The translations under genes and the position numbers were made by a program. Below, one piece after another: positions 1 to 64,000 of a stretch of DNA of 64,000 nucleotides (positions are counted from its first letter, which is position 1; every line of letters begins with the position of its first letter). The notes under the pieces are model-generated. The model ran no database searches. It saw only the letters and a program-made list of their open reading frames with translations, and was not told the DNA's origin. The DNA comes from Gammaproteobacteria bacterium (GTDB taxonomy: Bacteria > Pseudomonadota > Gammaproteobacteria > Steroidobacterales > Woeseiaceae): assembly GCA_029861535.1 (NCBI GenBank), contig JAOTZC010000003.1:62001-126000 (forward strand), written 5' to 3'.

Positions 1-2
1 CA

Positions 3-587
3 GGCGGCGCCTATTGGTATGCGCCGCTCATGGCGTTCGCTGTCTTCGGATTGCCTGTCTATATCGCGGCTTATTCGGCTCCGCTGGCAGTGATCGCGGT
101 CGTCTACTTACTGTTCGCCTTTTTCGCCGTTACTGGCGCCGTGCTTCGTAAGCCGCGTCTGGTCGACGAAGTTGATATTCCGGACCCAATCGAGCCCGAT
201 GCCGAGCATCAAATAGCAAATCTCGAACGTCAGCGCACAGCGGTATTGAATCACGCGTACGGTTTTTTGAGCCGCGGCAATCGTGACGGCGGCTTAAAGC
301 ATGTCTATGACTGGCTCAATCGTGACCCGAATCCCAGTGAAGGCTGGCAATGGTTTTTCGAGCAAATGCTGCGCTGGGAAGTGTCGGAACACGCGCTCTA
401 TTTTGCGCAGCGCTACATCGGCGATCTGCTTGCGAGTGGCCAGCAGATTGCGGCGGTCAAGATTATCTTAAGATCGCGCATGGTCAACGAGCAGTTTCGG
501 CCGCTGACTGACGATCTGCCGGCCGCGATCGATGCTGCTGAGTCGTGTGGAAATGAGGCGCTCGCGCAGGCGCTAAGGGGCTCATGA
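3..587 (+). CDS. membrane protein with C-terminal helical domain, 5'-truncated
   Basis: The frame is open to the left edge of the window, so the true start probably lies outside; the first ATG visible is at 30. The visible part begins with about two hydrophobic segments (to roughly residue 50, followed by a Lys/Arg-containing stop-transfer). A soluble, Trp- and Glu-rich region of about 135 residues follows and looks all-helical, possibly TPR-like. I do not recognise the family. It precedes the Trm112-like gene by about 30 bp on the same strand and may share its transcript. No function is assigned. Confidence 0.6.
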   Translation, partial: GGAYWYAPLMAFAVFGLPVYIAAYSAPLAVIAVVYLLFAFFAVTGAVLRKPRLVDEVDIPDPIEPDAEHQIANLERQRTAVLNHAYGFLSRGNRDGGLKHVYDWLNRDPNPSEGWQWFFEQMLRWEVSEHALYFAQRYIGDLLASGQQIAAVKIILRSRMVNEQFRPLTDDLPAAIDAAESCGNEALAQALRGS

Positions 588-617
588 GGCTTGTAATAGG
601 CAAGGCGTCGTGGTGTT

Positions 618-887
618 ATGACCACGGAAAACATGGAAAAACGCCTGCTGAACATATTGCGTTGCCCGGTCACGCACAAAGGTCTGTCGCTTGCGAAACG
701 CGAGACGCTTGGGCGCGTCAATGCCGCCATTGAGGCGGGTGATATCAGCAATCGCGCCGGTTCGGTAATATCTGAACCGTTGGCAGAGGCGCTAGTCACT
801 GATGACAATAAAATGTTGTATCCGGTGACCAACGGCATCCCCGTATTGCTGGAGAGCGAGTCCATAAGCCTGGCCGAGCTCGACTGA
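618..887 (+). CDS. Trm112-like small protein
   Basis: This 89-residue protein has the Trm112/YcaR pattern: an N-terminal LLNILRCPVTHKGL segment and a C-terminal block LYPVTNGIPVLLESE. Members are short proteins; in eukaryotes and archaea Trm112 activates methyltransferases, while the bacterial ones are poorly characterised. The copy here keeps only one Cys, so the full zinc site of some homologues is missing. It is longer than the usual 60 residues because of an insert between the two conserved blocks. It ends 6 bp before the holA start and is likely co-transcribed. Confidence 0.75.
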   Translation: MTTENMEKRLLNILRCPVTHKGLSLAKRETLGRVNAAIEAGDISNRAGSVISEPLAEALVTDDNKMLYPVTNGIPVLLESESISLAELD

Positions 888-893
888 GACAAA

Positions 894-1913
894 TTGAAAC
901 TCCAGGCCAATCAGCTCTCCTCGCATCTCAACAACAACCTGGCGTTCTGCTACCTGGTCACTGGCGACGAACAGTTGATCGTCGACGAGGCATTGGACCA
1001 GATTCGAAACGCCGCGCGAGCGAAGGGTTTTGGCGAGCGTGAGTTATTTGTAGCGACTGCCGGATTCGACTGGGCACAGCTCAGTGCCGCGGGCGCTAAC
1101 CTGTCGCTGTTTGCGGAACAAAAAATCGTCGAAGTGCGACTGCCAACCGGCAAGCCAGGCCGCGCCGGCGGTCAGGCGCTGGTCGCAATGGTCGACCGGC
1201 TCGGCCCGGAACTGATGTTGATCGTCAGTAGCCCGAAACTCGATCGCAGTGCTTCGGCATCGAAATGGGCCAAGACGCTCGAGTCAAGTGGCGTCAGCGT
1301 ACCCGTCTGGCCAATCGGCGTGCGGGAACTGCCGGGCTGGATCGCGGACCGGATGCGATCCGCCGGGCTGAAGCCCGAGCGTAGCGCCGTAACGATGATT
1401 GCCGATCGGGTCGAGGGGAATCTGCTGGCGGCGAATCAGGAAATCGAAAAACTCCGCTTATTGCTCGGGCCCGGCGATGTAAGTGCGGAGGATGTTGGCA
1501 ATGCGGTCGCAAACAGCAGCCGCTACGACGTTTATAAGCTTGCCGATGCGGCGCTTGCCGGCGATGCCAGGCGCGGGCTGAAAATTCTTGACGGCTTACG
1601 CGCAGAGGGTATCGAGCCAGTCATAGTGGTGTGGTCGTTAACGCGTGAACTGCGAACGCTTGTGCGCCTTGTCGAACTGGTGGCGCAAAACATGGATCTC
1701 GGGCTTGCGATGCAAAAGACCGGTGTTTGGCGAAATCGCCAAAGTCTCGTGCGCAGTTGCATCGGGCGGCATCAGCCAAACGATCTGTATCGTCTGCTCA
1801 AAGCATGTGGGCGGGCGGACGCCGCGTCGAAAGGTCAGGCGACCGGCGACCCGTGGCAACTGGCCGCCGACATCGTGCTGCGCGTGTCGCTCGCTGGCAG
1901 AAAGGCCGCATGA
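894..1913 (+). CDS. holA: DNA polymerase III subunit delta
   Basis: This is the delta subunit of the clamp loader, which opens the beta sliding clamp during replication. The 339-residue length and the N-terminal MKLQANQLSSHL match the family. A TTG start is chosen because it gives this family-like N-terminus and lies just after the previous stop; no ATG fits. The order RecQ-like delta fold, lid and C-terminal helical collar (...GDPWQLAADIVLRVSL) is intact. The stop overlaps the nadD start (ATGA), as in the conserved holA-nadD-rsfS-rlmH block, and implies translational coupling. Confidence 0.95.
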   Translation: MKLQANQLSSHLNNNLAFCYLVTGDEQLIVDEALDQIRNAARAKGFGERELFVATAGFDWAQLSAAGANLSLFAEQKIVEVRLPTGKPGRAGGQALVAMVDRLGPELMLIVSSPKLDRSASASKWAKTLESSGVSVPVWPIGVRELPGWIADRMRSAGLKPERSAVTMIADRVEGNLLAANQEIEKLRLLLGPGDVSAEDVGNAVANSSRYDVYKLADAALAGDARRGLKILDGLRAEGIEPVIVVWSLTRELRTLVRLVELVAQNMDLGLAMQKTGVWRNRQSLVRSCIGRHQPNDLYRLLKACGRADAASKGQATGDPWQLAADIVLRVSLAGRKAA

Positions 1914-2557
1914 AGCCTATCGGTGTGTTTGGCGGAACCTTCGATCCGATTCATTACGGCCACTTGCGAACCGCGTTCGAGATGTTGCAGGCGCTGCGTT
2001 TCGATCAAGTCCGTTTCATTCCCTGCGGCGATCCACCGCATCGTGGCGAAACTTTCGCCAGCGCAACAGAGCGACTGGACATGGTGCGCGTTGCGGTTGC
2101 CGAACAACCGGGTTTCGTCGTCGACGATCGCGAGCTTGAACGCGGCGGACCGTCCTATTCGATCGATACGCTGACGACGCTGCGTGAGGAATTCCCAGAT
2201 CGTTCGCTGGGTCTAATCGTCGGCATGGATGCGTTCTTGGGTTTGCCGCGCTGGCACCGCTGGACCGAATTTCTCGACGTTGCGCACATTATTGTGGCGC
2301 ATCGACCCGGCTGGCGAGCGCCCGACATCGGTCCGCTGGGCGAGTTATTGGTGGAATGCGGGACGCATCGAATTAGCGATCTTCATGAATTAACACACGG
2401 TTGCATACATATTCACGCAGTCACGCAGCTCGAGATTTCGTCAACTGAGATACGCGAGCTTGTGGAGGCGGGTCGCGATCCGAGATTCTTAATGCCGGAT
2501 GCAGTCCGCAACGTCATCGCGGAGTCCGGTTGTTACGGCAAGCTTGACGCAAAATAG
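1910..2557 (+). CDS. nadD: nicotinate-nucleotide adenylyltransferase
   Basis: It transfers AMP from ATP to nicotinate mononucleotide, giving deamido-NAD, the penultimate step of NAD synthesis. The nucleotidyltransferase motif GGTFDPIHYGH is at the N-terminus and the ISSTEIR motif near the C-terminus. The 215-residue length is normal. The open frame extends upstream into holA, but the ATG at 1910, overlapping the holA stop, gives the correct MKPIGVFGGTFDPIH start. The window also encodes late kynurenine-pathway enzymes that lead towards quinolinate, but they are 50 kb away. Confidence 0.97.
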   Translation: MKPIGVFGGTFDPIHYGHLRTAFEMLQALRFDQVRFIPCGDPPHRGETFASATERLDMVRVAVAEQPGFVVDDRELERGGPSYSIDTLTTLREEFPDRSLGLIVGMDAFLGLPRWHRWTEFLDVAHIIVAHRPGWRAPDIGPLGELLVECGTHRISDLHELTHGCIHIHAVTQLEISSTEIRELVEAGRDPRFLMPDAVRNVIAESGCYGKLDAK

Positions 2558-2596
2558 CTGAGGAGATATTGATTTGATCAACAGAGAAAACCACGC

Positions 2597-2950
2597 ATGA
2601 ATAGCGACAAGCTCGCCAAATTGATCGTCGATGCGCTTGACGATATTAAAGGGCAGGGCATCGTCATGCTGGATGTTCGAGACATGACCCCGGTAACGGA
2701 CTACATGATTGTCGCCAGCGGTACATCGAAACGTCATGTGCAGGCGTTGGTCGAAAACGTTGCCGAAAAGGCGAAAGCGGCCGGGCGTCGCCCGATCGGT
2801 ATCGAGGGAGAAGACGGCAGCGAGTGGGTGCTGCTCGATCTTGAGGATGCGCTCGTGCATGTCATGCTACCCAAGGTGCGTGAGTTTTATAATCTGGAGA
2901 AGCTCTGGTCGTTGGGTGCGGCGCCCGATGTGGCGGCCACCGACCGCTGA
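2597..2950 (+). CDS. rsfS: ribosomal silencing factor RsfS
   Basis: RsfS binds ribosomal protein L14 and blocks joining of the 30S and 50S subunits under nutrient limitation. The 117-residue protein has the DUF143 signatures, including the DYMIVASGTSKRHVQAL stretch and EGEDGSEWVLLDLEDALVHV. It lies 39 bp after nadD and 14 bp before rlmH, the usual gammaproteobacterial order. Confidence 0.95.
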   Translation: MNSDKLAKLIVDALDDIKGQGIVMLDVRDMTPVTDYMIVASGTSKRHVQALVENVAEKAKAAGRRPIGIEGEDGSEWVLLDLEDALVHVMLPKVREFYNLEKLWSLGAAPDVAATDR

Positions 2951-2964
2951 GCTGCCGCGTTTCC

Positions 2965-3435
2965 GTGCACATACGCTTGCTTGCTGTGGGCGATCGGCAA
3001 CCCGAATGGGTTGATCGTGCGTTTCAAAGTTACATTGAACGGTTTCCCCGCGAGTGGCGTTTTCGCCTGGAGACGATCGCCACGGCAAAGCGCACAAAAA
3101 ACGCACCGCGGACGCACGCGCTCGAAATCGAGGGGCAGCAGTTGCTTGCAAGGATTTCGGCGGACGAGCATGTCGTTCTGTTGGACGAAAGAGGCAAACA
3201 AGTGACCAGTCAGGAGCTGGCAACAAAGCTGTCGAGTTGGCAATCGGACGGCCGAAATCTTAGCTTCGTTATCGGTGGCCCGGACGGTGCTGCTGACGAT
3301 TGCCATAAACGCGCGAATAGCACTTGGTCACTATCGAATCTGACGCTGCCGCATGGGCTCGCTCGTGTATTGTTTGCCGAACAGTTGTACCGTGCCTGGT
3401 CGTTGCTGGCCGGCCATCCCTATCACCGCAACTGA
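2965..3435 (+). CDS. rlmH: 23S rRNA pseudouridine-1915 N3-methyltransferase
   Basis: This SPOUT-fold enzyme methylates pseudouridine 1915 in helix 69 of 23S rRNA, using SAM and acting on assembled 70S ribosomes. The start is GTG, giving MHIRLLAVGDRQPEWV, which matches the family N-terminus. The C-terminal knot motifs FVIGGPDGAAD and LTLPHGLARVLFAEQLYRAW are complete. The length is 156 residues. It follows rsfS closely. Confidence 0.95.
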   Translation: MHIRLLAVGDRQPEWVDRAFQSYIERFPREWRFRLETIATAKRTKNAPRTHALEIEGQQLLARISADEHVVLLDERGKQVTSQELATKLSSWQSDGRNLSFVIGGPDGAADDCHKRANSTWSLSNLTLPHGLARVLFAEQLYRAWSLLAGHPYHRN

Positions 3436-3451
3436 CGTAACGACGCTTGTC

Positions 3452-4033
3452 GTGACACCACCCTCACTAATTTTAGTCTCATCGTCGCCGCGCCGCAGAG
3501 AGCTACTGACGGCGCTCGGAATCAGCCTTCGCGTGCGGGCCGCCGAGGTCGATGAGGAACCCAGAGAAGGCGAAGATGCTGAGCAAATGGTGCTGCGTCT
3601 TGCCATAGCCAAGGCAACGGCCATAGTGGCAATGCCAGACGAGATCGTGCTCGGCGCGGATACCGCGGTCGTCCTTGATGGCAAGATATTCGGCAAGCCG
3701 CGCGATGAGGCAGACGCGCTGCGCATGCTCGGCGAGCTGTCCGGCCGGGCGCACCGAGTCTTGACCGGCGTCGCTGTTTGCCGCCGCGGCCGGTTGTCGA
3801 GCGCCCTTTCCAACACCGAAGTGCAATTTCGAGAGATCGATCCGGACGAGGCACGTTGCTATTGGCACAGTGGAGAACCTCGCGATAAGGCGGGCGCCTA
3901 CGCGATTCAGGGGCGCGGTGGCATGTTCGTCAAGGCTATCATGGGGAGCTATTCGGGCGTCGTCGGCCTGCCGGTCTTTGAGACCGCCAGATTGCTGCGC
4001 GATGCCGGGCTCGAGCTACTGCCGGCGCGCTAG
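3452..4033 (+). CDS. maf: Maf-family nucleoside triphosphate pyrophosphatase (YhdE type)
   Basis: Maf proteins hydrolyse dTTP/UTP or modified nucleotides to monophosphates, acting in house-cleaning. The motif LILVSSSPRRRELL opens the protein, followed by EVDEEPREGE and the GADTAVVLDGKIFGKP block. The frame is open from 3353, inside rlmH, but family length (about 193 residues) favours a GTG start at 3452, only five residues before the conserved LILVSSS. No strong ribosome binding site decides this. Its position directly before rng and yhdP matches yhdE in E. coli. Confidence 0.88.
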   Translation: MTPPSLILVSSSPRRRELLTALGISLRVRAAEVDEEPREGEDAEQMVLRLAIAKATAIVAMPDEIVLGADTAVVLDGKIFGKPRDEADALRMLGELSGRAHRVLTGVAVCRRGRLSSALSNTEVQFREIDPDEARCYWHSGEPRDKAGAYAIQGRGGMFVKAIMGSYSGVVGLPVFETARLLRDAGLELLPAR

Positions 4034-4041
4034 AGTGACGC

Positions 4042-5523
4042 ATGAACGACGTATCGACCAAGGAAGAAATACTGATCAATGTGACGCCCAGCGAGGTGCG
4101 TGCGGCGTTGCTCGAAAACGGTGTATTACAGGAGGTCTACGTTGAACGTGCGGCGCGCCGCGGATTAATCAGCAACATATATAAGGGTCGCGTCTCGCGA
4201 GTGCTACCGGGTATGCAGGCCGCGTTCGTTGATATCGGCCGTGAGCGCACTGCGTTCCTACATGCGTCCGATATCTCGCTCAACGAGGGCGGTACCGTCG
4301 CCGAAAATGATCTGCCAAATATTCGTGATCTGACACGTGAGGGCGATGAGCTCCTCGTGCAGGTCGTAAAAGACCCTCTCGGTAAAAAAGGTGCTCGATT
4401 GACGACTTTCATTACGCTGCCGGCACGAAATTTGGTGTTGATGCCAAAGAGCAGCGGCACAGGAATCTCTGCGCGTATTGAAGATGAAAGCGAGCGAGAG
4501 CGACTTCGCGGACTGGTTGAGCAGTTGTTAGTCGAACACGAATTGGGCTGTGGCGCCATTGTTCGCACGGTTGCCGAAGGCGCCGAGCTGGACGCGCTGC
4601 GTGACGATCTGAAGTATTTGATGCGTCTTTGGGAGGTTGTTCAGCAACGGTGCAGCAACAAAGCGGTAAAAACACTGATTCACGAGGATTTGTCACTGCC
4701 GCTGCGGGTGCTGCGCGACATGGTAACCACCGGTGTGGAGCAGATTCTCGTCGACAGCGAGGCTGATTTCGATCAAATGCACGAGTTTGCTGCCACATTC
4801 TTGCCGGAGGTCACGCCGAAACTCGAGCATTATCAAAGGCGGCGACCAATTTTCGACCTCCACGGCATCGAAGACGAGATCCAAAAAGCGCTGCAGCGCA
4901 ACATATCGCTGAAATCCGGTGGCTATATCATTTTCGATCAGACCGAGGCGATGACAACAATTGACGTTAATACAGGCGCTTACGTTGGGCACCGCAATCT
5001 CGAGGAGACGATCTACAAGACCAACCTCGAAGCGGCCGTGGCGATCGCACGGCAGCTCAGACTGAGAAATCTCGGCGGCATCATCATTATCGATTTTATC
5101 GATATGGAGGAAGAAGAGCACCGCGACAGCGTTCTTCGGGCACTTGAAGAAGCGATGGCACGTGACCACGCCCGCCATCAAATTACCCCGGTATCGCCGC
5201 TCGGCCTTGTGGAAATGACACGCAAACGCACTCGCGAAAGTCTGCAACATATACTGTGCGAAGACTGTCCAAGTTGTATTGGGCGTGGCTTTATCATGAC
5301 CGCCGAAACCGTCTGTTTCGAGGTATTCCGCGAAGTTATCCGACAAGCGCGACAGTTCGATTTCGATGAGGCGCTGGTACTCGCGCATCAGGATGTGATT
5401 GACCTGTTGCTCGACGAGCAAGCCTCCGGTCTTGCGGATATTGAGGAGCAGACCGGCAAATCGATACGGCTGCAAACTGAGGCCCTGTATGTGCAGGACC
5501 AATTCGACGTGGTGCTGGTTTAA
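4042..5523 (+). CDS. rng: ribonuclease G
   Basis: RNase G is an RNase E-family endonuclease that matures the 5' end of 16S rRNA and degrades some mRNAs. The protein has 493 residues, the short-form length without the RNase E C-terminal scaffold. Visible features are the N-terminal S1-like domain (SNIYKGRVSRVLPGMQAAFVDIG), the DNase I-like catalytic region (TIDVNTGAYVGHRNLEET, IIIIDFIDM) and the zinc-link CEDCPSC. It starts 8 bp after maf and is followed by yhdP, the conserved order. Confidence 0.97.
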   Translation: MNDVSTKEEILINVTPSEVRAALLENGVLQEVYVERAARRGLISNIYKGRVSRVLPGMQAAFVDIGRERTAFLHASDISLNEGGTVAENDLPNIRDLTREGDELLVQVVKDPLGKKGARLTTFITLPARNLVLMPKSSGTGISARIEDESERERLRGLVEQLLVEHELGCGAIVRTVAEGAELDALRDDLKYLMRLWEVVQQRCSNKAVKTLIHEDLSLPLRVLRDMVTTGVEQILVDSEADFDQMHEFAATFLPEVTPKLEHYQRRRPIFDLHGIEDEIQKALQRNISLKSGGYIIFDQTEAMTTIDVNTGAYVGHRNLEETIYKTNLEAAVAIARQLRLRNLGGIIIIDFIDMEEEEHRDSVLRALEEAMARDHARHQITPVSPLGLVEMTRKRTRESLQHILCEDCPSCIGRGFIMTAETVCFEVFREVIRQARQFDFDEALVLAHQDVIDLLLDEQASGLADIEEQTGKSIRLQTEALYVQDQFDVVLV

Positions 5524-5549
5524 CGTTACACACTGGCAGTGAACTCATA

Positions 5550-8500
5550 ATGAGAGAACTCCTACAACGCCTGTTTAAAATCGCCGCCTATGCGGCGGCC
5601 GCCGTTGTAATCCTGTTGGCTGTTGCCGTTGGCCTGTTTCGGCTGTTTCTGCCGCGTCTGCCGGAGTATCAGGACGAAATCAAAGGCTGGGCAAGCGCTG
5701 CGATCGGAATGCAGGTCGAGTTCACGGGCATGGATGCTCGATGGGGTTTGCGCGGCCCCGAGCTAAAATTCTACGGCGCTGAATTGATTCGGCCGAGTAA
5801 CCAAGCGCGCATTGTCGCCGCAGACGAAGTTGGCATCGGAGTGTCTTTCATGCGCCTGCTTGTCGATCGCGCGTTTGTTGTGGACGAGGTAACCGTTAGC
5901 AACACGAGTGTCGAACTGCGGCAGCTTGAGGACAGCAGCTGGCAGCTGCAGGACAGCCCGATAGACGAATTGCTGACGCTCAAAAAAGTCGGCGGTGACG
6001 CGATCGGACCAATTGCGGTCATTGGTCAGAATATTGATTTGTTGTTGATTCAACCCGGTGACGAGCGGCCACGGTACTTCGAAATTTCGCGCGTAAGCGC
6101 GCAACGCGATGCCGTGCGAATTGCAATCGACGCCGACATGCGTCTTCCCGAAGATCTTGGTCGGCAGATGAGCGTGTCGGCGACTCAGATAACGGCGTCA
6201 GGAGACCAACCTCAGCCGTGGAATATCTCCATCGAGACCGATGATTTCAATCTTGCTGGGCTCGCGGAATTGTTGCCTCCGGAGCTGCGCAAATTCGAAA
6301 GCGGCATCGGCGATCTGGACTTATCGCTCGCCCTGCTTGGCCGGAAAATCTCAAGCGCATCGGCAAATATCGAATTCGAAAACGTTGCGCTAGGAGATGA
6401 AGCCGTATTCGACGTTAGCGGCAGAATCGCATTGAACACCAACAGTGACGGATGGCTTATTGCCGCCGATGAGTTTTTGTTGCGAACAAATGCCGGCGAA
6501 TGGCCACGTTCGTCGTTGCGGCTCGAAACGAGTACCGACGAACAACAAGAAGTCGTCATGCTGGATGCACGAGCGTCATACCTGAACTTGTCAGACGTCG
6601 GTATTTTCGCGCCATGGCTGAATGAGGCACAGCGCAAGACGTTCATTGAATGGAGTCCCAGCGGCGTTGCCAGGAACCTGGTCGCTACATTGTCCGGCCT
6701 CGATACAGAGTCGCCGCGGTACGCGATATCCGCGGAGCTCGATGACGTCGGAATCGCGGCGATGGGGAAACGGCCGGGCGCTCGCGGACTTACTGGCAGC
6801 CTGGGCGCCGATCATGACGGCGGACATTTTGAAATCAATTCGACGGACCTGACGCTAAGCCTCCCGGCCTGGGTACCGCTGCCTATTGAACTCGACGCCG
6901 CCACCGGCACCGTCATCTGGCGGCGCAGCAATGCGCGCACAATCATTGTTTCCGACAGTATTTCGGTACGCAACTCGGTCTTCGACGGTCAAAGCAATAT
7001 CGAAATATCGATTGAAAGGGATTCGTCGCCGGTTATCGACCTGGTCAGTACCTGGAGTATTCAGGATATCAGCGTGGCGAAAGCCTACATCCCTGAGAAC
7101 ATCATGAAACCACGATTGTTTCTCTGGTTCCAGGACGCGCTTGTCGCCGGCCGAATTTCCCGCGGCACAACGCGACTCAACGGCCCGCTCGACAAGTTTC
7201 CGTTCGATGGCGGCGAAGGCCAGCTGACAATCGAATCCAAATTTACCGACCTGACGTTCCGCTACGCGCGGCAGTTTCCGGTGGCTGAGGTCAGCGAGAT
7301 GGATGTCAGGCTGGAGAATGCGCGGCTCTATAGCGAGCGAAATCGGGCGACGAGCCTCGGCACCTCGACGGTAGACGCCAAAGTTGAAATAGCAGACCTA
7401 AGAAATCCGGTGCTAACGGTCAATTCGTTTTCTACCGGCACGTTGGCATCAATTCGCAATTTCGCCGCAAACAGCCCGATCCACCGCGTTTTCGGTGGTC
7501 ACCTTGATCGCGTTTTGGTTGCCGGGGATGCGTCTTTGGCGCTCGATCTCTCCATGCCACTCACCGATTGGCAAGCATACGAGTATACGGCGCGCATTCT
7601 CAGCAATGACGGCTCGATGGCCATAGACGGCCTCAAACCACCCCTAACCGAGATATCTGGCGCCGTCATTGTCGACCGTAATAGTGTGACGAGTGAATCG
7701 CTAGGCGGACAGTTCCTGGGTGCGCCGGTGTCAATTGACCTGCACGATGCGCCGGCAGACATGCAGCAGTTCCGCGTGATCGCGAGTGCGACCGGCGAGG
7801 CAACGGCAACCGAGCTTGTACAGGCTTTTGATATTCCACTCGCGAAACACCTTGACGGGCAAACGCAATATCGCGCCGACGTCATGTTTCCACGCGCCGA
7901 CGGCGACGCGGGGGCGGCGTTGACGGTGAAAATTGATACGGATCTGGCTGGGGTCTCGAGCGACCTGCCGCCGCCGTTTCGAAAGACCGCTGAAGAGTTA
8001 AGACCATTGTCTGGTCAAATCTCATTCCAGACTGGCGGCGCACAGATACAAACCGAAGGGCGGTCCGGTGACGATTTCTCCTGGAACCTCGGCTTCTTGA
8101 AAGTCGAAGATGCGTGGGACTTCGACCGCGGCGTCCTGACACTCGGCGATACGCCGATGACGACGCCAGAAATACGCGGCCTGCACATTCGCGGCCAGAC
8201 GCCAATGCTGCGGCTTGAGGACTGGCTCGCACTGTCACGTGGGGAAAACGCGGAAACCAAATTGGCTGACCGCATACGTTCCATCGATCTTCGCGTTGCT
8301 GACCTTTTTCTGTTGGGTCAGCACATACAGGATCACCAGGTTAGCGTCGATCGAAGCGCGCGTGATTGGCTTGTACAGTTCGATGGCGAACAGGTTTCGG
8401 GTTCGGCATTCGTGCCTTATGACTTTTCGGCCGATCGTGCGTTGGTCCTAGACATGCAGCGGCTGATCATCCCTGGCGATGACAGCGACGATGACGAATT

Positions 8501-9380
8501 ACCGCCTGATCCGCGCGAGCTTCCCGCAATTTCGCTAAAGGCCAAGGAACTCGCATTGGGTGAGCGGTTCTTTGGCGAAGTCGAAGCCGAATTCGCGAAA
8601 ACACCCGATGGACTTGCGTCGGACAGCATCATTGCCAAAGATCCAACGTTCGAAATCGTTGCCAACGGCCGCTGGATAAATGATGCAGAGGATCCTTTAG
8701 GTTCCCATAGCTATTTGACGGCCACGCTCACCAGCACTGATGTCGAACAAACGATGCAAAGGCTCAATTATCAGCCGGGCATTGTCAGCAAGGATATGGG
8801 CATATTGCTGGACGTGAACTGGTCGGGCGGGCCGAGCATGGACTTTATTGAGACACTTGATGGTGAGGTACAAGTACGGTTTGGCAGCGGCCAACTTAAC
8901 GAAGTTGAACCTGGCGCTGGGCGCGTGTTTGGATTGATGAGTATTGTCGCACTGCCGCGCCGATTGTCGCTCGATTTTCGCGACGTATTTCAGAAAGGCT
9001 TTGGCTTCGACACTATCGATGGCGCATTTCGTATCGAAGACGGCATTGCCTACACCTGTAATCTGTCGTTGGAGGGGCCTGCGGCAGCTGTCGGTATTAT
9101 TGGTCGGGCTGATCTCGTTGATCGCGAATATGCGCAGACCGCCATCGTTGGTGCGAATGTCGGCGATACCTTGCCCATCGTTGGCGCGCTCGCTGCCGGT
9201 CCACAGGCCGCTGCGGCGCTGTTTCTGTTTTCGAGGATTTTCAAAAAGCCGCTGCAGGATATCGGCCAGGTTTTTTACAGCGTGTCGGGAAGTTGGGACG
9301 AACCTGCCGTCGAACCGGCCGATGCCGAAGCGTTCGCCGCCAGCGGTGAATTGGCTGGTTGCCTAGAGGATTCCGAGTAG
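5550..9380 (+). CDS. yhdP: YhdP-family AsmA-like envelope protein
   Basis: This 1276-residue protein has one N-terminal transmembrane helix (residues about 10-33) followed by a very long periplasmic, beta-rich AsmA-like region. The C-terminal block FGLMSIVALPRRLSLDFRDVFQKGFGFDTIDG is characteristic of the YhdP family. In E. coli, YhdP with TamB and YdbH bridges the inner and outer membranes and is implicated in phospholipid transport. It lies between rng and the nitrilase-family gene, as in other gammaproteobacteria, 10 bp before the latter. Confidence 0.95.
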   Translation: MRELLQRLFKIAAYAAAAVVILLAVAVGLFRLFLPRLPEYQDEIKGWASAAIGMQVEFTGMDARWGLRGPELKFYGAELIRPSNQARIVAADEVGIGVSFMRLLVDRAFVVDEVTVSNTSVELRQLEDSSWQLQDSPIDELLTLKKVGGDAIGPIAVIGQNIDLLLIQPGDERPRYFEISRVSAQRDAVRIAIDADMRLPEDLGRQMSVSATQITASGDQPQPWNISIETDDFNLAGLAELLPPELRKFESGIGDLDLSLALLGRKISSASANIEFENVALGDEAVFDVSGRIALNTNSDGWLIAADEFLLRTNAGEWPRSSLRLETSTDEQQEVVMLDARASYLNLSDVGIFAPWLNEAQRKTFIEWSPSGVARNLVATLSGLDTESPRYAISAELDDVGIAAMGKRPGARGLTGSLGADHDGGHFEINSTDLTLSLPAWVPLPIELDAATGTVIWRRSNARTIIVSDSISVRNSVFDGQSNIEISIERDSSPVIDLVSTWSIQDISVAKAYIPENIMKPRLFLWFQDALVAGRISRGTTRLNGPLDKFPFDGGEGQLTIESKFTDLTFRYARQFPVAEVSEMDVRLENARLYSERNRATSLGTSTVDAKVEIADLRNPVLTVNSFSTGTLASIRNFAANSPIHRVFGGHLDRVLVAGDASLALDLSMPLTDWQAYEYTARILSNDGSMAIDGLKPPLTEISGAVIVDRNSVTSESLGGQFLGAPVSIDLHDAPADMQQFRVIASATGEATATELVQAFDIPLAKHLDGQTQYRADVMFPRADGDAGAALTVKIDTDLAGVSSDLPPPFRKTAEELRPLSGQISFQTGGAQIQTEGRSGDDFSWNLGFLKVEDAWDFDRGVLTLGDTPMTTPEIRGLHIRGQTPMLRLEDWLALSRGENAETKLADRIRSIDLRVADLFLLGQHIQDHQVSVDRSARDWLVQFDGEQVSGSAFVPYDFSADRALVLDMQRLIIPGDDSDDDELPPDPRELPAISLKAKELALGERFFGEVEAEFAKTPDGLASDSIIAKDPTFEIVANGRWINDAEDPLGSHSYLTATLTSTDVEQTMQRLNYQPGIVSKDMGILLDVNWSGGPSMDFIETLDGEVQVRFGSGQLNEVEPGAGRVFGLMSIVALPRRLSLDFRDVFQKGFGFDTIDGAFRIEDGIAYTCNLSLEGPAAAVGIIGRADLVDREYAQTAIVGANVGDTLPIVGALAAGPQAAAALFLFSRIFKKPLQDIGQVFYSVSGSWDEPAVEPADAEAFAASGELAGCLEDSE

Positions 9381-9390
9381 AATCATCGCC

Positions 9391-10224
9391 ATGACCCGCA
9401 CTGCAGCTATTCAGATGAACAGTGGATCGGATGTGTCCGCCAATCTGGCGTTGGCAGATCGCCTGCTAAGTGATGCGGCGGCCGATGGTTGTACGCTGGC
9501 GGTCTTGCCTGAAAACTTTGCGTTAATGCCGACGCACGCCAGAGACAAAGCCAACCACGCCGAATGGCCCGGCGATGGTCCGATTCAAACGTTCTTAGCG
9601 GATGCGGCCAAACGTCATGGTCTGTGGATCATTGGCGGCAGCATTCCTCTTACATCACCGGATGAAAAGCGTGTCTACGGCGCCTGCGTCGTCATCAATA
9701 GCGATGGTGATGCGTCAGCAATCTATCGAAAAATTCACTTGTTCGATGTCGATCTGCCCGATTGCGATGAGTCTTATCGCGAATCCAATTCGATGTACCC
9801 GGGGAATGAGACTGCGGTCGTTGACACTCCAATCGGCGTGATCGGCCTGACGATATGTTACGACGTTCGATTTCCCGAACTCTTTCGTGCACTCGTCGAT
9901 CAGGGTGCGACGGTCTTTACGGTTCCCGCGGCGTTTACGGTCGTGACGGGCACGGCGCACTGGCACACGTTGCTTCGCGCACGGGCCATCGAGAATTTGG
10001 CCTGGGTGATTGCGGCAGCGCAATTTGGCACGCATGCTGACGGTCGTCAGACGTTTGGGCATTCATTGATCTGCGATCCCTGGGGCAGAATCCTCACCGA
10101 GCGGGCAGACGGCAATGCCGTGGTTGCGGCGGAAATAGACACCGAAGCGCCACTGCATTTACGACAGGAGTTTCCTGCGCTGATGAATCGGCGCCTTAAT
10201 GAATTGCAAGAGAATGTAACGTGA
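9391..10224 (+). CDS. nitrilase-superfamily amidase, probable deaminated glutathione amidase
   Basis: The catalytic triad of the nitrilase superfamily is present: Glu41 (LPENFALMP), Lys114 ([11 protein letters not shown]) and Cys156 ([15 protein letters not shown]). The Nit1-type motif DVRFPELFR suggests the branch that hydrolyses deaminated glutathione, a metabolite-repair reaction. Substrate assignment is inference from family similarity. The length of 277 residues is normal. The gene sits between yhdP and tldD and its stop overlaps the GTG start of tldD. Confidence 0.88.
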
Positions 10225-11687
10225 GCAAGACGCTAAACGACGAAACTGCCAGCGGCACGATCGAATCGGTCATGTCGCGCATGCTCGAGCCCGCTGGGCT
10301 CGAGGAGCGACACCTTAACAAGACCTTGGGTGGCATCCTGCAAGGTGGCGTGGACTATGCCGATCTGTATTTCCAAGTCAGCCGCCAGGAAAGCTGGACG
10401 CTTGAGGACAGCATTATTCGTGAGGGAAGCTTTAGCCTCGATCAAGGCGTCGGCGTTCGCGCAATCAGTGGCGAAAAGACCGGCTTCGCGTATTCGGATG
10501 AGTTGATGCTGCCGGCGCTCGAGCATGCAGCGACAGCGGCGCGCGCGATCGCTCGACAAGGTCAGAACAAAGCGCTGCCAGCGTGGCGCCGCGGCGAAGC
10601 AGCGCCACTGTATCCTCTGACTGACCCGACCGCGAGCATCAGCGATGAGCAGAAAACGGCGATGTTGACAGGACTCGAGCAGGCGACTCGCGAACTCGAT
10701 AATAGGGTCGATCAGGTCATCATCAGTTTGTCGAGTAGCCAGGATCTAGTGCTTATCGCCGGATCGGATGGCACATTGGCGGCCGATACTCGACCGCTCG
10801 TGCGTCTCAATGTCAGTGTCATTCTCGAAGACAAGGGCCGTCGCGAGCAGGGTTATTGCGGTGGCGGGGCTCGTGCCGACCTGAGTTACTTTCTCGCGAA
10901 CGATTTGCCGATGGAATACGCGCGCGAGGCCGTAAGGCAGGCGATCGTGCAGCTTGACGCCGTGCCAGCGCCGGCCGGAACGATGCCTGTCGTGCTCGGC
11001 GCCGGCTGGCCCGGTATTTTACTGCATGAGGCTGTCGGTCACGGGCTCGAAGGAGACTTCAATCGCAAGGGCACATCGGCTTTTTCGGGCAAAGTCGGCC
11101 AGCGGGTCGCGTCGTCCATCTGTACCATCGTCGACGATGGCACTATTCCGAATCGCCGTGGCTCGCTTGCCGTCGATGACGAAGGTACGCCGGGCCAGTA
11201 CAACGTGTTGGTCGAGAGAGGCGTTTTGCAGGGTTACATGCAGGACAAGTTGAACTCGAGTCTTATGGGTGTTGCGCCCACCGGCAATGGGCGTCGAGAA
11301 TCTTTCGCGCACGTACCAATGCCGCGTATGACGAACACCTATATGCTCGCAGGGGAGCACGATCGCGAAGAAATCATAAAGTCAGTTGAAAAAGGCTTGT
11401 ATGCACCTAACTTCGGCGGTGGTCAGGTCGATATTACGTCCGGAAAATTTGTGTTTTCCGCAAGCGAGGCTTACCTAATCGAAAAAGGCAAAATTACCGC
11501 ACCGGTCAAAGGCGCGATGTTGATCGGTGACGGCCCCGAGGCGTTAACAAAAATATCGATGGTGGGCACGGACCTGGAGTTGGACAGCGGCGTTGGCACT
11601 TGCGGCAAGGAAGGGCAATCTGTGCCGGTGGGTGTCGGACAGCCCACACTGAGAATCGACGAGTTGACAGTCGGTGGCACGGCTTGA
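10221..11687 (+). CDS. tldD: metalloprotease TldD
   Basis: TldD forms a heterodimer with TldE (PmbA) that cleaves unfolded peptides; in E. coli it matures microcin B17 and degrades the antitoxin CcdA. The zinc motif [11 protein letters not shown] is present. The 488-residue length is typical. The GTG start overlaps the stop of the preceding amidase gene. The partner pmbA lies 4 kb downstream, unlinked, which is usual. Confidence 0.96.
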
Positions 11688-11792
11688 CATAAGCCGCGTA
11701 TTTCCGGTTCACAAACGAGTCCGAGAAATACTTCACATTATTGAATATATCTGTCGAGTAGCCTATCGCGGTCTTGAATAGGAATACGACCG

Positions 11793-11963
11793 ATGGCATT
11801 CGAAAATACAATTACAGAAAAAGACTTGGACAACGCCTCGCAAACTTTCGTGAAAGGATTCCGCGGTGACGGCGATTTTGAGCCCGATCTCGCTGTTGAC
11901 GGGCTATCGGACTCAATAATCTCGCGCATATTGAGGCTGTTCGGTATCGGCCGCACCAAGTAG
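11793..11963 (+). CDS. possible small acidic protein (56 residues)
   Basis: An ATG with an AGGA-type ribosome binding site about 8 nt upstream opens a 56-codon frame ending in TAG. The product begins MAFENTITEKDLDNASQTF, is acidic in the middle and ends with a basic, hydrophobic tail (ISRILRLFGIGRTK). It lies between tldD and a strong rho-independent terminator, so it would be on the tldD transcript. I do not recognise it. An overlapping minus-strand frame exists but looks like a shadow. Coding status is uncertain. Confidence 0.4.
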   Translation: MAFENTITEKDLDNASQTFVKGFRGDGDFEPDLAVDGLSDSIISRILRLFGIGRTK

Positions 11964-12002
11964 ACGCGAGTATATTGCTCATAATCCAGCAGTGCGCCAA
12001 AA

Positions 12003-12019
12003 GTCGCGTTTAATGCGAC
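12003..12019 (+). other. short hairpin upstream of terminator
   Basis: GTCGC and GCGAC are separated by a 7-nt loop, about 20 nt before the terminator at 12040. The two hairpins together could form the 3' end of a transcript or a small RNA. No further support is visible. Confidence 0.3.
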
Positions 12020-12039
12020 GCGAATTTGGACCTTTAGAG

Positions 12040-12063
12040 CCCGGCCCCATGCCGGGTTTTTTT
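12040..12063 (+). terminator. rho-independent terminator after tldD and the small ORF
   Basis: CCCGGC, a five-base loop and GCCGGG are followed by seven T residues. This is a textbook intrinsic terminator on the plus strand. It closes the long upstream transcription unit. It also argues against any gene start upstream of it for the membrane protein that follows. Confidence 0.85.
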
Positions 12064-12138
12064 GCGCCGTTCGACTGGACGCGGGGACGCCGGCAATGGA
12101 AAATGGTGTGCCCCGGGGCTAATAAAAAACCAGAGCAA

Positions 12139-12348
12139 ATGTGGGTCTCGAAACCGATATATGAGGGCTTGCCCTATTTTTACCTAATCGTTGGCGTCGT
12201 GACGTTAGCCGCATCGATGTACGTCAACCATTGGTATTGGCCGACAATTAGTTTTGTAACCGGAATGTTTTGCTTGGTCGCAGGCCTGGTCGTTCTTCTT
12301 AAACGACGCGATGCGCGCATGAAGGTAAAACGCGGGCAGAAGTCTTAG
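12139..12348 (+). CDS. small two-TM membrane protein
   Basis: The frame is open from 11992, but that would run a coding region through the terminator at 12040-12063, so the internal ATG at 12139 is preferred. It gives 69 residues: MWVSKPIYEGLPYFYLIVG, two hydrophobic segments (about residues 10-28 and 36-54) and a basic tail rich in Lys and Arg. The topology suggests a small inner-membrane protein. I do not recognise a family. It is convergent with the ExeA-like gene. Confidence 0.55.
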   Translation: MWVSKPIYEGLPYFYLIVGVVTLAASMYVNHWYWPTISFVTGMFCLVAGLVVLLKRRDARMKVKRGQKS

Positions 12349-12374
12349 TACTTGAAATCCCGAGCCTTGTCGAC

Positions 12375-13598
12375 TCAGTTGCCGACGACCGAAGCCTCGT
12401 CGTCTTCTTGCTCCTCAGACTCATTAACTTGACGCAGGTCTTTGTAGACGAGCTGATGGACTCCTAGCGATACGATGTCGCCATTCTTGAGGCGGTATTT
12501 CTTGATTTGTCTATCGCCAACAAATACTCCGTTGGTGCTGTTGAGGTCTTCAATGACACAGTGGTCCTGGTGACTGACAAGTTGCGCGTGGTGGCGGCTG
12601 ACGAACTTGCTCTTGATATAGATTTCATTGTCCGGCGAGCGACCGATAATGACCCGGCCCGGTGGAAACGACTGTATTGACACCGGTTCACCATTGACGC
12701 GAACTTCGATTTCCGCGACGTGAGAATCGTTGACTGCTGTCGGTGTAATGTTTCTGATCGGTCCAAAAACACCGGATTGGCTTTGGTGTTTTTTCCAGGC
12801 GAGCTCTTTTACGGCCGACTTGATGTCGGCGGTGCTTACACGTTTCTTGCCGTCGGCAAACGCGCACAGCAACGCGGTATCGCACAGCGTGTTTACAAGG
12901 CGTGGAACACCGCCTGCGTATTGATAAATGACCTCGTAACAGTCGTCGGTGAACATCTTTTTCGATGAGCTCCCGGCCACTTCGAGGCGATGCTCGATGT
13001 AAGTCTTCAATTCAGGCTTGTCGAGCGGCCCCAGGTGAAATCTGAGGCGGATGCGCTGCACCAGTTGTTTCAGACTTGGCGACTCGAGCGTATCCCGGAG
13101 CTCCGGTTGACCGGCGAGAATGATCCGCAGCACTTTTTCCTTGTGCGTCTCGATGCCGGATAGCAAACGAATTTCCTCAAGCACTTTTCTTGACAGATTT
13201 TGCGCTTCGTCGACGATTAAGACGACTTTCTTACCATTCGAATATTGCTCAATAAGGAACATATTTAGCATATCAAGCAGTTCGACCTTGCGCTTTTTGA
13301 ATGGTTTGAAACCAAACTCGGTTAGCACGGCCTGCAGGAATTGCGTTGCCGTTAGCTGCGTTTGCGAAATGACCGCGTAGACAATATCGTCCTCGAGCTC
13401 AGTCAAAAACGACTGCAGCAGCGTCGTTTTTCCGGAGCCGATCTCCCCGGTAATCACGACAAAACCGTCGGCGAGCCAGATCGTCGATTCCATGTATGCC
13501 TTGGCGCGAGCGTGCTGTTTGCTCCAATACACGAAGTCGGGGTCCGGCGTCAGCCGGAATGGTTGCTCTTTCAACTTGAAGTGATTCAGGTACGACAT
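12375..13598 (-). CDS. ExeA/GspA-type AAA ATPase fused to an FHA domain
   Basis: Residues 1-270 are an ExeA/MshM-like AAA ATPase: an N-terminal LNHFKLKEQPFRLTPDP signature, Walker A GEIGSGKTT at 51-59, Walker B VVLIVDEAQ and a sensor region. The C-terminal part, about residues 300-385, is a forkhead-associated domain with the diagnostic GRSPDNEI, SRHHAQL and LNSTNGVFVG motifs, which binds phosphothreonine. Classical ExeA instead carries a transmembrane helix and a peptidoglycan-binding domain, both missing here. Genes of this ATPase family often accompany secretion or pilus systems, but none is nearby. The acidic tail ends EEQEDDEASVVGN. Confidence 0.85.
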   Translation of the reverse strand: MSYLNHFKLKEQPFRLTPDPDFVYWSKQHARAKAYMESTIWLADGFVVITGEIGSGKTTLLQSFLTELEDDIVYAVISQTQLTATQFLQAVLTEFGFKPFKKRKVELLDMLNMFLIEQYSNGKKVVLIVDEAQNLSRKVLEEIRLLSGIETHKEKVLRIILAGQPELRDTLESPSLKQLVQRIRLRFHLGPLDKPELKTYIEHRLEVAGSSSKKMFTDDCYEVIYQYAGGVPRLVNTLCDTALLCAFADGKKRVSTADIKSAVKELAWKKHQSQSGVFGPIRNITPTAVNDSHVAEIEVRVNGEPVSIQSFPPGRVIIGRSPDNEIYIKSKFVSRHHAQLVSHQDHCVIEDLNSTNGVFVGDRQIKKYRLKNGDIVSLGVHQLVYKDLRQVNESEEQEDDEASVVGN

Positions 13599-13701
13599 AC
13601 AGCCTTTCGTGCTACCGGATAGTCATTGATTATGTAGTTATTTTCGCGGCGCACAGCCCAGTTTACCTGCTTTTCTAGGCTACTCGCTATGTCGGATGCC
13701 C

Positions 13702-14799
13702 TTAATCCCCAGTCGACTGGGTCACAGTTTTGCAGATTTCGGCAAGGCGATCGTCGCGCTTGGCCGCGGTATCGGCAACAACCGTTATATGACCCAGCTT
13801 ACGGTCTGGGCGTGGCGTCTTGCCATAATCATGCAGCGCGCTGCCAGGGCCGGAAATTTCGCGGATTGCATCGGGAATAGACCCGATCAGGTTCACCATG
13901 CCAGCGTAGCCCCGCGCTGCAGTTGGCCGTGGCGTCCGGCCGGTGATCGTCAGCAAATGATTCGTGAATTGGCTGGTTTCTGCGCCTTCGATCGTCCAGT
14001 GTCCGGAATTGTGCACGCGCGGCGCGTATTCGTTTGCGAGTAGTGAATCATCGACGACGAACAATTCGAGTGCGAGTACGCCGACATAGTCCAGGTGCTT
14101 AAGCAGCCGCTGCATGTAGGTCTCAGCGCGAGCGCTAATTACGTCATTATCCAGCGGCGCACGCGTCGTGCGCAGGATGCCACCGACATGTTCATTACTG
14201 GATAGTGGCCAGATCGCCATTTCGCCACGAGGATTTCTCGCGCCGAGAATCGAAACTTCAAGATCGAAATTGACCCAGGCCTCGGCAATCGCCGCCCGAC
14301 TGTCGAGCGAGCGCCACACATCGTCTAGCTCCGATGCGTCACGAATAACGACTTGTCCTTTGCCGTCGTAACCGAAACGACGCGTCTTGACGACGACCGG
14401 CAGGCCGAATTCGTTGATGGCATTGTCCAGGTCGGCTCTCGTGTCAATCGATTGATAGTCGGGCACCGGTATATCAAGTTCATCAAACAGACGTTTCTCG
14501 CTGAGTCGATCCTGCGCCTTCCTTAGTGCTTTGAGCGGCGGATAGACCGGAACCTTGTCGGTGAGCGATGCAAGCGCCGCAACTGGGACGTTTTCAAACT
14601 CATAGGTGATAACGTCGCAACGCTCGGCAAGCGTCGCCAGGGCATTCTCGTCGTCAAAGGCGGCTCGAATCACCTGACCCGCACTCGCGGCCGGCGGTGA
14701 ATCAGACGGGTCGACGAAGCAACACTCGTAGCCGAGTCCACGCGCCGCAAAGCCCAGCATTTGGCCGAGTTGACCGGCTCCGAGAATGCCAATGCGCAT
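13702..14799 (-). CDS. purK: 5-(carboxyamino)imidazole ribonucleotide synthase
   Basis: PurK is the ATP-grasp enzyme that carboxylates AIR to N5-CAIR with bicarbonate and ATP, in de novo purine synthesis. The N-terminal Rossmann-like motif MRIGILGAGQLGQMLGFAA and the ATP-grasp body (VKTRRFGYDGKGQ, EYAPRVHNSGHWTIEG) are complete. The length of 365 residues is normal. It lies 11 bp after purE on the same strand and is co-transcribed. Confidence 0.97.
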   Translation of the reverse strand: MRIGILGAGQLGQMLGFAARGLGYECCFVDPSDSPPAASAGQVIRAAFDDENALATLAERCDVITYEFENVPVAALASLTDKVPVYPPLKALRKAQDRLSEKRLFDELDIPVPDYQSIDTRADLDNAINEFGLPVVVKTRRFGYDGKGQVVIRDASELDDVWRSLDSRAAIAEAWVNFDLEVSILGARNPRGEMAIWPLSSNEHVGGILRTTRAPLDNDVISARAETYMQRLLKHLDYVGVLALELFVVDDSLLANEYAPRVHNSGHWTIEGAETSQFTNHLLTITGRTPRPTAARGYAGMVNLIGSIPDAIREISGPGSALHDYGKTPRPDRKLGHITVVADTAAKRDDRLAEICKTVTQSTGD

Positions 14800-14810
14800 G
14801 GTTTTTTGGT

Positions 14811-15311
14811 TCAGTCCCGGGGATTCGGGCGAGGGTCTGGGTCGGCCAGAATCCGATCGGTTTGTTCCCGCCGGTAATACTCGAGTGCGCGAGCAAGGTC
14901 GGCATCGTCGTTGGCCAGAATCGCAGCCGCGAGCAATGCGGCGTTGACAGCACCGGCGCGGCCGATCGCCATCGTTCCGACCGGTACGCCGGCGGGCATT
15001 TGTACGATAGACAACAACGAATCCTGTCCACGCAGGGATTTCGACTCCACTGGGACACCAAGCACCGGTAAGCGCGTCTTGGCGGCGGTCATGCCCGGTA
15101 AATGCGCCGCGCCGCCGGCGCCGGCAATGATGACCTTGAGGCCGCGAGCGATCGCCGAGTCGGCGTACTCAAACAGCAGGTCTGGCGTGCGATGTGCCGA
15201 AACGACCTGCACGTCGTGACCGATGCCAAGCGCATCGAGCGTTGTGCTCGCATGTTGCATTGTCTCCCAGTCCGACCGGGAGCCCATGATGATGCCAACT
15301 AAGGTGTTCAT
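14811..15311 (-). CDS. purE: 5-(carboxyamino)imidazole ribonucleotide mutase
   Basis: PurE converts N5-CAIR to CAIR in purine synthesis. The class I signatures [22 protein letters not shown] (catalytic His) and [12 protein letters not shown] are present. The length of 166 residues is typical. It precedes purK and follows darP on the minus strand, so darP-purE-purK may be one unit. Confidence 0.97.
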
Positions 15312-15320
15312 TCTGAAATT

Positions 15321-15818
15321 CTAACCATCCCGCGACTGTGCGACCAGCGCCGCATGAGTCGCGCGAAAAATTCGTTTCCTAATGTCGCGTTCCACGCGGT
15401 CGCTTTTGGCTTGATCAAGCGCCTCGAGCAATGTCCTCAGATCTGGATTCGAGCCGCCTGTTGCAATGGCAAACGCTTCCAGCGCCTCGACCCCATCGTG
15501 GACCAAACGATCACGCCAGCGCTCTGCGTCGGCAAATATGCGCTTTTGCCGCCGGTCATCCGCCCGCAGCCGCTCCAGCAATGCCTGGATCGGGGCCGGA
15601 TCGACATCGCGCATGAGCTTGCCTATGTACTGCTTCTGGCGCCGGATAGCCTCGTGCGATTTCATTCGCCGGATGTCATTGATCGCGTCCAGGAGCCTGT
15701 CGTTAAGCGTCAGGCCCTGCAACAGTTCGTCGCTTAGGCCGATTAGCTGTTCGCCAAGACGCTGCAACGTCTGCTGCTGACGTTTTAGCTCACTTTTGCT
15801 GGGCTTTGATTCGGTCAC
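15321..15818 (-). CDS. darP: ribosome biogenesis factor DarP (YjgA, DUF615)
   Basis: DarP/YjgA associates with late 50S assembly intermediates in E. coli. The N-terminus (SKSELKRQQQTLQRLGEQLIGLS) and the LLDAINDIRRMKSHEAIRRQKQYIGKLMR block are diagnostic of the family. The length is 165 residues. It is divergent from pmbA with about 50 bp between them, the same neighbour relationship as yjgA-pmbA in E. coli. Confidence 0.93.
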   Translation of the reverse strand: MTESKPSKSELKRQQQTLQRLGEQLIGLSDELLQGLTLNDRLLDAINDIRRMKSHEAIRRQKQYIGKLMRDVDPAPIQALLERLRADDRRQKRIFADAERWRDRLVHDGVEALEAFAIATGGSNPDLRTLLEALDQAKSDRVERDIRKRIFRATHAALVAQSRDG

Positions 15819-15870
15819 CGGCTAAGCTACCGCGCGGACACTATGCAAGACGGCGAGATTAGCAAAACGG

Positions 15871-17241
15871 ATGAATGAAGTGGCGAACAGTAACGCGGTC
15901 GGAGGTGCTCTTGTCGATGCACTGGGACCGAAGGAGCTTGAAGCGTTAATCGCTGAAGCGCTAGATGCGGCGCACCAGCAAGGCGTCGACCAGGCCGAAG
16001 TCGCGGCCAGCCACGATGTCGGCTTGTCAGCGACAGCTCGCTTCGGTGAGGTCGAAAACCTCGAATACACAAACGATCGCGGTATTTGGGTCACCGTATA
16101 CAAAAATTCGCGCAAGGGAAGTGCGAGCACTTCGGACACGACGCCTCCGGCAATTCGAGAGGCGGTCGCGAAAGCATGCTCGTTTGCGGCTTACACGGCC
16201 GAAGACCCGCATTCGGGGCTTGCGGATGCAAAGCTGATGTGCAGCGACTTCATCGATCTCGACCTCGACCATCGCTGGGACATCAACGCGCAACAGGCGA
16301 TTGATATGGCGATCCGCTGCGAAGCGGCCGCTTTGGCGCATGACAAACGAATCAATAATTCAGAGGGAGCCACCGTGTCGACCCATCGTGGCGCGCGAGC
16401 GTATGGCAATACACACGGATTCGTCGGCAGCTTATCGAAGACTAGTCACAGCGCCACTTGTATCGTCCTCGGCGAGCAGGACGGCGATATGCAGCGCGAC
16501 TACTATTACAGCGCCTCGCGTGACTCACAAGAACTTGAAGACCTCGAATTTATTGGACAGACGGCTGCAGAGCGCACAGTTGCGCGTTTAGGTGCCAGAA
16601 AGATTTCAACAACACTTGCGCCAGTCTTATTTACACCGGAACTGGCGCGCGGCTTCATCGGGCATGCGATGAGTGCGATTACTGGCAGCGCTCAGTATCG
16701 GAAGGCGTCGTTTTTGCTAAACGCCGCAGGCGAGCAAGTATTTCCGGAATTTCTGCGCATCGAAGAGCGACCGCATCTACCGAAGGCAATGGCGAGCGCC
16801 GTCTTCGATGCCGAAGGTGTCGCGACTTGGGACCGCGATATCGTTAGCGACGGCATTCTTCGCGGCTATATTTTGAGTAGCTATTCGGCGCGCCGGCTGC
16901 GGTTGGAGACGACGGCCAATGCCGGTGGACCGCAAAACCTGATCGTTTCGAGCAATGCTGACGACCTCGATGCGCTGTTAGTCGAGATGGGCACCGGCCT
17001 GCTGGTCGAGGAATTGATCGGGCACGGCGTCAATGCCGTGACCGGCGATTATTCGCGTGGCGCCGTAGGACATTGGGTCGAAAATGGCAAAAAACAGTAT
17101 CCGGTTCACGAGGTTACAATCGCCGGCAATCTGCGTGATTTATATCGCCGCATCGAACGAATAGGCAATGATCGGGACTTGCGTGGCGGTATTCGTTGCG
17201 GCTCGCTACTCGTTGGCGAAATGACTATTGCCGGGACGTAA
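15871..17241 (+). CDS. pmbA: metalloprotease PmbA (TldE)
   Basis: PmbA/TldE is the partner of TldD in the heterodimeric protease; it lacks the zinc-binding HEXXXH motif, as expected. The 456-residue protein carries the family segments TARFGEVENLEYTNDRGIWVTVY and GLLVEELIGHGVNAVTGDYSRGAVGHWVENG. The ATG at 15871 gives the usual N-terminus. It is divergent from darP and nearly abuts yihY at its 3' end. Confidence 0.95.
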   Translation: MNEVANSNAVGGALVDALGPKELEALIAEALDAAHQQGVDQAEVAASHDVGLSATARFGEVENLEYTNDRGIWVTVYKNSRKGSASTSDTTPPAIREAVAKACSFAAYTAEDPHSGLADAKLMCSDFIDLDLDHRWDINAQQAIDMAIRCEAAALAHDKRINNSEGATVSTHRGARAYGNTHGFVGSLSKTSHSATCIVLGEQDGDMQRDYYYSASRDSQELEDLEFIGQTAAERTVARLGARKISTTLAPVLFTPELARGFIGHAMSAITGSAQYRKASFLLNAAGEQVFPEFLRIEERPHLPKAMASAVFDAEGVATWDRDIVSDGILRGYILSSYSARRLRLETTANAGGPQNLIVSSNADDLDALLVEMGTGLLVEELIGHGVNAVTGDYSRGAVGHWVENGKKQYPVHEVTIAGNLRDLYRRIERIGNDRDLRGGIRCGSLLVGEMTIAGT

Positions 17242-17247
17242 TCGCCG

Positions 17248-18573
17248 CTAGCCGTTTTCATCCAAAATGTCGGCGAGGGTTTTTTCGCCAACCGTTGCCG
17301 CAACCGCAGCGTCGAGTTCTGTGCCAAGCGCTTCGATTTTTGCCGCCCATTTTGGTACTCGGTAAGAGCCTGTTTCGCCTTCAACGCGAACGACTCGTAG
17401 AATATCATTCAATGTGATGCGCGACATTTCACGCCCAGGTTGCAACCGCTCCTTCTCGGTCAACGTCAGTAAGCCAGCGCGTTCCAGGCCTGTCACAAAT
17501 GGCGCGAGTCCGAGCCCTGGTATTTTTAATGCCGCGCTCAGCGAGCTGACCGTAATGCCGTCACGAGGATTTCTAAACTCCCGCCCAACCAAATACATGA
17601 TGTTTAATGTCAATCGCTCGCGCATTGCATTGGATAAACGCGGATCGCGTCGGCCGATGCGCAAATACACTGGGTTTTGGAAATAAAACGCGAGTTGTGC
17701 ACCAATCAGCAGAATAAGCCAGTTTAGGTACAGCCAAATCAGTGCCGTTATCGGGACCGCAAAGCTTGCGTAGATTGCATTATTGCGGGTTGAATCGACG
17801 ACAAATGCGGCGAATAGAACGCCGGTCGTGGCCCAAAGTACACCGCCAGCTACACCGCCGACGAGTGCCGAGCGAATGTGTACGATTGCGTTTGGCATGA
17901 ACCAATAAAGAAACGAGAATAAGCCACAGACGATCAAGTACGGAAACAGCTTTCCGACGGCAACAAACGCTGGGCCAACGATATTGTTTTCCAGCAGGTA
18001 TTCGATAAGCGACACGCTTTGCAATGCGGATATGGATCCGAGCGCAATGGATACAAAAACTGGGCCAATCAATAGTACGAATACGTATTCGACGAACCTT
18101 CGTGAAAAGCTGCGTTTCTTTATCACATACCAGACGTAGTTAAAGCTCTCCTCGGTTTTTTGCACCATCGAGATTGCGGTATAGATGAAAAACGCGAGAC
18201 CAATTCCGCCGAGGACGCGGCCATTCACTTTCTCAACAAGGCCTAGGACATCGTCAGTGTATTCTGTCCCCTTGTCACCGAGAGGCTCCAGAAATCCATG
18301 CAGCTGCTCAGTCACTACCTCGTGAACCCCAAGACCCTTGAGCACCGAAAAACTGAACGCCAGTAACGGAACGACGGAGAGTAGTGTGGTGTAAACGAGA
18401 CTCATCGCGCGCAGTGTCAGTTGTCCCGAGAACACATCGCGCAATACCGCATATAGGTAGCGCAGCACCGTCGCCAGCATACGGCCCGCCGCGCCACGTT
18501 TGACGAGCAGGTCACCCCAGATAAGTGCTTCGAGATTCTCGCGTAGATTGGCGATCATCGGCGCATTGTACAT
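17248..18573 (-). CDS. YihY/BrkB-family inner-membrane protein with C-terminal winged helix
   Basis: The protein has about six transmembrane segments between residues 55 and 295, with the family motifs LRAMSLVYTTLLSVVPLLAFSFSVLKGLG and WLYLNWLILLIGAQLAFYFQNP. The C-terminal 140 residues look like a soluble helix-turn-helix-like domain (DGITVSSLSAALKIPGLGLAPFVTGLERAGLL), which longer family members carry. The 441 residues exceed the 290 of E. coli YihY because of this domain. Function is unknown; the old RNase BN name is not supported. An alternative start is the ATG at 18558. Confidence 0.88.
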   Translation of the reverse strand: MYNAPMIANLRENLEALIWGDLLVKRGAAGRMLATVLRYLYAVLRDVFSGQLTLRAMSLVYTTLLSVVPLLAFSFSVLKGLGVHEVVTEQLHGFLEPLGDKGTEYTDDVLGLVEKVNGRVLGGIGLAFFIYTAISMVQKTEESFNYVWYVIKKRSFSRRFVEYVFVLLIGPVFVSIALGSISALQSVSLIEYLLENNIVGPAFVAVGKLFPYLIVCGLFSFLYWFMPNAIVHIRSALVGGVAGGVLWATTGVLFAAFVVDSTRNNAIYASFAVPITALIWLYLNWLILLIGAQLAFYFQNPVYLRIGRRDPRLSNAMRERLTLNIMYLVGREFRNPRDGITVSSLSAALKIPGLGLAPFVTGLERAGLLTLTEKERLQPGREMSRITLNDILRVVRVEGETGSYRVPKWAAKIEALGTELDAAVAATVGEKTLADILDENG

Positions 18574-18601
18574 GCACGAAATGAAACAAACGGCGCAGGC
18601 G

Positions 18602-19495
18602 TCAGACGCCGGTCAGACGGGTTAAGGCCTCGTTGTATTTCTTGGCTGTCTTTTTCAGGATTTTCCGCGGCAGCCTGGGGCCGGGCGGCGTTTTGTCCCA
18701 ATCCAGTGTATCTAGATAGTCGCGTAAGAATTGTTTGTCGAAGCTCGGTGGACTAATCCCTACTGTGTAGCCCTCGACAGGCCAAAAACGCGATGAGTCT
18801 GGCGTTAGTACTTCGTCGATGAGATGCAAACGCCCTTCGTCATCGAGGCCGAACTCAAATTTCGTGTCCGCAATAATTATGCCGCATTCGAGCGCGTATG
18901 CTGCCGCACGCTCGTAGATTTCGATTGAGACATCACGCACGCGCTTGGCGAGGCGCTCTCCGATGCGGTCAACAACGTCGTCGAAGCTGATGTTTTCGTC
19001 ATGGTCACCGGCTTCAGCCTTACTGGCCGGCGTGAATAAGGTCTCCGGCAGTTTCGACGCCTGCTCGAGGCCCGGCGGCAAGGCGATGCCACTTGTTTGT
19101 CCGCTTTGCTGATAATCGCGCCAGCCGGATCCTATAAGGTATCCGCGAACTACGGCCTCGATCGGCAATGGCTTTAGTCGTTTGACGACGAGCGCGCGCT
19201 TGGCCAAGGAACGATAAATTTCCGGATCATCGATGACATCGTCGACTCTCAGCTCGGTGAGTTGGTTATCGATAATGTCCGCCATCATCCGAAACCAAAA
19301 CAGTGAAATGCTCGTAAGTACCGCACCCTTGCCGGGAATCGGATCAGGCATAACGACGTCATAGGCCGACAGCCTGTCTGTGGTCACGATCAGCAGGTGT
19401 CGCTCGTCGACGCTGTAGATATCCCGTACTTTGCCGCGTCCGATCAACGGCAGATTTGGGATGGACGATTCAAATAGCGCCTCAGCGTCATTCAT
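18602..19495 (-). CDS. purC: phosphoribosylaminoimidazole-succinocarboxamide synthase
   Basis: PurC joins aspartate to CAIR with ATP, forming SAICAR, the step after PurE/PurK. The ATG at 19495 is chosen over the upstream frame opening because it gives [29 protein letters not shown], near the family start. Visible motifs include [44 protein letters not shown] and the [14 protein letters not shown] region. The length of 297 residues matches the long form of the enzyme. It is not linked to purEK. Confidence 0.95.
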
Positions 19496-19627
19496 TGTGG
19501 AATTCTTGGATTTCAGCAGTTGCGGTCGGATCATCGCCGTTTGGCAAAGACGAGGCAAGCGATGGAAATAGGAATACCGTGCGCTAACCGTTAGGATTGA
19601 TGGCTGACCGGATGTCGGGATGCGCGA

Positions 19628-20422
19628 TTGTACTGGGGCAAGATCATCGGCACATTGGCAGGGCTTGCGACCCTGAAGCCATTGCTTGGATTACTGGGAT
19701 TCATCCTTGGCCATCAATTCGACCGCGGTTTTGGGGCCCGCTACCAAAATTTTCGCGATCAAGAGAATGCGGCAAATGTGCTCGGCGACGATTACGTTCG
19801 CGCGCTGTTTCAAACGATGGGCCATCTTGCGAAAACCGATGGCCGCGTCTCCGAAGACGAGATCCGCGCAGCCCGCTCGGTAATGCACCGGCTCGGCTTG
19901 GGTCCGGCACAGGTTCAGCACGCGATTGCCTGGTTCAACGAGGGCAAGCATTCCGGATTTCCATTGCTGCAGACGCTCCGAGAGCTGCGCAGAGTCAGCG
20001 CGCGACGCGCAGACTCCCGCGCCGTGTTCGTGCGTCTGCTGCTCGAAGTATCTTTGGCAAAGAAGCGCTTGCCACAAAAAGAGCGGGCAGCCATTTGGAC
20101 GGTTTGCCGTGAAATGGAGATTGGCCGCGTCGAGTTGGCACAGCTCGAAGCCATGATCCGTGCGCAAAAAGGATTCCGACGCTCGCCGGCTGGCGACCTC
20201 GATGCTGCTAGGGTCAGGGGCGCCTACCAGGCACTCGGTGTCGGCCATTCGGCCACGAATGACGAGATCAAAACCGCGTATCGTCGGCTGATAAACAAAA
20301 GCCACCCGGACAAGATTGCGTCGAGCAACCCGGACGATGAGGTATTGGCGGAGGCCGAACGTCGCACACGCGAAGTCCGCAGCGCCTACGAATTATTGAA
20401 GGCGCGACGTGTCATTCGATGA
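19628..20422 (+). CDS. djlA: co-chaperone DjlA
   Basis: DjlA is a membrane-anchored DnaK co-chaperone. The N-terminal hydrophobic segment (about residues 8-30, [21 protein letters not shown]), a central TerB-like helical domain and a C-terminal J domain with the HPD tripeptide ([11 protein letters not shown]) are all present. The start is TTG: it gives the conserved YWGKIIG N-terminus, and no in-frame ATG or GTG fits. It has 264 residues. It lies in front of rpe and divergent from purC. Confidence 0.92.
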
Positions 20423-20487
20423 CCTTTAATCGATGACAATTCGTATTCCCGTCGGGTACATTGACGCTCTAATTAGAGGATGAAGTA

Positions 20488-21156
20488 GTGACGCCACTTA
20501 TTGCCCCTTCCATCTTGTCGGCAGATTTTGCGCGCCTCGGCGAGGACGTTCGCACAGTGCTTAAAGCTGGCGCCGACATCGTGCATTTCGATGTTATGGA
20601 CAACCATTTCGTGCCCAATCTGACGATCGGGCCGCTGATTTGCAGTGCATTGAGAAGCTACGGAATCGAAGCGCCCATCGACGTCCACCTGATGGTTGAG
20701 CCAGTAGATCGAATCATTCCTGACTTCGCGAAAGCGGGCGCGAGCTATATCACCTTTCATCCGGAGGCGAGTCACCATATAGATCGAACTTTGGGACTGA
20801 TCCGCGACGAAGGTTGTAAGTCCGGTCTGGTGTTCAACCCGGCGACGCCGCTCGGCTGGCTCGAACATGTCATCGACAAGGTCGATATGGTGTTAATCAT
20901 GTCCGTCAACCCGGGCTTTGGCGGTCAGGCGTTCATCCAGGCGTCACTTGACAAGCTACGAGAAGCACGGCGGCTTATCGATGCCAGCGGTCTGGACATC
21001 CGTCTTGAGATCGACGGCGGCGTCAAGGTCGATAACATCGGCGCTATCGCGGCGGCCGGGGCCGATACGTTCGTTGCCGGCTCGGCGATCTTCGGCAGCG
21101 ATGACTATGCGAAGACTATCGCCGCGATGAAAGCGGAGATCTCCCGCGCTCAGTAA
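20488..21156 (+). CDS. rpe: ribulose-phosphate 3-epimerase
   Basis: Rpe interconverts ribulose 5-phosphate and xylulose 5-phosphate in the pentose phosphate pathway. The TIM-barrel metal-site and phosphate motifs are complete: [47 protein letters not shown] and EIDGGV. The start is GTG with AGAGGA about 9 nt upstream. The length is 222 residues. rpiA, the companion isomerase, lies 4 kb away. Confidence 0.97.
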
Positions 21157-21169
21157 TACCTGATTCCAA

Positions 21170-21252
21170 CGGCTGTGGGCGACGGGCTCCTCATCGTCAT
21201 GGCTCGCTCTGCTGCGCTTTACTTCCGATGAAGAGCCCGTCGCCCACAGCCG
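21170..21252. repeat. palindromic intergenic element, copy 1
   Basis: Two perfect 20-nt inverted arms (21170-21189 and 21233-21252) enclose a one-base mismatch and a further 6-bp stem (TCATCG/CGATGA). The 29-nt loop lies at 21197-21225. The loop is identical in reverse complement to 21367-21395 of copy 2, although the outer arms are unrelated. It lies between the convergent genes rpe and crp. Confidence 0.85.
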
Positions 21253-21343
21253 CATCGGATACTTTCGGGCACCGAAAACCTTCAAAAATCTAGTCGCGGC
21301 CGGCTAAATTTTGTCGACCACAGTGTCATGAAATTGTAGCGAT

Positions 21344-21418
21344 CGGGGTGTGAGGGGTTTTCGACCGAAGTAAAGCGCAGCAGAGCGAGCCATGAGGGAG
21401 AGGACCCCTCACACCCCG
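21344..21418. repeat. palindromic intergenic element, copy 2 (inverted)
   Basis: Perfect 15-nt inverted arms (21344-21358 and 21404-21418) surround the same 29-nt core as copy 1, in opposite orientation at 21367-21395. The bases flanking the core differ from copy 1 and pair only weakly. About 90 bp separate the copies. The two fill most of the 300-bp rpe-crp gap; the rest holds no recognisable gene. Confidence 0.85.
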
Positions 21419-21456
21419 GTTGTTACGCAATTGCGATGTTTTGGCCGAAACTCTTC

Positions 21457-22125
21457 TTACAACTTGCGGTTTGGTCTCGCCCCGTAGACAACGATGGTTT
21501 TGCCGCTGGCAGACACTAGGCCTTGCTCTTCGAGTACCTTGAGGACGCGACCGGCCATTTCGCGCGAGCAGCCAACCAGACGACTTAGCTCCTGACGGCT
21601 GACTTTAATTTGCATACCGTCCGGATGTGTCATCGCGTCGGGTTCGTTGCAAAGATCCATGATGGCATGAGCAACGCGGCCAGTGACATCGACAAAGGCG
21701 AGGTCGCCTAGCTTGCGGTTAGTGCGATCGAGGCGCGTTGCAAGTTGAGTCGCTAATTCGAAAACGAGACCAGGACTTTCGCTCGCGATTTGACGGAATC
21801 GTGGATACGTCATTTCGGCGATTTCGCACTCGGTGCGTGTCCGGACCCAAGCGCTTCGGGTCGGTTGCTCGTAGAACAATCCCATCTCGCCGAAGAACTG
21901 ACCCTTGTTCAAATAAGCCAGAACCATCTCATTGCCGTCCTCATCCTCGATCATGACTTCAACCGATCCGTCGACGATGTAGTACAGCACATCGGGCAAG
22001 TCTCCGGCATGGATCATGACCGTTTTCGAAGGAACGGTGCGTACGCGGCAATAGCTCAAAAAGCGATTTATCGCCGGTACGTCACTCAGGGTTTTCGCAT
22101 TGGATTGCATGGATTGGTCTCTCAT
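21457..22125 (-). CDS. crp: cAMP receptor protein (CRP/Vfr type)
   Basis: This is a global transcription regulator that binds cAMP in its N-terminal barrel and DNA through a C-terminal helix-turn-helix. The cAMP-binding stretch GEMGLFYEQPTRSAWVR keeps the Glu, Arg and Ser ligands of CRP, and the hinge TNRKLGDLAFVDVTGRVA is conserved. The recognition helix SRQELSRLVGCSREMAGR keeps the Arg-Glu-Arg set that reads TGTGA half-sites in E. coli. The C-terminus GKTIVVYGAR matches CRP closely. A TGTGA-N6-TCACA site occurs at 26626. A second possible start is the ATG at 22110. Confidence 0.92.
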   Translation of the reverse strand: MRDQSMQSNAKTLSDVPAINRFLSYCRVRTVPSKTVMIHAGDLPDVLYYIVDGSVEVMIEDEDGNEMVLAYLNKGQFFGEMGLFYEQPTRSAWVRTRTECEIAEMTYPRFRQIASESPGLVFELATQLATRLDRTNRKLGDLAFVDVTGRVAHAIMDLCNEPDAMTHPDGMQIKVSRQELSRLVGCSREMAGRVLKVLEEQGLVSASGKTIVVYGARPNRKL

Positions 22126-22190
22126 CGCTCAAGCGTCCCCCTTTTAATACAGTTCGCTCTGAAGGGCAAGCTAGAGCCTTGTTTTTCCTA

Positions 22191-22835
22191 TTAAACCCGG
22201 TAGGCGGTGGTCGTCATTATGCGCGCTGTGAGTTTCATCAGGCCTTTTAGCGGAGCTGGAAGCTCGGCCGCGCCGGCGTCGATGGCATCTTGACCGTGTA
22301 CAGCTTCCTCGTCACGCATCTTGCTTACGATCGCGCGGCTGCGCGTGTCGTCATCCGGCAGCCCATCGAGATGACTCGATAAATGAGCGCAAACCTGTCG
22401 CTCGGTCTCGGCAATAAAGCCAAGACTCCACCGGTCACCCAGCACACCGCTGGCCGCGCCGATCACAAATGAACCCGCATACCATAGTGGACTTAGCTTG
22501 CTCGGCGATTCGCCGAGTTCCTCGAGTCGCTGTTCGCACCAGGCAAGGTGGTCAAACTCCTCGTCAGCAGCATGCTGCATTTGCGTCTCAACTTGACTGT
22601 CTCGGGCCACGGCGGCGTGGCCTTGATACAAACCTTGTGCGGCGACCTCGCCGGCGTGATTGACTCGCATCAGGCCAGCTGCATGTGCCTTTTGTCGGGG
22701 ATTAAGGTTGCCTTCCTCAATCGCCGCCGCCGGGTTGGGCCGCGGTGATTGGCCGGCGGGCGCCGCGACGGTGCGAAGGGCGTTGTTGACGCCTACCAGC
22801 AAGCGATCCAGCGGCGTCAGGTTTCGACTGTGCAT
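22191..22835 (-). CDS. coq7: demethoxyubiquinone hydroxylase Coq7
   Basis: Coq7 is a di-iron monooxygenase that adds the C6 hydroxyl to demethoxyubiquinone, the penultimate ring modification in ubiquinone synthesis. The ferritin-like iron ligands are visible in LMRVNHAGEVAAQGLYQGH, EEFDHLAWCEQRL and RDEEAVHGQDA (Glu and ExxH motifs). The length is 214 residues. It complements ubiH and the ubiI-like gene elsewhere in the window. The start codon lies 6 nt after a TATAAT sequence (see the promoter entry). Confidence 0.95.
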   Translation of the reverse strand: MHSRNLTPLDRLLVGVNNALRTVAAPAGQSPRPNPAAAIEEGNLNPRQKAHAAGLMRVNHAGEVAAQGLYQGHAAVARDSQVETQMQHAADEEFDHLAWCEQRLEELGESPSKLSPLWYAGSFVIGAASGVLGDRWSLGFIAETERQVCAHLSSHLDGLPDDDTRSRAIVSKMRDEEAVHGQDAIDAGAAELPAPLKGLMKLTARIMTTTAYRV

Positions 22836-22841
22836 GCCAAC

Positions 22842-22847
22842 ATTATA
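22842..22847 (-). promoter_or_regulatory. candidate -10 box of coq7
   Basis: A perfect TATAAT on the minus strand ends 6 nt before the coq7 ATG, which would place the transcription start at or next to the A of the start codon. No convincing -35 hexamer sits at normal spacing. No ribosome binding site precedes the ATG. Confidence 0.4.
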
Positions 22848-22991
22848 GCAACTGCAGTCGCCTCAAGCGCGATTGCAAAGAATTGTGAAATTGACACCAA
22901 TGGATGAGTCGCAACGATATACTCCGCGGCTATTTAATCCCGCGGCCATGAACCCGGTGTCCATGTGTTCCAAGAACTTAGGAGATGGCAA

Positions 22992-23708
22992 ATGACTAAT
23001 CGTACGATTCCGGCACTCGCGTTCGTGCTTTTTGCGCTGCCGGTTTTGGCACAGGAGGAAGGGGAGGATGGTCCGTGGTCGGGTACTGCAACACTCGGCT
23101 ATCTCGCAACTTCCGGAAATACAGAGAATTCGAATCTGAACGCGGGTATCACAGTCGGTTATACGTCGGGCCGATGGGCACATCTGCTGGCAACGAAAGC
23201 TATCCACTCCGCTGACAATGATGTGACGACGGCCGAAGCGTATGAATTCGGCTGGAAGAGCGAGTTTTCGATTAATGAGTACGATTACCTGTTCGGCCGC
23301 GTAGATTGGCGCAAAGACCGTTTTTCGTCTTACGACGCCCAGGTGTCGGAGACAGTTGGCTACGGTCGCCGTTTGATCGATCGAGAGTTTCACAAGCTCA
23401 ATGCGGAAATTGGCGCTGGCGCGCGGCAATCGGATCTCGTCGACGGCACCAGCGAAAGTGAGTTTGTTGTCCGCGCTGGAATGGACTACACGTGGCTCAT
23501 CAGCGATACGTCCGAATTCGTGCAGACACTAACGGCTGAGGCAGGCGATACGAACACGTATCTCGAGTCGATCACCGCGCTGAAAGCGAGACTGGTCGGG
23601 GAGCTCGCATTGGTTGCTTCTTATACGGTCAAACACAACACGGATGTGCTGCCGCTGACAGAAAAGACGGACACCTATAGCGCGCTGTCACTCGAATATA
23701 CTTTCTGA
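22992..23708 (+). CDS. DUF481-family outer-membrane beta-barrel protein
   Basis: A signal peptide (MTNRTIPALAFVLFALPVLAQ) precedes a beta-rich mature protein with the DUF481 pattern SGTATLGYLATSGNTENSNLNAG and the alternating strands ending in a C-terminal aromatic (SLEYTF), typical of an outer-membrane barrel. The family is sometimes called salt-induced outer membrane protein (YdiY); its role is not established. The ATG at 22992 is chosen because GGAG lies just upstream and the signal peptide starts there; the frame is open from 22965. It has 238 residues. Confidence 0.88.
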   Translation: MTNRTIPALAFVLFALPVLAQEEGEDGPWSGTATLGYLATSGNTENSNLNAGITVGYTSGRWAHLLATKAIHSADNDVTTAEAYEFGWKSEFSINEYDYLFGRVDWRKDRFSSYDAQVSETVGYGRRLIDREFHKLNAEIGAGARQSDLVDGTSESEFVVRAGMDYTWLISDTSEFVQTLTAEAGDTNTYLESITALKARLVGELALVASYTVKHNTDVLPLTEKTDTYSALSLEYTF

Positions 23709-23808
23709 CCCAGCAAGACGCCGGCCAAGCACACTAAGTTATTGAATTAAAAGAATAAAAGGCGACCTGTGTTGGCCGCCGTGTGCGCGTCAATAAAGTC
23801 GCTACGCA

Positions 23809-23837
23809 TTGCAATGGGCAGCCCCGTAAAGTAGAAT
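23809..23837 (+). promoter_or_regulatory. sigma-70-type promoter of rplM-rpsI
   Basis: TTGCAA at 23809-23814 and TAGAAT at 23832-23837 are separated by 17 bp, a good sigma-70 arrangement. The predicted start near 23844 leaves a leader of about 105 nt before rplM. Confidence 0.6.
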
Positions 23838-23849
23838 TTCGCGCCTTTC

Positions 23850-23910
23850 GGCCCCCGGGCAGCTTTACGCCTGCCTGAAAGCCGGGCCGGATGGGGCTTA
23901 AGCCCGATCC
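23850..23910 (+). promoter_or_regulatory. structured leader of the rplM-rpsI mRNA
   Basis: The region folds into an outer stem of GGCCC (23850-23854) with GGGCC (23884-23888) enclosing an inner GCAG/CTGC stem. A second hairpin, 23889-23910, follows (GGAT...ATCC with GGGCTTAAGCCC inside). In E. coli L13 represses its own operon through the leader. Whether this leader does the same is inference. Confidence 0.45.
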
Positions 23911-23948
23911 TGTCTTATGCAAAAACTCGAACCCGGAAAACAAAGATC

Positions 23949-24383
23949 ATGAAGACGTATTCTGCGAAACCTGAAGAGGTTCGCCGCGATTGGTACATTG
24001 TCGACGCAACGGGCAAGACCCTCGGGCGGCTATCGACGGAGATCGCACGTCGCTTGCGTGGCAAGCATAAACCCGAATACACGCCACACGTCGATACAGG
24101 GGACTACATCGTTGTCGTGAACGCAGAAAAAGTACGCGTCACCGGTAACAAGCTCCGCGACAAGATTTACCATCACCATACGGGCTACATTGGCAACCTG
24201 AAGTCGGTCCCGCTCGACCAGCTGCTCAAGGAAACGCCTGAACGGGCAATTCAGTTTGCCGTCAAGGGCATGCTGCCGCGCGGCCCGCTGGGCCGAAAAA
24301 TGTTGTCGAAGCTGCGTGTCTTTGCAGGCCCTGAGCACAACCATACTGCACAGCAGCCGATCCCACTTGAACTGAACGCCTGA
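23949..24383 (+). CDS. rplM: 50S ribosomal protein L13
   Basis: L13 is an early-assembly 50S protein. The 144-residue sequence is full length with the conserved [32 protein letters not shown] and [13 protein letters not shown] segments. It heads the two-gene operon with rpsI, 39 bp downstream. Confidence 0.98.
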
Positions 24384-24422
24384 TTAGGCCACCGACGTAC
24401 TTAAGCCCAAGAGGCATTAGCA

Positions 24423-24812
24423 ATGAGTGAAAATTATTACGGCACCGGTCGTCGCAAAACATCCACGGCCCGTGTTTTCTTATCGCCAGGCAGTGGCGAA
24501 ATTAAAGTTAACGACCGTCCGCTGGACGTATTCTTTGGCCGAAAAACTGCACAGATGATTGTCCGCCAGCCGCTTGAGCTGACAAACGCTGGTGACAGAT
24601 TTGATGTCAACGTCACGGTGCGTGGCGGTGGCACTACTGGCCAGGCCGGTGCAATTCGCCATGGTCTGACGCGCGCTCTGATGCAATACGACGAAGCGCT
24701 GCGCGCGCCGCTCAGAAAGGCGGGTTTTGTTACCCGCGACGCGCGTGAGGTAGAGCGCAAGAAAGTGGGTCTGCGCAAGGCCCGCCGCGCGACACAATAC
24801 TCGAAGCGTTAG
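24423..24812 (+). CDS. rpsI: 30S ribosomal protein S9
   Basis: S9 contacts the P-site tRNA with its C-terminal tail. The protein has 129 residues with the conserved [16 protein letters not shown] start and the basic [11 protein letters not shown] end, in which the final Arg is the next-to-last residue pair typical of the family (SKR). It is co-transcribed with rplM and followed after 29 bp by tRNA-Gln. Confidence 0.98.
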
Positions 24813-24841
24813 TCGGGAGAGGTCGTCACAGACAACCTGTT

Positions 24842-24915
24842 TGGGGGATCGTCTAGTGGTAGGACTACGGACTCTGACTCCGTCAACGGGGGTTCGAATC
24901 CCTCTCCCCCAGCCA
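24842..24915 (+). tRNA. tRNA-Gln (anticodon CTG)
   Basis: The 74-nt gene has a 7-bp acceptor stem (TGGGGGA with TCCCCCA), a 5-bp anticodon stem (ACGGA/TCCGT) and anticodon CTG at 24874-24876. The T arm contains GGTTCGAATCC, discriminator G, and a genome-encoded CCA. The TGGGG 5' end is typical of glutamine tRNAs. It follows rpsI closely and may be read from the same promoter. Confidence 0.96.
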
Positions 24916-24963
24916 AACAATAAAAGCCCGCTATCGCGGGCTTTTATTGTTTGGCTGGGGGAG
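24904..24963. terminator. 28-bp palindrome overlapping the tRNA-Gln 3' end, acting as terminator
   Basis: Perfect inverted arms 24904-24931 and 24936-24963 flank a TATC loop. The inner part (AATAAAAGCCCGC/GCGGGCTTTTATT) resembles a bidirectional intrinsic terminator. The outer part mirrors the last 12 nt of the tRNA, including CCA. Such complete mirroring of a tRNA end is unusual. It lies between tRNA-Gln (+) and the 3' end of rpiA (-). Confidence 0.75.
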
Positions 24964-24986
24964 CGCCCGGATGAGGACCCTGTTCG
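24951..24986. repeat. 36-bp direct repeat, copy A
   Basis: This stretch matches 25090-25125 at 33 of 36 positions. Its first 13 bases are also the right end of the palindrome that mirrors the tRNA-Gln 3' end. Confidence 0.7.
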
Positions 24987-24992
24987 ATCCGA

Positions 24993-25038
24993 GGCGCACA
25001 AAGTGCGCCGACAGGCGAGCACGCCCGCGTGTTCGCCT
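24993..25038. other. two adjacent hairpins between the direct repeats
   Basis: GGCGCAC (24993-24999) pairs with GTGCGCC (25003-25009) across an AAA loop. An 11-nt arm at 25013-25023 pairs, with one G-T, with 25028-25038 across CCCG. No T tract follows, so neither is an obvious terminator. No coding frame is credible here. Confidence 0.5.
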
Positions 25039-25089
25039 ATCCCGTTCACAATGAAACATTGATCATCCGTAAGAAGGAGCTCTAGTTGA

Positions 25090-25125
25090 TTGGCTGGGGG
25101 AGCGCCCAGATGAGGGGCCTGTTCG
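25090..25125. repeat. 36-bp direct repeat, copy B
   Basis: This is the second copy of the repeat at 24951, differing at three positions. The two start 139 bp apart. It ends 9 bp before the rpiA stop codon. Confidence 0.7.
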
Positions 25126-25134
25126 CTTGTTAAA

Positions 25135-25794
25135 TTATGCCCGCATCTCTCGGACACCATCATCGCTAGCGACAAGCAAGATGTCGGCCGGTCGTTGCGC
25201 AAATAAGCCGACCGTCACGATTCCAGGGATCTGATTTAGACGATTCTCCAATTCGACCGGATTCGGGATTTGCATATCGTGGATATCGAGGATGTGATTG
25301 CCATTGTCGGTGACGAAGCGCTCTCGCCAGACGGGTTGAACGCGTAGCTTCAATAGTTGGCGAGACACGAATTCCTGAGCCATCGGTAGAACTTCGATCG
25401 GTAATGGGAATTCGCCAAGCATGCCAACAAGCTTCGAGTCGTCAACGATGCAGACAAAGCGACGCGATGCCCCGGCCAGCACTTTTTCGCGCGTTAGCGC
25501 TCCGCCGCCGCCTTTAATCAAATGCAGGCGCTTCGTCGACTCGTCTGCGCCATCAATGTACACATCGAGATCGCCAGCCTCGTTTAGCGTCTGGACCTCA
25601 AAACCGTGGTCCTCCAATAGCTTCGTCGACGTACGCGAGCTGGAGACGATGCCGTCTATCATGTCGCGGACGGTCGGCAGAAGTTCGATGAGGCAATTGA
25701 CCGTCGAGCCGGTGCCCACGCCGAGGCTCATACCGGGTTCGATGAACTGCAGCGAAGCCTCGGCCGCGATGCGTTTTTTTTCCGTTGCATCCAT
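25135..25794 (-). CDS. rpiA: ribose-5-phosphate isomerase A
   Basis: RpiA interconverts ribose 5-phosphate and ribulose 5-phosphate. The signatures GVGTGSTVNCLIELL, SSRTSTKLLEDHG, YIDGADESTKRLHLIKGGGGALTREK and the catalytic Asp and Glu regions are intact. The ATG at 25794 is preferred; a GTG two codons upstream (25800) is also possible. About 219 residues, the usual length. Its end faces tRNA-Gln. Confidence 0.96.
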   Translation of the reverse strand: MDATEKKRIAAEASLQFIEPGMSLGVGTGSTVNCLIELLPTVRDMIDGIVSSSRTSTKLLEDHGFEVQTLNEAGDLDVYIDGADESTKRLHLIKGGGGALTREKVLAGASRRFVCIVDDSKLVGMLGEFPLPIEVLPMAQEFVSRQLLKLRVQPVWRERFVTDNGNHILDIHDMQIPNPVELENRLNQIPGIVTVGLFAQRPADILLVASDDGVREMRA

Positions 25795-25878
25795 TGGCAC
25801 ACAGTCTGTGAGTTTTTACCGGGACCGAGCTTAGCGGATCAATCGGCCAATCGCCATGCGCGAGGTCATATTCAAACG

Positions 25879-25906
25879 AAAAGTGCCCGCGATTGCGGGC
25901 ACTTTT
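25879..25906 (-). terminator. bidirectional-looking terminator after the Lys-rich gene
   Basis: AAAAGTGCCCGC, a GATT loop and GCGGGCACTTTT form a perfect 12-bp stem. On the minus strand it lies 59 bp after the stop codon of the Lys/Arg-rich gene and upstream of rpiA, so it separates these two minus-strand genes. Confidence 0.75.
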
Positions 25907-25964
25907 ACTTGCTTGGAAGAAGGCTGGGGCGACTAAGTGCCCCTCTCTTCCCAGCGACCAGACG

Positions 25965-26552
25965 CTAGCGTTTCTTTCTGCGGGATGCTTTCCGCTTCGT
26001 CTTACGCTTGGCCTTGCGTTTCGTCTTACGCTTGGCTTTGCGTTTCGTCTTACGCTTGGCTTTGCGTTTCGTCTTACGCTTGGTCTTGCGTTTCGTCTTA
26101 CGCTTGGCTTTGCGTTTCGTCTTACGCTTGGCTTTGCGTTTCGTCTTACGCTTGGCTTTGCGTTTCGTCTTACGCTTGGTCTTGCGTTTCGTCTTACGCT
26201 TAGCCTTCTTCTTGGCTTTGCGTTTCGTCTTACGCTTGGTCTTACGCTTAGCCTTCTTCTTGGCCTTGCGTTTTGTCTTGCGTTTTGTCTTGCGTTTCGT
26301 CTTACGCTTGGCCTTCTTCTTGGCCTTGCGCTTCGTCTTACGCTTCGTCTTACGCTTCGTCTTACGTTTAGCCTTCTTCTTAGCTCTGCGTTTTGTTTTA
26401 CGCTTAGCTTTCTTTTTGGTCTTCCGCTTCGTCTTACGCTTGGCCTTGCGTTTTGTTACGCGACGTTTCGCGGTTTTCTTCCTCGTTACCTTGCGCTTCT
26501 TAGCGGATTTCCGCTTCGAAGCCTTCTTGCGTGACTTCTTCTTTGTAGCCAT
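25965..26552 (-). CDS. Lys/Arg-rich repeat protein, histone H1-like
   Basis: The 195-residue product is made almost entirely of Lys, Arg, Thr and Ala, in repeats of KRKTKRKA with variants KRKAKKKA. It begins MATKKKSRKKASKRKSAKKRK and ends SRRKKR. There is no hydrophobic core, so it is expected to be disordered and strongly cationic. Bacterial histone H1-like or AlgP-like proteins are the closest known type and bind DNA, but those have KPAA or KAAA repeats, so assignment is by composition. It has GGAG before its ATG. A perfect TGTGA-N6-TCACA site lies about 75 bp upstream of the start codon. The antisense frames are open only because of the repeat. Confidence 0.8.
   Translation of the reverse strand: MATKKKSRKKASKRKSAKKRKVTRKKTAKRRVTKRKAKRKTKRKTKKKAKRKTKRRAKKKAKRKTKRKTKRKTKRKAKKKAKRKTKRKTKRKTKRKAKKKAKRKTKRKTKRKAKKKAKRKTKRKTKRKTKRKAKRKTKRKAKRKTKRKAKRKTKRKTKRKTKRKAKRKTKRKAKRKTKRKAKRKTKRKASRRKKR
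25993..26452. repeat. 24-bp tandem repeat array inside the Lys-rich gene
   Basis: The plus-strand unit is roughly CGTTTCGTCTTACGCTTGGC plus TTTG, repeated with variants and occasional 12-bp insertions (CTTCTT-type). Each unit encodes eight residues. Such arrays change length by slippage, always in frame here. Confidence 0.85.
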
Positions 26553-26584
26553 GGTTTTCTCCGTGTCGGGTACCCGGCGTTGAG

Positions 26585-26590
26585 TATATA
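26585..26590 (-). promoter_or_regulatory. candidate -10 region of the Lys-rich gene
   Basis: TATATA/TATACT overlap on the minus strand at 26583-26590, about 35 bp before the ATG. A weak TTGCTG -35 lies 18 bp further upstream. The CRP-type site at 26626 would be centred roughly 55-60 bp upstream of the start. Confidence 0.4.
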
Positions 26591-26625
26591 CATTAAAAGC
26601 AAAAAATCCAGCAAGTTAGCCGCGT

Positions 26626-26641
26626 TGTGACGGCCGTCACA
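26626..26641. promoter_or_regulatory. perfect CRP-type operator
   Basis: TGTGACGGCCGTCACA is a 16-bp perfect palindrome of the form TGTGA-N6-TCACA, the CRP consensus. It lies between the ygfA 3' end and the promoter of the Lys/Arg-rich gene, so that gene is the likely target. The regulator encoded at 21457 has the matching recognition helix. Binding itself is inference. Confidence 0.65.
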
Positions 26642-26658
26642 TTGTGTTCGACAAAGGT

Positions 26659-26672
26659 GTCGACTAGTCGAC
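26659..26672. repeat. 14-bp perfect palindrome near the CRP-type site
   Basis: GTCGACTAGTCGAC is a perfect palindrome 17 bp from the CRP-type site. Nearby TCGACA/TGTCGA (26648-26663) and TCGATTT/AAATCGA (26688-26704) add further dyads. They may be operators for an additional factor, or the end structure of the ygfA transcript. Confidence 0.4.
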
Positions 26673-26763
26673 GAAAAGTGTTCGGAGTCGATTTCGAAAA
26701 TCGAGTGCAAACATCACGCTCGAAAACAGATGTGTCGACGAATAAAAAGCGTAAAAGCAAGCT

Positions 26764-27333
26764 CTAGCGAGATTCGTTAAAAACCCGATAAAGCCGTATA
26801 TCCCAAGGATTTGGCAGTATTTTCTCGACTTTTTGGCAATCGAACGCAAGTCCTACCAGTTTTGGCCGTAACCAATGTCGCTTGTGTTTGAGAAACGAAA
26901 AAGTACGGTCGTAGTAGCCACCGCCCATTCCAATTCTGTGCCACTGAGGATCAAATACGACTAACGGTGTCAGGATAACATCGAGGTCGTTTTTGGAAAT
27001 TTCTGCGCCTGTTACCGGTTCCCATACCCCGAATCGGCTTTTCTCGAGCTGCGTTGCGCGCTCGACGCGAACAAAGCGCAACTGTCGCTTATCGGCGACG
27101 ACCGGTGCGAAAATCGATTTTCCCGCACACCACGCGCGATCGAAAATCAATCTGGTGTCGACTTCGTCCTGCATCGCGATGTAACACGCAATGTTGTTTG
27201 CGGACAAGAATAGATTGGATCGCAGGAAGCTTCGTTGAATACGTGCTGATGCCAAATCCCGATAATCATCGCTAAGAGCTCGGCGCGAATTTCTGGCAAT
27301 AGTTCTGAGCTCTGCATTCGACGATGTTGTCAT
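26764..27333 (-). CDS. ygfA: 5-formyltetrahydrofolate cyclo-ligase
   Basis: The enzyme converts 5-formyl-THF to 5,10-methenyl-THF with ATP, recycling a folate that inhibits other one-carbon enzymes. The signature GMGGGYYDRTF and the N-terminal basic helix are present; 189 residues is normal. It lies downstream of zapA and the 6S RNA, the conserved gammaproteobacterial arrangement. 5-Formyl-THF arises from serine hydroxymethyltransferase, which links it to the glycine cleavage genes 10 kb away. Confidence 0.93.
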   Translation of the reverse strand: MTTSSNAELRTIARNSRRALSDDYRDLASARIQRSFLRSNLFLSANNIACYIAMQDEVDTRLIFDRAWCAGKSIFAPVVADKRQLRFVRVERATQLEKSRFGVWEPVTGAEISKNDLDVILTPLVVFDPQWHRIGMGGGYYDRTFSFLKHKRHWLRPKLVGLAFDCQKVEKILPNPWDIRLYRVFNESR

Positions 27334-27377
27334 ACTACGGGCGCGTCTAGAGGATTGTGATTTTCAACGAATTAAAG

Positions 27378-27573
27378 AGGAGACGCCTCCCGCCTGTGCC
27401 GTTACCGAACCGTCGCTCTCGAACCGGAGCAACAGGTGGGGCCAGCCGTGGCAGCAACAGGCTTTCCGGAAATACCGGTCCTGCGCAAATGCTACCGACA
27501 GTGCACGGCCCCGAGGTAAAGATTTAGGGTCGAAAGGTATCCAGGTCGATATCGAACACTGCAGGAGGCGTCA
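27378..27573 (-). ncRNA. ssrS: 6S RNA
   Basis: 6S RNA mimics an open promoter and sequesters sigma-70 RNA polymerase in stationary phase. The position between zapA and ygfA on the same strand is the conserved locus. A closing stem is visible: GACGCCTCC at the 5' end (27572-27564) pairs with GGAGGCGTC near the 3' end (27390-27382), a span of about 191 nt. The internal GACCGGTATTTCCGG hairpin followed by AAAGCC resembles the E. coli element at the equivalent place. Exact ends are approximate. Confidence 0.82.
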
Positions 27574-27589
27574 ATTTGTTGCCGCGTCC

Positions 27590-27904
27590 CTATAGATCCA
27601 ATTGCTGGGCGTCACCCAACGCATTCTCGACGCGGTCTGAAATCAGTTTTAGGCGATTGCTGATGTCACCTTCAAGTACTCGATCGCGAGCCTGTGCATG
27701 CAGCAGATCGTTTGCCATGTTCAATGCCGCCATTACGGCGATGCGGTCAAGTCCCACAATACGGCCAGTGTCTCGAATTTCCCGCATTTTTGTATTCAAA
27801 GCTTCCGCTGAATCAAGTAAATCAGTGCGTTCGTTTGCGGGACAGGCGACTTGATATTCCTTATCGAGAATCCGGACACTAACCTGGGCGTGTTGTTCGT
27901 TCAT
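27590..27904 (-). CDS. zapA: cell division protein ZapA
   Basis: ZapA binds and bundles FtsZ filaments at the division ring. The 104-residue protein starts VSVRILDKEYQVACPANER, followed by the C-terminal coiled coil containing RIAVMAALNMANDLL, matching the family. It abuts the coiled-coil gene upstream and ends 17 bp before the 6S RNA. Confidence 0.94.
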   Translation of the reverse strand: MNEQHAQVSVRILDKEYQVACPANERTDLLDSAEALNTKMREIRDTGRIVGLDRIAVMAALNMANDLLHAQARDRVLEGDISNRLKLISDRVENALGDAQQLDL

Positions 27905-28135
27905 TTAAGATCCTTGCTCCATTGCTTTCAATCGGCCAATCATCGCTTCGACGCGCGCACGTACTTGCTCATTTTTCTGCAATAGGTTTGCGCGCTCCGC
28001 AGTTAGGACGTCCTGTCTTTGTTTCAGTGACTTATTCTCGTCCTGGAGCTGATCACAGACTTGAACCAAGGCGTCGACGCGTTTCTCGAGTCGCTTCAGT
28101 TCGTGCTCAAATGCGGTGCTGATGTCGTCGGCCAT
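27905..28135 (-). CDS. ZapB-like coiled-coil protein (TIGR02449 type)
   Basis: A 76-residue protein predicted to be one long coiled coil: LKRLEKRVDALVQVCDQLQDENKSLKQRQ. It resembles the small partner protein found directly upstream of zapA in many gammaproteobacteria and related in style to ZapB. The ATG at 28135 is chosen because it gives MADDISTAFEHELKRLE; the frame is open a little further. It immediately precedes zapA with no gap. A role in Z-ring organisation is inferred from family and neighbour. Confidence 0.8.
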   Translation of the reverse strand: MADDISTAFEHELKRLEKRVDALVQVCDQLQDENKSLKQRQDVLTAERANLLQKNEQVRARVEAMIGRLKAMEQGS

Positions 28136-28231
28136 GAATCCAATATAGTCAGGCCGTCCGGCAGAATCAATCGCCAAAAACGGGTTGGCATGGGATCATT
28201 GGCGTTTCGTGGCCGACAACGACACATTAAG

Positions 28232-28807
28232 ATGACAAGCGACATTAGTCATGACCAGCTCAATGATGCGCTCAGGGGTACGGGCAGTAGCTGGGATGCG
28301 GCCCAGACGCACGGGCTTGTGTCGGGCAAGCTCGCGGTGCTGGGGGCCGCAGCCGGACCCGCGTGGCTGGAACAGGTGCTCGAGGGTACGGACGCTTCAA
28401 GCGCGTTACGTAAAGAATGCGAGGACATGCTCAGCACGCTGTATCAGTCAACCCATCGACAGTTGGCGGAACGATTGTCAGAGTTTGCGCCATTATTGCC
28501 GGGCGATCACGACAGCAAAAACGCGCGAACCGAAGCACTCGCGCACTGGTGTGAGGGTTACTTGCATGGGCTGGTTTCCGCGCCACATGACGACCCACTA
28601 AAGCAACGTCTGGCGGCCGAGCCGGTGGCGGGCATCATCAAGGACATGCTATCGATCACACAGGTGGCCATCGATGATCACGGCACCGACAGCGGTGATG
28701 ACGACAACGATGAACAGGCTTATGTAGAGATTGTCGAGTATTTGCGCGTCGCCGCGCAGCTCGTCTACGAAGAACTTGCTGAACAGAGACCACAAATAGT
28801 GCAATGA
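28232..28807 (+). CDS. ygfB: UPF0149-family protein YgfB
   Basis: The 191-residue protein has the family features: an N-terminal Asp/His-rich start, FAPLLPGDHDS, the ALAHWCEGYLHGL motif and an acidic stretch (DDHGTDSGDDDNDEQAY). The ATG at 28232 gives MTSDISHDQLNDAL; the frame is open from 28061, inside the divergent gene. YgfB in Pseudomonas has been described as modulating the AlpA regulator; its role in most species is not clear. Its stop overlaps the pepP ATG, as in E. coli. Confidence 0.92.
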   Translation: MTSDISHDQLNDALRGTGSSWDAAQTHGLVSGKLAVLGAAAGPAWLEQVLEGTDASSALRKECEDMLSTLYQSTHRQLAERLSEFAPLLPGDHDSKNARTEALAHWCEGYLHGLVSAPHDDPLKQRLAAEPVAGIIKDMLSITQVAIDDHGTDSGDDDNDEQAYVEIVEYLRVAAQLVYEELAEQRPQIVQ

Positions 28808-30108
28808 AACTTCAGGAATTTGCCCGGCGCCGCAATCAACTAATGCGCATGGTTGGCCGAGATGGGGTGGCGATACTGCCGTCTGCACCTGTGCGAATGC
28901 GCAGTCGCGACGTTGAATATCGCTATCGGCAAGACAGTGATTTTTACTATCTGAGCGGCTTTGCCGAACCGGACGCGGTCGCTGTGCTTGTTCCGGGCAG
29001 AAAGAATGGTGAGTACGTTCTTTTTTGTCGCGAGCGTGACGAGGAAAAGGAACTGTGGGACGGAGCGAGAGCCGGTCCCGATGGCGCAATAGAATCCTAC
29101 GGGGTCGACGATGCGTTTCCGATCGACGACATTGACGATATTCTGCCGGGCATCATCGAATCTTGCACGCGCGTGTACTACACGATGGGCATGTATACGG
29201 ATTTCGACATTCGCATTGCCGACTGGATCAATTCGCTGCGCTCGCGTGAATCCAAAGGCGTGCATACTCCGCAGGAATTTGTCGCGCTCGACCACCTACT
29301 GCACGATATGCGCTTGTACAAGAGTCGCGCAGAGGTATCAGCGATGCGCAAATCGGCCAAAGTTGCGGTTGGAGCGCACGAACGTGCGATACGGACCGTG
29401 CGGGCCGGCCTGTATGAATATGAGGTTGAAGCCGAGTTTCGCCACGAGTTTCGCCGCAGCGACGCCTGGGTATCGTACAACCCGATTGTCGGGTCGGGTG
29501 CGAACTCCTGCACATTGCATTACGTCGACAACAATCAGCAGCTAGCTGACGGCGATTTGCTGTTGATCGATGCCGGTTGCGAACTGGATTACTACGCATC
29601 TGACATTACCCGGACCATACCAGTCAATGGCAAATTCAGCCCCGAGCAACGCGCGGTTTATGACATTGTTCTCGAGGCACAGCTCGCTGCAATCGACAAA
29701 ACGCGCAAGGGCAACCATTGGAACGAACCGCACGACGCCGCAGTTAAAATCATCACCCGCGGACTCAAACGTCTCGGATTGCTGAATGGGACGCCGGCAA
29801 AACTGATCAAGGACGGCGCATACCGACAGTTTTTCATGCACCGTACTGGCCACTGGATCGGCATGGATGTTCACGACGTCGGTGATTACAAGGTTGGCGA
29901 CCAATGGCGCTTGCTTGAGCCTGGCATGGTAACGACGGTTGAACCGGGCATTTATATTGCGGCGCAGAGTAATATTCCGACGCGATTTCACAATATTGGC
30001 ATTCGTATTGAAGACGATGTGTTGGTGACCACAAAAGGTCCGGATGTGCTTAGCAAGGGATTAGTCAAGCACCCTGACGAAATCGAGGCAATGATGGCCG
30101 CGTCATGA
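28804..30108 (+). CDS. pepP: Xaa-Pro aminopeptidase
   Basis: PepP removes N-terminal residues preceding proline. It has the creatinase-like N-terminal domain and a C-terminal pita-bread metallopeptidase domain with LIDAGCELDYYASDITRTIPVNG, HRTGHWIGMDVHDVG and the Glu-containing GMVTTVEPGIYI and GIRIEDDV motifs, covering the dinuclear metal ligands. It has 434 residues, the usual length. The start overlaps ygfB and the stop overlaps ubiH (ATGA on both sides). Confidence 0.97.
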   Translation: MKLQEFARRRNQLMRMVGRDGVAILPSAPVRMRSRDVEYRYRQDSDFYYLSGFAEPDAVAVLVPGRKNGEYVLFCRERDEEKELWDGARAGPDGAIESYGVDDAFPIDDIDDILPGIIESCTRVYYTMGMYTDFDIRIADWINSLRSRESKGVHTPQEFVALDHLLHDMRLYKSRAEVSAMRKSAKVAVGAHERAIRTVRAGLYEYEVEAEFRHEFRRSDAWVSYNPIVGSGANSCTLHYVDNNQQLADGDLLLIDAGCELDYYASDITRTIPVNGKFSPEQRAVYDIVLEAQLAAIDKTRKGNHWNEPHDAAVKIITRGLKRLGLLNGTPAKLIKDGAYRQFFMHRTGHWIGMDVHDVGDYKVGDQWRLLEPGMVTTVEPGIYIAAQSNIPTRFHNIGIRIEDDVLVTTKGPDVLSKGLVKHPDEIEAMMAAS

Positions 30109-31361
30109 ATGTTGCAGCGGACAAAGCCTACGACGTCGTTATTGCCGGAGGCGGCATGATCGGCACTAGCCTTGCGCTGGCCCTGTCTCCGCTCGGTCTG
30201 CGAGTAGCGATGGTCGAGGCGGTCGAGCGCAAGGCATCGTCGCAGCCAAGCTTCGACGATCGCTCGACGGCGCTTTCGCGCAGCACGCAGCGCATGTTCG
30301 AGGCCATGGGTCTTTGGCCCGACATCGTCGCGGCGTCGACACCGATTCGACGCATTCACGTTTCCGATAAGGGCCGCTTCGGTTTCTCTCATATCGATGC
30401 TGAGGAGCAAAACGTCGAAGCGCTCGGCTATGTGGTGATCAACCGCATACTGGGTGGTGTTCTACACACCGCACTCGACAAGGCTGGGTCGATCGATATT
30501 CTGTGCCCGGCGCGCATTAGCAAGATTTCCCTGGCGCCCGAACATGCGACAGCCATTGTCGATCATGCAGACGGTAGGACCGACACGTTGCGTTGTCGCC
30601 TACTGGTTGCGGCCGACGGTGCGAATTCCAGTGTTCGTAACATGATGGGTATCACGGCCATACAGAGCCGCTATCGGCAGCACGCGGTGATTGGCAACTT
30701 GCTGCCGGAAAAGCCGCCAAACAATATCGCGTACGAACGATTTACTGACTGCGGCCCGCTCGCATTGTTGCCGGTCGCAGACAATCGCGCGGCGTTTGTC
30801 TGGACTGTCAGCGAAACTGACGCGTCAACGGTGCTCGAACTCGACGATGACGCCTTCATCGCAAAATTGCAGGCCGCATTCGGCCATAGGCTCGGCGAGT
30901 TTTCCAAGGTCGGCACGCGGGCTGCGTACCCACTAATGCTCAGCAAAGCAGTGCGCCTTACGGCGACGCGCAGCGTGCTGGTCGGTAACGCGGCGCACGG
31001 TCTGCACCCTGTCGCCGCACAGGGCTTTAATCTTGGTATGCGAGACGTTGCAGCGCTCTGCGACTGCATCGCCGACAATCATGCAAGTGGCACAGTTGAA
31101 AGCGCTATTGGCGATATGGGTGACTCGGCCCTGCTGGAACGCTATGCGACATGGCGCAAGAGCGATCAGAAAAAGTTGGTGCAATTTACTGACGGGTTGG
31201 TGCGAATGTTCGGCTCCACCAATACACCCATTCGGATGTTGCGCAATATCGGCATGCTCGGATTTGACCTGCTTCCCGGCGTACGCTCGGAGTTTGCCCG
31301 ACACACAATGGGCCTGGCCGGCCGATTGCCGCGTCTATCGCGCGGCGTACCGTTGATATGA
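30105..31361 (+). CDS. ubiH: ubiquinone hydroxylase UbiH
   Basis: UbiH is a flavoprotein monooxygenase that hydroxylates C1 of the ubiquinone ring. It has the FAD-binding motif VVIAGGGMIGTSLALAL, the DG motif region (LLVAADGANSSVRNMMGI) and the GD motif (VLVGNAAHGLHPVAAQGFNLGMRD). Of the two adjacent homologues this one is in the E. coli ubiH position after pepP. The length is 418 residues. Its TGA overlaps the next gene by ATGA. Confidence 0.92.
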   Translation: MNVAADKAYDVVIAGGGMIGTSLALALSPLGLRVAMVEAVERKASSQPSFDDRSTALSRSTQRMFEAMGLWPDIVAASTPIRRIHVSDKGRFGFSHIDAEEQNVEALGYVVINRILGGVLHTALDKAGSIDILCPARISKISLAPEHATAIVDHADGRTDTLRCRLLVAADGANSSVRNMMGITAIQSRYRQHAVIGNLLPEKPPNNIAYERFTDCGPLALLPVADNRAAFVWTVSETDASTVLELDDDAFIAKLQAAFGHRLGEFSKVGTRAAYPLMLSKAVRLTATRSVLVGNAAHGLHPVAAQGFNLGMRDVAALCDCIADNHASGTVESAIGDMGDSALLERYATWRKSDQKKLVQFTDGLVRMFGSTNTPIRMLRNIGMLGFDLLPGVRSEFARHTMGLAGRLPRLSRGVPLI

Positions 31362-32566
31362 AGCAGAACTACGACATTGTCGTTGTCGGCGCCGGCATAA
31401 CCGGACTCACGGTCGCCGCGATGCTCGCGAAAGGCGCGCAAGCCGACCGTTGGAACATCACGCTCGTCGACGCGGCGGCGCGGCCCGTGGTCGATTCCTC
31501 GGACGAGCTTGCGTTGCGCGTTTCGGCAATCTCCATAGGGTCTGCTGACCTTCTGAATTGCATTGGCGCCTGGAGTATTGTCGAGTCTGGTCGAATCTGT
31601 CCTTATGATCGCATGCGAGTATGGGACGAATCGGATGATCCGAATGGGCCATCGACGCTTCGTTTTGACGCCGATGAATTCGCGATACCGCACCTCGGAT
31701 ACATCGTTGAGAATATCCGGCTGCGGCATGCGTTGTTGGAAGTGCTCGATGAGACCGAGGTCGCGTTGACCTTTTCGTCGCCGCTCAAGGCGCTTCAATC
31801 GCATGGTCGCGGCCATCAGATTACGCTGCACGATGGCAAGACTCTCGAGGCCGATCTTGTCATTGCTGCTGATGGCGCGAGGTCTTTCGTGCGCAATAGT
31901 GCTGGTATCGACGTAGCGACGCGTCCGTATGAACAAACGGCATTCGTCACGCATCTGCGGCCCGACAAACCGCATGCGGCAACCGCCTGGCAGCGTTTTC
32001 TGCGTGACGGACCACTGGGCATATTGCCGCTGGACGACGGACGGGTGTCAGTGGTTTGGTCGACGACGCCGGAGAAAGCTGAGCGCGCGTTGAAATGCAG
32101 CGACAAAGATCTCGGACATTTGCTTTCCGATGCGTCCGACGCGGTACTCGGACGGTTGCTCGTGGCCGGGCCGCGTGGCGCGTACCCGCTTGCCGCACAA
32201 CATGCCGAGCGCTATGTTGCGCACGGCATTGCGTTGATCGGTGACGCCGCGCACACTGTGCACCCGCTTGCCGGGCAGGGAGCCAATCTTGGACTTGCCG
32301 ATGCGCGGGCACTGGCCGATGTGATTCAAGCTGCACTTGAGAATGGTGAATATCCTGCCGATCGGCCTGTACTTCGTCGTTACGAGCGCATGCGCAAAGG
32401 CGAAAACGCGACCATGATGCACTTCATTACTGGTCTCAATCGACTGTTTGCTTCAGACTCCGTTGTGCTTGGCGAGCTAAGAAGAGCGGGAATGGCGCTG
32501 TTCAATCGCAGTGGCCCGATTCGGCAACATGTCGTCGATGTCGCACTGGGAGGCGGCAGACGGTGA
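31358..32566 (+). CDS. ubiI: UbiH/UbiI-family ubiquinone hydroxylase
   Basis: A second flavin monooxygenase of the same family: FAD motif VVVGAGITGLTVAAMLA, VIAADGARSFVRNSAGID and LIGDAAHTVHPLAGQGANLGLADA. By position after ubiH it corresponds to ubiI (visC), which hydroxylates C5 of the ring. The split of hydroxylation positions among UbiH, UbiI, UbiF and Coq7 varies between species, and this genome also has coq7. The length is 402 residues. Exact regiochemistry is inference. Confidence 0.88.
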   Translation: MKQNYDIVVVGAGITGLTVAAMLAKGAQADRWNITLVDAAARPVVDSSDELALRVSAISIGSADLLNCIGAWSIVESGRICPYDRMRVWDESDDPNGPSTLRFDADEFAIPHLGYIVENIRLRHALLEVLDETEVALTFSSPLKALQSHGRGHQITLHDGKTLEADLVIAADGARSFVRNSAGIDVATRPYEQTAFVTHLRPDKPHAATAWQRFLRDGPLGILPLDDGRVSVVWSTTPEKAERALKCSDKDLGHLLSDASDAVLGRLLVAGPRGAYPLAAQHAERYVAHGIALIGDAAHTVHPLAGQGANLGLADARALADVIQAALENGEYPADRPVLRRYERMRKGENATMMHFITGLNRLFASDSVVLGELRRAGMALFNRSGPIRQHVVDVALGGGRR

Positions 32567-32596
32567 CGCGGCTCAACCGCGGCGTTAAAAGGCACA

Positions 32597-34117
32597 ATGA
32601 AGCAGAAATACGTTTACGCACTCGCGATATTGCTGACCGTCATCGGCGTGTCGGTATTCACCTACAAATGGCGTGTGCTCGGTTTTCCGCTGACCGATAA
32701 CCAAGATACGACAGTCTGGACTCTCGAGTCTGCGATAAAATTTGACTCGGGTCCCGGTTCGATCAAGGTCAACCTGCTGATACCGACGTTGACCCCGGGT
32801 TTTCGGGTGTTGAACGAAAACCCAGTATCACGTGGCTACGGATTCAGTCTGAACTACGGTAGCAGCGGCCGTGAAGCACAGTGGGCTGTGCGCCGTGCCG
32901 ATGGTCCGCAGACCATTTACTACCGGATTTCGGTGTACGAAGACGCGTCCGCCGAGCAAGAGGACACGACACCGCCGTTTCCGCCATCGCCAGTCATCAA
33001 CGAGCCGTTCAAGACCGCTGTCGAAGTCCTGGTCGGAGACGTGCGGGAACACTCCGCGGACACAGGATCGTTTACAACAGAATTGCTGCGCCGGATGAAT
33101 GATCCGTCGCCCGATCCGAATGTCGAATTGTTGCTTTCGAGTGCCGGTAATCGCGCGGATTTTGTCGACACGGTCACAATGATGCTGGCCGAAGCACGCA
33201 TTCCGGCCCGCATGGTGCACGGCTTTCCGCTGACGGGGCAGCAACGTCATGCGGAACCCGTCGTCTGGCTCGAAGTACACGACGGCGACCAGTGGCTCTA
33301 TTTCAATCCGTCGACTGGTGAGGAAAATTTGCCGGATCGCTTTTTTGTCTGGTGGCGTGGCAACGAGCCGCTGATCAACGTTGAGGGCGGGAGCGGTGTC
33401 GAAGTCGACTTCGCGGTGCAGGAAAATCATGTCGATGCTGTTGCGATCGCCGAGACTTACGCGGCGAAAAGCAATGCCAGGCTAATCGATTTTTCGCTCT
33501 ATAGCTTGCCGATATCGACGCAGGCGGTATATAGCGTGCTGCTGATGATTCCGATTGGCGCACTCATCATGGTCGTGATGAGAAATCTCGTTGGCATTGA
33601 TGCCTTCGGTACCTTCATGCCGGTGCTAATCGCACTCGCGTTTCGCGAAACACAACTGTTCTGGGGCATCGTACTGTTCACGCTGCTGGTGGCATTGGGC
33701 CTCAGCATCCGCTTCATGCTCGAGCGGCTACGCTTGTTGCTCGTGCCGCGACTCAGCGCCGTGCTTATCGTTGTTGTCTTGTTGATGCTGCTAATAAGCC
33801 TGATATCGCACAAACTCGGCCTTGAGACGGGCCTGTCCGTGGCATTATTTCCAATGGTCATCATTGCAATGACGATCGAACGCATGTCGGTCGTGTGGGA
33901 AGAACGTGGTCCGAGTGACGCGATTCGCGGTGCCTTCGGTAGCCTGGTCGTCGCCATGTTCGCGTATATCGGTATGGGCATTGGCTGGCTCGAACACCTG
34001 ATTTTCACGTTTCCCGAGCTGCTGCTGCTGATTCTCGCGCTCGTCTTGCTCGCAGGCCGATATACTGGCTACCGATTACTCGAGCTGACGCGCTTCAAAG
34101 CGCTGGCAGGAAATTGA
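32597..34117 (+). CDS. inactive transglutaminase fused to multi-TM domain (UUP1 type)
   Basis: Residues 1-25 form a membrane anchor. About 30-290 form a periplasmic transglutaminase-like domain: the core helix reads ELLLSSAGNRADFVDTVTMML, where the catalytic Cys position is not Cys, so the domain is expected to be inactive, while the His-containing HAEPVVWLEVHDG strand remains. From about residue 305 there are around six to seven hydrophobic segments to the C-terminus. This is the known architecture of inactive transglutaminase plus seven-TM proteins that pair with an ATP-grasp ligase. Its stop overlaps the ligase start (ATGA), showing tight coupling. Confidence 0.85.
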   Translation: MKQKYVYALAILLTVIGVSVFTYKWRVLGFPLTDNQDTTVWTLESAIKFDSGPGSIKVNLLIPTLTPGFRVLNENPVSRGYGFSLNYGSSGREAQWAVRRADGPQTIYYRISVYEDASAEQEDTTPPFPPSPVINEPFKTAVEVLVGDVREHSADTGSFTTELLRRMNDPSPDPNVELLLSSAGNRADFVDTVTMMLAEARIPARMVHGFPLTGQQRHAEPVVWLEVHDGDQWLYFNPSTGEENLPDRFFVWWRGNEPLINVEGGSGVEVDFAVQENHVDAVAIAETYAAKSNARLIDFSLYSLPISTQAVYSVLLMIPIGALIMVVMRNLVGIDAFGTFMPVLIALAFRETQLFWGIVLFTLLVALGLSIRFMLERLRLLLVPRLSAVLIVVVLLMLLISLISHKLGLETGLSVALFPMVIIAMTIERMSVVWEERGPSDAIRGAFGSLVVAMFAYIGMGIGWLEHLIFTFPELLLLILALVLLAGRYTGYRLLELTRFKALAGN

Positions 34118-35097
34118 TGTTCAATGTTGCGAAAAAGCTGCGAGCGGAAGGCATACTCGGCCTGAACGAACGCAACGCGAATTTCATCATGCGCCTCAAT
34201 CCGCGGCGACTGTATCCGCGCGTGGATGATAAGTCGATTACAAAGCAGTTGGCGCTCGACGCCGGTATGGCGGTACCGGATTTGTACGGCATGATCGAAA
34301 ATCAACGCGAAGTTCGAAATTTTGGTGACATCGTTGCAGAGCGCCATAGTTTCGTCGTAAAGCCTGCGCAAGGCAGCGGTGGCGACGGCATTCTCGTTGT
34401 GACGGGCCGCAGTCAGCGCAGGCGCAACAGTTTCCGTCTCTCCAGCGGCCTATTGATCTCAAAGGCCGAAATCGAGCATCACATTTCGAATATCGTTGGT
34501 GGCCAATACAGCCTAAGCGGCAATCCCGACAAGGCGCTGATCGAATATTGCGTGCGCTTCGACCCAACCTTTGACGAAGTCAGCTACCAGGGCGTGCCCG
34601 ACGTTCGCATTATCGTGTATCGGGGTTATCCGGCAATGGCGATGGTGCGACTGCCGACACGTGCGTCTGACGGTAAGGCAAATCTACATCAGGGGGCTGT
34701 CGGTGCCGGTGTCGATATGTCCAGCGGCGAGACCCTGACCGGTGTTTTGCAAAACGACATAACTGAAGAGCACCCAGACACCGGCGCGCTGATCACAGGA
34801 TTGCTGATTCCGCAATGGAACTTCATCTTACAGTTGGCCGCACGCGGTTTTGACGTAACTGGCCTGGGTTACCTGGGCGTCGATATCGTGATTGATCGCG
34901 ATCGCGGTCCATTGATTCTCGAGATGAATGCGCGGCCAGGCCTAAATATTCAGATTGCCAACTGCACCGGCCTTTCAAAGCGCATAAAGCGCATTGACGA
35001 GATTTACGATCCGGCTAAGAAAGCTGAAGAGCGTGCGCGTATCTCCCGAAAAGAGTTTCCCACACAACGACAGACGTCGATACTGTTCGACGTTTGA
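34114..35097 (+). CDS. RimK-related alpha-L-glutamate ligase-like ATP-grasp protein
   Basis: An ATP-grasp enzyme of 327 residues: FVVKPAQGSGGDGILVVTGR is the phosphate-binding grasp and DIVIDRDRGPLILEMNARPGLNIQIANCTGL contains the Asp/Glu/Asn metal ligands. The family is annotated as alpha-L-glutamate ligase-like and is expected to add an amino acid to a peptide, protein or small molecule; its substrate is unknown. It starts within the stop of the inactive transglutaminase gene. The retropepsin-like protease often found with this pair is not adjacent here. Confidence 0.86.
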   Translation: MMFNVAKKLRAEGILGLNERNANFIMRLNPRRLYPRVDDKSITKQLALDAGMAVPDLYGMIENQREVRNFGDIVAERHSFVVKPAQGSGGDGILVVTGRSQRRRNSFRLSSGLLISKAEIEHHISNIVGGQYSLSGNPDKALIEYCVRFDPTFDEVSYQGVPDVRIIVYRGYPAMAMVRLPTRASDGKANLHQGAVGAGVDMSSGETLTGVLQNDITEEHPDTGALITGLLIPQWNFILQLAARGFDVTGLGYLGVDIVIDRDRGPLILEMNARPGLNIQIANCTGLSKRIKRIDEIYDPAKKAEERARISRKEFPTQRQTSILFDV

Positions 35098-35113
35098 GGT
35101 TTGACAACTTGAC

Positions 35114-35235
35114 TGCGGGTGTAACACTACTCATCGTCATGGCTCGGTCCGATAGCTAGGATTAACGCAACCCATCGTGAATTACGTTGTTGAATACGCT
35201 GCGCTTTACTTCCGATGAATAGTGTCACACCTGCA
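35114..35235. repeat. palindromic intergenic element, copy 3 with internal insertion
   Basis: Outer arms 35114-35128 and 35221-35235 are complementary at 13 of 15 positions plus one G-T pair. The core repeats copy 1 at its two ends: 35131-35146 equals 21191-21206, and the segment ending 35218 equals the GCTGCGCTTTACTTCCGATG part. About 50 bp of extra sequence interrupts the middle. As with the other two copies, it lies between convergent genes. Confidence 0.8.
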
Positions 35236-35258
35236 ATCGCTTGGCGGCCATTCGAAAG

Positions 35259-37016
35259 CTATTCCTGCAGTTGGGAAGTTACCCAAGCGTCCATCCGTTG
35301 TTCGAGTAGGTCCAGCGGTAGTGCTCCGGCACCCAGCAGTTCGTCGTGAAATGCGCGTATATCAAAGTTGCCGCCCAGCGCGGCTTCTGCGTTTTTTCTT
35401 AGTGCGAGGATTTTTAGCTGACCGATCTTATACGCTAGCGCCTGCCCAGGGTTGCCAATGTAGCGGTCGATTTCGTTAATGATGTCGTGTTCGGTTTTCG
35501 CTGCGTTGTCTTTGAAAAAATCGATCGCCTGCTGCCGCGTCCAGCCTTTGTAGTGAATGCCAGTGTCGACGACGAGGCGGACCGCGCGCCACATTTCATA
35601 GGTTAATGCGCCAAAACGCGAGTACGGGTCTTTATACAAGCCGAGATCATGGCCGAGGCTTTCGCTGTACAGCCCCCAGCCTTCGACAAACGCCGTAAAA
35701 CCGGAGAAGCGGCGAAAGTTCGGCATCTCGCCTAGCTCTTGTTGTAGCGCAATCTGCAAGTGATGGCCTGGCATTGCCTCATGCACCGACAGTACTTCAA
35801 TCTCGTACTTCGGACGAACTTCGGGCATGTACAGATTCACCCAATAGATGCCTGCGCGACTTCCGTCAGCAGCCGGCCCGGTGTAATAGGCCGTGGTCGT
35901 GTCCGGCGCCGTAGCCGCCGGAATTGCTTTAACGCCATACGGCATTCGCGGCAACTTGCCGAAGAGTTTTACCAGTTCCGGGTCGATGCGTTTGCAGATC
36001 GCGAGGTATGCCTCAAATAGATCGTCCGGGTTATCGTAGTAAAACTGTGAGTCGCTACGCAGGAATTCCAGGAACGCCTGGAAGTCACCATCAAATTCGA
36101 GCTCGTCGATAATGAGCTGCATCGCTTCGCGGATACGTTTTACTTCGCTTAGGCCAAGGCGATGTATGTCGTCGGGTGTCATCTGCGTTGTCGTAAATTC
36201 CCTGGCCAGGAACTCGTACCATTCGTTGCCTTTCGGCAGCGATGATAAGCCGATGCTGTCACGGCTTGCCGGCAGGTAAGTGCGTTCAAAATACCGCGCA
36301 AGCCGACGATAAGCGGGGATAACAGTTTTTTCGATGGTGTCGACGGCGGATTGTTGCAGGCGCTCTCGATCGGTCGTACTGAATGATTCGGGTAGCTCTT
36401 CAAATACTTCGTAGAACGGGCTGTCGGTTCCGACCTCGACGAGCTGTGTCGCAATCTGATCGGGTATTCGCTGCATCAACACAGCCGGTGGCATAATGCC
36501 GTCTCTACGGCCGCGTTCTGCGAGATCGATGGTCTGCTTGATGACTGTTTCGATCTGACTCATTCGCGACAACCAATCCTCGTAGTCTTTAACCGTTGCC
36601 AATGGAATGCTGCGCGTCCGATCGTCTAAGGTTTGTACGCCACCCCTGTGACTGAATGGAAGCAGGTGGCCGTTGTAAGCGTATCGATCAGCATCGTTTT
36701 GTAACTCGCGGCGAAACAACTCGTAGTTCAGCTGATCGCCGTCTGATAGCTCGTTGCGCTCAATGGCATAAACGCGGCTGAGAAAGTCGCGCGTTTTTTG
36801 CTGCCGCGTCGCGATGGCGCTGAGACTTTGATCTGTCCACTGATCGTTATAGCGGCGATCGCCGAGATAGGATGCAAATGTCGGAAACTCCGCCATTTGA
36901 TGCTCCCAGACCTCATCGACCAAGGTCTGAAAATCCGCGCTCGCGTCGGCATAGGCGGGAATTGTGAGCAGAATATTGAGGGTGATGGCCAAAAGATTGG
37001 CAAGTAAGCGCAGCAT
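35259..37016 (-). CDS. DUF885-family putative peptidase, secreted
   Basis: A 585-residue protein with an N-terminal signal peptide (MLRLLANLLAITLNILLTIPAYA) and the DUF885 metal-site-like motif VHEAMPGHHLQIALQQELG followed by FVEGWGLYSESLG. The HExxxGHH and EGWxLY arrangement suggests a zinc metallopeptidase of the gluzincin type, but substrates of this family are not established. It is convergent with the ligase gene and divergent from the glycine riboswitch/gcv operon. Confidence 0.85.
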   Translation of the reverse strand: MLRLLANLLAITLNILLTIPAYADASADFQTLVDEVWEHQMAEFPTFASYLGDRRYNDQWTDQSLSAIATRQQKTRDFLSRVYAIERNELSDGDQLNYELFRRELQNDADRYAYNGHLLPFSHRGGVQTLDDRTRSIPLATVKDYEDWLSRMSQIETVIKQTIDLAERGRRDGIMPPAVLMQRIPDQIATQLVEVGTDSPFYEVFEELPESFSTTDRERLQQSAVDTIEKTVIPAYRRLARYFERTYLPASRDSIGLSSLPKGNEWYEFLAREFTTTQMTPDDIHRLGLSEVKRIREAMQLIIDELEFDGDFQAFLEFLRSDSQFYYDNPDDLFEAYLAICKRIDPELVKLFGKLPRMPYGVKAIPAATAPDTTTAYYTGPAADGSRAGIYWVNLYMPEVRPKYEIEVLSVHEAMPGHHLQIALQQELGEMPNFRRFSGFTAFVEGWGLYSESLGHDLGLYKDPYSRFGALTYEMWRAVRLVVDTGIHYKGWTRQQAIDFFKDNAAKTEHDIINEIDRYIGNPGQALAYKIGQLKILALRKNAEAALGGNFDIRAFHDELLGAGALPLDLLEQRMDAWVTSQLQE

Positions 37017-37146
37017 GTGAATCCCCGTCGGATTTCTACGACAAATAAGGCAACATTGTGTCCGCCGCTTTCTGCGCCCGCAAGCGCGGGCAGGCCGGCG
37101 GGTCCCGATTATCTGTGTTCAGGTAGTCATCGCAAGGGGCATTCGC

Positions 37147-37152
37147 TATGAT
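37147..37152 (+). promoter_or_regulatory. candidate -10 box of the gcv operon
   Basis: TATGAT lies about 30 bp before the first riboswitch aptamer; a TAGTCA -35-like hexamer sits 17 bp upstream at 37124. The remainder of the gap from the DUF885 start (37017-37123) shows only a small GCCCGC/GCGGGC hairpin and no gene. Confidence 0.4.
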
Positions 37153-37178
37153 TGCCACACTAATCAATAGGGTGCACA

Positions 37179-37358
37179 GAAGAGACCTCGAATCGCTCGG
37201 GGCGCCGAAGGCGCAACTCGCTCGGAAACGCTCAGGCAAATGGACTGTGTACGCTGATTAGCTCTGGAGAGCGGCCGTAACACTGGCCCACCGAAGGGGT
37301 ATGCGGCTGCTAACGGAAAGACCCGTGGCCATTGATCTCTCAGGTACCTAAGGACAGA
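37179..37358 (+). promoter_or_regulatory. tandem glycine riboswitch
   Basis: Two consecutive glycine aptamers precede gcvT. Aptamer 1 (about 37179-37272) contains GGCGCCGAAGGCGCAA, GGAAACGCTCAGGCAAATGG and CTCTGGAGAG. Aptamer 2 (about 37273-37358) contains CACCGAAGGGG, GGAAAGACCC and CTCTCAGGTACCTAAGGACAG. These are the conserved glycine-binding elements. In known cases glycine turns on expression of glycine cleavage genes. The 3' end directly abuts a terminator stem. Confidence 0.93.
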
Positions 37359-37397
37359 GGGGCGGCAGGTCGGTTGATCTGCCGCCCCATTTTTTTT
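37359..37397 (+). terminator. intrinsic terminator, expression platform of the glycine riboswitch
   Basis: GGGGCGGCAG pairs with CTGCCGCCCC (37359-37368 with 37379-37388), extended by three more pairs towards a GGTT loop and followed by eight T residues. It lies between aptamer 2 and gcvT, 15 nt before the start codon. Its first Gs adjoin the closing segment of aptamer 2, so formation of one could exclude the other; this points to transcriptional control. Confidence 0.9.
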
Positions 37398-37411
37398 GCT
37401 CTGGAGTGCAT

Positions 37412-38503
37412 ATGGGTCAGAAGACACCGTTGTATGACAAGCACGTTGAAGCTGGCGCCCGAATCGTCGATTTCGGCGGTTGGGATATGCCTGTCAATTA
37501 CGGATCGCAGAAAGAGGAACATCATGCGGTGCGTCAGCATGCCGGTGTCTTCGATGTGTCGCACATGACAATCGTCGATTTGTCCGGAGAACGCACGCAG
37601 CCGTTCTTGCGCTACCTGCTCGCTAACGATGTCGCCAAAATTACCCAATCCGGCAAAGCAATGTATACGTGCATGTTGAACGAGTCGGGCGGCGTTATCG
37701 ATGACTTGATCGTGTATTTTTTCGATGCCGAAAGCTATCGGCTCGTTGTCAACGCCGCGACGCGTGAAAAAGATCTTGCCTGGATCCGCGAACATGCCGA
37801 GCCATACGACGTCCGTGTCAGCGAACGCGCTGAGCTCGCGATGCTCGCCGTGCAGGGCCCAAAAGCTCGTGAGCTTGCAGCGCCAGTGATCGGCGAACAA
37901 TGGCGCGACCAGGCGTTGCTGCTAAAACCGTTTACGGCAATGTATGCGGGCGACCTGTTCGTTGCGCGTACAGGCTACACTGGAGAGGACGGCTGGGAGA
38001 TCGTTATGCCGGCCGCGGATGCCCCGGCAACCTGGGATCAATTACTGGCCGCTGGCATTGTGCCCTGTGGGCTGGGCGCCAGAGATACGCTGCGCCTTGA
38101 GGCCGCGATGAATCTATACGGTAACGACATGGATGCGAACTTCACGCCGCTCGAGTCGGGTCTGGAATGGACGATAGCTTGGGAACCGGCGGAGCGCGCG
38201 TTCATTGGACGTGCGGCGCTAGAACAGCAACAAACGGCTGACAACGTGCGGCGTTTTGTCGGGCTTGTCCTTGAGGGCAAGGGTGTACTGCGTGGTCATC
38301 AGCGTATCGTTGTCGAAGGGGTCGGGGAAGGCGAGATTACATCGGGCGGCTTTTCGCCGACGATGGAGCGCTCTATTGCGCTCGCGCGCTTGCCAGCCGG
38401 TGACTACGATGTGGCTAAAGTCGATATTCGCGGCAAACTTCTCGACGTGCGGGTCGTTAAGACACCCTTTGTTCGTAACGGAAAAATTCGCGTCGAGCTT
38501 TAA
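37412..38503 (+). CDS. gcvT: glycine cleavage system aminomethyltransferase (T protein)
   Basis: GcvT transfers the methylene group from the aminomethyl-lipoyl H protein to THF, releasing ammonia. The N-terminus MGQKTPLYDKHVEAGARIVDFGGWDMPVNYGSQ is family-like; the ATG at 37412 is preceded by TGGAG, whereas the frame opens six bases earlier with GTG. Folate-binding motifs (GDLFVARTGYTGEDGWEI, LGARDTLRLEAAMNLYGND) are intact. It has 363 residues and is the first gene under riboswitch control. Confidence 0.97.
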   Translation: MGQKTPLYDKHVEAGARIVDFGGWDMPVNYGSQKEEHHAVRQHAGVFDVSHMTIVDLSGERTQPFLRYLLANDVAKITQSGKAMYTCMLNESGGVIDDLIVYFFDAESYRLVVNAATREKDLAWIREHAEPYDVRVSERAELAMLAVQGPKARELAAPVIGEQWRDQALLLKPFTAMYAGDLFVARTGYTGEDGWEIVMPAADAPATWDQLLAAGIVPCGLGARDTLRLEAAMNLYGNDMDANFTPLESGLEWTIAWEPAERAFIGRAALEQQQTADNVRRFVGLVLEGKGVLRGHQRIVVEGVGEGEITSGGFSPTMERSIALARLPAGDYDVAKVDIRGKLLDVRVVKTPFVRNGKIRVEL

Positions 38504-38546
38504 TTTGAACGCGAGCAAGAAAATACTCTGAAAGGGGAGACACACA

Positions 38547-38942
38547 ATGAGTGAAATGCCTGGAGACCTGCTGTACACAAAGGAACACGAGTGGCTGCGG
38601 CGAGAAGACGACGGCAGCGTAACGGTCGGCATCACTGATCATGCACAAACTGCTCTGGGTGATCTGGTCTACGTAGAATTGCCGGAGCAAGGGATGGATC
38701 TTGACGCGGAAGGTGAGATGGCCGTTGTCGAGTCGGTCAAAGCAGCGTCCGATGTCTATGCACCGATATCGGGTACCGTTGAGGCAGTCAATGAAACTCT
38801 CGCGGACGATCCGGAGAGGATTAACTCCGACCCGTACGGCGATGGCTGGATCGTCAGGATTCGGCCTGCCGATGCGATTGACGAATCCGAACTGATGTCG
38901 CCTGACGACTACCAGGCGCTATTGGACGAGCTCGACGCCTGA
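38547..38942 (+). CDS. gcvH: glycine cleavage system H protein
   Basis: GcvH carries the lipoyl group that shuttles the aminomethyl intermediate among P, T and L proteins. The lipoylation lysine is in AVVESVKAASDVYAPISG. The 131-residue length is normal. AAAGGGGAG lies upstream as a strong ribosome binding site. It lies between gcvT and gcvPA. Confidence 0.97.
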   Translation: MSEMPGDLLYTKEHEWLRREDDGSVTVGITDHAQTALGDLVYVELPEQGMDLDAEGEMAVVESVKAASDVYAPISGTVEAVNETLADDPERINSDPYGDGWIVRIRPADAIDESELMSPDDYQALLDELDA

Positions 38943-38966
38943 TTCTCTAATTCAAAGAGCGGGACT

Positions 38967-40352
38967 ATGCCGTTTATACCTCACACGAAAAAAGACACTG
39001 AAGAAATGCTCGACGCGATCGGCGTCAGTGATATTGAAACGCTGTTCGACGAAATCCCCGACGAGCTGCGTATCGATTCGTTAGCTGGGGTGCCGGATGC
39101 GCTGTCCGAGATGCACATCACGCGACTGATGCGCGAGCGTGCGGAAAAGGATGGAGCACCGTTGTGTTTCATCGGCGCTGGGGCCTACGAGCATCACATT
39201 CCGACCGCGGTTTGGGACATCGCGACACGCGGTGAATACTACAGCGCTTACACACCATACCAAGCAGAGGCGAGCCAGGGCACACTGCAGACAATCTACG
39301 AATACCAGTCCATGATCACCGAATTGACCGGGCTTGATGCGAGCAACGCGTCTTTATATGACGGTGCCTCCGGATTTGCCGAGGCCGCGCTGATGGCCGT
39401 GCGTGTCAACCGCAAGGTGAAATCAGGGCGCGTGTTAGTCGCACCGGGTGTCAATCCAGTCTACGTCAAAGTCGCCAACGCCATTGCCGGCAGGCAGGGC
39501 ATCACATTCGAATCGCTGCCAGCCGATCCGCAAACTGGAAACGTCGAACTTGAGCAGGTCGATGACAGCTGCGTACCGGTTGCGGTCGTGATTCAACAGC
39601 CGTCATTTGTTGGCACGCTCGAGGATGTCGATCGATTGACTGACTGGGCGCATGCACAGGGCGCGCTGGTCGTTGCAGTCGTCAACCCGACGTCGCTTGC
39701 TTTGCTCAAAGCGCCAGGTCACTGGGGCCAGCAGGGTGCGGACGTCGCCAGCGGCGAAGGTCAGCCGCTCGGTGTGCCGCTGTCGTCCGGAGGCCCGTAT
39801 TTTGGATTCATGACCTGCAAACAAAAACACATCCGACAAATGCCGGGACGAATCGTCGGTCGTACGACCGACCTCGATGGCGATCCTGGTTTTTCGTTGA
39901 CTTTGCAGGCACGCGAACAACATATTCGGCGTTCAAAAGCGACCTCGAACATCTGCACGAATCAAGGGCTAATGGTCACCGCGGCGACGATTTACATGGC
40001 CTTGCTCGGCTATGAGGGCCTGGCGCGGGTTGCGGCGCGATCCCATCAAAATACGGCGCGGCTAATCGATGGCCTGTGCGCAATCGATGGCATCGAGCGC
40101 TTGTATGAAGGCCCGTACTTTCATGAAGTCGCATTGCGGCTCGATCGGCCAGTGGCGCCGGTGCTCGAGGCGCTTGCGGCACGCGATATCCTCGGCGGTC
40201 TCGATCTATCCGCCTACTGTCCCGACATTGAGGACGCGTTGCTCGTTTGCGCAACGGAAACCAAAACAGACGAAGACATCGACGCCTACATAAGTGCGAT
40301 GCAGGATATTTTTCACTCACGGTCTCAGACCCAACCCCGGAAAAGCGCATGA
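38967..40352 (+). CDS. gcvPA: glycine dehydrogenase subunit 1 (split P protein)
   Basis: This is the N-terminal half of the PLP-dependent P protein that decarboxylates glycine, in the two-subunit form. It starts [20 protein letters not shown] and includes [17 protein letters not shown] and [24 protein letters not shown]. The length of 461 residues fits. Its stop overlaps the start of a Tpx-like peroxidase gene that separates it from gcvPB. Confidence 0.96.
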
Positions 40353-40888
40353 GCGGAACAATCGTCGCAAAAACCATTTATGACAGTGGTAATTATCGTA
40401 CCTACGGCGATCTTCCGGCCGTTGGCAGCCGAGCCCCCGACATCATGCTCGTAAACACCAAATTACAAAACGTATCTTTCGCAAACTGGATGGGCTCCCG
40501 CAAGATCATGAATATTTTCGTTAGTATCGATACGACGATCTGCGCACAATCGGTCATGGAGTTCGATCGATTGGGCAAGGATTACGACGACATCGCGATG
40601 CTAATGGTTTCTTACGACCTGCCGTTCGCACATGCACGGTTTGCAGAGCAGCATGAGCTCAAGAATGTCGTTGGGCTGTCTGCGATTCGGCACGCCGGCT
40701 TTGGCGAAAACTACGGTGTGCAAATCATTGAAGGCCCCCTCGCCGGAATGTTCTCGAGAGCCGTCGTCGTTATCGACGAGAACAATACCATTGTGCACCG
40801 AGAGCACATTCAAGACATCGGCAGAGAACCCGATTATGCGGCAGCGTTCAAGGCCTTGGGCGTCGATGTCGAAGACTCGATAGCTTAG
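40349..40888 (+). CDS. tpx: Tpx-like thiol peroxidase lacking the resolving cysteine
   Basis: Similar to atypical two-Cys peroxiredoxin Tpx, which reduces hydroperoxides: [11 protein letters not shown] contains the peroxidatic Cys65, and the ends ([39 protein letters not shown]) are Tpx-like. E. coli Tpx uses Cys61 and Cys95; the equivalent of Cys95 here is Ala99 (RFAEQH), and Cys65 is the only Cys in the protein. It therefore would act as a one-Cys enzyme with an external reductant. The ATG at 40349 overlaps the gcvPA stop (ATGA), so it is translationally coupled within the glycine cleavage operon. Confidence 0.88.
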
Positions 40889-40900
40889 ATAGGCAAATCC

Positions 40901-42382
40901 ATGACGAAGATCACCGATAAACTGATATTCGAGAAGTCCCGCTCCGGACGGCGCGCCTTTGCGCAGGCGCCGCAGTTCGATAGCGACATAAATATCCCGC
41001 AGCAATTCCGGCGCCCGGACCGGCCGAATCTGCCGGAGGCATCTGAACTACAGGTAGTCCGACATTACACACGCCTTTCGCAAAAGAACTTTTCGATCGA
41101 TACGCAGTTCTACCCGCTCGGCTCATGCACGATGAAGTACAACCCCCGCGCCTGCAATGCGCTTGCGTTGCTGCCCGGGTTTGCCGGGCGTCACCCGCTT
41201 GGCCCTGAGAGTCATGGCCAGGGATTCATGAAATGCATGTTCGAATTGCAGGAAATGCTCAAAGACGTCACCGGCATGAAAGGGGTGTCACTGACGCCAA
41301 TGGCCGGTGCACAGGGCGAACTTGCCGGCGTCGCAATGATTCGCGCGTACCACGAGGCGCGCGGTGACGATGAACGTGTCGAAATTCTCGTGCCAGATGC
41401 CGCACATGGCACGAATCCGGCAACGGCTACGATGTGCGGCTGTATCGTCAAAGAGATTCCGACGGATAGCGAAGGTGATATCAATATTGATGCCCTAAAA
41501 GCCGCGCTCGGCCCGAAAACAGCCGGCATCATGTTGACGAACCCATCGACGCTGGGTGTCTTCGAACGCCATATCACTCTCGTCGATGAACTTGTACGCG
41601 ATGCTGGCGGGTTGTTGTATTACGACGGTGCAAACCTGAACGCGATTCTCGGCAAGGTACGTCCGGGCGACATGGGCTTTGATGTTATTCACATGAACCT
41701 GCACAAGACGTTTTCGACACCGCACGGTGGAGGTGGTCCGGGTTCTGGTGCGGTAGGTGTCAACGACAGACTACTGCCGTTCATGCCGATACCAGTCATC
41801 GGTGCGGACGTCACCGGCGGCGAAACCGTGTACCGATGGTTCGCCGAGAAAGACCTGCCGCAAAGTATCGGTCGCCTGTCCGGTTTCATGGGTAATTCTG
41901 GCGTGTTACTGCGCGCTTATGTGTACATGCGCATGATCGGCCGCAATGGCATGCGACGGATCGCCGAGTTCGCAACGCTGAATGCGAATTACCTGATGGT
42001 GAAACTTGAAGAGAGCGGCTTCGAGCTGGCGTTTCCGAATCGGCGTGCCAGTCACGAATTTATTGTTACGTTGAAAAAAGAAGCGAAGTCATATGACCTG
42101 ACGGCAATGGATTTAGCCAAAGCACTGCTTGATCGCAATTATCATGCGCCAACAACGTACTTTCCGTTGCTCGTACCGGAATGCTTGTTGATCGAACCTA
42201 CCGAGACGGAAAGCAAGGAAACGCTGGACGGCTTCGTCGATGCGATGGTCCATATCGCCAATGCTGCGCGGGACAAGGGTGAGACTTACAAAGAAGCGCC
42301 TTATACTATGCCCGTGCGGCGGCTGGACGACGTTAAAGCGGCGCGGCAGCTCGATATCCGCTATCAGCGCGACAGCGAATAA
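40901..42382 (+). CDS. gcvPB: glycine dehydrogenase subunit 2 (split P protein)
   Basis: The C-terminal half of the P protein, carrying the PLP lysine in [24 protein letters not shown]. Other family segments are [13 protein letters not shown] and [13 protein letters not shown]. The 493-residue length is normal for the split form. It follows the peroxidase gene by 12 bp and completes the gcvT-H-PA-tpx-PB operon. The L protein (lipoamide dehydrogenase) is not encoded here. Confidence 0.96.
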
Positions 42383-42467
42383 ATCCTCTCTTTTTTGGGA
42401 ACCGCATCGCCCTCAGCCAGTCCCTATTAGTCTAGTATGGGCGCGTCGGCACCCTTCGAGGACTTAC

Positions 42468-45266
42468 ATGACATTCGGCAGATACCTCGTAGCTGTTCTT
42501 TTCGCATTCCTTGCGGCGCCGCTACCGGCGGCCGAGGACTCCGAGTGGACCAGCACGCTCGATCGGATTTCGTCCGGGGTCGTTTCGATTCGTGTCGACA
42601 GCACCCGTGCTTTCGACACCGAATGGAATTCGTCGAGCCAGGCAACCGGCTTCGTCGTCGATGCCGAGCGTGGGCTGATCTTGACCAATCGGCATGTCGT
42701 AACGCCTGGCCCGGTCGTTGCCGAAGCGGTATTTCGCAATAATGAGGAGGTGCGCCTGACACCGGTGTACCGCGACCCGGTCCACGATTTTGGCTTTTTT
42801 CGCTACGACCCGGACGAGCTGAATTACATAAAACCAACAGAATTGCCGCTCCGGCCAGAGGGCGCCGGGATCGGTCGTGAAATTCGCGTCATCGGTAACG
42901 ATGCCGGTGAGCAGCTGTCCATTCTGGCGGGCACAATCGCGCGCCTGGATCGTAAGGCACCGGACTACGGTCGCGGCAAGTACAACGACTTTAATACCTT
43001 TTACTATCAGGCGGCCTCGGGAACATCGGGCGGCTCGTCAGGCTCGCCGGTTGTCAATATCGACGGTGAAGTGGTTGCCCTCAACGCCGGTGCAAATAAT
43101 TCCGCGGCAAGCAGTTTTTTCCTGCCGCTTGATCGCATCGAACGGGCGTTATTGTTGTTGCAAAAGGATCAACCGGTCACTCGCGGCACCCTGCAGACGA
43201 TGTTCGAGCGTAAGCCTTACGACGAACTCAATCGACTCGGCCTAAGCGAAGCATCCGAGCGCGCGGCGCGATCTGAGTTTCCAAGTCAGACGGGCATGCT
43301 AACAGTCGAGCAAATCATTCCGGATTCGCCAGCTGATGGCAAGCTAAAACCAGGCGACATTCTGATTCGCATAGACGGAAAGCTGGTTGCCGAATTCGTG
43401 CCGCTCGCGGCGATGCTCGACGACAAAGTAGGCGATGAAGTTACGCTCGCGTTGGAACGCGGTGGTCGGACCGTCAATGAGACCGTGCAAGTTTCCGACC
43501 TGCACGGCATATCGCCGTCCGAATTTCTCGAGGTTGGCGACGCGATCGTCAACAATCTTTCGTATCAACAGGCGCGCCACTACAATCTGCCTGTCGAAGG
43601 TGTTTATGTCGCAAATCCCGGCTACTTAATGTCGAAATCCGCGGTGCCACGAGGCGCCGTTATTACACAATTTGGCTCGGACCAGGTTCGTAATCTCGAC
43701 GACTTTGAGGCAGCGCTTGATAAGCTTGCCGATGGCTCGCGTGCGCTGCTGCGCTACGTCACAATTGAAAACCCACAAAACACAGTTGTTCGACCGTTCG
43801 AAATGGATCGCGTCTGGTTTCCGGTCCGCCGATGCGCGCGCAACGACAAGACTGGCATTTGGCCGTGTCGCGAGCTTGGGCAGGGCCCCGAATTAGAACC
43901 ACCGATCCCGGGTAGTACGCGATTCACGCGCTACTCTGATCCGCGCGTGCGCGCAGTAGCGTCGTCGCTAGTTGTTGTGACGTTTGACCTGCCATATACG
44001 CTGTCAGGCGTTGCAGAACGCCATTACTATGGGACCGGTCTGATCGTCGACAAAGAACGGGGTTACGTACTGGTCGATCGAAATACCGTGCCACTTGCGA
44101 TTGGCGATGTGACAGTTACTTTTGCCGGATCGCTCGAAGTCGATGCGAAGATCGAACAGCTGCATCCGCTGCACAACCTCGCAATCATTTCCTATGATCC
44201 TGCGTTGATTGGTGATACTCCGGTCAAAGAAGCCACGATCAATACGGAAGCACTGCATTCGGGCGACGATGTCTGGGTCGTCGGCATCAAAGCCGATCAC
44301 CAGCTTGTGCATCAGCAAAGCAAAGTCGCATCAGTCGATCCATTGATACTGCCGCTTTCGCGGACCTTGCGATTCCGAGATTCAAACATAGAAGGTGTTT
44401 CGCTCGTTAACGGCCCGGCCGACTTCGATGGCGTAATCGTCGATAAACGTGGACGTGTAATGTCTACCTGGTCGAGTTTTATCCTGCAGGGAGGTGGCGA
44501 ATCAACGCAATTTAATCGCGGAATTCCGAGTGAGCTTGTGCTCGAGTTCGTACAGACGGTGCGGGCCGGCAAGCCGTTCTACTCGCTCGAAGCAGAATTC
44601 GTTTACGCACCTTTGTTTGCGGCGAGAAACATGGGTGTTGATGAAGACTGGCTCAAGCGCCTTGAGCAAAAAGACCCTGTGCGGCGTCGGGCGCTGAGTA
44701 TTGCGCGCCTGGTCGCCGGTACACCGGCGGCTGAAAAACTTCGCAACGGCGATATTGTGCTGGCCGTTAATGGCGAAGTAGTGACGTCTTTCCGTACGCT
44801 CGAGCAGGCCACTCAAAAGCCCGAAGTAACGCTAACCGTATGGCGTGATCAAGATGTGCGCGAAATTACGCTAAAAACCGCATCGCTTAGTGGGCGCGGA
44901 ATTGACCGCGCCGTGTCGTGGGCCGGTGCGCTATTGCAAGATCCTCATCGGCCGATGGCGGCGCAGCGTGGCATCCCGCCGTTCGGCGTGTATGTCGCGT
45001 TTTTTAGCTATGGGTCCCCGGCGACACGTTACGGCTTATGGGCGGGTCGCCGCATCGTGCAGATCGACGAAACGCCGACGCCAAACCTGCAGGCCTTCGT
45101 CGACGCCGTGTCCAGCAAGCAAGACCAAGAATCCGTGCGCGTTACAACGATAACGTGGAACGGGGCCGTCGAAGTAATTACGCTGAAAGTCGACAATCAG
45201 TACTGGCCGGCGTACCAAATTCGCCGCGAAAATAATGGTTGGAGCCGTTCGTCGATTGGCGGCTAG
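42468..45266 (+). CDS. double HtrA-like serine protease with four PDZ domains
   Basis: A signal peptide (MTFGRYLVAVLFAFLAAPLPAAE) leads into a trypsin-like domain with a complete triad: His76 (LTNRHVV), Asp107 (VHDFGF) and Ser191 (GGSSGSP). Two PDZ domains follow (about 300-360 and 390-460). A second protease-like domain (about 520-720) reads VDRNTV where NRHVV is expected and has no GSSGSP, so it is degenerate. It is followed by two more PDZ domains. The layout resembles eukaryotic Nma111/Ynm3. The ATG at 42468 with GAGG upstream is chosen; the frame is open from 42240 inside gcvPB. 932 residues. Confidence 0.85.
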   Translation: MTFGRYLVAVLFAFLAAPLPAAEDSEWTSTLDRISSGVVSIRVDSTRAFDTEWNSSSQATGFVVDAERGLILTNRHVVTPGPVVAEAVFRNNEEVRLTPVYRDPVHDFGFFRYDPDELNYIKPTELPLRPEGAGIGREIRVIGNDAGEQLSILAGTIARLDRKAPDYGRGKYNDFNTFYYQAASGTSGGSSGSPVVNIDGEVVALNAGANNSAASSFFLPLDRIERALLLLQKDQPVTRGTLQTMFERKPYDELNRLGLSEASERAARSEFPSQTGMLTVEQIIPDSPADGKLKPGDILIRIDGKLVAEFVPLAAMLDDKVGDEVTLALERGGRTVNETVQVSDLHGISPSEFLEVGDAIVNNLSYQQARHYNLPVEGVYVANPGYLMSKSAVPRGAVITQFGSDQVRNLDDFEAALDKLADGSRALLRYVTIENPQNTVVRPFEMDRVWFPVRRCARNDKTGIWPCRELGQGPELEPPIPGSTRFTRYSDPRVRAVASSLVVVTFDLPYTLSGVAERHYYGTGLIVDKERGYVLVDRNTVPLAIGDVTVTFAGSLEVDAKIEQLHPLHNLAIISYDPALIGDTPVKEATINTEALHSGDDVWVVGIKADHQLVHQQSKVASVDPLILPLSRTLRFRDSNIEGVSLVNGPADFDGVIVDKRGRVMSTWSSFILQGGGESTQFNRGIPSELVLEFVQTVRAGKPFYSLEAEFVYAPLFAARNMGVDEDWLKRLEQKDPVRRRALSIARLVAGTPAAEKLRNGDIVLAVNGEVVTSFRTLEQATQKPEVTLTVWRDQDVREITLKTASLSGRGIDRAVSWAGALLQDPHRPMAAQRGIPPFGVYVAFFSYGSPATRYGLWAGRRIVQIDETPTPNLQAFVDAVSSKQDQESVRVTTITWNGAVEVITLKVDNQYWPAYQIRRENNGWSRSSIGG

Positions 45267-45271
45267 GATTG

Positions 45272-46252
45272 GTGGCCAAAAGCATCAAAATGGCCACTCC
45301 GTGGCACACGCTGACAGCGCTTTCGCTTGCACTGGTTTTGGCAGTTGCACTCACGATCGCGGCTGGATCCGTCTCGGCGCAGTCACTCTATAAGTACCGC
45401 GGCGAAAACGGCGAGTGGATTTATTCCGACCGGCCACCGGACGATGGCGATGCTGACGAAGTTCGGGCCCTACAGACAGGGTCGACAAAAGGCACGGTAG
45501 ACGTCGCCGTCGCTGACGCCGGCCAGAATGTGCGATTTATCGCGACGAATCGCTATCATGTTCCAATACAACTGCAACTGCGCTTTAGTCGAATCTCGGG
45601 TCTTGCGCGTCCGAAATCCGATGACGACCTAACCTGGATTCTGCCACCCAGCAGTGACACGGTCCTGCTAAGTCTTGCGAAGCAGGCGAGCAGCACTGCT
45701 GCAAAAGCGGAATACGAGTACGAATATATCGCGGGTGATCCACGGGCAGCACATCGGCCAGGCTCGCCCTATCGCGTACCGTTCGCAATCGCGGCCAACT
45801 TCCCCATTACTCAAGCCTATCCGGATGTCGTCACGCACAAGACAGTGGATTCATATCACGCTGTCGACATTGCGATGCCGGTCGGAACAGATATTTTTGC
45901 CGCACGCGATGGAATCGTCTTCGATGTCTCGAGCGACAATTTCGAGGGTGGGCTCGATCCGACACGTGACGGACCGTCAGCCAATATCGTACAAATCCTG
46001 CACGATGACGGCACCTATGCTCTATATGCGCACTTAAACTGGAATTCGATTCGCGTAAAACCTGGCGATCGCGTTGCGCGCGGTGAATACATTGCCGATT
46101 CTGGCAACACTGGCTTTTCGAGTGGGCCACATTTGCACTTTGCAGTGCTTAGGAATGCCGGCTTGAAGACCGAGTCTGTGCCTATTCGGTTCGAAGGCGC
46201 TAATTCGAGCACGGTCGTGCCGGCGACAGGCAGCGTACTTACAGCATACTGA
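45272..46252 (+). CDS. M23-family peptidase with DUF4124 domain
   Basis: An exported protein: signal peptide, then an N-terminal DUF4124-like stretch (SLYKYRGENGEWIYSDRPPDDGD), a middle domain and a C-terminal LytM/M23 metallopeptidase with HAVDIAMPVGTDIFAARDG, the YALYAHL strand and GPHLHFAV, so the zinc ligands are present. M23 enzymes cut peptidoglycan crosslinks or serve as LytM activators. The GTG at 45272 gives an n-region with lysines (VAKSIK); the ATG at 45290 is an alternative. It follows the HtrA-like gene closely. Confidence 0.82.
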   Translation: MAKSIKMATPWHTLTALSLALVLAVALTIAAGSVSAQSLYKYRGENGEWIYSDRPPDDGDADEVRALQTGSTKGTVDVAVADAGQNVRFIATNRYHVPIQLQLRFSRISGLARPKSDDDLTWILPPSSDTVLLSLAKQASSTAAKAEYEYEYIAGDPRAAHRPGSPYRVPFAIAANFPITQAYPDVVTHKTVDSYHAVDIAMPVGTDIFAARDGIVFDVSSDNFEGGLDPTRDGPSANIVQILHDDGTYALYAHLNWNSIRVKPGDRVARGEYIADSGNTGFSSGPHLHFAVLRNAGLKTESVPIRFEGANSSTVVPATGSVLTAY

Positions 46253-46263
46253 ACGACTTGCCG

Positions 46264-46269
46264 TATAAT
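46264..46269 (+). promoter_or_regulatory. candidate -10 box upstream of icd
   Basis: A perfect TATAAT lies 66 bp before the icd ATG, with a weak TTACAG-like -35 about 19 bp upstream. A loose ATGGCG/CGCCAT dyad follows in the leader. Confidence 0.45.
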
Positions 46270-46334
46270 GGCGCGCCGCAATGGCCGCCTGGCGCATCGC
46301 CATGGCACAAGAATAAGGGCACAGTAGGAAACCC

Positions 46335-48557
46335 ATGAGCACTGCAAGCATCATTTACACAATTACGGACGAGGCTCCGGCGCTGGCGACTTATTCGTTT
46401 CTACCTATCCTTAATGCGTTCGCAGACGCAGCGGACGTCGCCGTCGAAACACGCGATATTTCTCTCGCCGGGCGAATTCTCGCGAACTTTCCGGAAAAAC
46501 TCACGGACGAACAGCGTCAAAGCGACGACCTCACTGAACTTGGCGAGTTGGCGAAAACGCCGGATGCGAATATTATCAAGTTGCCGAATATCAGCGCTTC
46601 GATTCCACAGTTGGTCGCGGCGATTGCCGAACTGCAGGACAAAGGCTATGACGTCCCTGATTATCCCGAAGAGCCGCGGAACGACGATGAGCGCAGCATT
46701 CGCGATCGCTACGCGAGAGTTCTCGGCAGTGCTGTAAACCCAGTTTTGCGCGAGGGCAATTCGGATCGCCGTGTCGCCGCCGCCGTCAAGGCTTACGCGA
46801 AGGCGAATCCTCATTCGATGGGAGCTTGGAGCAAGGATTCGAAGTCGCATGTTGCCAACATGCCGGATGGCGATTTTTACGCTAGCGAGCGCTCGGCGGA
46901 AATTAGCCGGGCCGGTAGCCTGCGAGTTGAACACATTGCGAAGGACGGCACCGTAACGGTGCTTCGCGAGAACATCCGAGTACTCGATGACGAGATCATT
47001 GATGCAAGTGTCATGAATACCAGCGCGTTACGTCGATACTTTGAGGCCGAGATCGAAGAGGCTCACAGCCAAGGATTACTGTTGTCGCTGCATTTGAAAG
47101 CGACGATGATGAAGGTGTCCGATCCGATCATGTTCGGTCATGCGGTAACTGTCTACTACCGGGACGTTTACGAGAAATATGCGGACTTGTTCGATGAGAT
47201 CGGCATTGAACCGAACAATGGCATTGGCGATGTATACGCGAAAATTTCAGATCTGCCCGCAGCCGAGCGGCAAAAAATCGAGGCCGACATCGATGCGGTC
47301 TATCAGACGCGGCCCGCGCTGGCGATGGTCGACTCGGACAAAGGTATCACCAACCTGCACGTACCCAGCAACGTTATCATTGATGCATCAATGCCGGCAG
47401 CGATTCGGAGTTCCGGAAAAATGTGGGGACCCGATGGCAAGCTGCACGATACCAAAGCACTGATACCTGACCGCTGCTACGCCGGGATCTTCCAGGCCGT
47501 CATCGATTTTTGCCGTGAAAATGGTGCCTTTGACGTCGAGACGATGGGCAATGTCTGCAATGTTGGGCTGATGGCGCAAAAAGCCGAGGAGTACGGCTCT
47601 CATGACAAGACCTTTGAAATCTCAACGGCGGGTCGGGTCCGCGTCGTCGATGAAGCCAGTAATGAACTGCTGATTCATCGAGTTGCGCCTGACGATATCT
47701 GGAGAATGTGCCAAACCAAAGATCTGCCAATACGCGACTGGGTTCGGCTCGCGGTGCAACGAGCTCGCGACACTGGGTCAACGGCGATATTTTGGCTTGA
47801 CGAGAATCGTGCACACGACCGACAGCTAATCGAGAAAGTGAATCGGTATTTGAAAGACCATGACACGATTGATCTCGACATTCGTATTCTGGCACCGGTT
47901 GACGCAATGCGTGCAACACTGAGACGAGTCGCCGATGGCAAAGATACAATTTCCGTCACCGGCAATGTACTGCGCGACTACCTAACCGATCTCTTTCCGA
48001 TACTCGAACTTGGCACCAGCGCCAAAATGTTGTCGATCGTGCCGCTGTTGGCGGGTGGCGGACTCTATGAAACTGGTGCCGGCGGTTCGGCGCCGAAGCA
48101 TGTGCAGCAGTTCCTCGAAGAAGGTCATTTGCGCTGGGATTCGTTAGGCGAATTCCTGGCGCTTGCCGTGTCATTAGACGATGTCGCGACGAAGTCCGAC
48201 AATAGCAAAGCGCGGACGCTTGCCAACGCGTTGAACGAAGCTAACGGTCGTTACCTCGAAAACAACAAATCGCCGTCGCGCAAAGTGAATGAGCTCGATA
48301 ACCGCGGCAGCCACTACTACCTGGCGATGTACTGGGCGCAGGCGATGGCCGAGAAAACCGGTCAGGTGGATCTCGCGGCGCGATTTGAACCGGTTGCAAA
48401 GGCGCTTGCCGAAAACGAACATAAAATTCTCGACGAGCTTATCGCGGCGCAAGGCGAGTCTGTAGATATTGGCGGCTATTATCGGCCGGATTATGATCTG
48501 GCATCAAAAGCAATGCGGCCGAGCCCGACGCTTAATGCGATAGTCGATTCCGTCTAG
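46335..48557 (+). CDS. icd: monomeric NADP-dependent isocitrate dehydrogenase
   Basis: It oxidises isocitrate to 2-oxoglutarate in the TCA cycle. The 740-residue length and segments such as [52 protein letters not shown] and [15 protein letters not shown]-like ([14 protein letters not shown]) place it in the monomeric type known from Azotobacter and marine bacteria, not the 416-residue dimeric type of E. coli. A GTAGGAAACCC leader precedes the ATG. It follows the M23 peptidase gene. Confidence 0.96.
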
Positions 48558-48584
48558 GACCTTACCGTGTCGCGTCGAGGCGAA

Positions 48585-49052
48585 ATGATGAAGTTCCTCC
48601 CTTTCGTCGTCGCATTGCTAATCGCTGTCCTAAGCTATCAGCGCTCGTCGGACGACGCGTCGAAACAAGAATTGCCACCGTCAACGCCAGTAGGTCAGGA
48701 CCACGGTTCTCAGCAATCGTCGGATGCAGAACTAGCGCGCGCATTCGAGGAGCGGCTTACTGCACACCAAGTCTTGGGACGCGGCACCGTCGAGCGCGTC
48801 CTATCAGACGATAATGATGGCAGCCGGCATCAACGCTTCGTGGTGCGACTCGCCTCCGGCCAATCGCTGATGATAGCCCACAACATTGATCTGGCCCCGC
48901 GCGTTGCCTCATTGCAGAAAGGTGATTACGTATCGTTCTATGGCGAGTACGAATGGAACCAACAAGGCGGTGTCATCCACTGGACTCACAATGACCCTCA
49001 AGGAAGTCATGTCGCTGGTTGGCTGGAGCATAACGGGCAACGCTATCAATAG
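48585..49052 (+). CDS. DUF3465-family secreted or anchored protein
   Basis: A hydrophobic N-terminus (MMKFLPFVVALLIAVLSY) is followed by a Ser/Gln-rich linker and a DUF3465 domain: GRGTVERVLSDDNDGSRHQRFVVRLASGQSLMIAHNIDLAPRV and DYVSFYGEYEWNQQGGVIHWTHNDP. The domain recalls an OB-like fold. Its function is unknown. The ATG at 48585 with GAGG upstream is preferred over the GTG at 48567. It lies 27 bp after icd and may be read with it. Confidence 0.78.
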   Translation: MMKFLPFVVALLIAVLSYQRSSDDASKQELPPSTPVGQDHGSQQSSDAELARAFEERLTAHQVLGRGTVERVLSDDNDGSRHQRFVVRLASGQSLMIAHNIDLAPRVASLQKGDYVSFYGEYEWNQQGGVIHWTHNDPQGSHVAGWLEHNGQRYQ

Positions 49053-49095
49053 CGCACGGACTTGCAGCGTAACAGCCAGTCCTCAAACGTCGGTC

Positions 49096-49359
49096 TTACT
49101 TCAACAACTCGTGGTCTGGCGGCAGTTGGTGGGTGACCCACATGGCCAGTCGATGCTTCATGTTGGGTATTGACAGCTGATTCGGCGGTAGCGGCGCAAT
49201 TTTCTTGTCGTGGATGAGCAGCCGGTATACGTATTCGATCTTGAGTTCACGGGGATCCGTTGCTTCGAACTCGACAACACCGCGTTTCTCCGCATCTTCC
49301 ATGACGATCCGCAGTGCTTCATTCAAAAGTGCCGGTTCGTTTTTTAACTTTTTCGACAT
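49096..49359 (-). CDS. conserved small protein (DUF5062-like)
   Basis: 87 residues, charged and largely helical: MSKKLKNEPALLNEALRIVM, then ELKIEYVYRLLIHDKKIAPLPPNQL and NMKHRLAMWVTHQLPPDHELLK. The pattern resembles a small gammaproteobacterial family of about 85 residues that I recall as DUF5062; the name should be treated as tentative. It is convergent with the DUF3465 gene and upstream of nothing obvious. No function is known. Confidence 0.65.
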   Translation of the reverse strand: MSKKLKNEPALLNEALRIVMEDAEKRGVVEFEATDPRELKIEYVYRLLIHDKKIAPLPPNQLSIPNMKHRLAMWVTHQLPPDHELLK

Positions 49360-49430
49360 TATGAATATCTGGCTTCAGGCTAAACGGTAGTCTATCAGCC
49401 GAAGACGGCCGACGATCGCCATTTAGTCGA

Positions 49431-51491
49431 CTAGCTACCGCTCATTCGTGTGGCCAACGCTTCAAAGCTCGTTACTGGCAGCTCGCAGTGCGTGCCGAGG
49501 CAGCGGTAAGCCAGCGTTTCATTTTCGACAGCTTTTCGCTCGGCGAGCGCGCCCGGGAGCTGGTCCACGTCTTCAGCTATCGCAAACACGAGTCGGCGAG
49601 GCGCGTACAGTTTAGATGCCGAGGCATTCCAGCGGTCGACATCGTCCTGCGGTCCACGAATAACGATGATCTCTGGTTCATGCAGATACTCCTCGAGCGC
49701 CGTTAACAATGACACGTTGCCATGCGGATATTCCGAAATTGCCTGCCAGCCGGCACGCAGGGTTTTCTCGGCAGCTTCCAGGTAGCGGGATTCACCGAGC
49801 ACATAGCCAAGTCGTTGCAATGCAAATGCCGCAATACCGTTGCCGGAGGGTACGGCTTCATCGGCAAATGGTTTGGGCCTGTGCATCAGTTGCTCGTGAT
49901 CGTCTGCCGTGAACCAGAATCCACCGCCGTCTCGATCTTCGAATCGCTCCAGCAGGGTGTCCGCGAGCTCTATAGCAAACTGCAGGTGTGTCGTGGACCA
50001 ACGTGCCTGCAATACCTCAATAGTCGCGTCAAGCAGAAAAGCGTAATCGTCAAGATACGCCGGAAATCGCGCCTGACCATCCTTGTAAACAGCGAGCAGC
50101 CGACCGTCGACATATAAATACTGGTGGACGAAGTTGATGGCGTCGGCGGCTGCATCGATAAGATCCTTACGCTCAAGTTCGCGGCCCGCTATCGCAAGAC
50201 CGCGAATGGCTAGAGCGTTCCACGCTGTCAGCTGTTTTTCATCGCGCTCCGGGGCGACACGCGTTTCTCGCTCAATCAACATCGTTTTCCGGCCTTGCCG
50301 CAACAGTGCCTCAACGGCGCCAATGCTGTGCTGAATTTCCTTGGCAATATCAGCAAGCGGCTGTCGCACCGTTAGGTGCCACTTGGCTTCGAAATTCGCT
50401 TCCTGGTCTAGGCCGTAACGACGGCTGACGGCAGCGTACGCGTTGTCGTCGAGCAAGGCCTCGACCTCCGTCGGTGTCCAGACGTAATACTTGCCTTCCT
50501 CACCCTCGGAATCGGCATCACGCGTTGAGTAAAAGCCGCCATTGTCCGCCCGCATGTCGTTCAGCATCCAGTCGGCGGTTTGATTGGCCACGTCGGCAAA
50601 GTGCTGCTCGCCGGTGGCGAGATGCGTATCGGAATAAAGCGCGAGCAACGGGCCATTGTCGTATAACATTTTTTCGAAGTGCGGGATCTGCCAGTAGCGA
50701 TCCACCGAGTAGCGACAGAATCCGCCGCCTAAATGATCGAAGATGCCGCCATCCGCCATGCGCGTCAGCGTCAACGTTGCCATGTAGAGTGCGTCGAGAT
50801 CCGGCTCCGCGTCGTTTGCCGAAATGCGCCAATGTCTAAGCAGCCGGTCAATCGTTGTCGGATGCGGAAATTTCGGCGCGCTATCCAAACCGCCATAATC
50901 GCGATCAAAGTTCTCGGCGATGCGTTGCCGAGCTGCAATCAGCGGCTCGCCGTCGAGAGTCTGCTCATCGTCCGCAGGCTGCGGGCTTAGGCGGCTTAGA
51001 ACGTCGATCAAGCGGTCGCCCTGCTGCTCAATGTCATCGGCATGCTCGCTGAAATAGGCGGCGACGCTCCGTAGCAAGTCGCCAAACGCCGGCATGCCAT
51101 AGCGCGGCTCCTTTGGAAAATAGGTGCCACCGAAGAACGGTCTTTGGTTCGCGGGATTCAGGAACATCGTCAGTGGCCAGCCGCCGCCGCGTTGTGTCAG
51201 TAACTGATGCGCCGTCTGGTAGATCTTGTCGACGTCAGGCCGTTCTTCGCGGTCGACCTTGATGTTCACAAACAGCTGATTCATCTGCTTCGCAGTTTCG
51301 TCATCTTCGAAAGATTCATGTGCCATAACATGGCACCAATGACAGGCCGAATAACCGATAGACAGCAACACCGGTTTGTTCTGTTCGCGAGCGAGCGCAA
51401 ACGCGTCGTTCGACCATGGGTACCAGTCGACCGGGTTGTCGGCGTGCTGCTGCAGGTATGGGCTGGTTTCGTTGGCGAGATGGTTGGGCAT
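49431..51491 (-). CDS. YyaL/DUF255-family thioredoxin-like protein
   Basis: 686 residues: an N-terminal thioredoxin-like DUF255 domain with [16 protein letters not shown] (CHWC motif), then an alpha/alpha-barrel of the N-acylglucosamine 2-epimerase or glycosidase type. The N-terminus [24 protein letters not shown] is diagnostic. Related to human SPATA20; biochemical function is unknown. It is divergent from lgt, with about 130 bp between them. Confidence 0.9.
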
Positions 51492-51625
51492 TCGATTGCC
51501 TCTTCAGCGGCATTCGTCGTCTTGTAATCGGCCACTATAGCGCATCTGCGAAACGACAAAGGTCGGGCTATAGTCGATTGATAGGCGATGGTAGACTTCT
51601 GCGAAATGATGCAAAGCGAGCGTTC

Positions 51626-52411
51626 ATGCTGACCTATCCCGAGATCGACCCGATCATTTTTTCGATCGGCCCCATTGCTATTCGTTGGTACGGCATGATG
51701 TACGTGATCGGCTTTCTGGCCGGCTGGTGGCTGGCGCGCAAGCGTTGCAAGCAACCGCATTCACCGGTCACCGCGCAGCAGGTGGACGATCTGATCTTCA
51801 ACGCGATGATTGGCGTCATTATTGGCGGTCGCGTCGGCTACTGTCTTGTGTACGGATGGGATGAGCTGATCTCCGATCCGCTATACCTGTTTAAGATCAC
51901 CAAAGGTGGCATGTCATTCCACGGCGGACTCGTCGGTGTCATGGTCGCTATGTGGTGGTTCGGTCGCAGTCGGGGAAAGACGATGTGGCAAATCACCGAC
52001 TTCATGGCGCCGTTTGCGCCGCTCGGCTTGGGTTTCGGCCGCATCGGCAACTTTATTAACGGCGAACTGTGGGGCAAACCGACAGAAATGCCTTGGGGGT
52101 TCAAGGTCGGTGATGAAGTGCTGCACGCGTCGCAGCTTTACGAGGCGCTGCTGGAGGGATTCGTGCTGTTCGCAATCATTTGGATTTTCTCGGCGAAGCC
52201 GCGGCCGCACATGGCCGTATCGGGACTGTTTTTGACGCTCTACGGTGTATTTCGTTTCTGCGTCGAGTTCTATCGCGTGCCCGATGCGCACCTCGACTAT
52301 CTGGCGCTCGGATGGGTGACAATGGGCCAGGTATTGAGCGCGCCGATGATCATCATCGGTGGAGTCATGTTGGTCATGGCGTATAGTGGGCGAACGGAGG
52401 AAACAGCCTGA
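51626..52411 (+). CDS. lgt: prolipoprotein diacylglyceryl transferase
   Basis: Lgt moves a diacylglyceryl group from phosphatidylglycerol to the lipobox Cys of prolipoproteins, the first lipoprotein maturation step, in the inner membrane. The Lgt signature [17 protein letters not shown] is present, with several transmembrane helices. The ATG at 51626 gives [23 protein letters not shown]; the frame is open further upstream. It has 261 residues. thyA starts 2 bp after its stop. Confidence 0.95.
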
Positions 52412-52412
52412 C

Positions 52413-53207
52413 ATGCAGCAATACCTGGACCTGATGCGACGAGTCCGCGACGACGGATTTCAGCAAAACGATAGAACCGGCACCGGCACACTGAGTGTAT
52501 TTGGCCACCAGATGCGCTTCGATCTCAGCGCTGGCTTCCCGATGGTTACGACCAAGAAACTACATCTACGCTCGATCATCCACGAACTACTTTGGTTTCT
52601 ATCGGGCGACAGCAACGTTCGCTATCTGCAGGAAAACGGCGTCCGCATTTGGGACGCGTGGGCCGACGAGAACGGTGAACTCGGTCCCGTGTACGGCGTG
52701 CAATGGCGCAGCTGGCCGACGCCTGACGGTTCCTCTATCGATCAAATCGCTCAAGTTATGCAACAGCTCAAAGAAACGCCTGACTCTCGCCGAATTATTG
52801 TCAGCGCATGGAATGTCGCGGAAATCGACAGCATGGCGTTGCCGCCCTGTCACACGCTGTTTCAGTTTTATGTGGCCGACGGCAAGCTGTCTTGTCAGCT
52901 TTACCAGCGCAGCGCGGATATTTTTCTCGGCGTGCCGTTCAATATTGCGTCGTACGCGTTGTTAACGCATATGCTTGCGCAACAGGCGGACTTGAGTGTC
53001 GGCGACTTCATTTGGACGGGCGGCGACTGCCACCTGTATCAGAATCATCTCGAGCAGACGAATGAGCAGCTGACGCGTGAGCCGCTGCCGTTGCCACGTC
53101 TCGCAATTAAGCGGCGGCCGGTTAGCATCTTCGACTACCAATTCGAAGATTTTGAGGTCCTAAATTACGAATCGCACCCGCATATCGCCGGCAAAGTCGC
53201 CGTATAA
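52413..53207 (+). CDS. thyA: thymidylate synthase
   Basis: ThyA converts dUMP to dTMP using 5,10-methylene-THF, producing DHF. The active-site Cys lies in [14 protein letters not shown], with the conserved [20 protein letters not shown] and [11 protein letters not shown]. The 264-residue length is identical to E. coli ThyA. It follows lgt and precedes folA by 6 bp, matching the functional need to reduce the DHF it makes. Confidence 0.98.
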
Positions 53208-53213
53208 AGCAGC

Positions 53214-53699
53214 ATGCGAATTAGTCTAATCGTCGCGGCGTCGGCGAACCATGTTATCGGCGTCCGCGGTAAGCTGCCATGGCATTTGCCTAATGATTTC
53301 AAGTATTTCAAGCAAAACACCCTCGGCAAGCCGGTTGTTATGGGCCGCCATACCTGGGATTCGATCGGCAGAGCCTTGCCGGATCGACACAACATCGTTA
53401 TCACGCGGCAAGCGGATTTTGTCGCACAATCGGCGACAGTCGCCGCGTCACGTGCGCAGGTGCTCGAGGCGGCGGGCGATGCGGATGAGCTCATGATTAT
53501 TGGCGGCGCACAGATTTACCAGTTGTTTTTCGAACTCGCAACTCGAATCTATTTGACACGAGTGAATGCAGAAGTCGATGGAGATACATTTTTTCCGCAG
53601 CCCGATCTGTCGCAATGGTCATTACGTTCATGCGACGCGCATGCAGCCGATGAACGGCATGCGTTTGACTATGAATTTAGAGTGTACGATCGACTTTGA
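53214..53699 (+). CDS. folA: dihydrofolate reductase
   Basis: FolA reduces DHF to THF with NADPH. The N-terminus ISLIVAASANHVIGVRGKLPWHLPNDFKYFKQNTLGKPVVMGRHTWDSIGR contains the substrate and cofactor motifs (WHLPND with the catalytic Asp). It has 161 residues. It is in a lgt-thyA-folA operon. Its last 23 bp overlap the end of kmo, on the other strand. Confidence 0.97.
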   Translation: MRISLIVAASANHVIGVRGKLPWHLPNDFKYFKQNTLGKPVVMGRHTWDSIGRALPDRHNIVITRQADFVAQSATVAASRAQVLEAAGDADELMIIGGAQIYQLFFELATRIYLTRVNAEVDGDTFFPQPDLSQWSLRSCDAHAADERHAFDYEFRVYDRL

Positions 53700-55059
53700 T
53701 TTCGTTCAGCGGCGACAGCCGCTCTTTCGCAGCAATTATAGCTGCTGTTAGATCCACGTCGCCCAAGCGTTCAGCACCTGCAGTGAACTCGTGCAGCAAT
53801 TGTCGCTGCGTTTCCCCGCGTTCGCGTGCGACCGCGTACGGAATATCCGAATGAAACATAACCATTGAATATCGCGGAATAAAGTTGTCGGGAAGTTGTC
53901 GCTCAAGTTCGAACGCCAGTTCTTTGCGCAACGCAAACTTTGGGTCACGTACCGTGTCGCGCATCTCGATGTAGTTCTCAAGCGCCATGTCCGCGATCGC
54001 ATTGGCGTTGAACAGCTGTTGTTCCTCAAAGCGTCGAAAGATACGCGGCCAGTCTCCTCCCTCTGTACGCATAATATGATCGAGCACGATGCAATCTTCG
54101 AACGCCAGATTCATACCCTGGCCGTGGAATGGCACAACCGCGTGTGCGGCGTCGCCGATCAGCAATACGTTGCCTCTGTCGTGCCAATGGCGGCAACGGA
54201 CCGTGCCAAGCAAACCCAGCGGCTTGTAAAGGACATCATCGACTAGGTTGTCGATCAGTTCTGCAACATCGGGGAAGTGCTGCTGAAAAAAAGACTCAAC
54301 CTGGGCTGGTGTTGTCAGGCTCGAGAATCCCGGGTCGCCGTCATTGCGCAGAAACAATGTCAACGTAAAGTCGCCGCCGGGATTTGGCAGTGCGATGAGC
54401 ATAAATCCACCGCGTGGCCAGATGTGCAGCGCATTCGGTTCGAGCTGGTGCTGGTCGCTTCGCCCTGGTGCAATTGATAATTCTTTATAGCCGTGCTGCA
54501 GCAGGGTTTCGATACCGCCGAAAGTATCTGAGCCGTCGAACGAACGGCGGATAATCGAGCCGGCGCCATCCGCCGCGAATAGTGGCCGTGCTTCGACTTC
54601 GTACAAGCTGTCGTCGTTCAAATCGCGCACATGGACCGTGCAGTCGCGCGCATCATAGCCGATCGCCTGTTGCCGAAAGTGCAGCCGAATATTTGGTATC
54701 CCTTCCGCGACACCTAGTAGCACCTGGTTCAGATCTCTGCGCGTAACGGAATAGATGACCTCATCGTGCGCCTGGCCGTAGCGTAGAAACTCCGCATTGC
54801 CATCGGTCTGATGGAGCATTCGCCCACGCATCGGCACCAGCATCGCTTCGATCTGATCGTAGATGCCGGCCCGCACCAGCGCGTTGATGCCGCGTGCGGC
54901 GAGCGCTAGATTGATCGACCGGCCGGCCTCCGCATCAATGATGCGCGGATCATGATTGCGCTCGAACACGTCAACGAGGAAACCCTGTTTGGCCAACATG
55001 ATGGCGAGCAATGTTCCACACTGGCCGGCGCCGATAATATTGACGGCTTCCTGTGGCAT
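53677..55059 (-). CDS. kmo: kynurenine 3-monooxygenase
   Basis: KMO hydroxylates kynurenine to 3-hydroxykynurenine with NADPH and FAD. It has the FAD motif NIIGAGQCGTLLAIMLAKQGFLVDVFERN, the KMO-type ASDGAGS-like segment (FAADGAGSIIRRSF) and GDAAHAVVPFHGQGMNLAFEDC. The C-terminal part follows the KMO family in length (460 residues). It follows kynU by 1 bp on the minus strand, so kynU and kmo form one unit. Its end overlaps the end of folA. Confidence 0.93.
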   Translation of the reverse strand: MPQEAVNIIGAGQCGTLLAIMLAKQGFLVDVFERNHDPRIIDAEAGRSINLALAARGINALVRAGIYDQIEAMLVPMRGRMLHQTDGNAEFLRYGQAHDEVIYSVTRRDLNQVLLGVAEGIPNIRLHFRQQAIGYDARDCTVHVRDLNDDSLYEVEARPLFAADGAGSIIRRSFDGSDTFGGIETLLQHGYKELSIAPGRSDQHQLEPNALHIWPRGGFMLIALPNPGGDFTLTLFLRNDGDPGFSSLTTPAQVESFFQQHFPDVAELIDNLVDDVLYKPLGLLGTVRCRHWHDRGNVLLIGDAAHAVVPFHGQGMNLAFEDCIVLDHIMRTEGGDWPRIFRRFEEQQLFNANAIADMALENYIEMRDTVRDPKFALRKELAFELERQLPDNFIPRYSMVMFHSDIPYAVARERGETQRQLLHEFTAGAERLGDVDLTAAIIAAKERLSPLNEIKVDRTL

Positions 55060-55060
55060 G

Positions 55061-56335
55061 TCAGAGCTGCGTCAATGCAATTTCTAGACGTTCGGCAAAT
55101 TCGAAGGCATCGGAAAAATTGTTGTACAGAGGTGCAGGTGCGATTCGAATAACGTCCGGTTCACGCCAGTCGCCGGTGACGTTCATGGCGCATAGTTTGT
55201 CAAATAACGCCTTGGCTTCGATTGACTTATCACGGACGATCAGCGACAGCTGACAGCCACGTTCATCGGCCGGCGTCAGTGTATCGATGCTTTCGTTGAA
55301 TCGCTTTTCCAACAACCAGGCCAGATAGCCAGTCAACGATCGCGACTTTTGGATCAATCTCGGCAGACCGGCCTCCTGAAACAGCTCGAGCGAGGCAACA
55401 ACCGGGGCAAGCGACAAAATAGGTGGATTGCTCATCTGCCAAAGCTCGGCGCCTGCGGCAGGTTCGAACGACGCTCGCATCTTAAAACGAGTCTTTTCAT
55501 CGTGCCCCCACCAGCCATGCAGCTGATTCAGATTTTCGGGCGAGCAATGCGATTCGTGCACAAAGGCACCAGCAATCGCACCGGGGCCGGCGTTCAGATA
55601 CTTGTAGGTGCACCATGCGGCGAAGTCCGGCGCCCATTGATTGAGATGCAGCTCGACATTGCCGATCGCATGCGCAAGATCCAGACCAACCTTGCATCCG
55701 GCATTACGACCAAGACGGCAAATCTCAGCCATATCGAGCACTTGCCCGGTGTAATACTGCACGCCCGGCAGCAACAACAACGCGATGGCGTCCCCCTCAC
55801 GCTCGAGTAATGCGGCAAGATCGTTGTGATCAAGGTAGCCGCTTTCGTCAGCAGACGCCCACTCAACGACGCCCTCGTCGGGATTGAAGCCGTGCATGCG
55901 TATCTGTGATGCGACCGCAAAACGATCCGATGGGAAAGCCTTCGCTTCGATCAAGATCTTGAAACGCGAATCCGTCGGCCGATAAAAGCTCGCCATGAGC
56001 AGGTGCAGATTGACGGTCAGCGTATTCATCGCGACGACTTCTATGTGCTTCGAACCAGTCAGCGTCGCAAAGCCCTCAGTCGTCTGACGATGAAAGCTTA
56101 GCCAGGGGCGATTCGCGTGAAAATGCCCGTCAACGGCAAAATCCGCCCATTTCTGGAGTTCCTCGTGCACGTACTGTGCGGCGAGTTCCGGCTGCAGGCC
56201 AAGAGAATTGCCACACATGTAGACTGGTGAAAATCCGTTCCTGTCGACAGGAAACTTGAATTTGCTGCGAAACTCGCGCAAAGAATCGCGCTGGTCTTGT
56301 GCTTCTGCGAACGCGCGGTTGTCCTCAAAATTCAC
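55061..56335 (-). CDS. kynU: kynureninase
   Basis: KynU is a PLP enzyme that cleaves 3-hydroxykynurenine to 3-hydroxyanthranilate and alanine. The PLP-binding lysine region is WCTYKYLNAGPGAIAGAFVHE, with GLDLAHAIGNVELHLNQWAPDFAAWC before it and MCGNSLGLQP near the N-terminus. It has 424 residues and starts with GTG. It is three bases downstream of the dioxygenase gene and just before kmo. Confidence 0.94.
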   Translation of the reverse strand: MNFEDNRAFAEAQDQRDSLREFRSKFKFPVDRNGFSPVYMCGNSLGLQPELAAQYVHEELQKWADFAVDGHFHANRPWLSFHRQTTEGFATLTGSKHIEVVAMNTLTVNLHLLMASFYRPTDSRFKILIEAKAFPSDRFAVASQIRMHGFNPDEGVVEWASADESGYLDHNDLAALLEREGDAIALLLLPGVQYYTGQVLDMAEICRLGRNAGCKVGLDLAHAIGNVELHLNQWAPDFAAWCTYKYLNAGPGAIAGAFVHESHCSPENLNQLHGWWGHDEKTRFKMRASFEPAAGAELWQMSNPPILSLAPVVASLELFQEAGLPRLIQKSRSLTGYLAWLLEKRFNESIDTLTPADERGCQLSLIVRDKSIEAKALFDKLCAMNVTGDWREPDVIRIAPAPLYNNFSDAFEFAERLEIALTQL

Positions 56336-56338
56336 GAC

Positions 56339-56854
56339 TTAGTCCGGCTGCGGCTTGACGGTGCCACAGCGATTGCAAGTGCGATGCTCGCGCGAGTCAT
56401 AAAAGTGCTCAAAGATTGGCGGGAGTTGATTGACAATATCAGCGATGTAGATGTACTCCTCATATAATTTGTTGTCGCAGTTATCGCAGTACCAAAGAAA
56501 GCCATCGAGTTCGGTGTCAAGGCGTTTGCGTTCGACGACGAGGCCGATTGTGTTGACAAATCGCTGTGGTGAATGCGGAACGCTCGGCGGCAGCAGCAGG
56601 ATTTCTCCTTCGTCGATCGAAATATCGACGCGGCTGTCATTCTGTATCGTGCGTAGCATCATCTCACCTTCAATTTGGTAAAAAAGCTCTGGCCCCTTGT
56701 CGATGTGATAATCATCCCGTGAATTTGGACCGCCGACGATCATGACAATGAAATCATCTTCTTCGAACACCTGTTGATTGCAAACCGGTGGTTGCAGTTT
56801 GTCCCGGTGCTCGTCGATCCAACGTTGCAGATTGAATGCAGTCAGCGATTGCAT
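56339..56854 (-). CDS. nbaC: 3-hydroxyanthranilate 3,4-dioxygenase
   Basis: The iron-dependent extradiol enzyme opens 3-hydroxyanthranilate to aminocarboxymuconate semialdehyde, which cyclises to quinolinate for NAD synthesis or is degraded. The cupin iron ligands are in DDYHIDKGPELFYQIEGEM and PHSPQRF, and the C-terminal rubredoxin-like CDNCDN...CNRCG site of bacterial enzymes is present. The ATG at 56854, with AGGAG upstream, is chosen over the open frame to 56977. 171 residues. It lies 7 bp downstream of apaH and begins the dioxygenase-kynU-kmo run. Confidence 0.94.
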   Translation of the reverse strand: MQSLTAFNLQRWIDEHRDKLQPPVCNQQVFEEDDFIVMIVGGPNSRDDYHIDKGPELFYQIEGEMMLRTIQNDSRVDISIDEGEILLLPPSVPHSPQRFVNTIGLVVERKRLDTELDGFLWYCDNCDNKLYEEYIYIADIVNQLPPIFEHFYDSREHRTCNRCGTVKPQPD

Positions 56855-56861
56855 TTTGATC

Positions 56862-57680
56862 TCACTCCTGTCCTCGAACCTGCAGAATACGCGGTACCCG
56901 TGTTTCCATCCGTACAGCCGTGAGCTGTCGCCCCCATACACAGCCCGTGTCAAGGCTGACAAGCTCGGGCAACACAATGAGCCCGAGCGCCGACCAATGT
57001 CCGAATACGATGCGCGTACGTCCTATGGCCGAATTGTGGAATTCGAACCACGGCTTCAGATCGCGACGGCCTCGCCACGGCGAGCCCGTGTGGGAAAAAT
57101 TCAGGCCGACCTTATTTGTCAACATGCGCATGCGCGTAAATGTATTGATAATAAAGCGTAGGCGCGCATAACCGCTTAATTTGCCCGACCATTTGCGCGG
57201 CCGGTTGGAGTACATCTTGGACAACAGCGTGGTGCATTTCGATCCCTGCAGCGCCTCTTCGACTTCAGCGGCGCGGCGCAGCGTCTTCTTTACCGACCAC
57301 AGCGGCAGCGTGCCGGCGTGTACGAGCAAGGTGTCCAGTTTTTTCGAGTAGTGCGCCAGCGGTCGCTGCCGCAGCCAGCCCACCAGATCATCGACATCGG
57401 GTGCGTCGAGGACCTTTTTAAGCGTCTCGAAGCGCGCGCTGTAGTCAATGGCACCGGTCGCTAGTGCCAGCAGGTGCAGATCATGGTTGCCAAGAACCGT
57501 GATGGCCGAGTCACCGAGGCTTTTGACGAATCGCAGCGTCCTTAAAGATTTCGGACCGCGATTGACCAGGTCACCGGTGAGCCAGAGGGTATCCTGCGCG
57601 GGATCAAATCCGATCTCGTCGAGTAGATGTCGCAATGGGTCGTAGCAACCCTGGATATCTCCGATTGCGTAAGTGGCCAC
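56862..57680 (-). CDS. apaH: symmetrical bis(5'-nucleosyl)-tetraphosphatase
   Basis: ApaH hydrolyses Ap4A to two ADP. The metallophosphatase motifs GDIQGCYDPL, GDLVNRGPKSL, VLGNHDLHLL and VHAGTLP are complete. The GTG start gives MATYAIGDIQGCY. It has 272 residues. It follows apaG by 14 bp in the conserved rsmA-apaG-apaH order and is followed by the kynurenine genes. Confidence 0.96.
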   Translation of the reverse strand: MATYAIGDIQGCYDPLRHLLDEIGFDPAQDTLWLTGDLVNRGPKSLRTLRFVKSLGDSAITVLGNHDLHLLALATGAIDYSARFETLKKVLDAPDVDDLVGWLRQRPLAHYSKKLDTLLVHAGTLPLWSVKKTLRRAAEVEEALQGSKCTTLLSKMYSNRPRKWSGKLSGYARLRFIINTFTRMRMLTNKVGLNFSHTGSPWRGRRDLKPWFEFHNSAIGRTRIVFGHWSALGLIVLPELVSLDTGCVWGRQLTAVRMETRVPRILQVRGQE

Positions 57681-57694
57681 GGCGAATCAGGCGG

Positions 57695-58075
57695 TCAGTG
57701 GAGCAGTCCAGGGACGGCCAATGTAAACGGTGCAATCGGTGCGTCGAAATTGACACCGTCATCCGCTTCCATCCGATACAGTCCCTGCATAGCGCCCACG
57801 GGTGTTTCGAGAACGGCGCCGCTCGAGTAGCGGAATTCCTCTCCGGGCTGCAGATGTGGCTGCTCACCGACGACGCCGTCGCCGGAAACCTCCTGAATCT
57901 TGCCGTTGGCATCGGTGATGACCCAGTGACGGCTGATCAACTTTGCGGCCACGTTGCCGTTGTTTGAAATCGTTATGGTATAGGCGAACACGTATCGGTC
58001 GGAATCCGGCTCGGACTGCTCGTCAACGTAGTCAGTTACGACCTGAATGCCAATGTTGCAGATCTTATCGTTCAT
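57695..58075 (-). CDS. apaG: ApaG protein
   Basis: ApaG is a small (126 residues) immunoglobulin-like beta-sandwich protein of the F-box-adjacent ApaG family; in bacteria it is linked to Co2+ resistance, but its mechanism is unclear. The core YTITISNNGNVAAKLISRHWVITDANGKIQEVSGDGVVGEQPHL is diagnostic. It precedes apaH. Confidence 0.95.
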   Translation of the reverse strand: MNDKICNIGIQVVTDYVDEQSEPDSDRYVFAYTITISNNGNVAAKLISRHWVITDANGKIQEVSGDGVVGEQPHLQPGEEFRYSSGAVLETPVGAMQGLYRMEADDGVNFDAPIAPFTLAVPGLLH

Positions 58076-58128
58076 TGCGGGGTGTCTTAGCTACTCGATA
58101 GCCTGTGTCAGGCGTCATTCTAGCGGGT

Positions 58129-58929
58129 TCAACGCGGGATGTCGGTGTCCATCGCCAGGTGATTCGCCAATGCGACCCAGTCCGCAACGGAGACATTCTC
58201 GGGTCGTAGCTGCGGGTCGATTTGCAGATACTCGAGGTCCTCCTCTGTGGCAACCTGTTTCAACGCATTTCTCAGCGTTTTGCGACGCTTGCTGAAGGCT
58301 GCCGCAACAATCTTGGACAACAGTCCGGGATCGCTGATTTGCACCTGTCCCTCGGGCCGCGGCGTCAAGCGAACAACGGCAGACGTTACGTCAGGTGGCG
58401 GCTCGAATGCGAACCGATCGACGTCAAATAGTGCTTCGACGTCAAGAAAACAGCCGAGCATGATGCTCAGCCGACCGTAAGCTTTGCTGCCCGGTTTTGC
58501 GGCCATACGGTCGACCACTTCTTTCTGCAGCATGAAATGCATATCAGTGATCACAGCTCGATGCTCGAGCAAGTGAAATAATATCGGAGTTGATATGTTG
58601 TAGGGCAGATTACCGATAACTCGCAGCGCCGAACCGAGGGCACTGAAATCAAATGTCAGCGCATCGGCTTCGTGAATCGTGACATGCGCATCGGCTGCGA
58701 ACCGCTCGCGCAAGCTCGCGGCAAGGCCGCGGTCGAGTTCGATCGCATGAAACCTGCCGCAGCGTTTGATGATTGGGGCCGTAATAGCGCCTGGGCCCGG
58801 ACCAATCTCTACGATAACGTCGTCGCCTGTTGGGGCGATTGCGCGAACGATCGCATCGATTACGCCAGGGTCCGTCAGAAAATGCTGACCGAAACGTTTT
58901 TTTGCGCGCGGATGTCCTATTCGCGACAT
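58129..58929 (-). CDS. rsmA: 16S rRNA dimethyladenosine transferase
   Basis: RsmA (KsgA) dimethylates two adenines in the 3'-terminal hairpin of 16S rRNA. The motifs KKRFGQHFLTDPGVIDAIV, VEIGPGPGAIT (SAM) and NLPYNISTPILFHLL are intact. It has 266 residues. Its 5' end overlaps the pdxA 3' end by 13 bp. Confidence 0.97.
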   Translation of the reverse strand: MSRIGHPRAKKRFGQHFLTDPGVIDAIVRAIAPTGDDVIVEIGPGPGAITAPIIKRCGRFHAIELDRGLAASLRERFAADAHVTIHEADALTFDFSALGSALRVIGNLPYNISTPILFHLLEHRAVITDMHFMLQKEVVDRMAAKPGSKAYGRLSIMLGCFLDVEALFDVDRFAFEPPPDVTSAVVRLTPRPEGQVQISDPGLLSKIVAAAFSKRRKTLRNALKQVATEEDLEYLQIDPQLRPENVSVADWVALANHLAMDTDIPR

Positions 58930-59909
58930 GACAGTGTTGCCGCAAGCTCGACCGCGGCGATCAGGCTGCCCGCATCGGCTCTTCCGCTGCCGGCAAGATC
59001 GAAAGCGGTGCCATGATCGACCGATGTGCGAACGATCGGCAAGCCCAGTGTGACGTTGACCGCATTGCCGAACCCGGCATATTTGAGGACAGGCAGGCCC
59101 TGGTCGTGATACATCGCCAGCACGGCGTCGCGGCTGCCTGCGGCTGGCAAGAACGCGGTATCAGCCGGGATCGGACCGCGTACGTTCATCCCTTTGTTTT
59201 GCAGCGCGTTAATAACGGGCACGATAATTTCATCGTCCTCGTGGCCAAGGTGTCCGCCTTCGCCAGCATGAGGGTTCAGGCCGCAAACGACGATCTCAGG
59301 TGCGTCAATTGCGAAGCGGCGTTTAAGGTCGTGATGCAGCACCAGTAGAACGGATCGCAGCCTGTCTTGCGTCAGGTTCATTGCTACGTCCCGAAGAGGC
59401 ATGTGAGTCGTCGCGAGTGCGACACGCATGTCGCCACAAACCAGTAGCATGACGGGTAGGGCGGTGCCGGTCAGCGCTGCAAAAAATTCGGTGTGCCCCG
59501 AGAATGAAATGCCCGCATCGCTGATAACGTGTTTGGCGATCGGCCCTGTTACAAGGCCTCTAAACACACCTTTCTGACAGCCGGCAACGGCGACGCCAAG
59601 CCCATCCAGTAATGTCTGGGCATTCTCCGAACGCGGTGTGCCGCATTCGACTTGCGCGGGCAATGGCATGTTGAGCACCCGCATTTCGCCGTTCGCCGGA
59701 TGCGTGTCGGTAATGGTGTCTATCGCGCACGCCGTTATCTTGATTTTGGAATTGAGCTTGGCCGCCCGCTGACTTAGCTGCGCAGTGTCGCCGATGACGA
59801 CGAAATCCGGAAAATCAGTGCGCGCTGAATGTTCGACGATTGCAACGCACAAGTCCGGACCAATGCCGGCCGGCTCGCCAGCGGTGACTACAAGCGGTGG
59901 GGTCGTCAC
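58917..59909 (-). CDS. pdxA: 4-hydroxythreonine-4-phosphate dehydrogenase
   Basis: PdxA oxidises 4-phosphohydroxy-L-threonine in pyridoxal phosphate synthesis. Metal and substrate motifs include SGHTEFFAALTG, CGLNPHAGEGGHLGHEDDE, MYHDQGLPVLKYAGFGNAVNVTLGLP and VDHGTAFDLAGSGRAD. The GTG start overlaps the surA stop by four bases. It has 330 residues. Confidence 0.97.
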   Translation of the reverse strand: MTTPPLVVTAGEPAGIGPDLCVAIVEHSARTDFPDFVVIGDTAQLSQRAAKLNSKIKITACAIDTITDTHPANGEMRVLNMPLPAQVECGTPRSENAQTLLDGLGVAVAGCQKGVFRGLVTGPIAKHVISDAGISFSGHTEFFAALTGTALPVMLLVCGDMRVALATTHMPLRDVAMNLTQDRLRSVLLVLHHDLKRRFAIDAPEIVVCGLNPHAGEGGHLGHEDDEIIVPVINALQNKGMNVRGPIPADTAFLPAAGSRDAVLAMYHDQGLPVLKYAGFGNAVNVTLGLPIVRTSVDHGTAFDLAGSGRADAGSLIAAVELAATLSCRE

Positions 59910-61204
59910 ATCCTTACGTCGACGTAAGCCTCGTCACGCAGTCGACGCATCCACAACTGCGTTTCGTCGTCGCGTTTGCCGGCGCGAATACGAACGACGC
60001 AGTTTTGCTCTTTTAGGTCTTCGGTGTTGTCGTAAACCCGACGGTCGAGGACTTCCACGATATGCCAGCCAAACTGAGTGCGAAACGGCTCACTTAATCC
60101 GCCGATCTCGAGGGTGTCCAGGGCCGCTTCAAATTCCGGTGCAAATGTTCCAGGGCCCACCCAACCAAGCTCGCCGCCCGAATTGGCAGAGCCCGGATCG
60201 TCGGACAACAGTTTTGCAAGTTCGGCAAAATCTTCACCGTTCTTAATGCGCTCGTAGGCGTCTTCGAGTTGCTGTTTTGCGGTCTCGTCATCAATAATTT
60301 CGTCGGGAGAAATTAGTATATGCCGAGAGCTAACCTGCTTAATTTCACTGCGCTCCACGGCGCTACGCATATCGTTGATCTTTACGATGTGCACACTGTT
60401 CGCGGTGCGATAGGGGTCAGAGACATCGCCGGCCGACAACGGCGTAAGTATGTCGGTGAATACGGTTGGCACCGCCTCGCCTTTCATCCAGCCAAGAGCG
60501 CCGCCCTCAAGTGCGGTAGGGCCCTGCGAATAGCGTGCCGCCAGCTGCCGAAAGTCGGCACCGTCTCGTGCCCGCGCGACAATTTCGTTAGCTGTTGCGA
60601 GCTTCTCGTCGATCTCCGAGCTTGAGGCAGCTTCGGGCAGCGTCAGCAAAATGTGGGATAGGTCGTATTCGGAATTTACAACAACGTTGGTCTCAAGATC
60701 GGCAATGCATTGTTCAATCTCGCGCGGCGAGACTTCGATGCGTTGCTCGACGTCAATGCGGCGCAGCTGTTCTAGCGTGACGTCCTCACGCATTTGTCGG
60801 CGAAAAGTCTGATAGTCGATATTCTCTGCGGCAAGCATCGTAGGCAGGTCGGCCAGCGTGCCGCCCATTCGGACTGCGACATCCGCCAACACACTGTTGA
60901 GCATCTGATCGGATATTTGTAGCCCAATTCGATCCGCACGTTGTAGCTGGATTTCGGTAAGAACGACGCGCTCAAGCACCTGCTCTTGAAGAATATCCGC
61001 GGGAGGAAGTGGAATTTTCTGCTCACTCGCACGTTCCATAATCATTTCAAGTTGGTCGTAGTACTGGCTTTTCAGAACGACGCCCTCGTTGACCACAGCG
61101 GCGACTCCGTCGATGAACTGACCGGTCTCGGAGAGCTCTTCCGCGGCGACGTAGGGCGCTGCCAATAGCACACAGAATGCGCATAAGCTTTTGATTTTTA
61201 ACAC
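59906..61204 (-). CDS. surA: periplasmic chaperone/peptidyl-prolyl isomerase SurA
   Basis: SurA escorts outer-membrane barrel proteins, LptD among them, through the periplasm. A signal peptide (to about residue 20, ending PYVAAE), an N-terminal chaperone region, two parvulin domains (about 175-275 and 285-385) and a C-terminal strand are visible. It has 432 residues and starts with GTG. It follows lptD by 6 bp. Confidence 0.96.
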   Translation of the reverse strand: MLKIKSLCAFCVLLAAPYVAAEELSETGQFIDGVAAVVNEGVVLKSQYYDQLEMIMERASEQKIPLPPADILQEQVLERVVLTEIQLQRADRIGLQISDQMLNSVLADVAVRMGGTLADLPTMLAAENIDYQTFRRQMREDVTLEQLRRIDVEQRIEVSPREIEQCIADLETNVVVNSEYDLSHILLTLPEAASSSEIDEKLATANEIVARARDGADFRQLAARYSQGPTALEGGALGWMKGEAVPTVFTDILTPLSAGDVSDPYRTANSVHIVKINDMRSAVERSEIKQVSSRHILISPDEIIDDETAKQQLEDAYERIKNGEDFAELAKLLSDDPGSANSGGELGWVGPGTFAPEFEAALDTLEIGGLSEPFRTQFGWHIVEVLDRRVYDNTEDLKEQNCVVRIRAGKRDDETQLWMRRLRDEAYVDVRM

Positions 61205-61210
61205 TATTTC

Positions 61211-63460
61211 TTACCGAATATTGGCGGAATAGCCAAGAATACCACGTTCTAACAATTTGTCAGCCGCGGTGCCGATACTGGTCATTCCCTTCAATACCAA
61301 CTGCAGACCAAACGACGAATCCCGAGTTCCGTCACGCGTCGAAATGTGTCGCCGGGACACGAGCCTCAGGCCCCAGCAGCAACTTTCATATTCCAACCCA
61401 AAAAACTGTTCGAGGGTCTCGTTGTCGCGGAATGAGAAATTGTATCGGCCAACAAAATTCCATTGGGAACCGACGGGCCACGACCACGACAAATCACCCT
61501 GTTCGAGAGAGTCACGGCGGAAGCGATAGCTGAGGTTCAGTATCTTGTTGATCGAAGGTCGGTACTGCAGACGGGCTTCGGATTGCGTCGTGCCGCTGCT
61601 GCCGGTTCCCCATTGGTGACCGAAATCAAAATTTAGGTTTTCGTACAATAGAAATCGCACTTCGGCAATGTAGTCGGATGACTCGAAATTGGCTGGCGAG
61701 CCGCCTGGCAAGATCACTTGGCGGTCGCTCAGGTAACGTGTTTGCCCGATGGTTGCGGTTACGAGTTCTTTGCCGCTCGACACATCAAGAATTCGCGACG
61801 TTACGCCAATACTGACTTGGTCAGTATCGCCAATGCGATCAGTGCCGAGAAAGCGATTCTTGCGAAAAAGTTGCACGAGATTTAGGTCGGGAACAATCGT
61901 ATCGAAAACTGGCAGATCGTTCTGGTCGCGAAATGGCACATGTACGTACAGCATCCGCGGTTCGATCGTCTGGAGTCGGCGTGTGCCGGAGCCGCCATTG
62001 ATGAGACGTTCGAGTACGAATCCCGTGTCAAGACTCGCAATCGGCAAGCTACGGCTCGGGTCAGTCGACTCGCCGGGCTGCGTATCGCTGAGTTGATATT
62101 GTGTGAAGTCCCACGCAATGGCCGGATTGACAAACCAGCCTGGTCTTTCGATTGGCAATTCGACCGTCGGCGCAACATTCGCGCGCCAGCCGGTAACGCC
62201 GACGTCGCGATCGAAGTTAACGATTTCGCTATTCAAGCTTACCGAAAGACCGAGAATTTGATCGGGCCACCGGCCGTTGATTAAGACTTGCGGCAAGCGT
62301 TGATAGGGCTCCTCTTGCGGCAAGATCGCATCGTCTAGTGTTTGGTAATCTTGGACCTGAGCAAAAATCGACCACGTCTTCGAGTAACGGTCGAAGTTAA
62401 TGCTGCGATTTAGGTGAGTGACACTCGACGCACTGAGGCTGCCGCCCAAGTCTTCGAAATACTGGCTATCGGAGACTTCCCGAAAGTCGATCTGATTGCG
62501 CCACTGGTTTGCAAAGAGCGTGCGATGTTGCAGACTCATCATATGTCGCTCGTCGTCGACAAGACTGTCATCCGGCAAATATTGCGCCGTGACAATGCCG
62601 TCACTACGTTCCGTCAGGTAGCGGAACTCAGTTTGCAGCTGTAGTCCTCGGTCCGTCAGCAACCTGGGAGTGATAGTTGCATCGTAGTTAGGCGCGATAT
62701 TCCAGTAGTACGGGACACGAAACTGATTGCCACTACGCCCAGCGCTACCAATCTCCGGCGTTAAAATGCCGGACTTTCGAGCGTCACTAATTGGGAAGGA
62801 AAGATAGGGTGCGTAAAGAATCGGGATATTTTGAAATCGAAGTTTGATGTTTCGTGCTATGCCGACACCGGTACGCGTGTCGAGATCAATGTCGCCCGCT
62901 TCGAGTTCCCAGTCATTGGATCCAGGTGGGCAGGTTGTGTAGCTGACGTCATCGAGCTGTAACTGGCCTTGTTGATTGATCAATAAATTCGAGGCGCTGC
63001 CTGTCGCATTGTTGTGGCCGAGTGAGAATTCCGCCCCAGAAAACTGGATACGCCCCGAATCATAGGAAAATTCGGCCGAGTCGCTGCGGATCTGCGTTCC
63101 CGGGTCCTCGTATCGCACGTCCCCGTCCAGGTGCACGGCACGCTTATCGGGATCAAAAGACGCTCTATCAGCACCCGCGAGCTTGTCGCCACGTCGGAGT
63201 AATACGCCACCGCTCATCGTCGCGGCCGGATTTGGTCCGATCGTGGCTTCGAATTCGCCGGCGGCCAGTTCAATTGCAGATTCGCCTTCAATTGTGCGCG
63301 GTGGCATCTGAACTTCATCGTCAAGCCGGGTATCGAGCGAGTTCTGACAGGCCAGCGGATCCGCGGCGTGAACGGACGACGCGGCCAGCAGGCAGCTTAA
63401 AAAAATCAATCGATTCGAAAACAAGGCTCTGGGCTGATTTGTCGTGAAAACTAACGCCAT
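61211..63460 (-). CDS. lptD: LPS-assembly outer membrane protein LptD
   Basis: LptD with LptE inserts LPS into the outer leaflet. A signal peptide (to about VHAADP) precedes an N-terminal jellyroll (EGESAIELAAGEFEATIG...) and a C-terminal barrel that ends with an aromatic-containing strand. The four Cys needed for the disulfides in E. coli are represented: DPLACQN, YTTCPPGS and the pair in YESCCWGLRL. It has 749 residues. It heads the minus-strand operon lptD-surA-pdxA-rsmA-apaG-apaH and is divergent from the amgK-like gene. Confidence 0.97.
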   Translation of the reverse strand: MALVFTTNQPRALFSNRLIFLSCLLAASSVHAADPLACQNSLDTRLDDEVQMPPRTIEGESAIELAAGEFEATIGPNPAATMSGGVLLRRGDKLAGADRASFDPDKRAVHLDGDVRYEDPGTQIRSDSAEFSYDSGRIQFSGAEFSLGHNNATGSASNLLINQQGQLQLDDVSYTTCPPGSNDWELEAGDIDLDTRTGVGIARNIKLRFQNIPILYAPYLSFPISDARKSGILTPEIGSAGRSGNQFRVPYYWNIAPNYDATITPRLLTDRGLQLQTEFRYLTERSDGIVTAQYLPDDSLVDDERHMMSLQHRTLFANQWRNQIDFREVSDSQYFEDLGGSLSASSVTHLNRSINFDRYSKTWSIFAQVQDYQTLDDAILPQEEPYQRLPQVLINGRWPDQILGLSVSLNSEIVNFDRDVGVTGWRANVAPTVELPIERPGWFVNPAIAWDFTQYQLSDTQPGESTDPSRSLPIASLDTGFVLERLINGGSGTRRLQTIEPRMLYVHVPFRDQNDLPVFDTIVPDLNLVQLFRKNRFLGTDRIGDTDQVSIGVTSRILDVSSGKELVTATIGQTRYLSDRQVILPGGSPANFESSDYIAEVRFLLYENLNFDFGHQWGTGSSGTTQSEARLQYRPSINKILNLSYRFRRDSLEQGDLSWSWPVGSQWNFVGRYNFSFRDNETLEQFFGLEYESCCWGLRLVSRRHISTRDGTRDSSFGLQLVLKGMTSIGTAADKLLERGILGYSANIR

Positions 63461-63554
63461 GACGGCGTTGTCAAAAACGGGATGTTATCAAGCATCGCTA
63501 TTTGTTACCTTCGCATAGTTTTGCAGGTGCTTCAACGCGTTACGGAGACAGTCT

Positions 63555-64000
63555 ATCAGTCATAGCACGGCTTCAAATGACTCGCGTCTGGACGAATTAT
63601 CCGGCTGGCTAAACGGTCTCGGGAATTTGGCTGACGGCCATATCACGCCAGCGTCGGAGGATGCGAGTTTCCGTCGATACTTTCGATGCCAGACCAGGGA
63701 CCAGAGTTTCATCGCTATGGACGCGCCGCCGCCGGCGGAGAACTGCATTCCGTTCGTGAGAATTGCCGGCTTCTTGGAAGCGATGCACTTGAACGCGCCG
63801 CGGGTTCTGGAAGCGGATCTTGAGCGAGGCTTCCTGTTGCTGACTGACCTCGGCAGTACGCAATACCTCAAGTTTCTCGAATCCGATCCGGACTCGGCGG
63901 GCGTCCTGTATGACGATGCAATCGATGCATTGCATACGCTGCAGCAACGTGGTGACGCGTATCAATCACTGCTGCCACCTTACGATTCAGAGCTGCTCGA
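63555..64000 (+). CDS. amgK: AmgK-like aminoglycoside phosphotransferase-family kinase, 3'-truncated
   Basis: AmgK phosphorylates N-acetylmuramate at the anomeric carbon in peptidoglycan recycling. The segment PASEDASFRRYFR and the following LTDLGSTQYLKFL and AIDALHTLQQRGDAY match the family N-terminal kinase lobe. The frame opens at 63519, and no in-frame ATG or GTG precedes the conserved region; the first TTG is at 63627, too late for the family. ATC at 63555 sits 6 nt after GGAGA and is proposed as a non-canonical start. The gene runs off the window edge. lptD divergent from amgK-murU is a known order. Confidence 0.65.
   Translation, partial: MSHSTASNDSRLDELSGWLNGLGNLADGHITPASEDASFRRYFRCQTRDQSFIAMDAPPPAENCIPFVRIAGFLEAMHLNAPRVLEADLERGFLLLTDLGSTQYLKFLESDPDSAGVLYDDAIDALHTLQQRGDAYQSLLPPYDSELL

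Follow-up and report, generated by a model that had tools for sequence, protein, structure and literature searches.

Three palindromic elements with a common core occur in a 64,000-nt stretch of DNA (the window) from a gammaproteobacterium of the family Woeseiaceae, a lineage described as widely distributed in marine sediment (PMC7082342), and the locus raises the question whether they are terminators, structured RNAs or mobile DNA. The most probable answer, to which we give roughly two chances in three, is that they are non-autonomous mobile palindromes, forming a family of REP/BIME- or MITE-like character. Such a family would seem to be a new variety among small mobile DNAs, not a wholly new system.

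When the window was scanned with a covariance model (R1), exactly the three reported copies were matched at E values up to 10. Copy 1 (21171..21251, minus strand, 96.5 bits) was an 81-nt element with the constrained fold on the minus strand (GAAGTAAAGCGCA...GAGCCATGA), and its 29-nt core, read from the sequence and aligned in A1, lay at 21197..21225 (minus strand). Copy 2 (21341..21421, plus strand, 83.7 bits) had its 29-nt core at 21367..21395 (plus strand) by sequence and a neck with tandem G-A mismatches (CGACC/GGGAG). The 29 nt were identical in both, copy 2 being inverted, and an 89-nt spacer without strand (21252..21340) separated the pair; the spacers of different inverted pairs looked unrelated to one another. 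Copy 3 (35111..35238, minus strand, 67.7 bits) was of a long-core subtype, in whose 76-nt core (35137..35212, minus strand, by sequence) the outer strands were conserved and an additional variable inner stem was present; six copies of this subtype were listed for the window's genome. Copies 1 and 2 were flanked by the ribulose-phosphate 3-epimerase gene (rpe, 20488..21156, plus strand), whose stop was 14 nt away from copy 1, and by the convergent gene of a Crp-family regulator (21457..22125, minus strand). Copy 3 followed a sugar-transfer ATP-grasp gene (34114..35097, plus strand), with a DUF885 gene (35259..37016, minus strand) convergent on it. The preliminary description was therefore right that three real elements share a core and that each sits between convergent ORFs. 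The arm complementarity which it gave was also confirmed (20/20 positions in copy 1, 15/15 in copy 2, almost complete in copy 3 by sequence), while the true arms, neck included, were longer than first stated, since a typical unit spans 81 nt and has stems of 26 bp.

This usual unit was a hairpin repeat of about 80 letters, composed of 26+29+26 nt, whose core had a small inner hairpin between two strands that are conserved, about UAAAGCGCA on one side and GAGCCA on the other. For the comparison of copies, 203 Woeseia elements were collected by core similarity (no more than 2 mismatches per core half) from 27 of the 101 genomes drawn, with 167 of them coming from five genomes (G000, G027, G048, G056 and G087); cores of 76 nt exceeded the length limit of the script, and the window's copy 3 was thereby absent from this set. 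In G000 and G027, which were sampled best, the unit had sharp edges at 26 nt, and no conserved letters were found beyond nt 26 on either side (60 and 54 copies). A weak signal appeared at +27 in G048 (21 copies), yet neither a GTAG nor a CGTC tag was seen there. Identity between copies was 50-55% in the arms and 90-96% in the cores, the latter partly inflated by ascertainment because copies were collected via their core. The arms, first taken as unrelated between copies, thus had a weak family consensus.

Covariation was examined in 89 copies less than 80% alike, drawn from 157 whose core had 29 nt and whose arms paired at 19/26 positions or more, a pre-filter which raised the percentage paired in this alignment. 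All of the 26 stem pairs covaried: 741 cells showed a double change, compared with 194 after shuffling. When no pairing filter was applied, the pairing of an arm covered 77-91% of positions against its own partner and 56-66% against the arm of another copy. Complementarity was thus far above chance, and the claim that the pairing and not the arm sequence is maintained was borne out by both results. In addition, the GAAGTAAAG strand tolerated departures from pairing chiefly as G-T/G-U: 354 G-T/G-U against 49 A-C pairs were counted on this one strand in 175 elements, with more G-T in 145 of them, more A-C in 8 and ties in 22 (the positional table omitted 22 of the 203 elements, which had poor arm pairing). 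Since G-T/G-U greatly exceeded A-C on one strand, one folded single strand would be under constraint. The 354:49 bias fits the strand-specific folded form of REP/BIME sequences, but would equally be expected from a functional RNA.

A resident structured RNA of 3' untranslated regions is possible, though unlikely. In such a case the GAAGUAAAGCGCA...GAGCCAUGA RNA would bind a cellular protein with its internal loop, transcripts would be protected, ended or marked, and the copies would be under selection. A conserved loop with covarying stems is what an RNA motif usually shows, and the confinement of the G-U bias to one strand, the necks with tandem G-A, the inner hairpin with a few double changes and the position right after stop codons all agree with it. 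Single-stranded DNA tolerates G-T as well, which counts against the need for an RNA. No structured-RNA family of Rfam 15 matched the whole window at gathering score, and the only models returned for copies 1 and 2 at E values up to 10 were of microRNAs and snoRNAs, with scores far under the threshold, so the RNA, if real, would be new.

The elements sat at gene 3' ends, just past stop codons. Among gaps of at least 81 nt, 10/24 convergent, 10/120 co-directional and 0/54 divergent ones were occupied (convergent ones 3/11 in G048 and 7/13 in G056). The contigs were chosen for carrying elements and for overlapping between these two related species, which inflates the absolute fractions and leaves the species non-independent; genes were called by a simple codon-score script rather than a gene finder. 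Convergent gaps with no element had a median of 18 nt. The proposed preference for gaps between convergent genes was supported by these counts; REPs, too, are often located between convergent genes. Adjacent copies formed inverted pairs with a single polarity in 26 of 28 cases, which is a trait of REP/BIME sequences. A one-sided orientation relative to genes was apparent at first and was no longer clear once 49 elements with a neighbour were left out. For unpaired copies in co-directional gaps, the constrained strand would be transcribed by the upstream gene in 21 cases and the opposite strand in 31 (p = 0.21), a lack of clear bias which argues against the structured RNA. The gene context was not random, while the polarity of single copies relative to genes showed no clear bias, a fixed polarity being confined to paired copies.

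The suggestion that the elements are intrinsic terminators did not hold at the level of the family, as no strongly T-enriched column was found at either edge of the family profiles and no 3' column at 27-41 had T above about 43% in G000 or G027. Near a few copies, e.g. L020 and L058, there was an ordinary hairpin of terminator type, separate from the element and carrying a T run. Often little but the element's hairpin separates two stop codons, so a secondary role in protecting or ending both flanking transcripts is possible.

The core was spread genome-wide, with 56 exact 13-mers across the 2.57-Mb genome, which is 76% complete, and was not confined to the three places in the window. Among 73 genomes of one genus, scanned with 12 or 63 candidates per genome and stricter filters by which weak relatives can be missed, 60 had at least one match, and copies per genome ranged from 0 to at least 61, the highest numbers being lower bounds since no more than 63 candidates were scored per genome. 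The 13 genomes with no match, and several others with 1 or 2, argue against a resident RNA kept by selection. Occurrence of the same core was sporadic in two other families of the class, where the arms were different and longer. Outside the genus, 6 copies were counted in G154, 14 in G458, 1 in G252 and 30 in G481, and the core was present in 3 of 36 genomes of the family of G458.

At 80 rpe loci of named genomes, several of them Woeseiaceae, no element was found within the flanking DNA examined, which fits mobility and equally loss. The exact 29-nt core was absent from a genome-contig collection which may exclude the window's genome and its close relatives. Viral contigs gave 51 pattern stretches, just two of them with 17/24 arm pairs and neither resembling a real element, and plasmids and phages queried with a 38-nt core gave chance-level matches (best 12 of 26 and 8 of 8 records, best E about 0.5 to 5). 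Among the literature matches listed, none for Woeseia and repeat described such a repeat and none for short core strings concerned bacterial repeats.

Flanking direct repeats were found in one genome. In 6 of the 14 copies of G458, direct repeats of 9 bp bordered the arms with a match of at least 8/9 letters (perfect in 3); the mean best 9-mer match was 7.79 against 6.92 in permutations (permutation maximum 7.29), and these duplications were located outside the arms. The 6 copies of G154 had a match of 7.67 against no more than 7.33 in permutations, but away from the arm edges. No 9-bp target-site duplication was seen in G481 or in the 203 Woeseia elements, at fixed positions included. Near the edge of the Woeseia copies, matches of 2 nt were slightly in excess (104 against a mean of 77 and a maximum of 86).

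Turnover was visible between G048 and G056, about 84% identical in DNA, where GTAGGAGCG-type palindromes replaced the element at some of the shared intergenic sites compared, which are examples. No clean empty site appeared in this comparison, the intergenic DNA compared being mostly unrelated, and the relatives of G481 at ffh were too distant to reveal one. The mobile look noted in the preliminary description was supported by this turnover together with the spread in copy number and the sporadic occurrence in other families. One arm was retained nearly unchanged in both species (24/26 letters, in a truncated copy), which is also expected of a resident functional element.

That arm also bears on whether the identity of the arms could come from mutation rather than selection, with template switching or fold-back copying rewriting one arm from the other. 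We regard this as quite unlikely: the arms were near-perfect in most copies of G458 and G481 although the copies differ among themselves, as rewriting would give, but it does not predict that G-T so strongly outnumbers A-C on one strand, and the retained arm had changed little between the two species.

In G481, 29 of the 30 matched cores were identical in an exact-pattern search blind to diverged cores, and the sequences suggest that a recent expansion may have occurred. The arms of the 15 copies read were 52-134 bp long and differed, several being unlike any other. This genome gives the strongest hint for an improbable scheme in which the core alone moves: fold-back synthesis at its own hairpin would duplicate neighbouring DNA as an inverted repeat, so that each insertion builds its own perfect, copy-specific stem, and from it the Woeseia form of 81 nt would have descended by domestication, its length becoming fixed. 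This scheme is weakened by the fact that roughly half of the 15 copies had a common inner stretch of about 17 letters and a REP-like outer stretch. The same identical cores with differing arms, the variation of arms by copy and the location at gene ends could be read in another way, with the core as a mobile insertion into the tips of pre-existing terminators or other hairpins, whose arms belong to the host site. This is very improbable, as arms in G000 and G027 were fixed at 26 nt, with a consensus ending at nt 27 and no strong T column beyond, and the G458 duplications lay outside the arms. Perfect palindromes of 50-130 bp would, moreover, be unstable before any insertion.

No mobilising enzyme was found in a search which covered Y1. 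The Y1 domain (PF01797) was present in 18/27 core-positive and 46/74 core-negative genomes, and G048, with 33 element matches, had no Y1 match. Among 67 of the 73 genus genomes (G099 being scored negative as absent among the matches listed), the median copy number was 6 in 46 genomes with Y1 and 9 in 21 genomes with none (p = 0.56). The RAYT/Y1 transposase proposed as a helper was thus rejected on both presence and copy number.

Non-autonomous mobile palindromes are known in several forms. REP/BIME/REPIN sequences are short intergenic multi-copy palindromes, often inverted dimers of two subtypes, whose stems contain G-T pairs and whose folded single strand, not the complement, is recognised by TnpA-REP (PMC8266576, PMC3733652). 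The present elements are likewise multi-copy intergenic palindromes with inverted pairs and G-T in the stems. They differ in being 81 nt long instead of 20-50, in having a conserved two-strand core inside and a variable stem outside, and in showing no association with a Y1 gene; nor did GTAG or CGTC stand at the palindrome edges in G000, G027 or G048, as one of these tags would in either REP superfamily. The statement that they are unlike a simple REP therefore stands for their anatomy and fails for placement, inverted pairing and turnover, all of which are REP/BIME-like. The arms of several G481 copies contained CGTCATTGCGAG, as in the CGTC-tagged REPs (the name follows PMC3733652 in part); unlike in those, it is part of the arm, and the core was absent from the REP descriptions in the available parts of PMC3733652. 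Terminal inverted repeats, a trait of MITEs, were sharp-ended in G000 and G027 and near-perfect in most G458 copies. QMITE2 of Coxiella burnetii is a small palindromic MITE found in tens of copies, mainly at gene 3' ends and in intergenic DNA, 150-190 bp long, with a GTAG REP inside and 7-11-nt direct repeats of variable sequence (PMC5896051). The present elements resemble it in palindromic form, position at gene 3' ends and tens of copies, and those of G458 in their 9-bp flanking repeats; the length and the GTAG REP set QMITE2 apart, the comparison with G458 being by description only.

For a mobile palindrome of this kind, a putative protein would recognise the folded single strand at the core, cut or copy it out, and re-insert it. 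Insertions would survive mostly where harmless, a short way past stop codons and most of all in the gaps of convergent gene pairs. Changes in the stem would be tolerated when the fold of the strand survives, often via G-T/G-U intermediates, and the core could not change. The family would be a clean natural case of a stem kept by shape and a loop kept by sequence, in which the strand bias reveals the strand that is read. The UAAAGCGCA/GAGCCA module offers a target for finding a putative nucleic-acid-binding protein or mobilising enzyme. The elements would also be a second palindromic family in convergent gaps besides REP-like repeats, and in two relatives the same kind of gap was filled by GTAGGAGCG-type palindromes.

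The three palindromic elements of the preliminary description were confirmed by reading the window sequence (21171-21251, 21341-21421 and 35111-35238), and a covariance model matched only these three copies in the window. In the genome, the core 13-mer TGCGCTTTACTTC occurred 56 times against 0 in the reversed control, a 12-mer taken from the other half of the core occurred 45 times, and the 29-nt core with at most three mismatches was found at 41 sites, so the core is spread genome-wide. The best relatives of rpe include several Woeseiaceae MAGs, which makes a gammaproteobacterium of the Woeseiaceae the probable host.

A total of 203 distinct elements from 27 genomes were gathered via their core. 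In two genomes of the genus (G000 and G027) the information content fell to about zero from nt 27 on either side, therefore the usual unit is 26+29+26 nt; the edge was blurrier in a third, G048 (21 copies). The core was 29 nt long in 183 of the 203 elements, with variants of 24, 30, 39 and 74-75 nt, a tally outside which 76-nt cores such as that of copy 3 fell by exceeding the length limit of the script. Copies with 29-nt cores from the same genome (G000, G027, G048, G056) were 50-55% identical in the arms versus 90-96% in the cores, and their arms paired with their own partner at 77-91% of positions, against 56-66% with the arm of another copy. On the GAAGTAAAG strand, the core is composed of two strands, about GAAGTAAAGCGCA and GAGCCATGA, flanking a small inner hairpin, in which both sides of the two inner pairs had changed in 5 and 2 of 89 copies. 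Tandem G-A necks existed in some copies (CGACC/GGGAG, CGAG/CGAG). In genome G010 (loci L343, L346, L349, L356, L359 and L361) more subtypes were observed, with GAAAATAAAGCGCAG..CATTTC cores, and also a distinct ACATAAAGCGAGCGCAGCGAGACAG core within the same palindrome type.

Among 89 diverse elements, pre-filtered so that 19 or more of the 26 positions were paired, pairing was present in 91.7% of cells versus 63.8% in shuffles, and 741 cells were changed on both sides, versus 194 (sd 16) in shuffles and 133-177 in a control with the partner slid by 1-3 columns. Such changes were present in all 26 stem pairs. Where one strand has a G-T pair, its complement has an A-C mismatch. In 175 elements, the GAAGTAAAG strand carried 354 G-T against 49 A-C, or 245 against 48 with the two most biased positions removed; 145 elements had more G-T and 8 more A-C, with 22 ties. 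This bias suggests that the constraint acts on the single-stranded fold (RNA or DNA) in GAAGTAAAG orientation.

By a simple ORF caller, 116 of the 203 elements were located in convergent gaps, 72 in co-directional gaps (42 + 30), 5 in divergent gaps and 2 inside ORFs, with 8 lacking a neighbour gene. Across 16 contigs or parts of contigs that carry elements, from two species (G048 and G056), gaps of at least 81 nt held an element in 10/24 convergent, 10/120 co-directional and 0/54 divergent cases (p = 1.7e-4 and 1.6e-6 for convergent against co-directional and divergent, respectively). By species, the convergent excess over co-directional gaps gave p = 0.085 in G048 (3/11) and p = 0.0009 in G056 (7/13). 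Among 144 elements without a neighbouring element, 87 were convergent; their median distances to the two stops were 12 and 10 nt, and 61/87 and 67/87 were within 25 nt; element-free convergent gaps had a median length of 18 nt. Effects of the hairpin on transcript ends are plausible, because it is often nearly the sole content between two stops. In 26 of 28 pairs, adjacent copies were inverted with a single polarity, and the spacers of the pairs appear unrelated to one another; single copies in co-directional gaps had no clear orientation preference (31 vs 21, p = 0.21).

When G048 and G056 were compared along about 204 kb (about 84% identity), some elements were common to both, one was truncated with an arm conserved at 24/26, and others faced unrelated sequence, GTAGGAGCG-type palindromes among it. 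Two G048 elements (L300, 1973-2053; L304, 1974-2054) had arms that did not match each other, each arm matching a different member of the same-site G056 pair, as if swapped through core-core recombination. Elements differing in arms and orientation recurred at the same gene gaps across several species, one example being the L250 site, occupied in at least G027, G087, G036, G082, G048 and G056. Doublets of GTAGGAGCG-type palindromes (e.g. L529, 2100-2250) occupied the same kinds of gap on G048 and G056 contigs (10 convergent, 8 co-directional, 1 divergent), and G048 bears them although it has no Y1 match.

Within the genus, 60 of 73 genomes had matches, 0 to 61 per genome with at most 63 candidates scored each; one core match was found in another genus of the family (G007, draw of 101 genomes). 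In a class-wide sample of 369 genomes, the model with 12 candidates scored each matched G000, G010 and G154, and a core pattern search matched nine genomes, with palindromic elements confirmed by inspection in G000, G010, G154, G458 and G252. The other four were chance-like. Of 36 genomes in the G458 family, 3 were carriers (14, 30 and 1 copies). The arms in G458 were 54-64 bp, one about 80, and 6 of 14 copies were bordered at the arm edges by 9-bp direct repeats agreeing in at least 8/9 letters. In G481, of the same family, cores were identical in 29 of 30 copies; the 15 copies read had arms of 52-134 bp, mostly near perfect and several resembling no other, and about half of the 15 had in common an inner stretch (about 17 letters) and a REP-like outer stretch. 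In two genera of one family other than the host's (L542, L560), a core element lay directly 3' of ffh.

The elements fit a non-autonomous mobile hairpin, in which the folded single strand would be recognised at the core. Stems that diverge yet stay paired are best explained by selection on the fold, with G-T pairs, seen as the bias, as intermediates of stem change; in G481 the stems may instead originate at insertion. The RAYT/Y1 link raised in the preliminary description was not borne out, as Y1 transposases did not track the element, and no mobilising enzyme was found. Unlike REPs, the element was negative for the REP tag and for RAYT association, and unlike a standard MITE, the Woeseia copies were without duplications; nonetheless, it behaves like both. 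No earlier description was found among the papers listed in a literature search, which is not proof since subscription papers were mostly outside its reach.

Elsewhere in the window, a 6S RNA (27383-27570, minus strand) and a glycine riboswitch (37167-37257, plus strand) were identified. A perfect 28-bp inverted repeat (24904-24963) overlapped a tRNA gene (24842-24912) at its 3' end, beside a 47-nt direct repeat, 85% identical (24940-25125), and a long 12/24-nt repeat array with 30 overlapping register copies was observed in a coding stretch (25872-26501).
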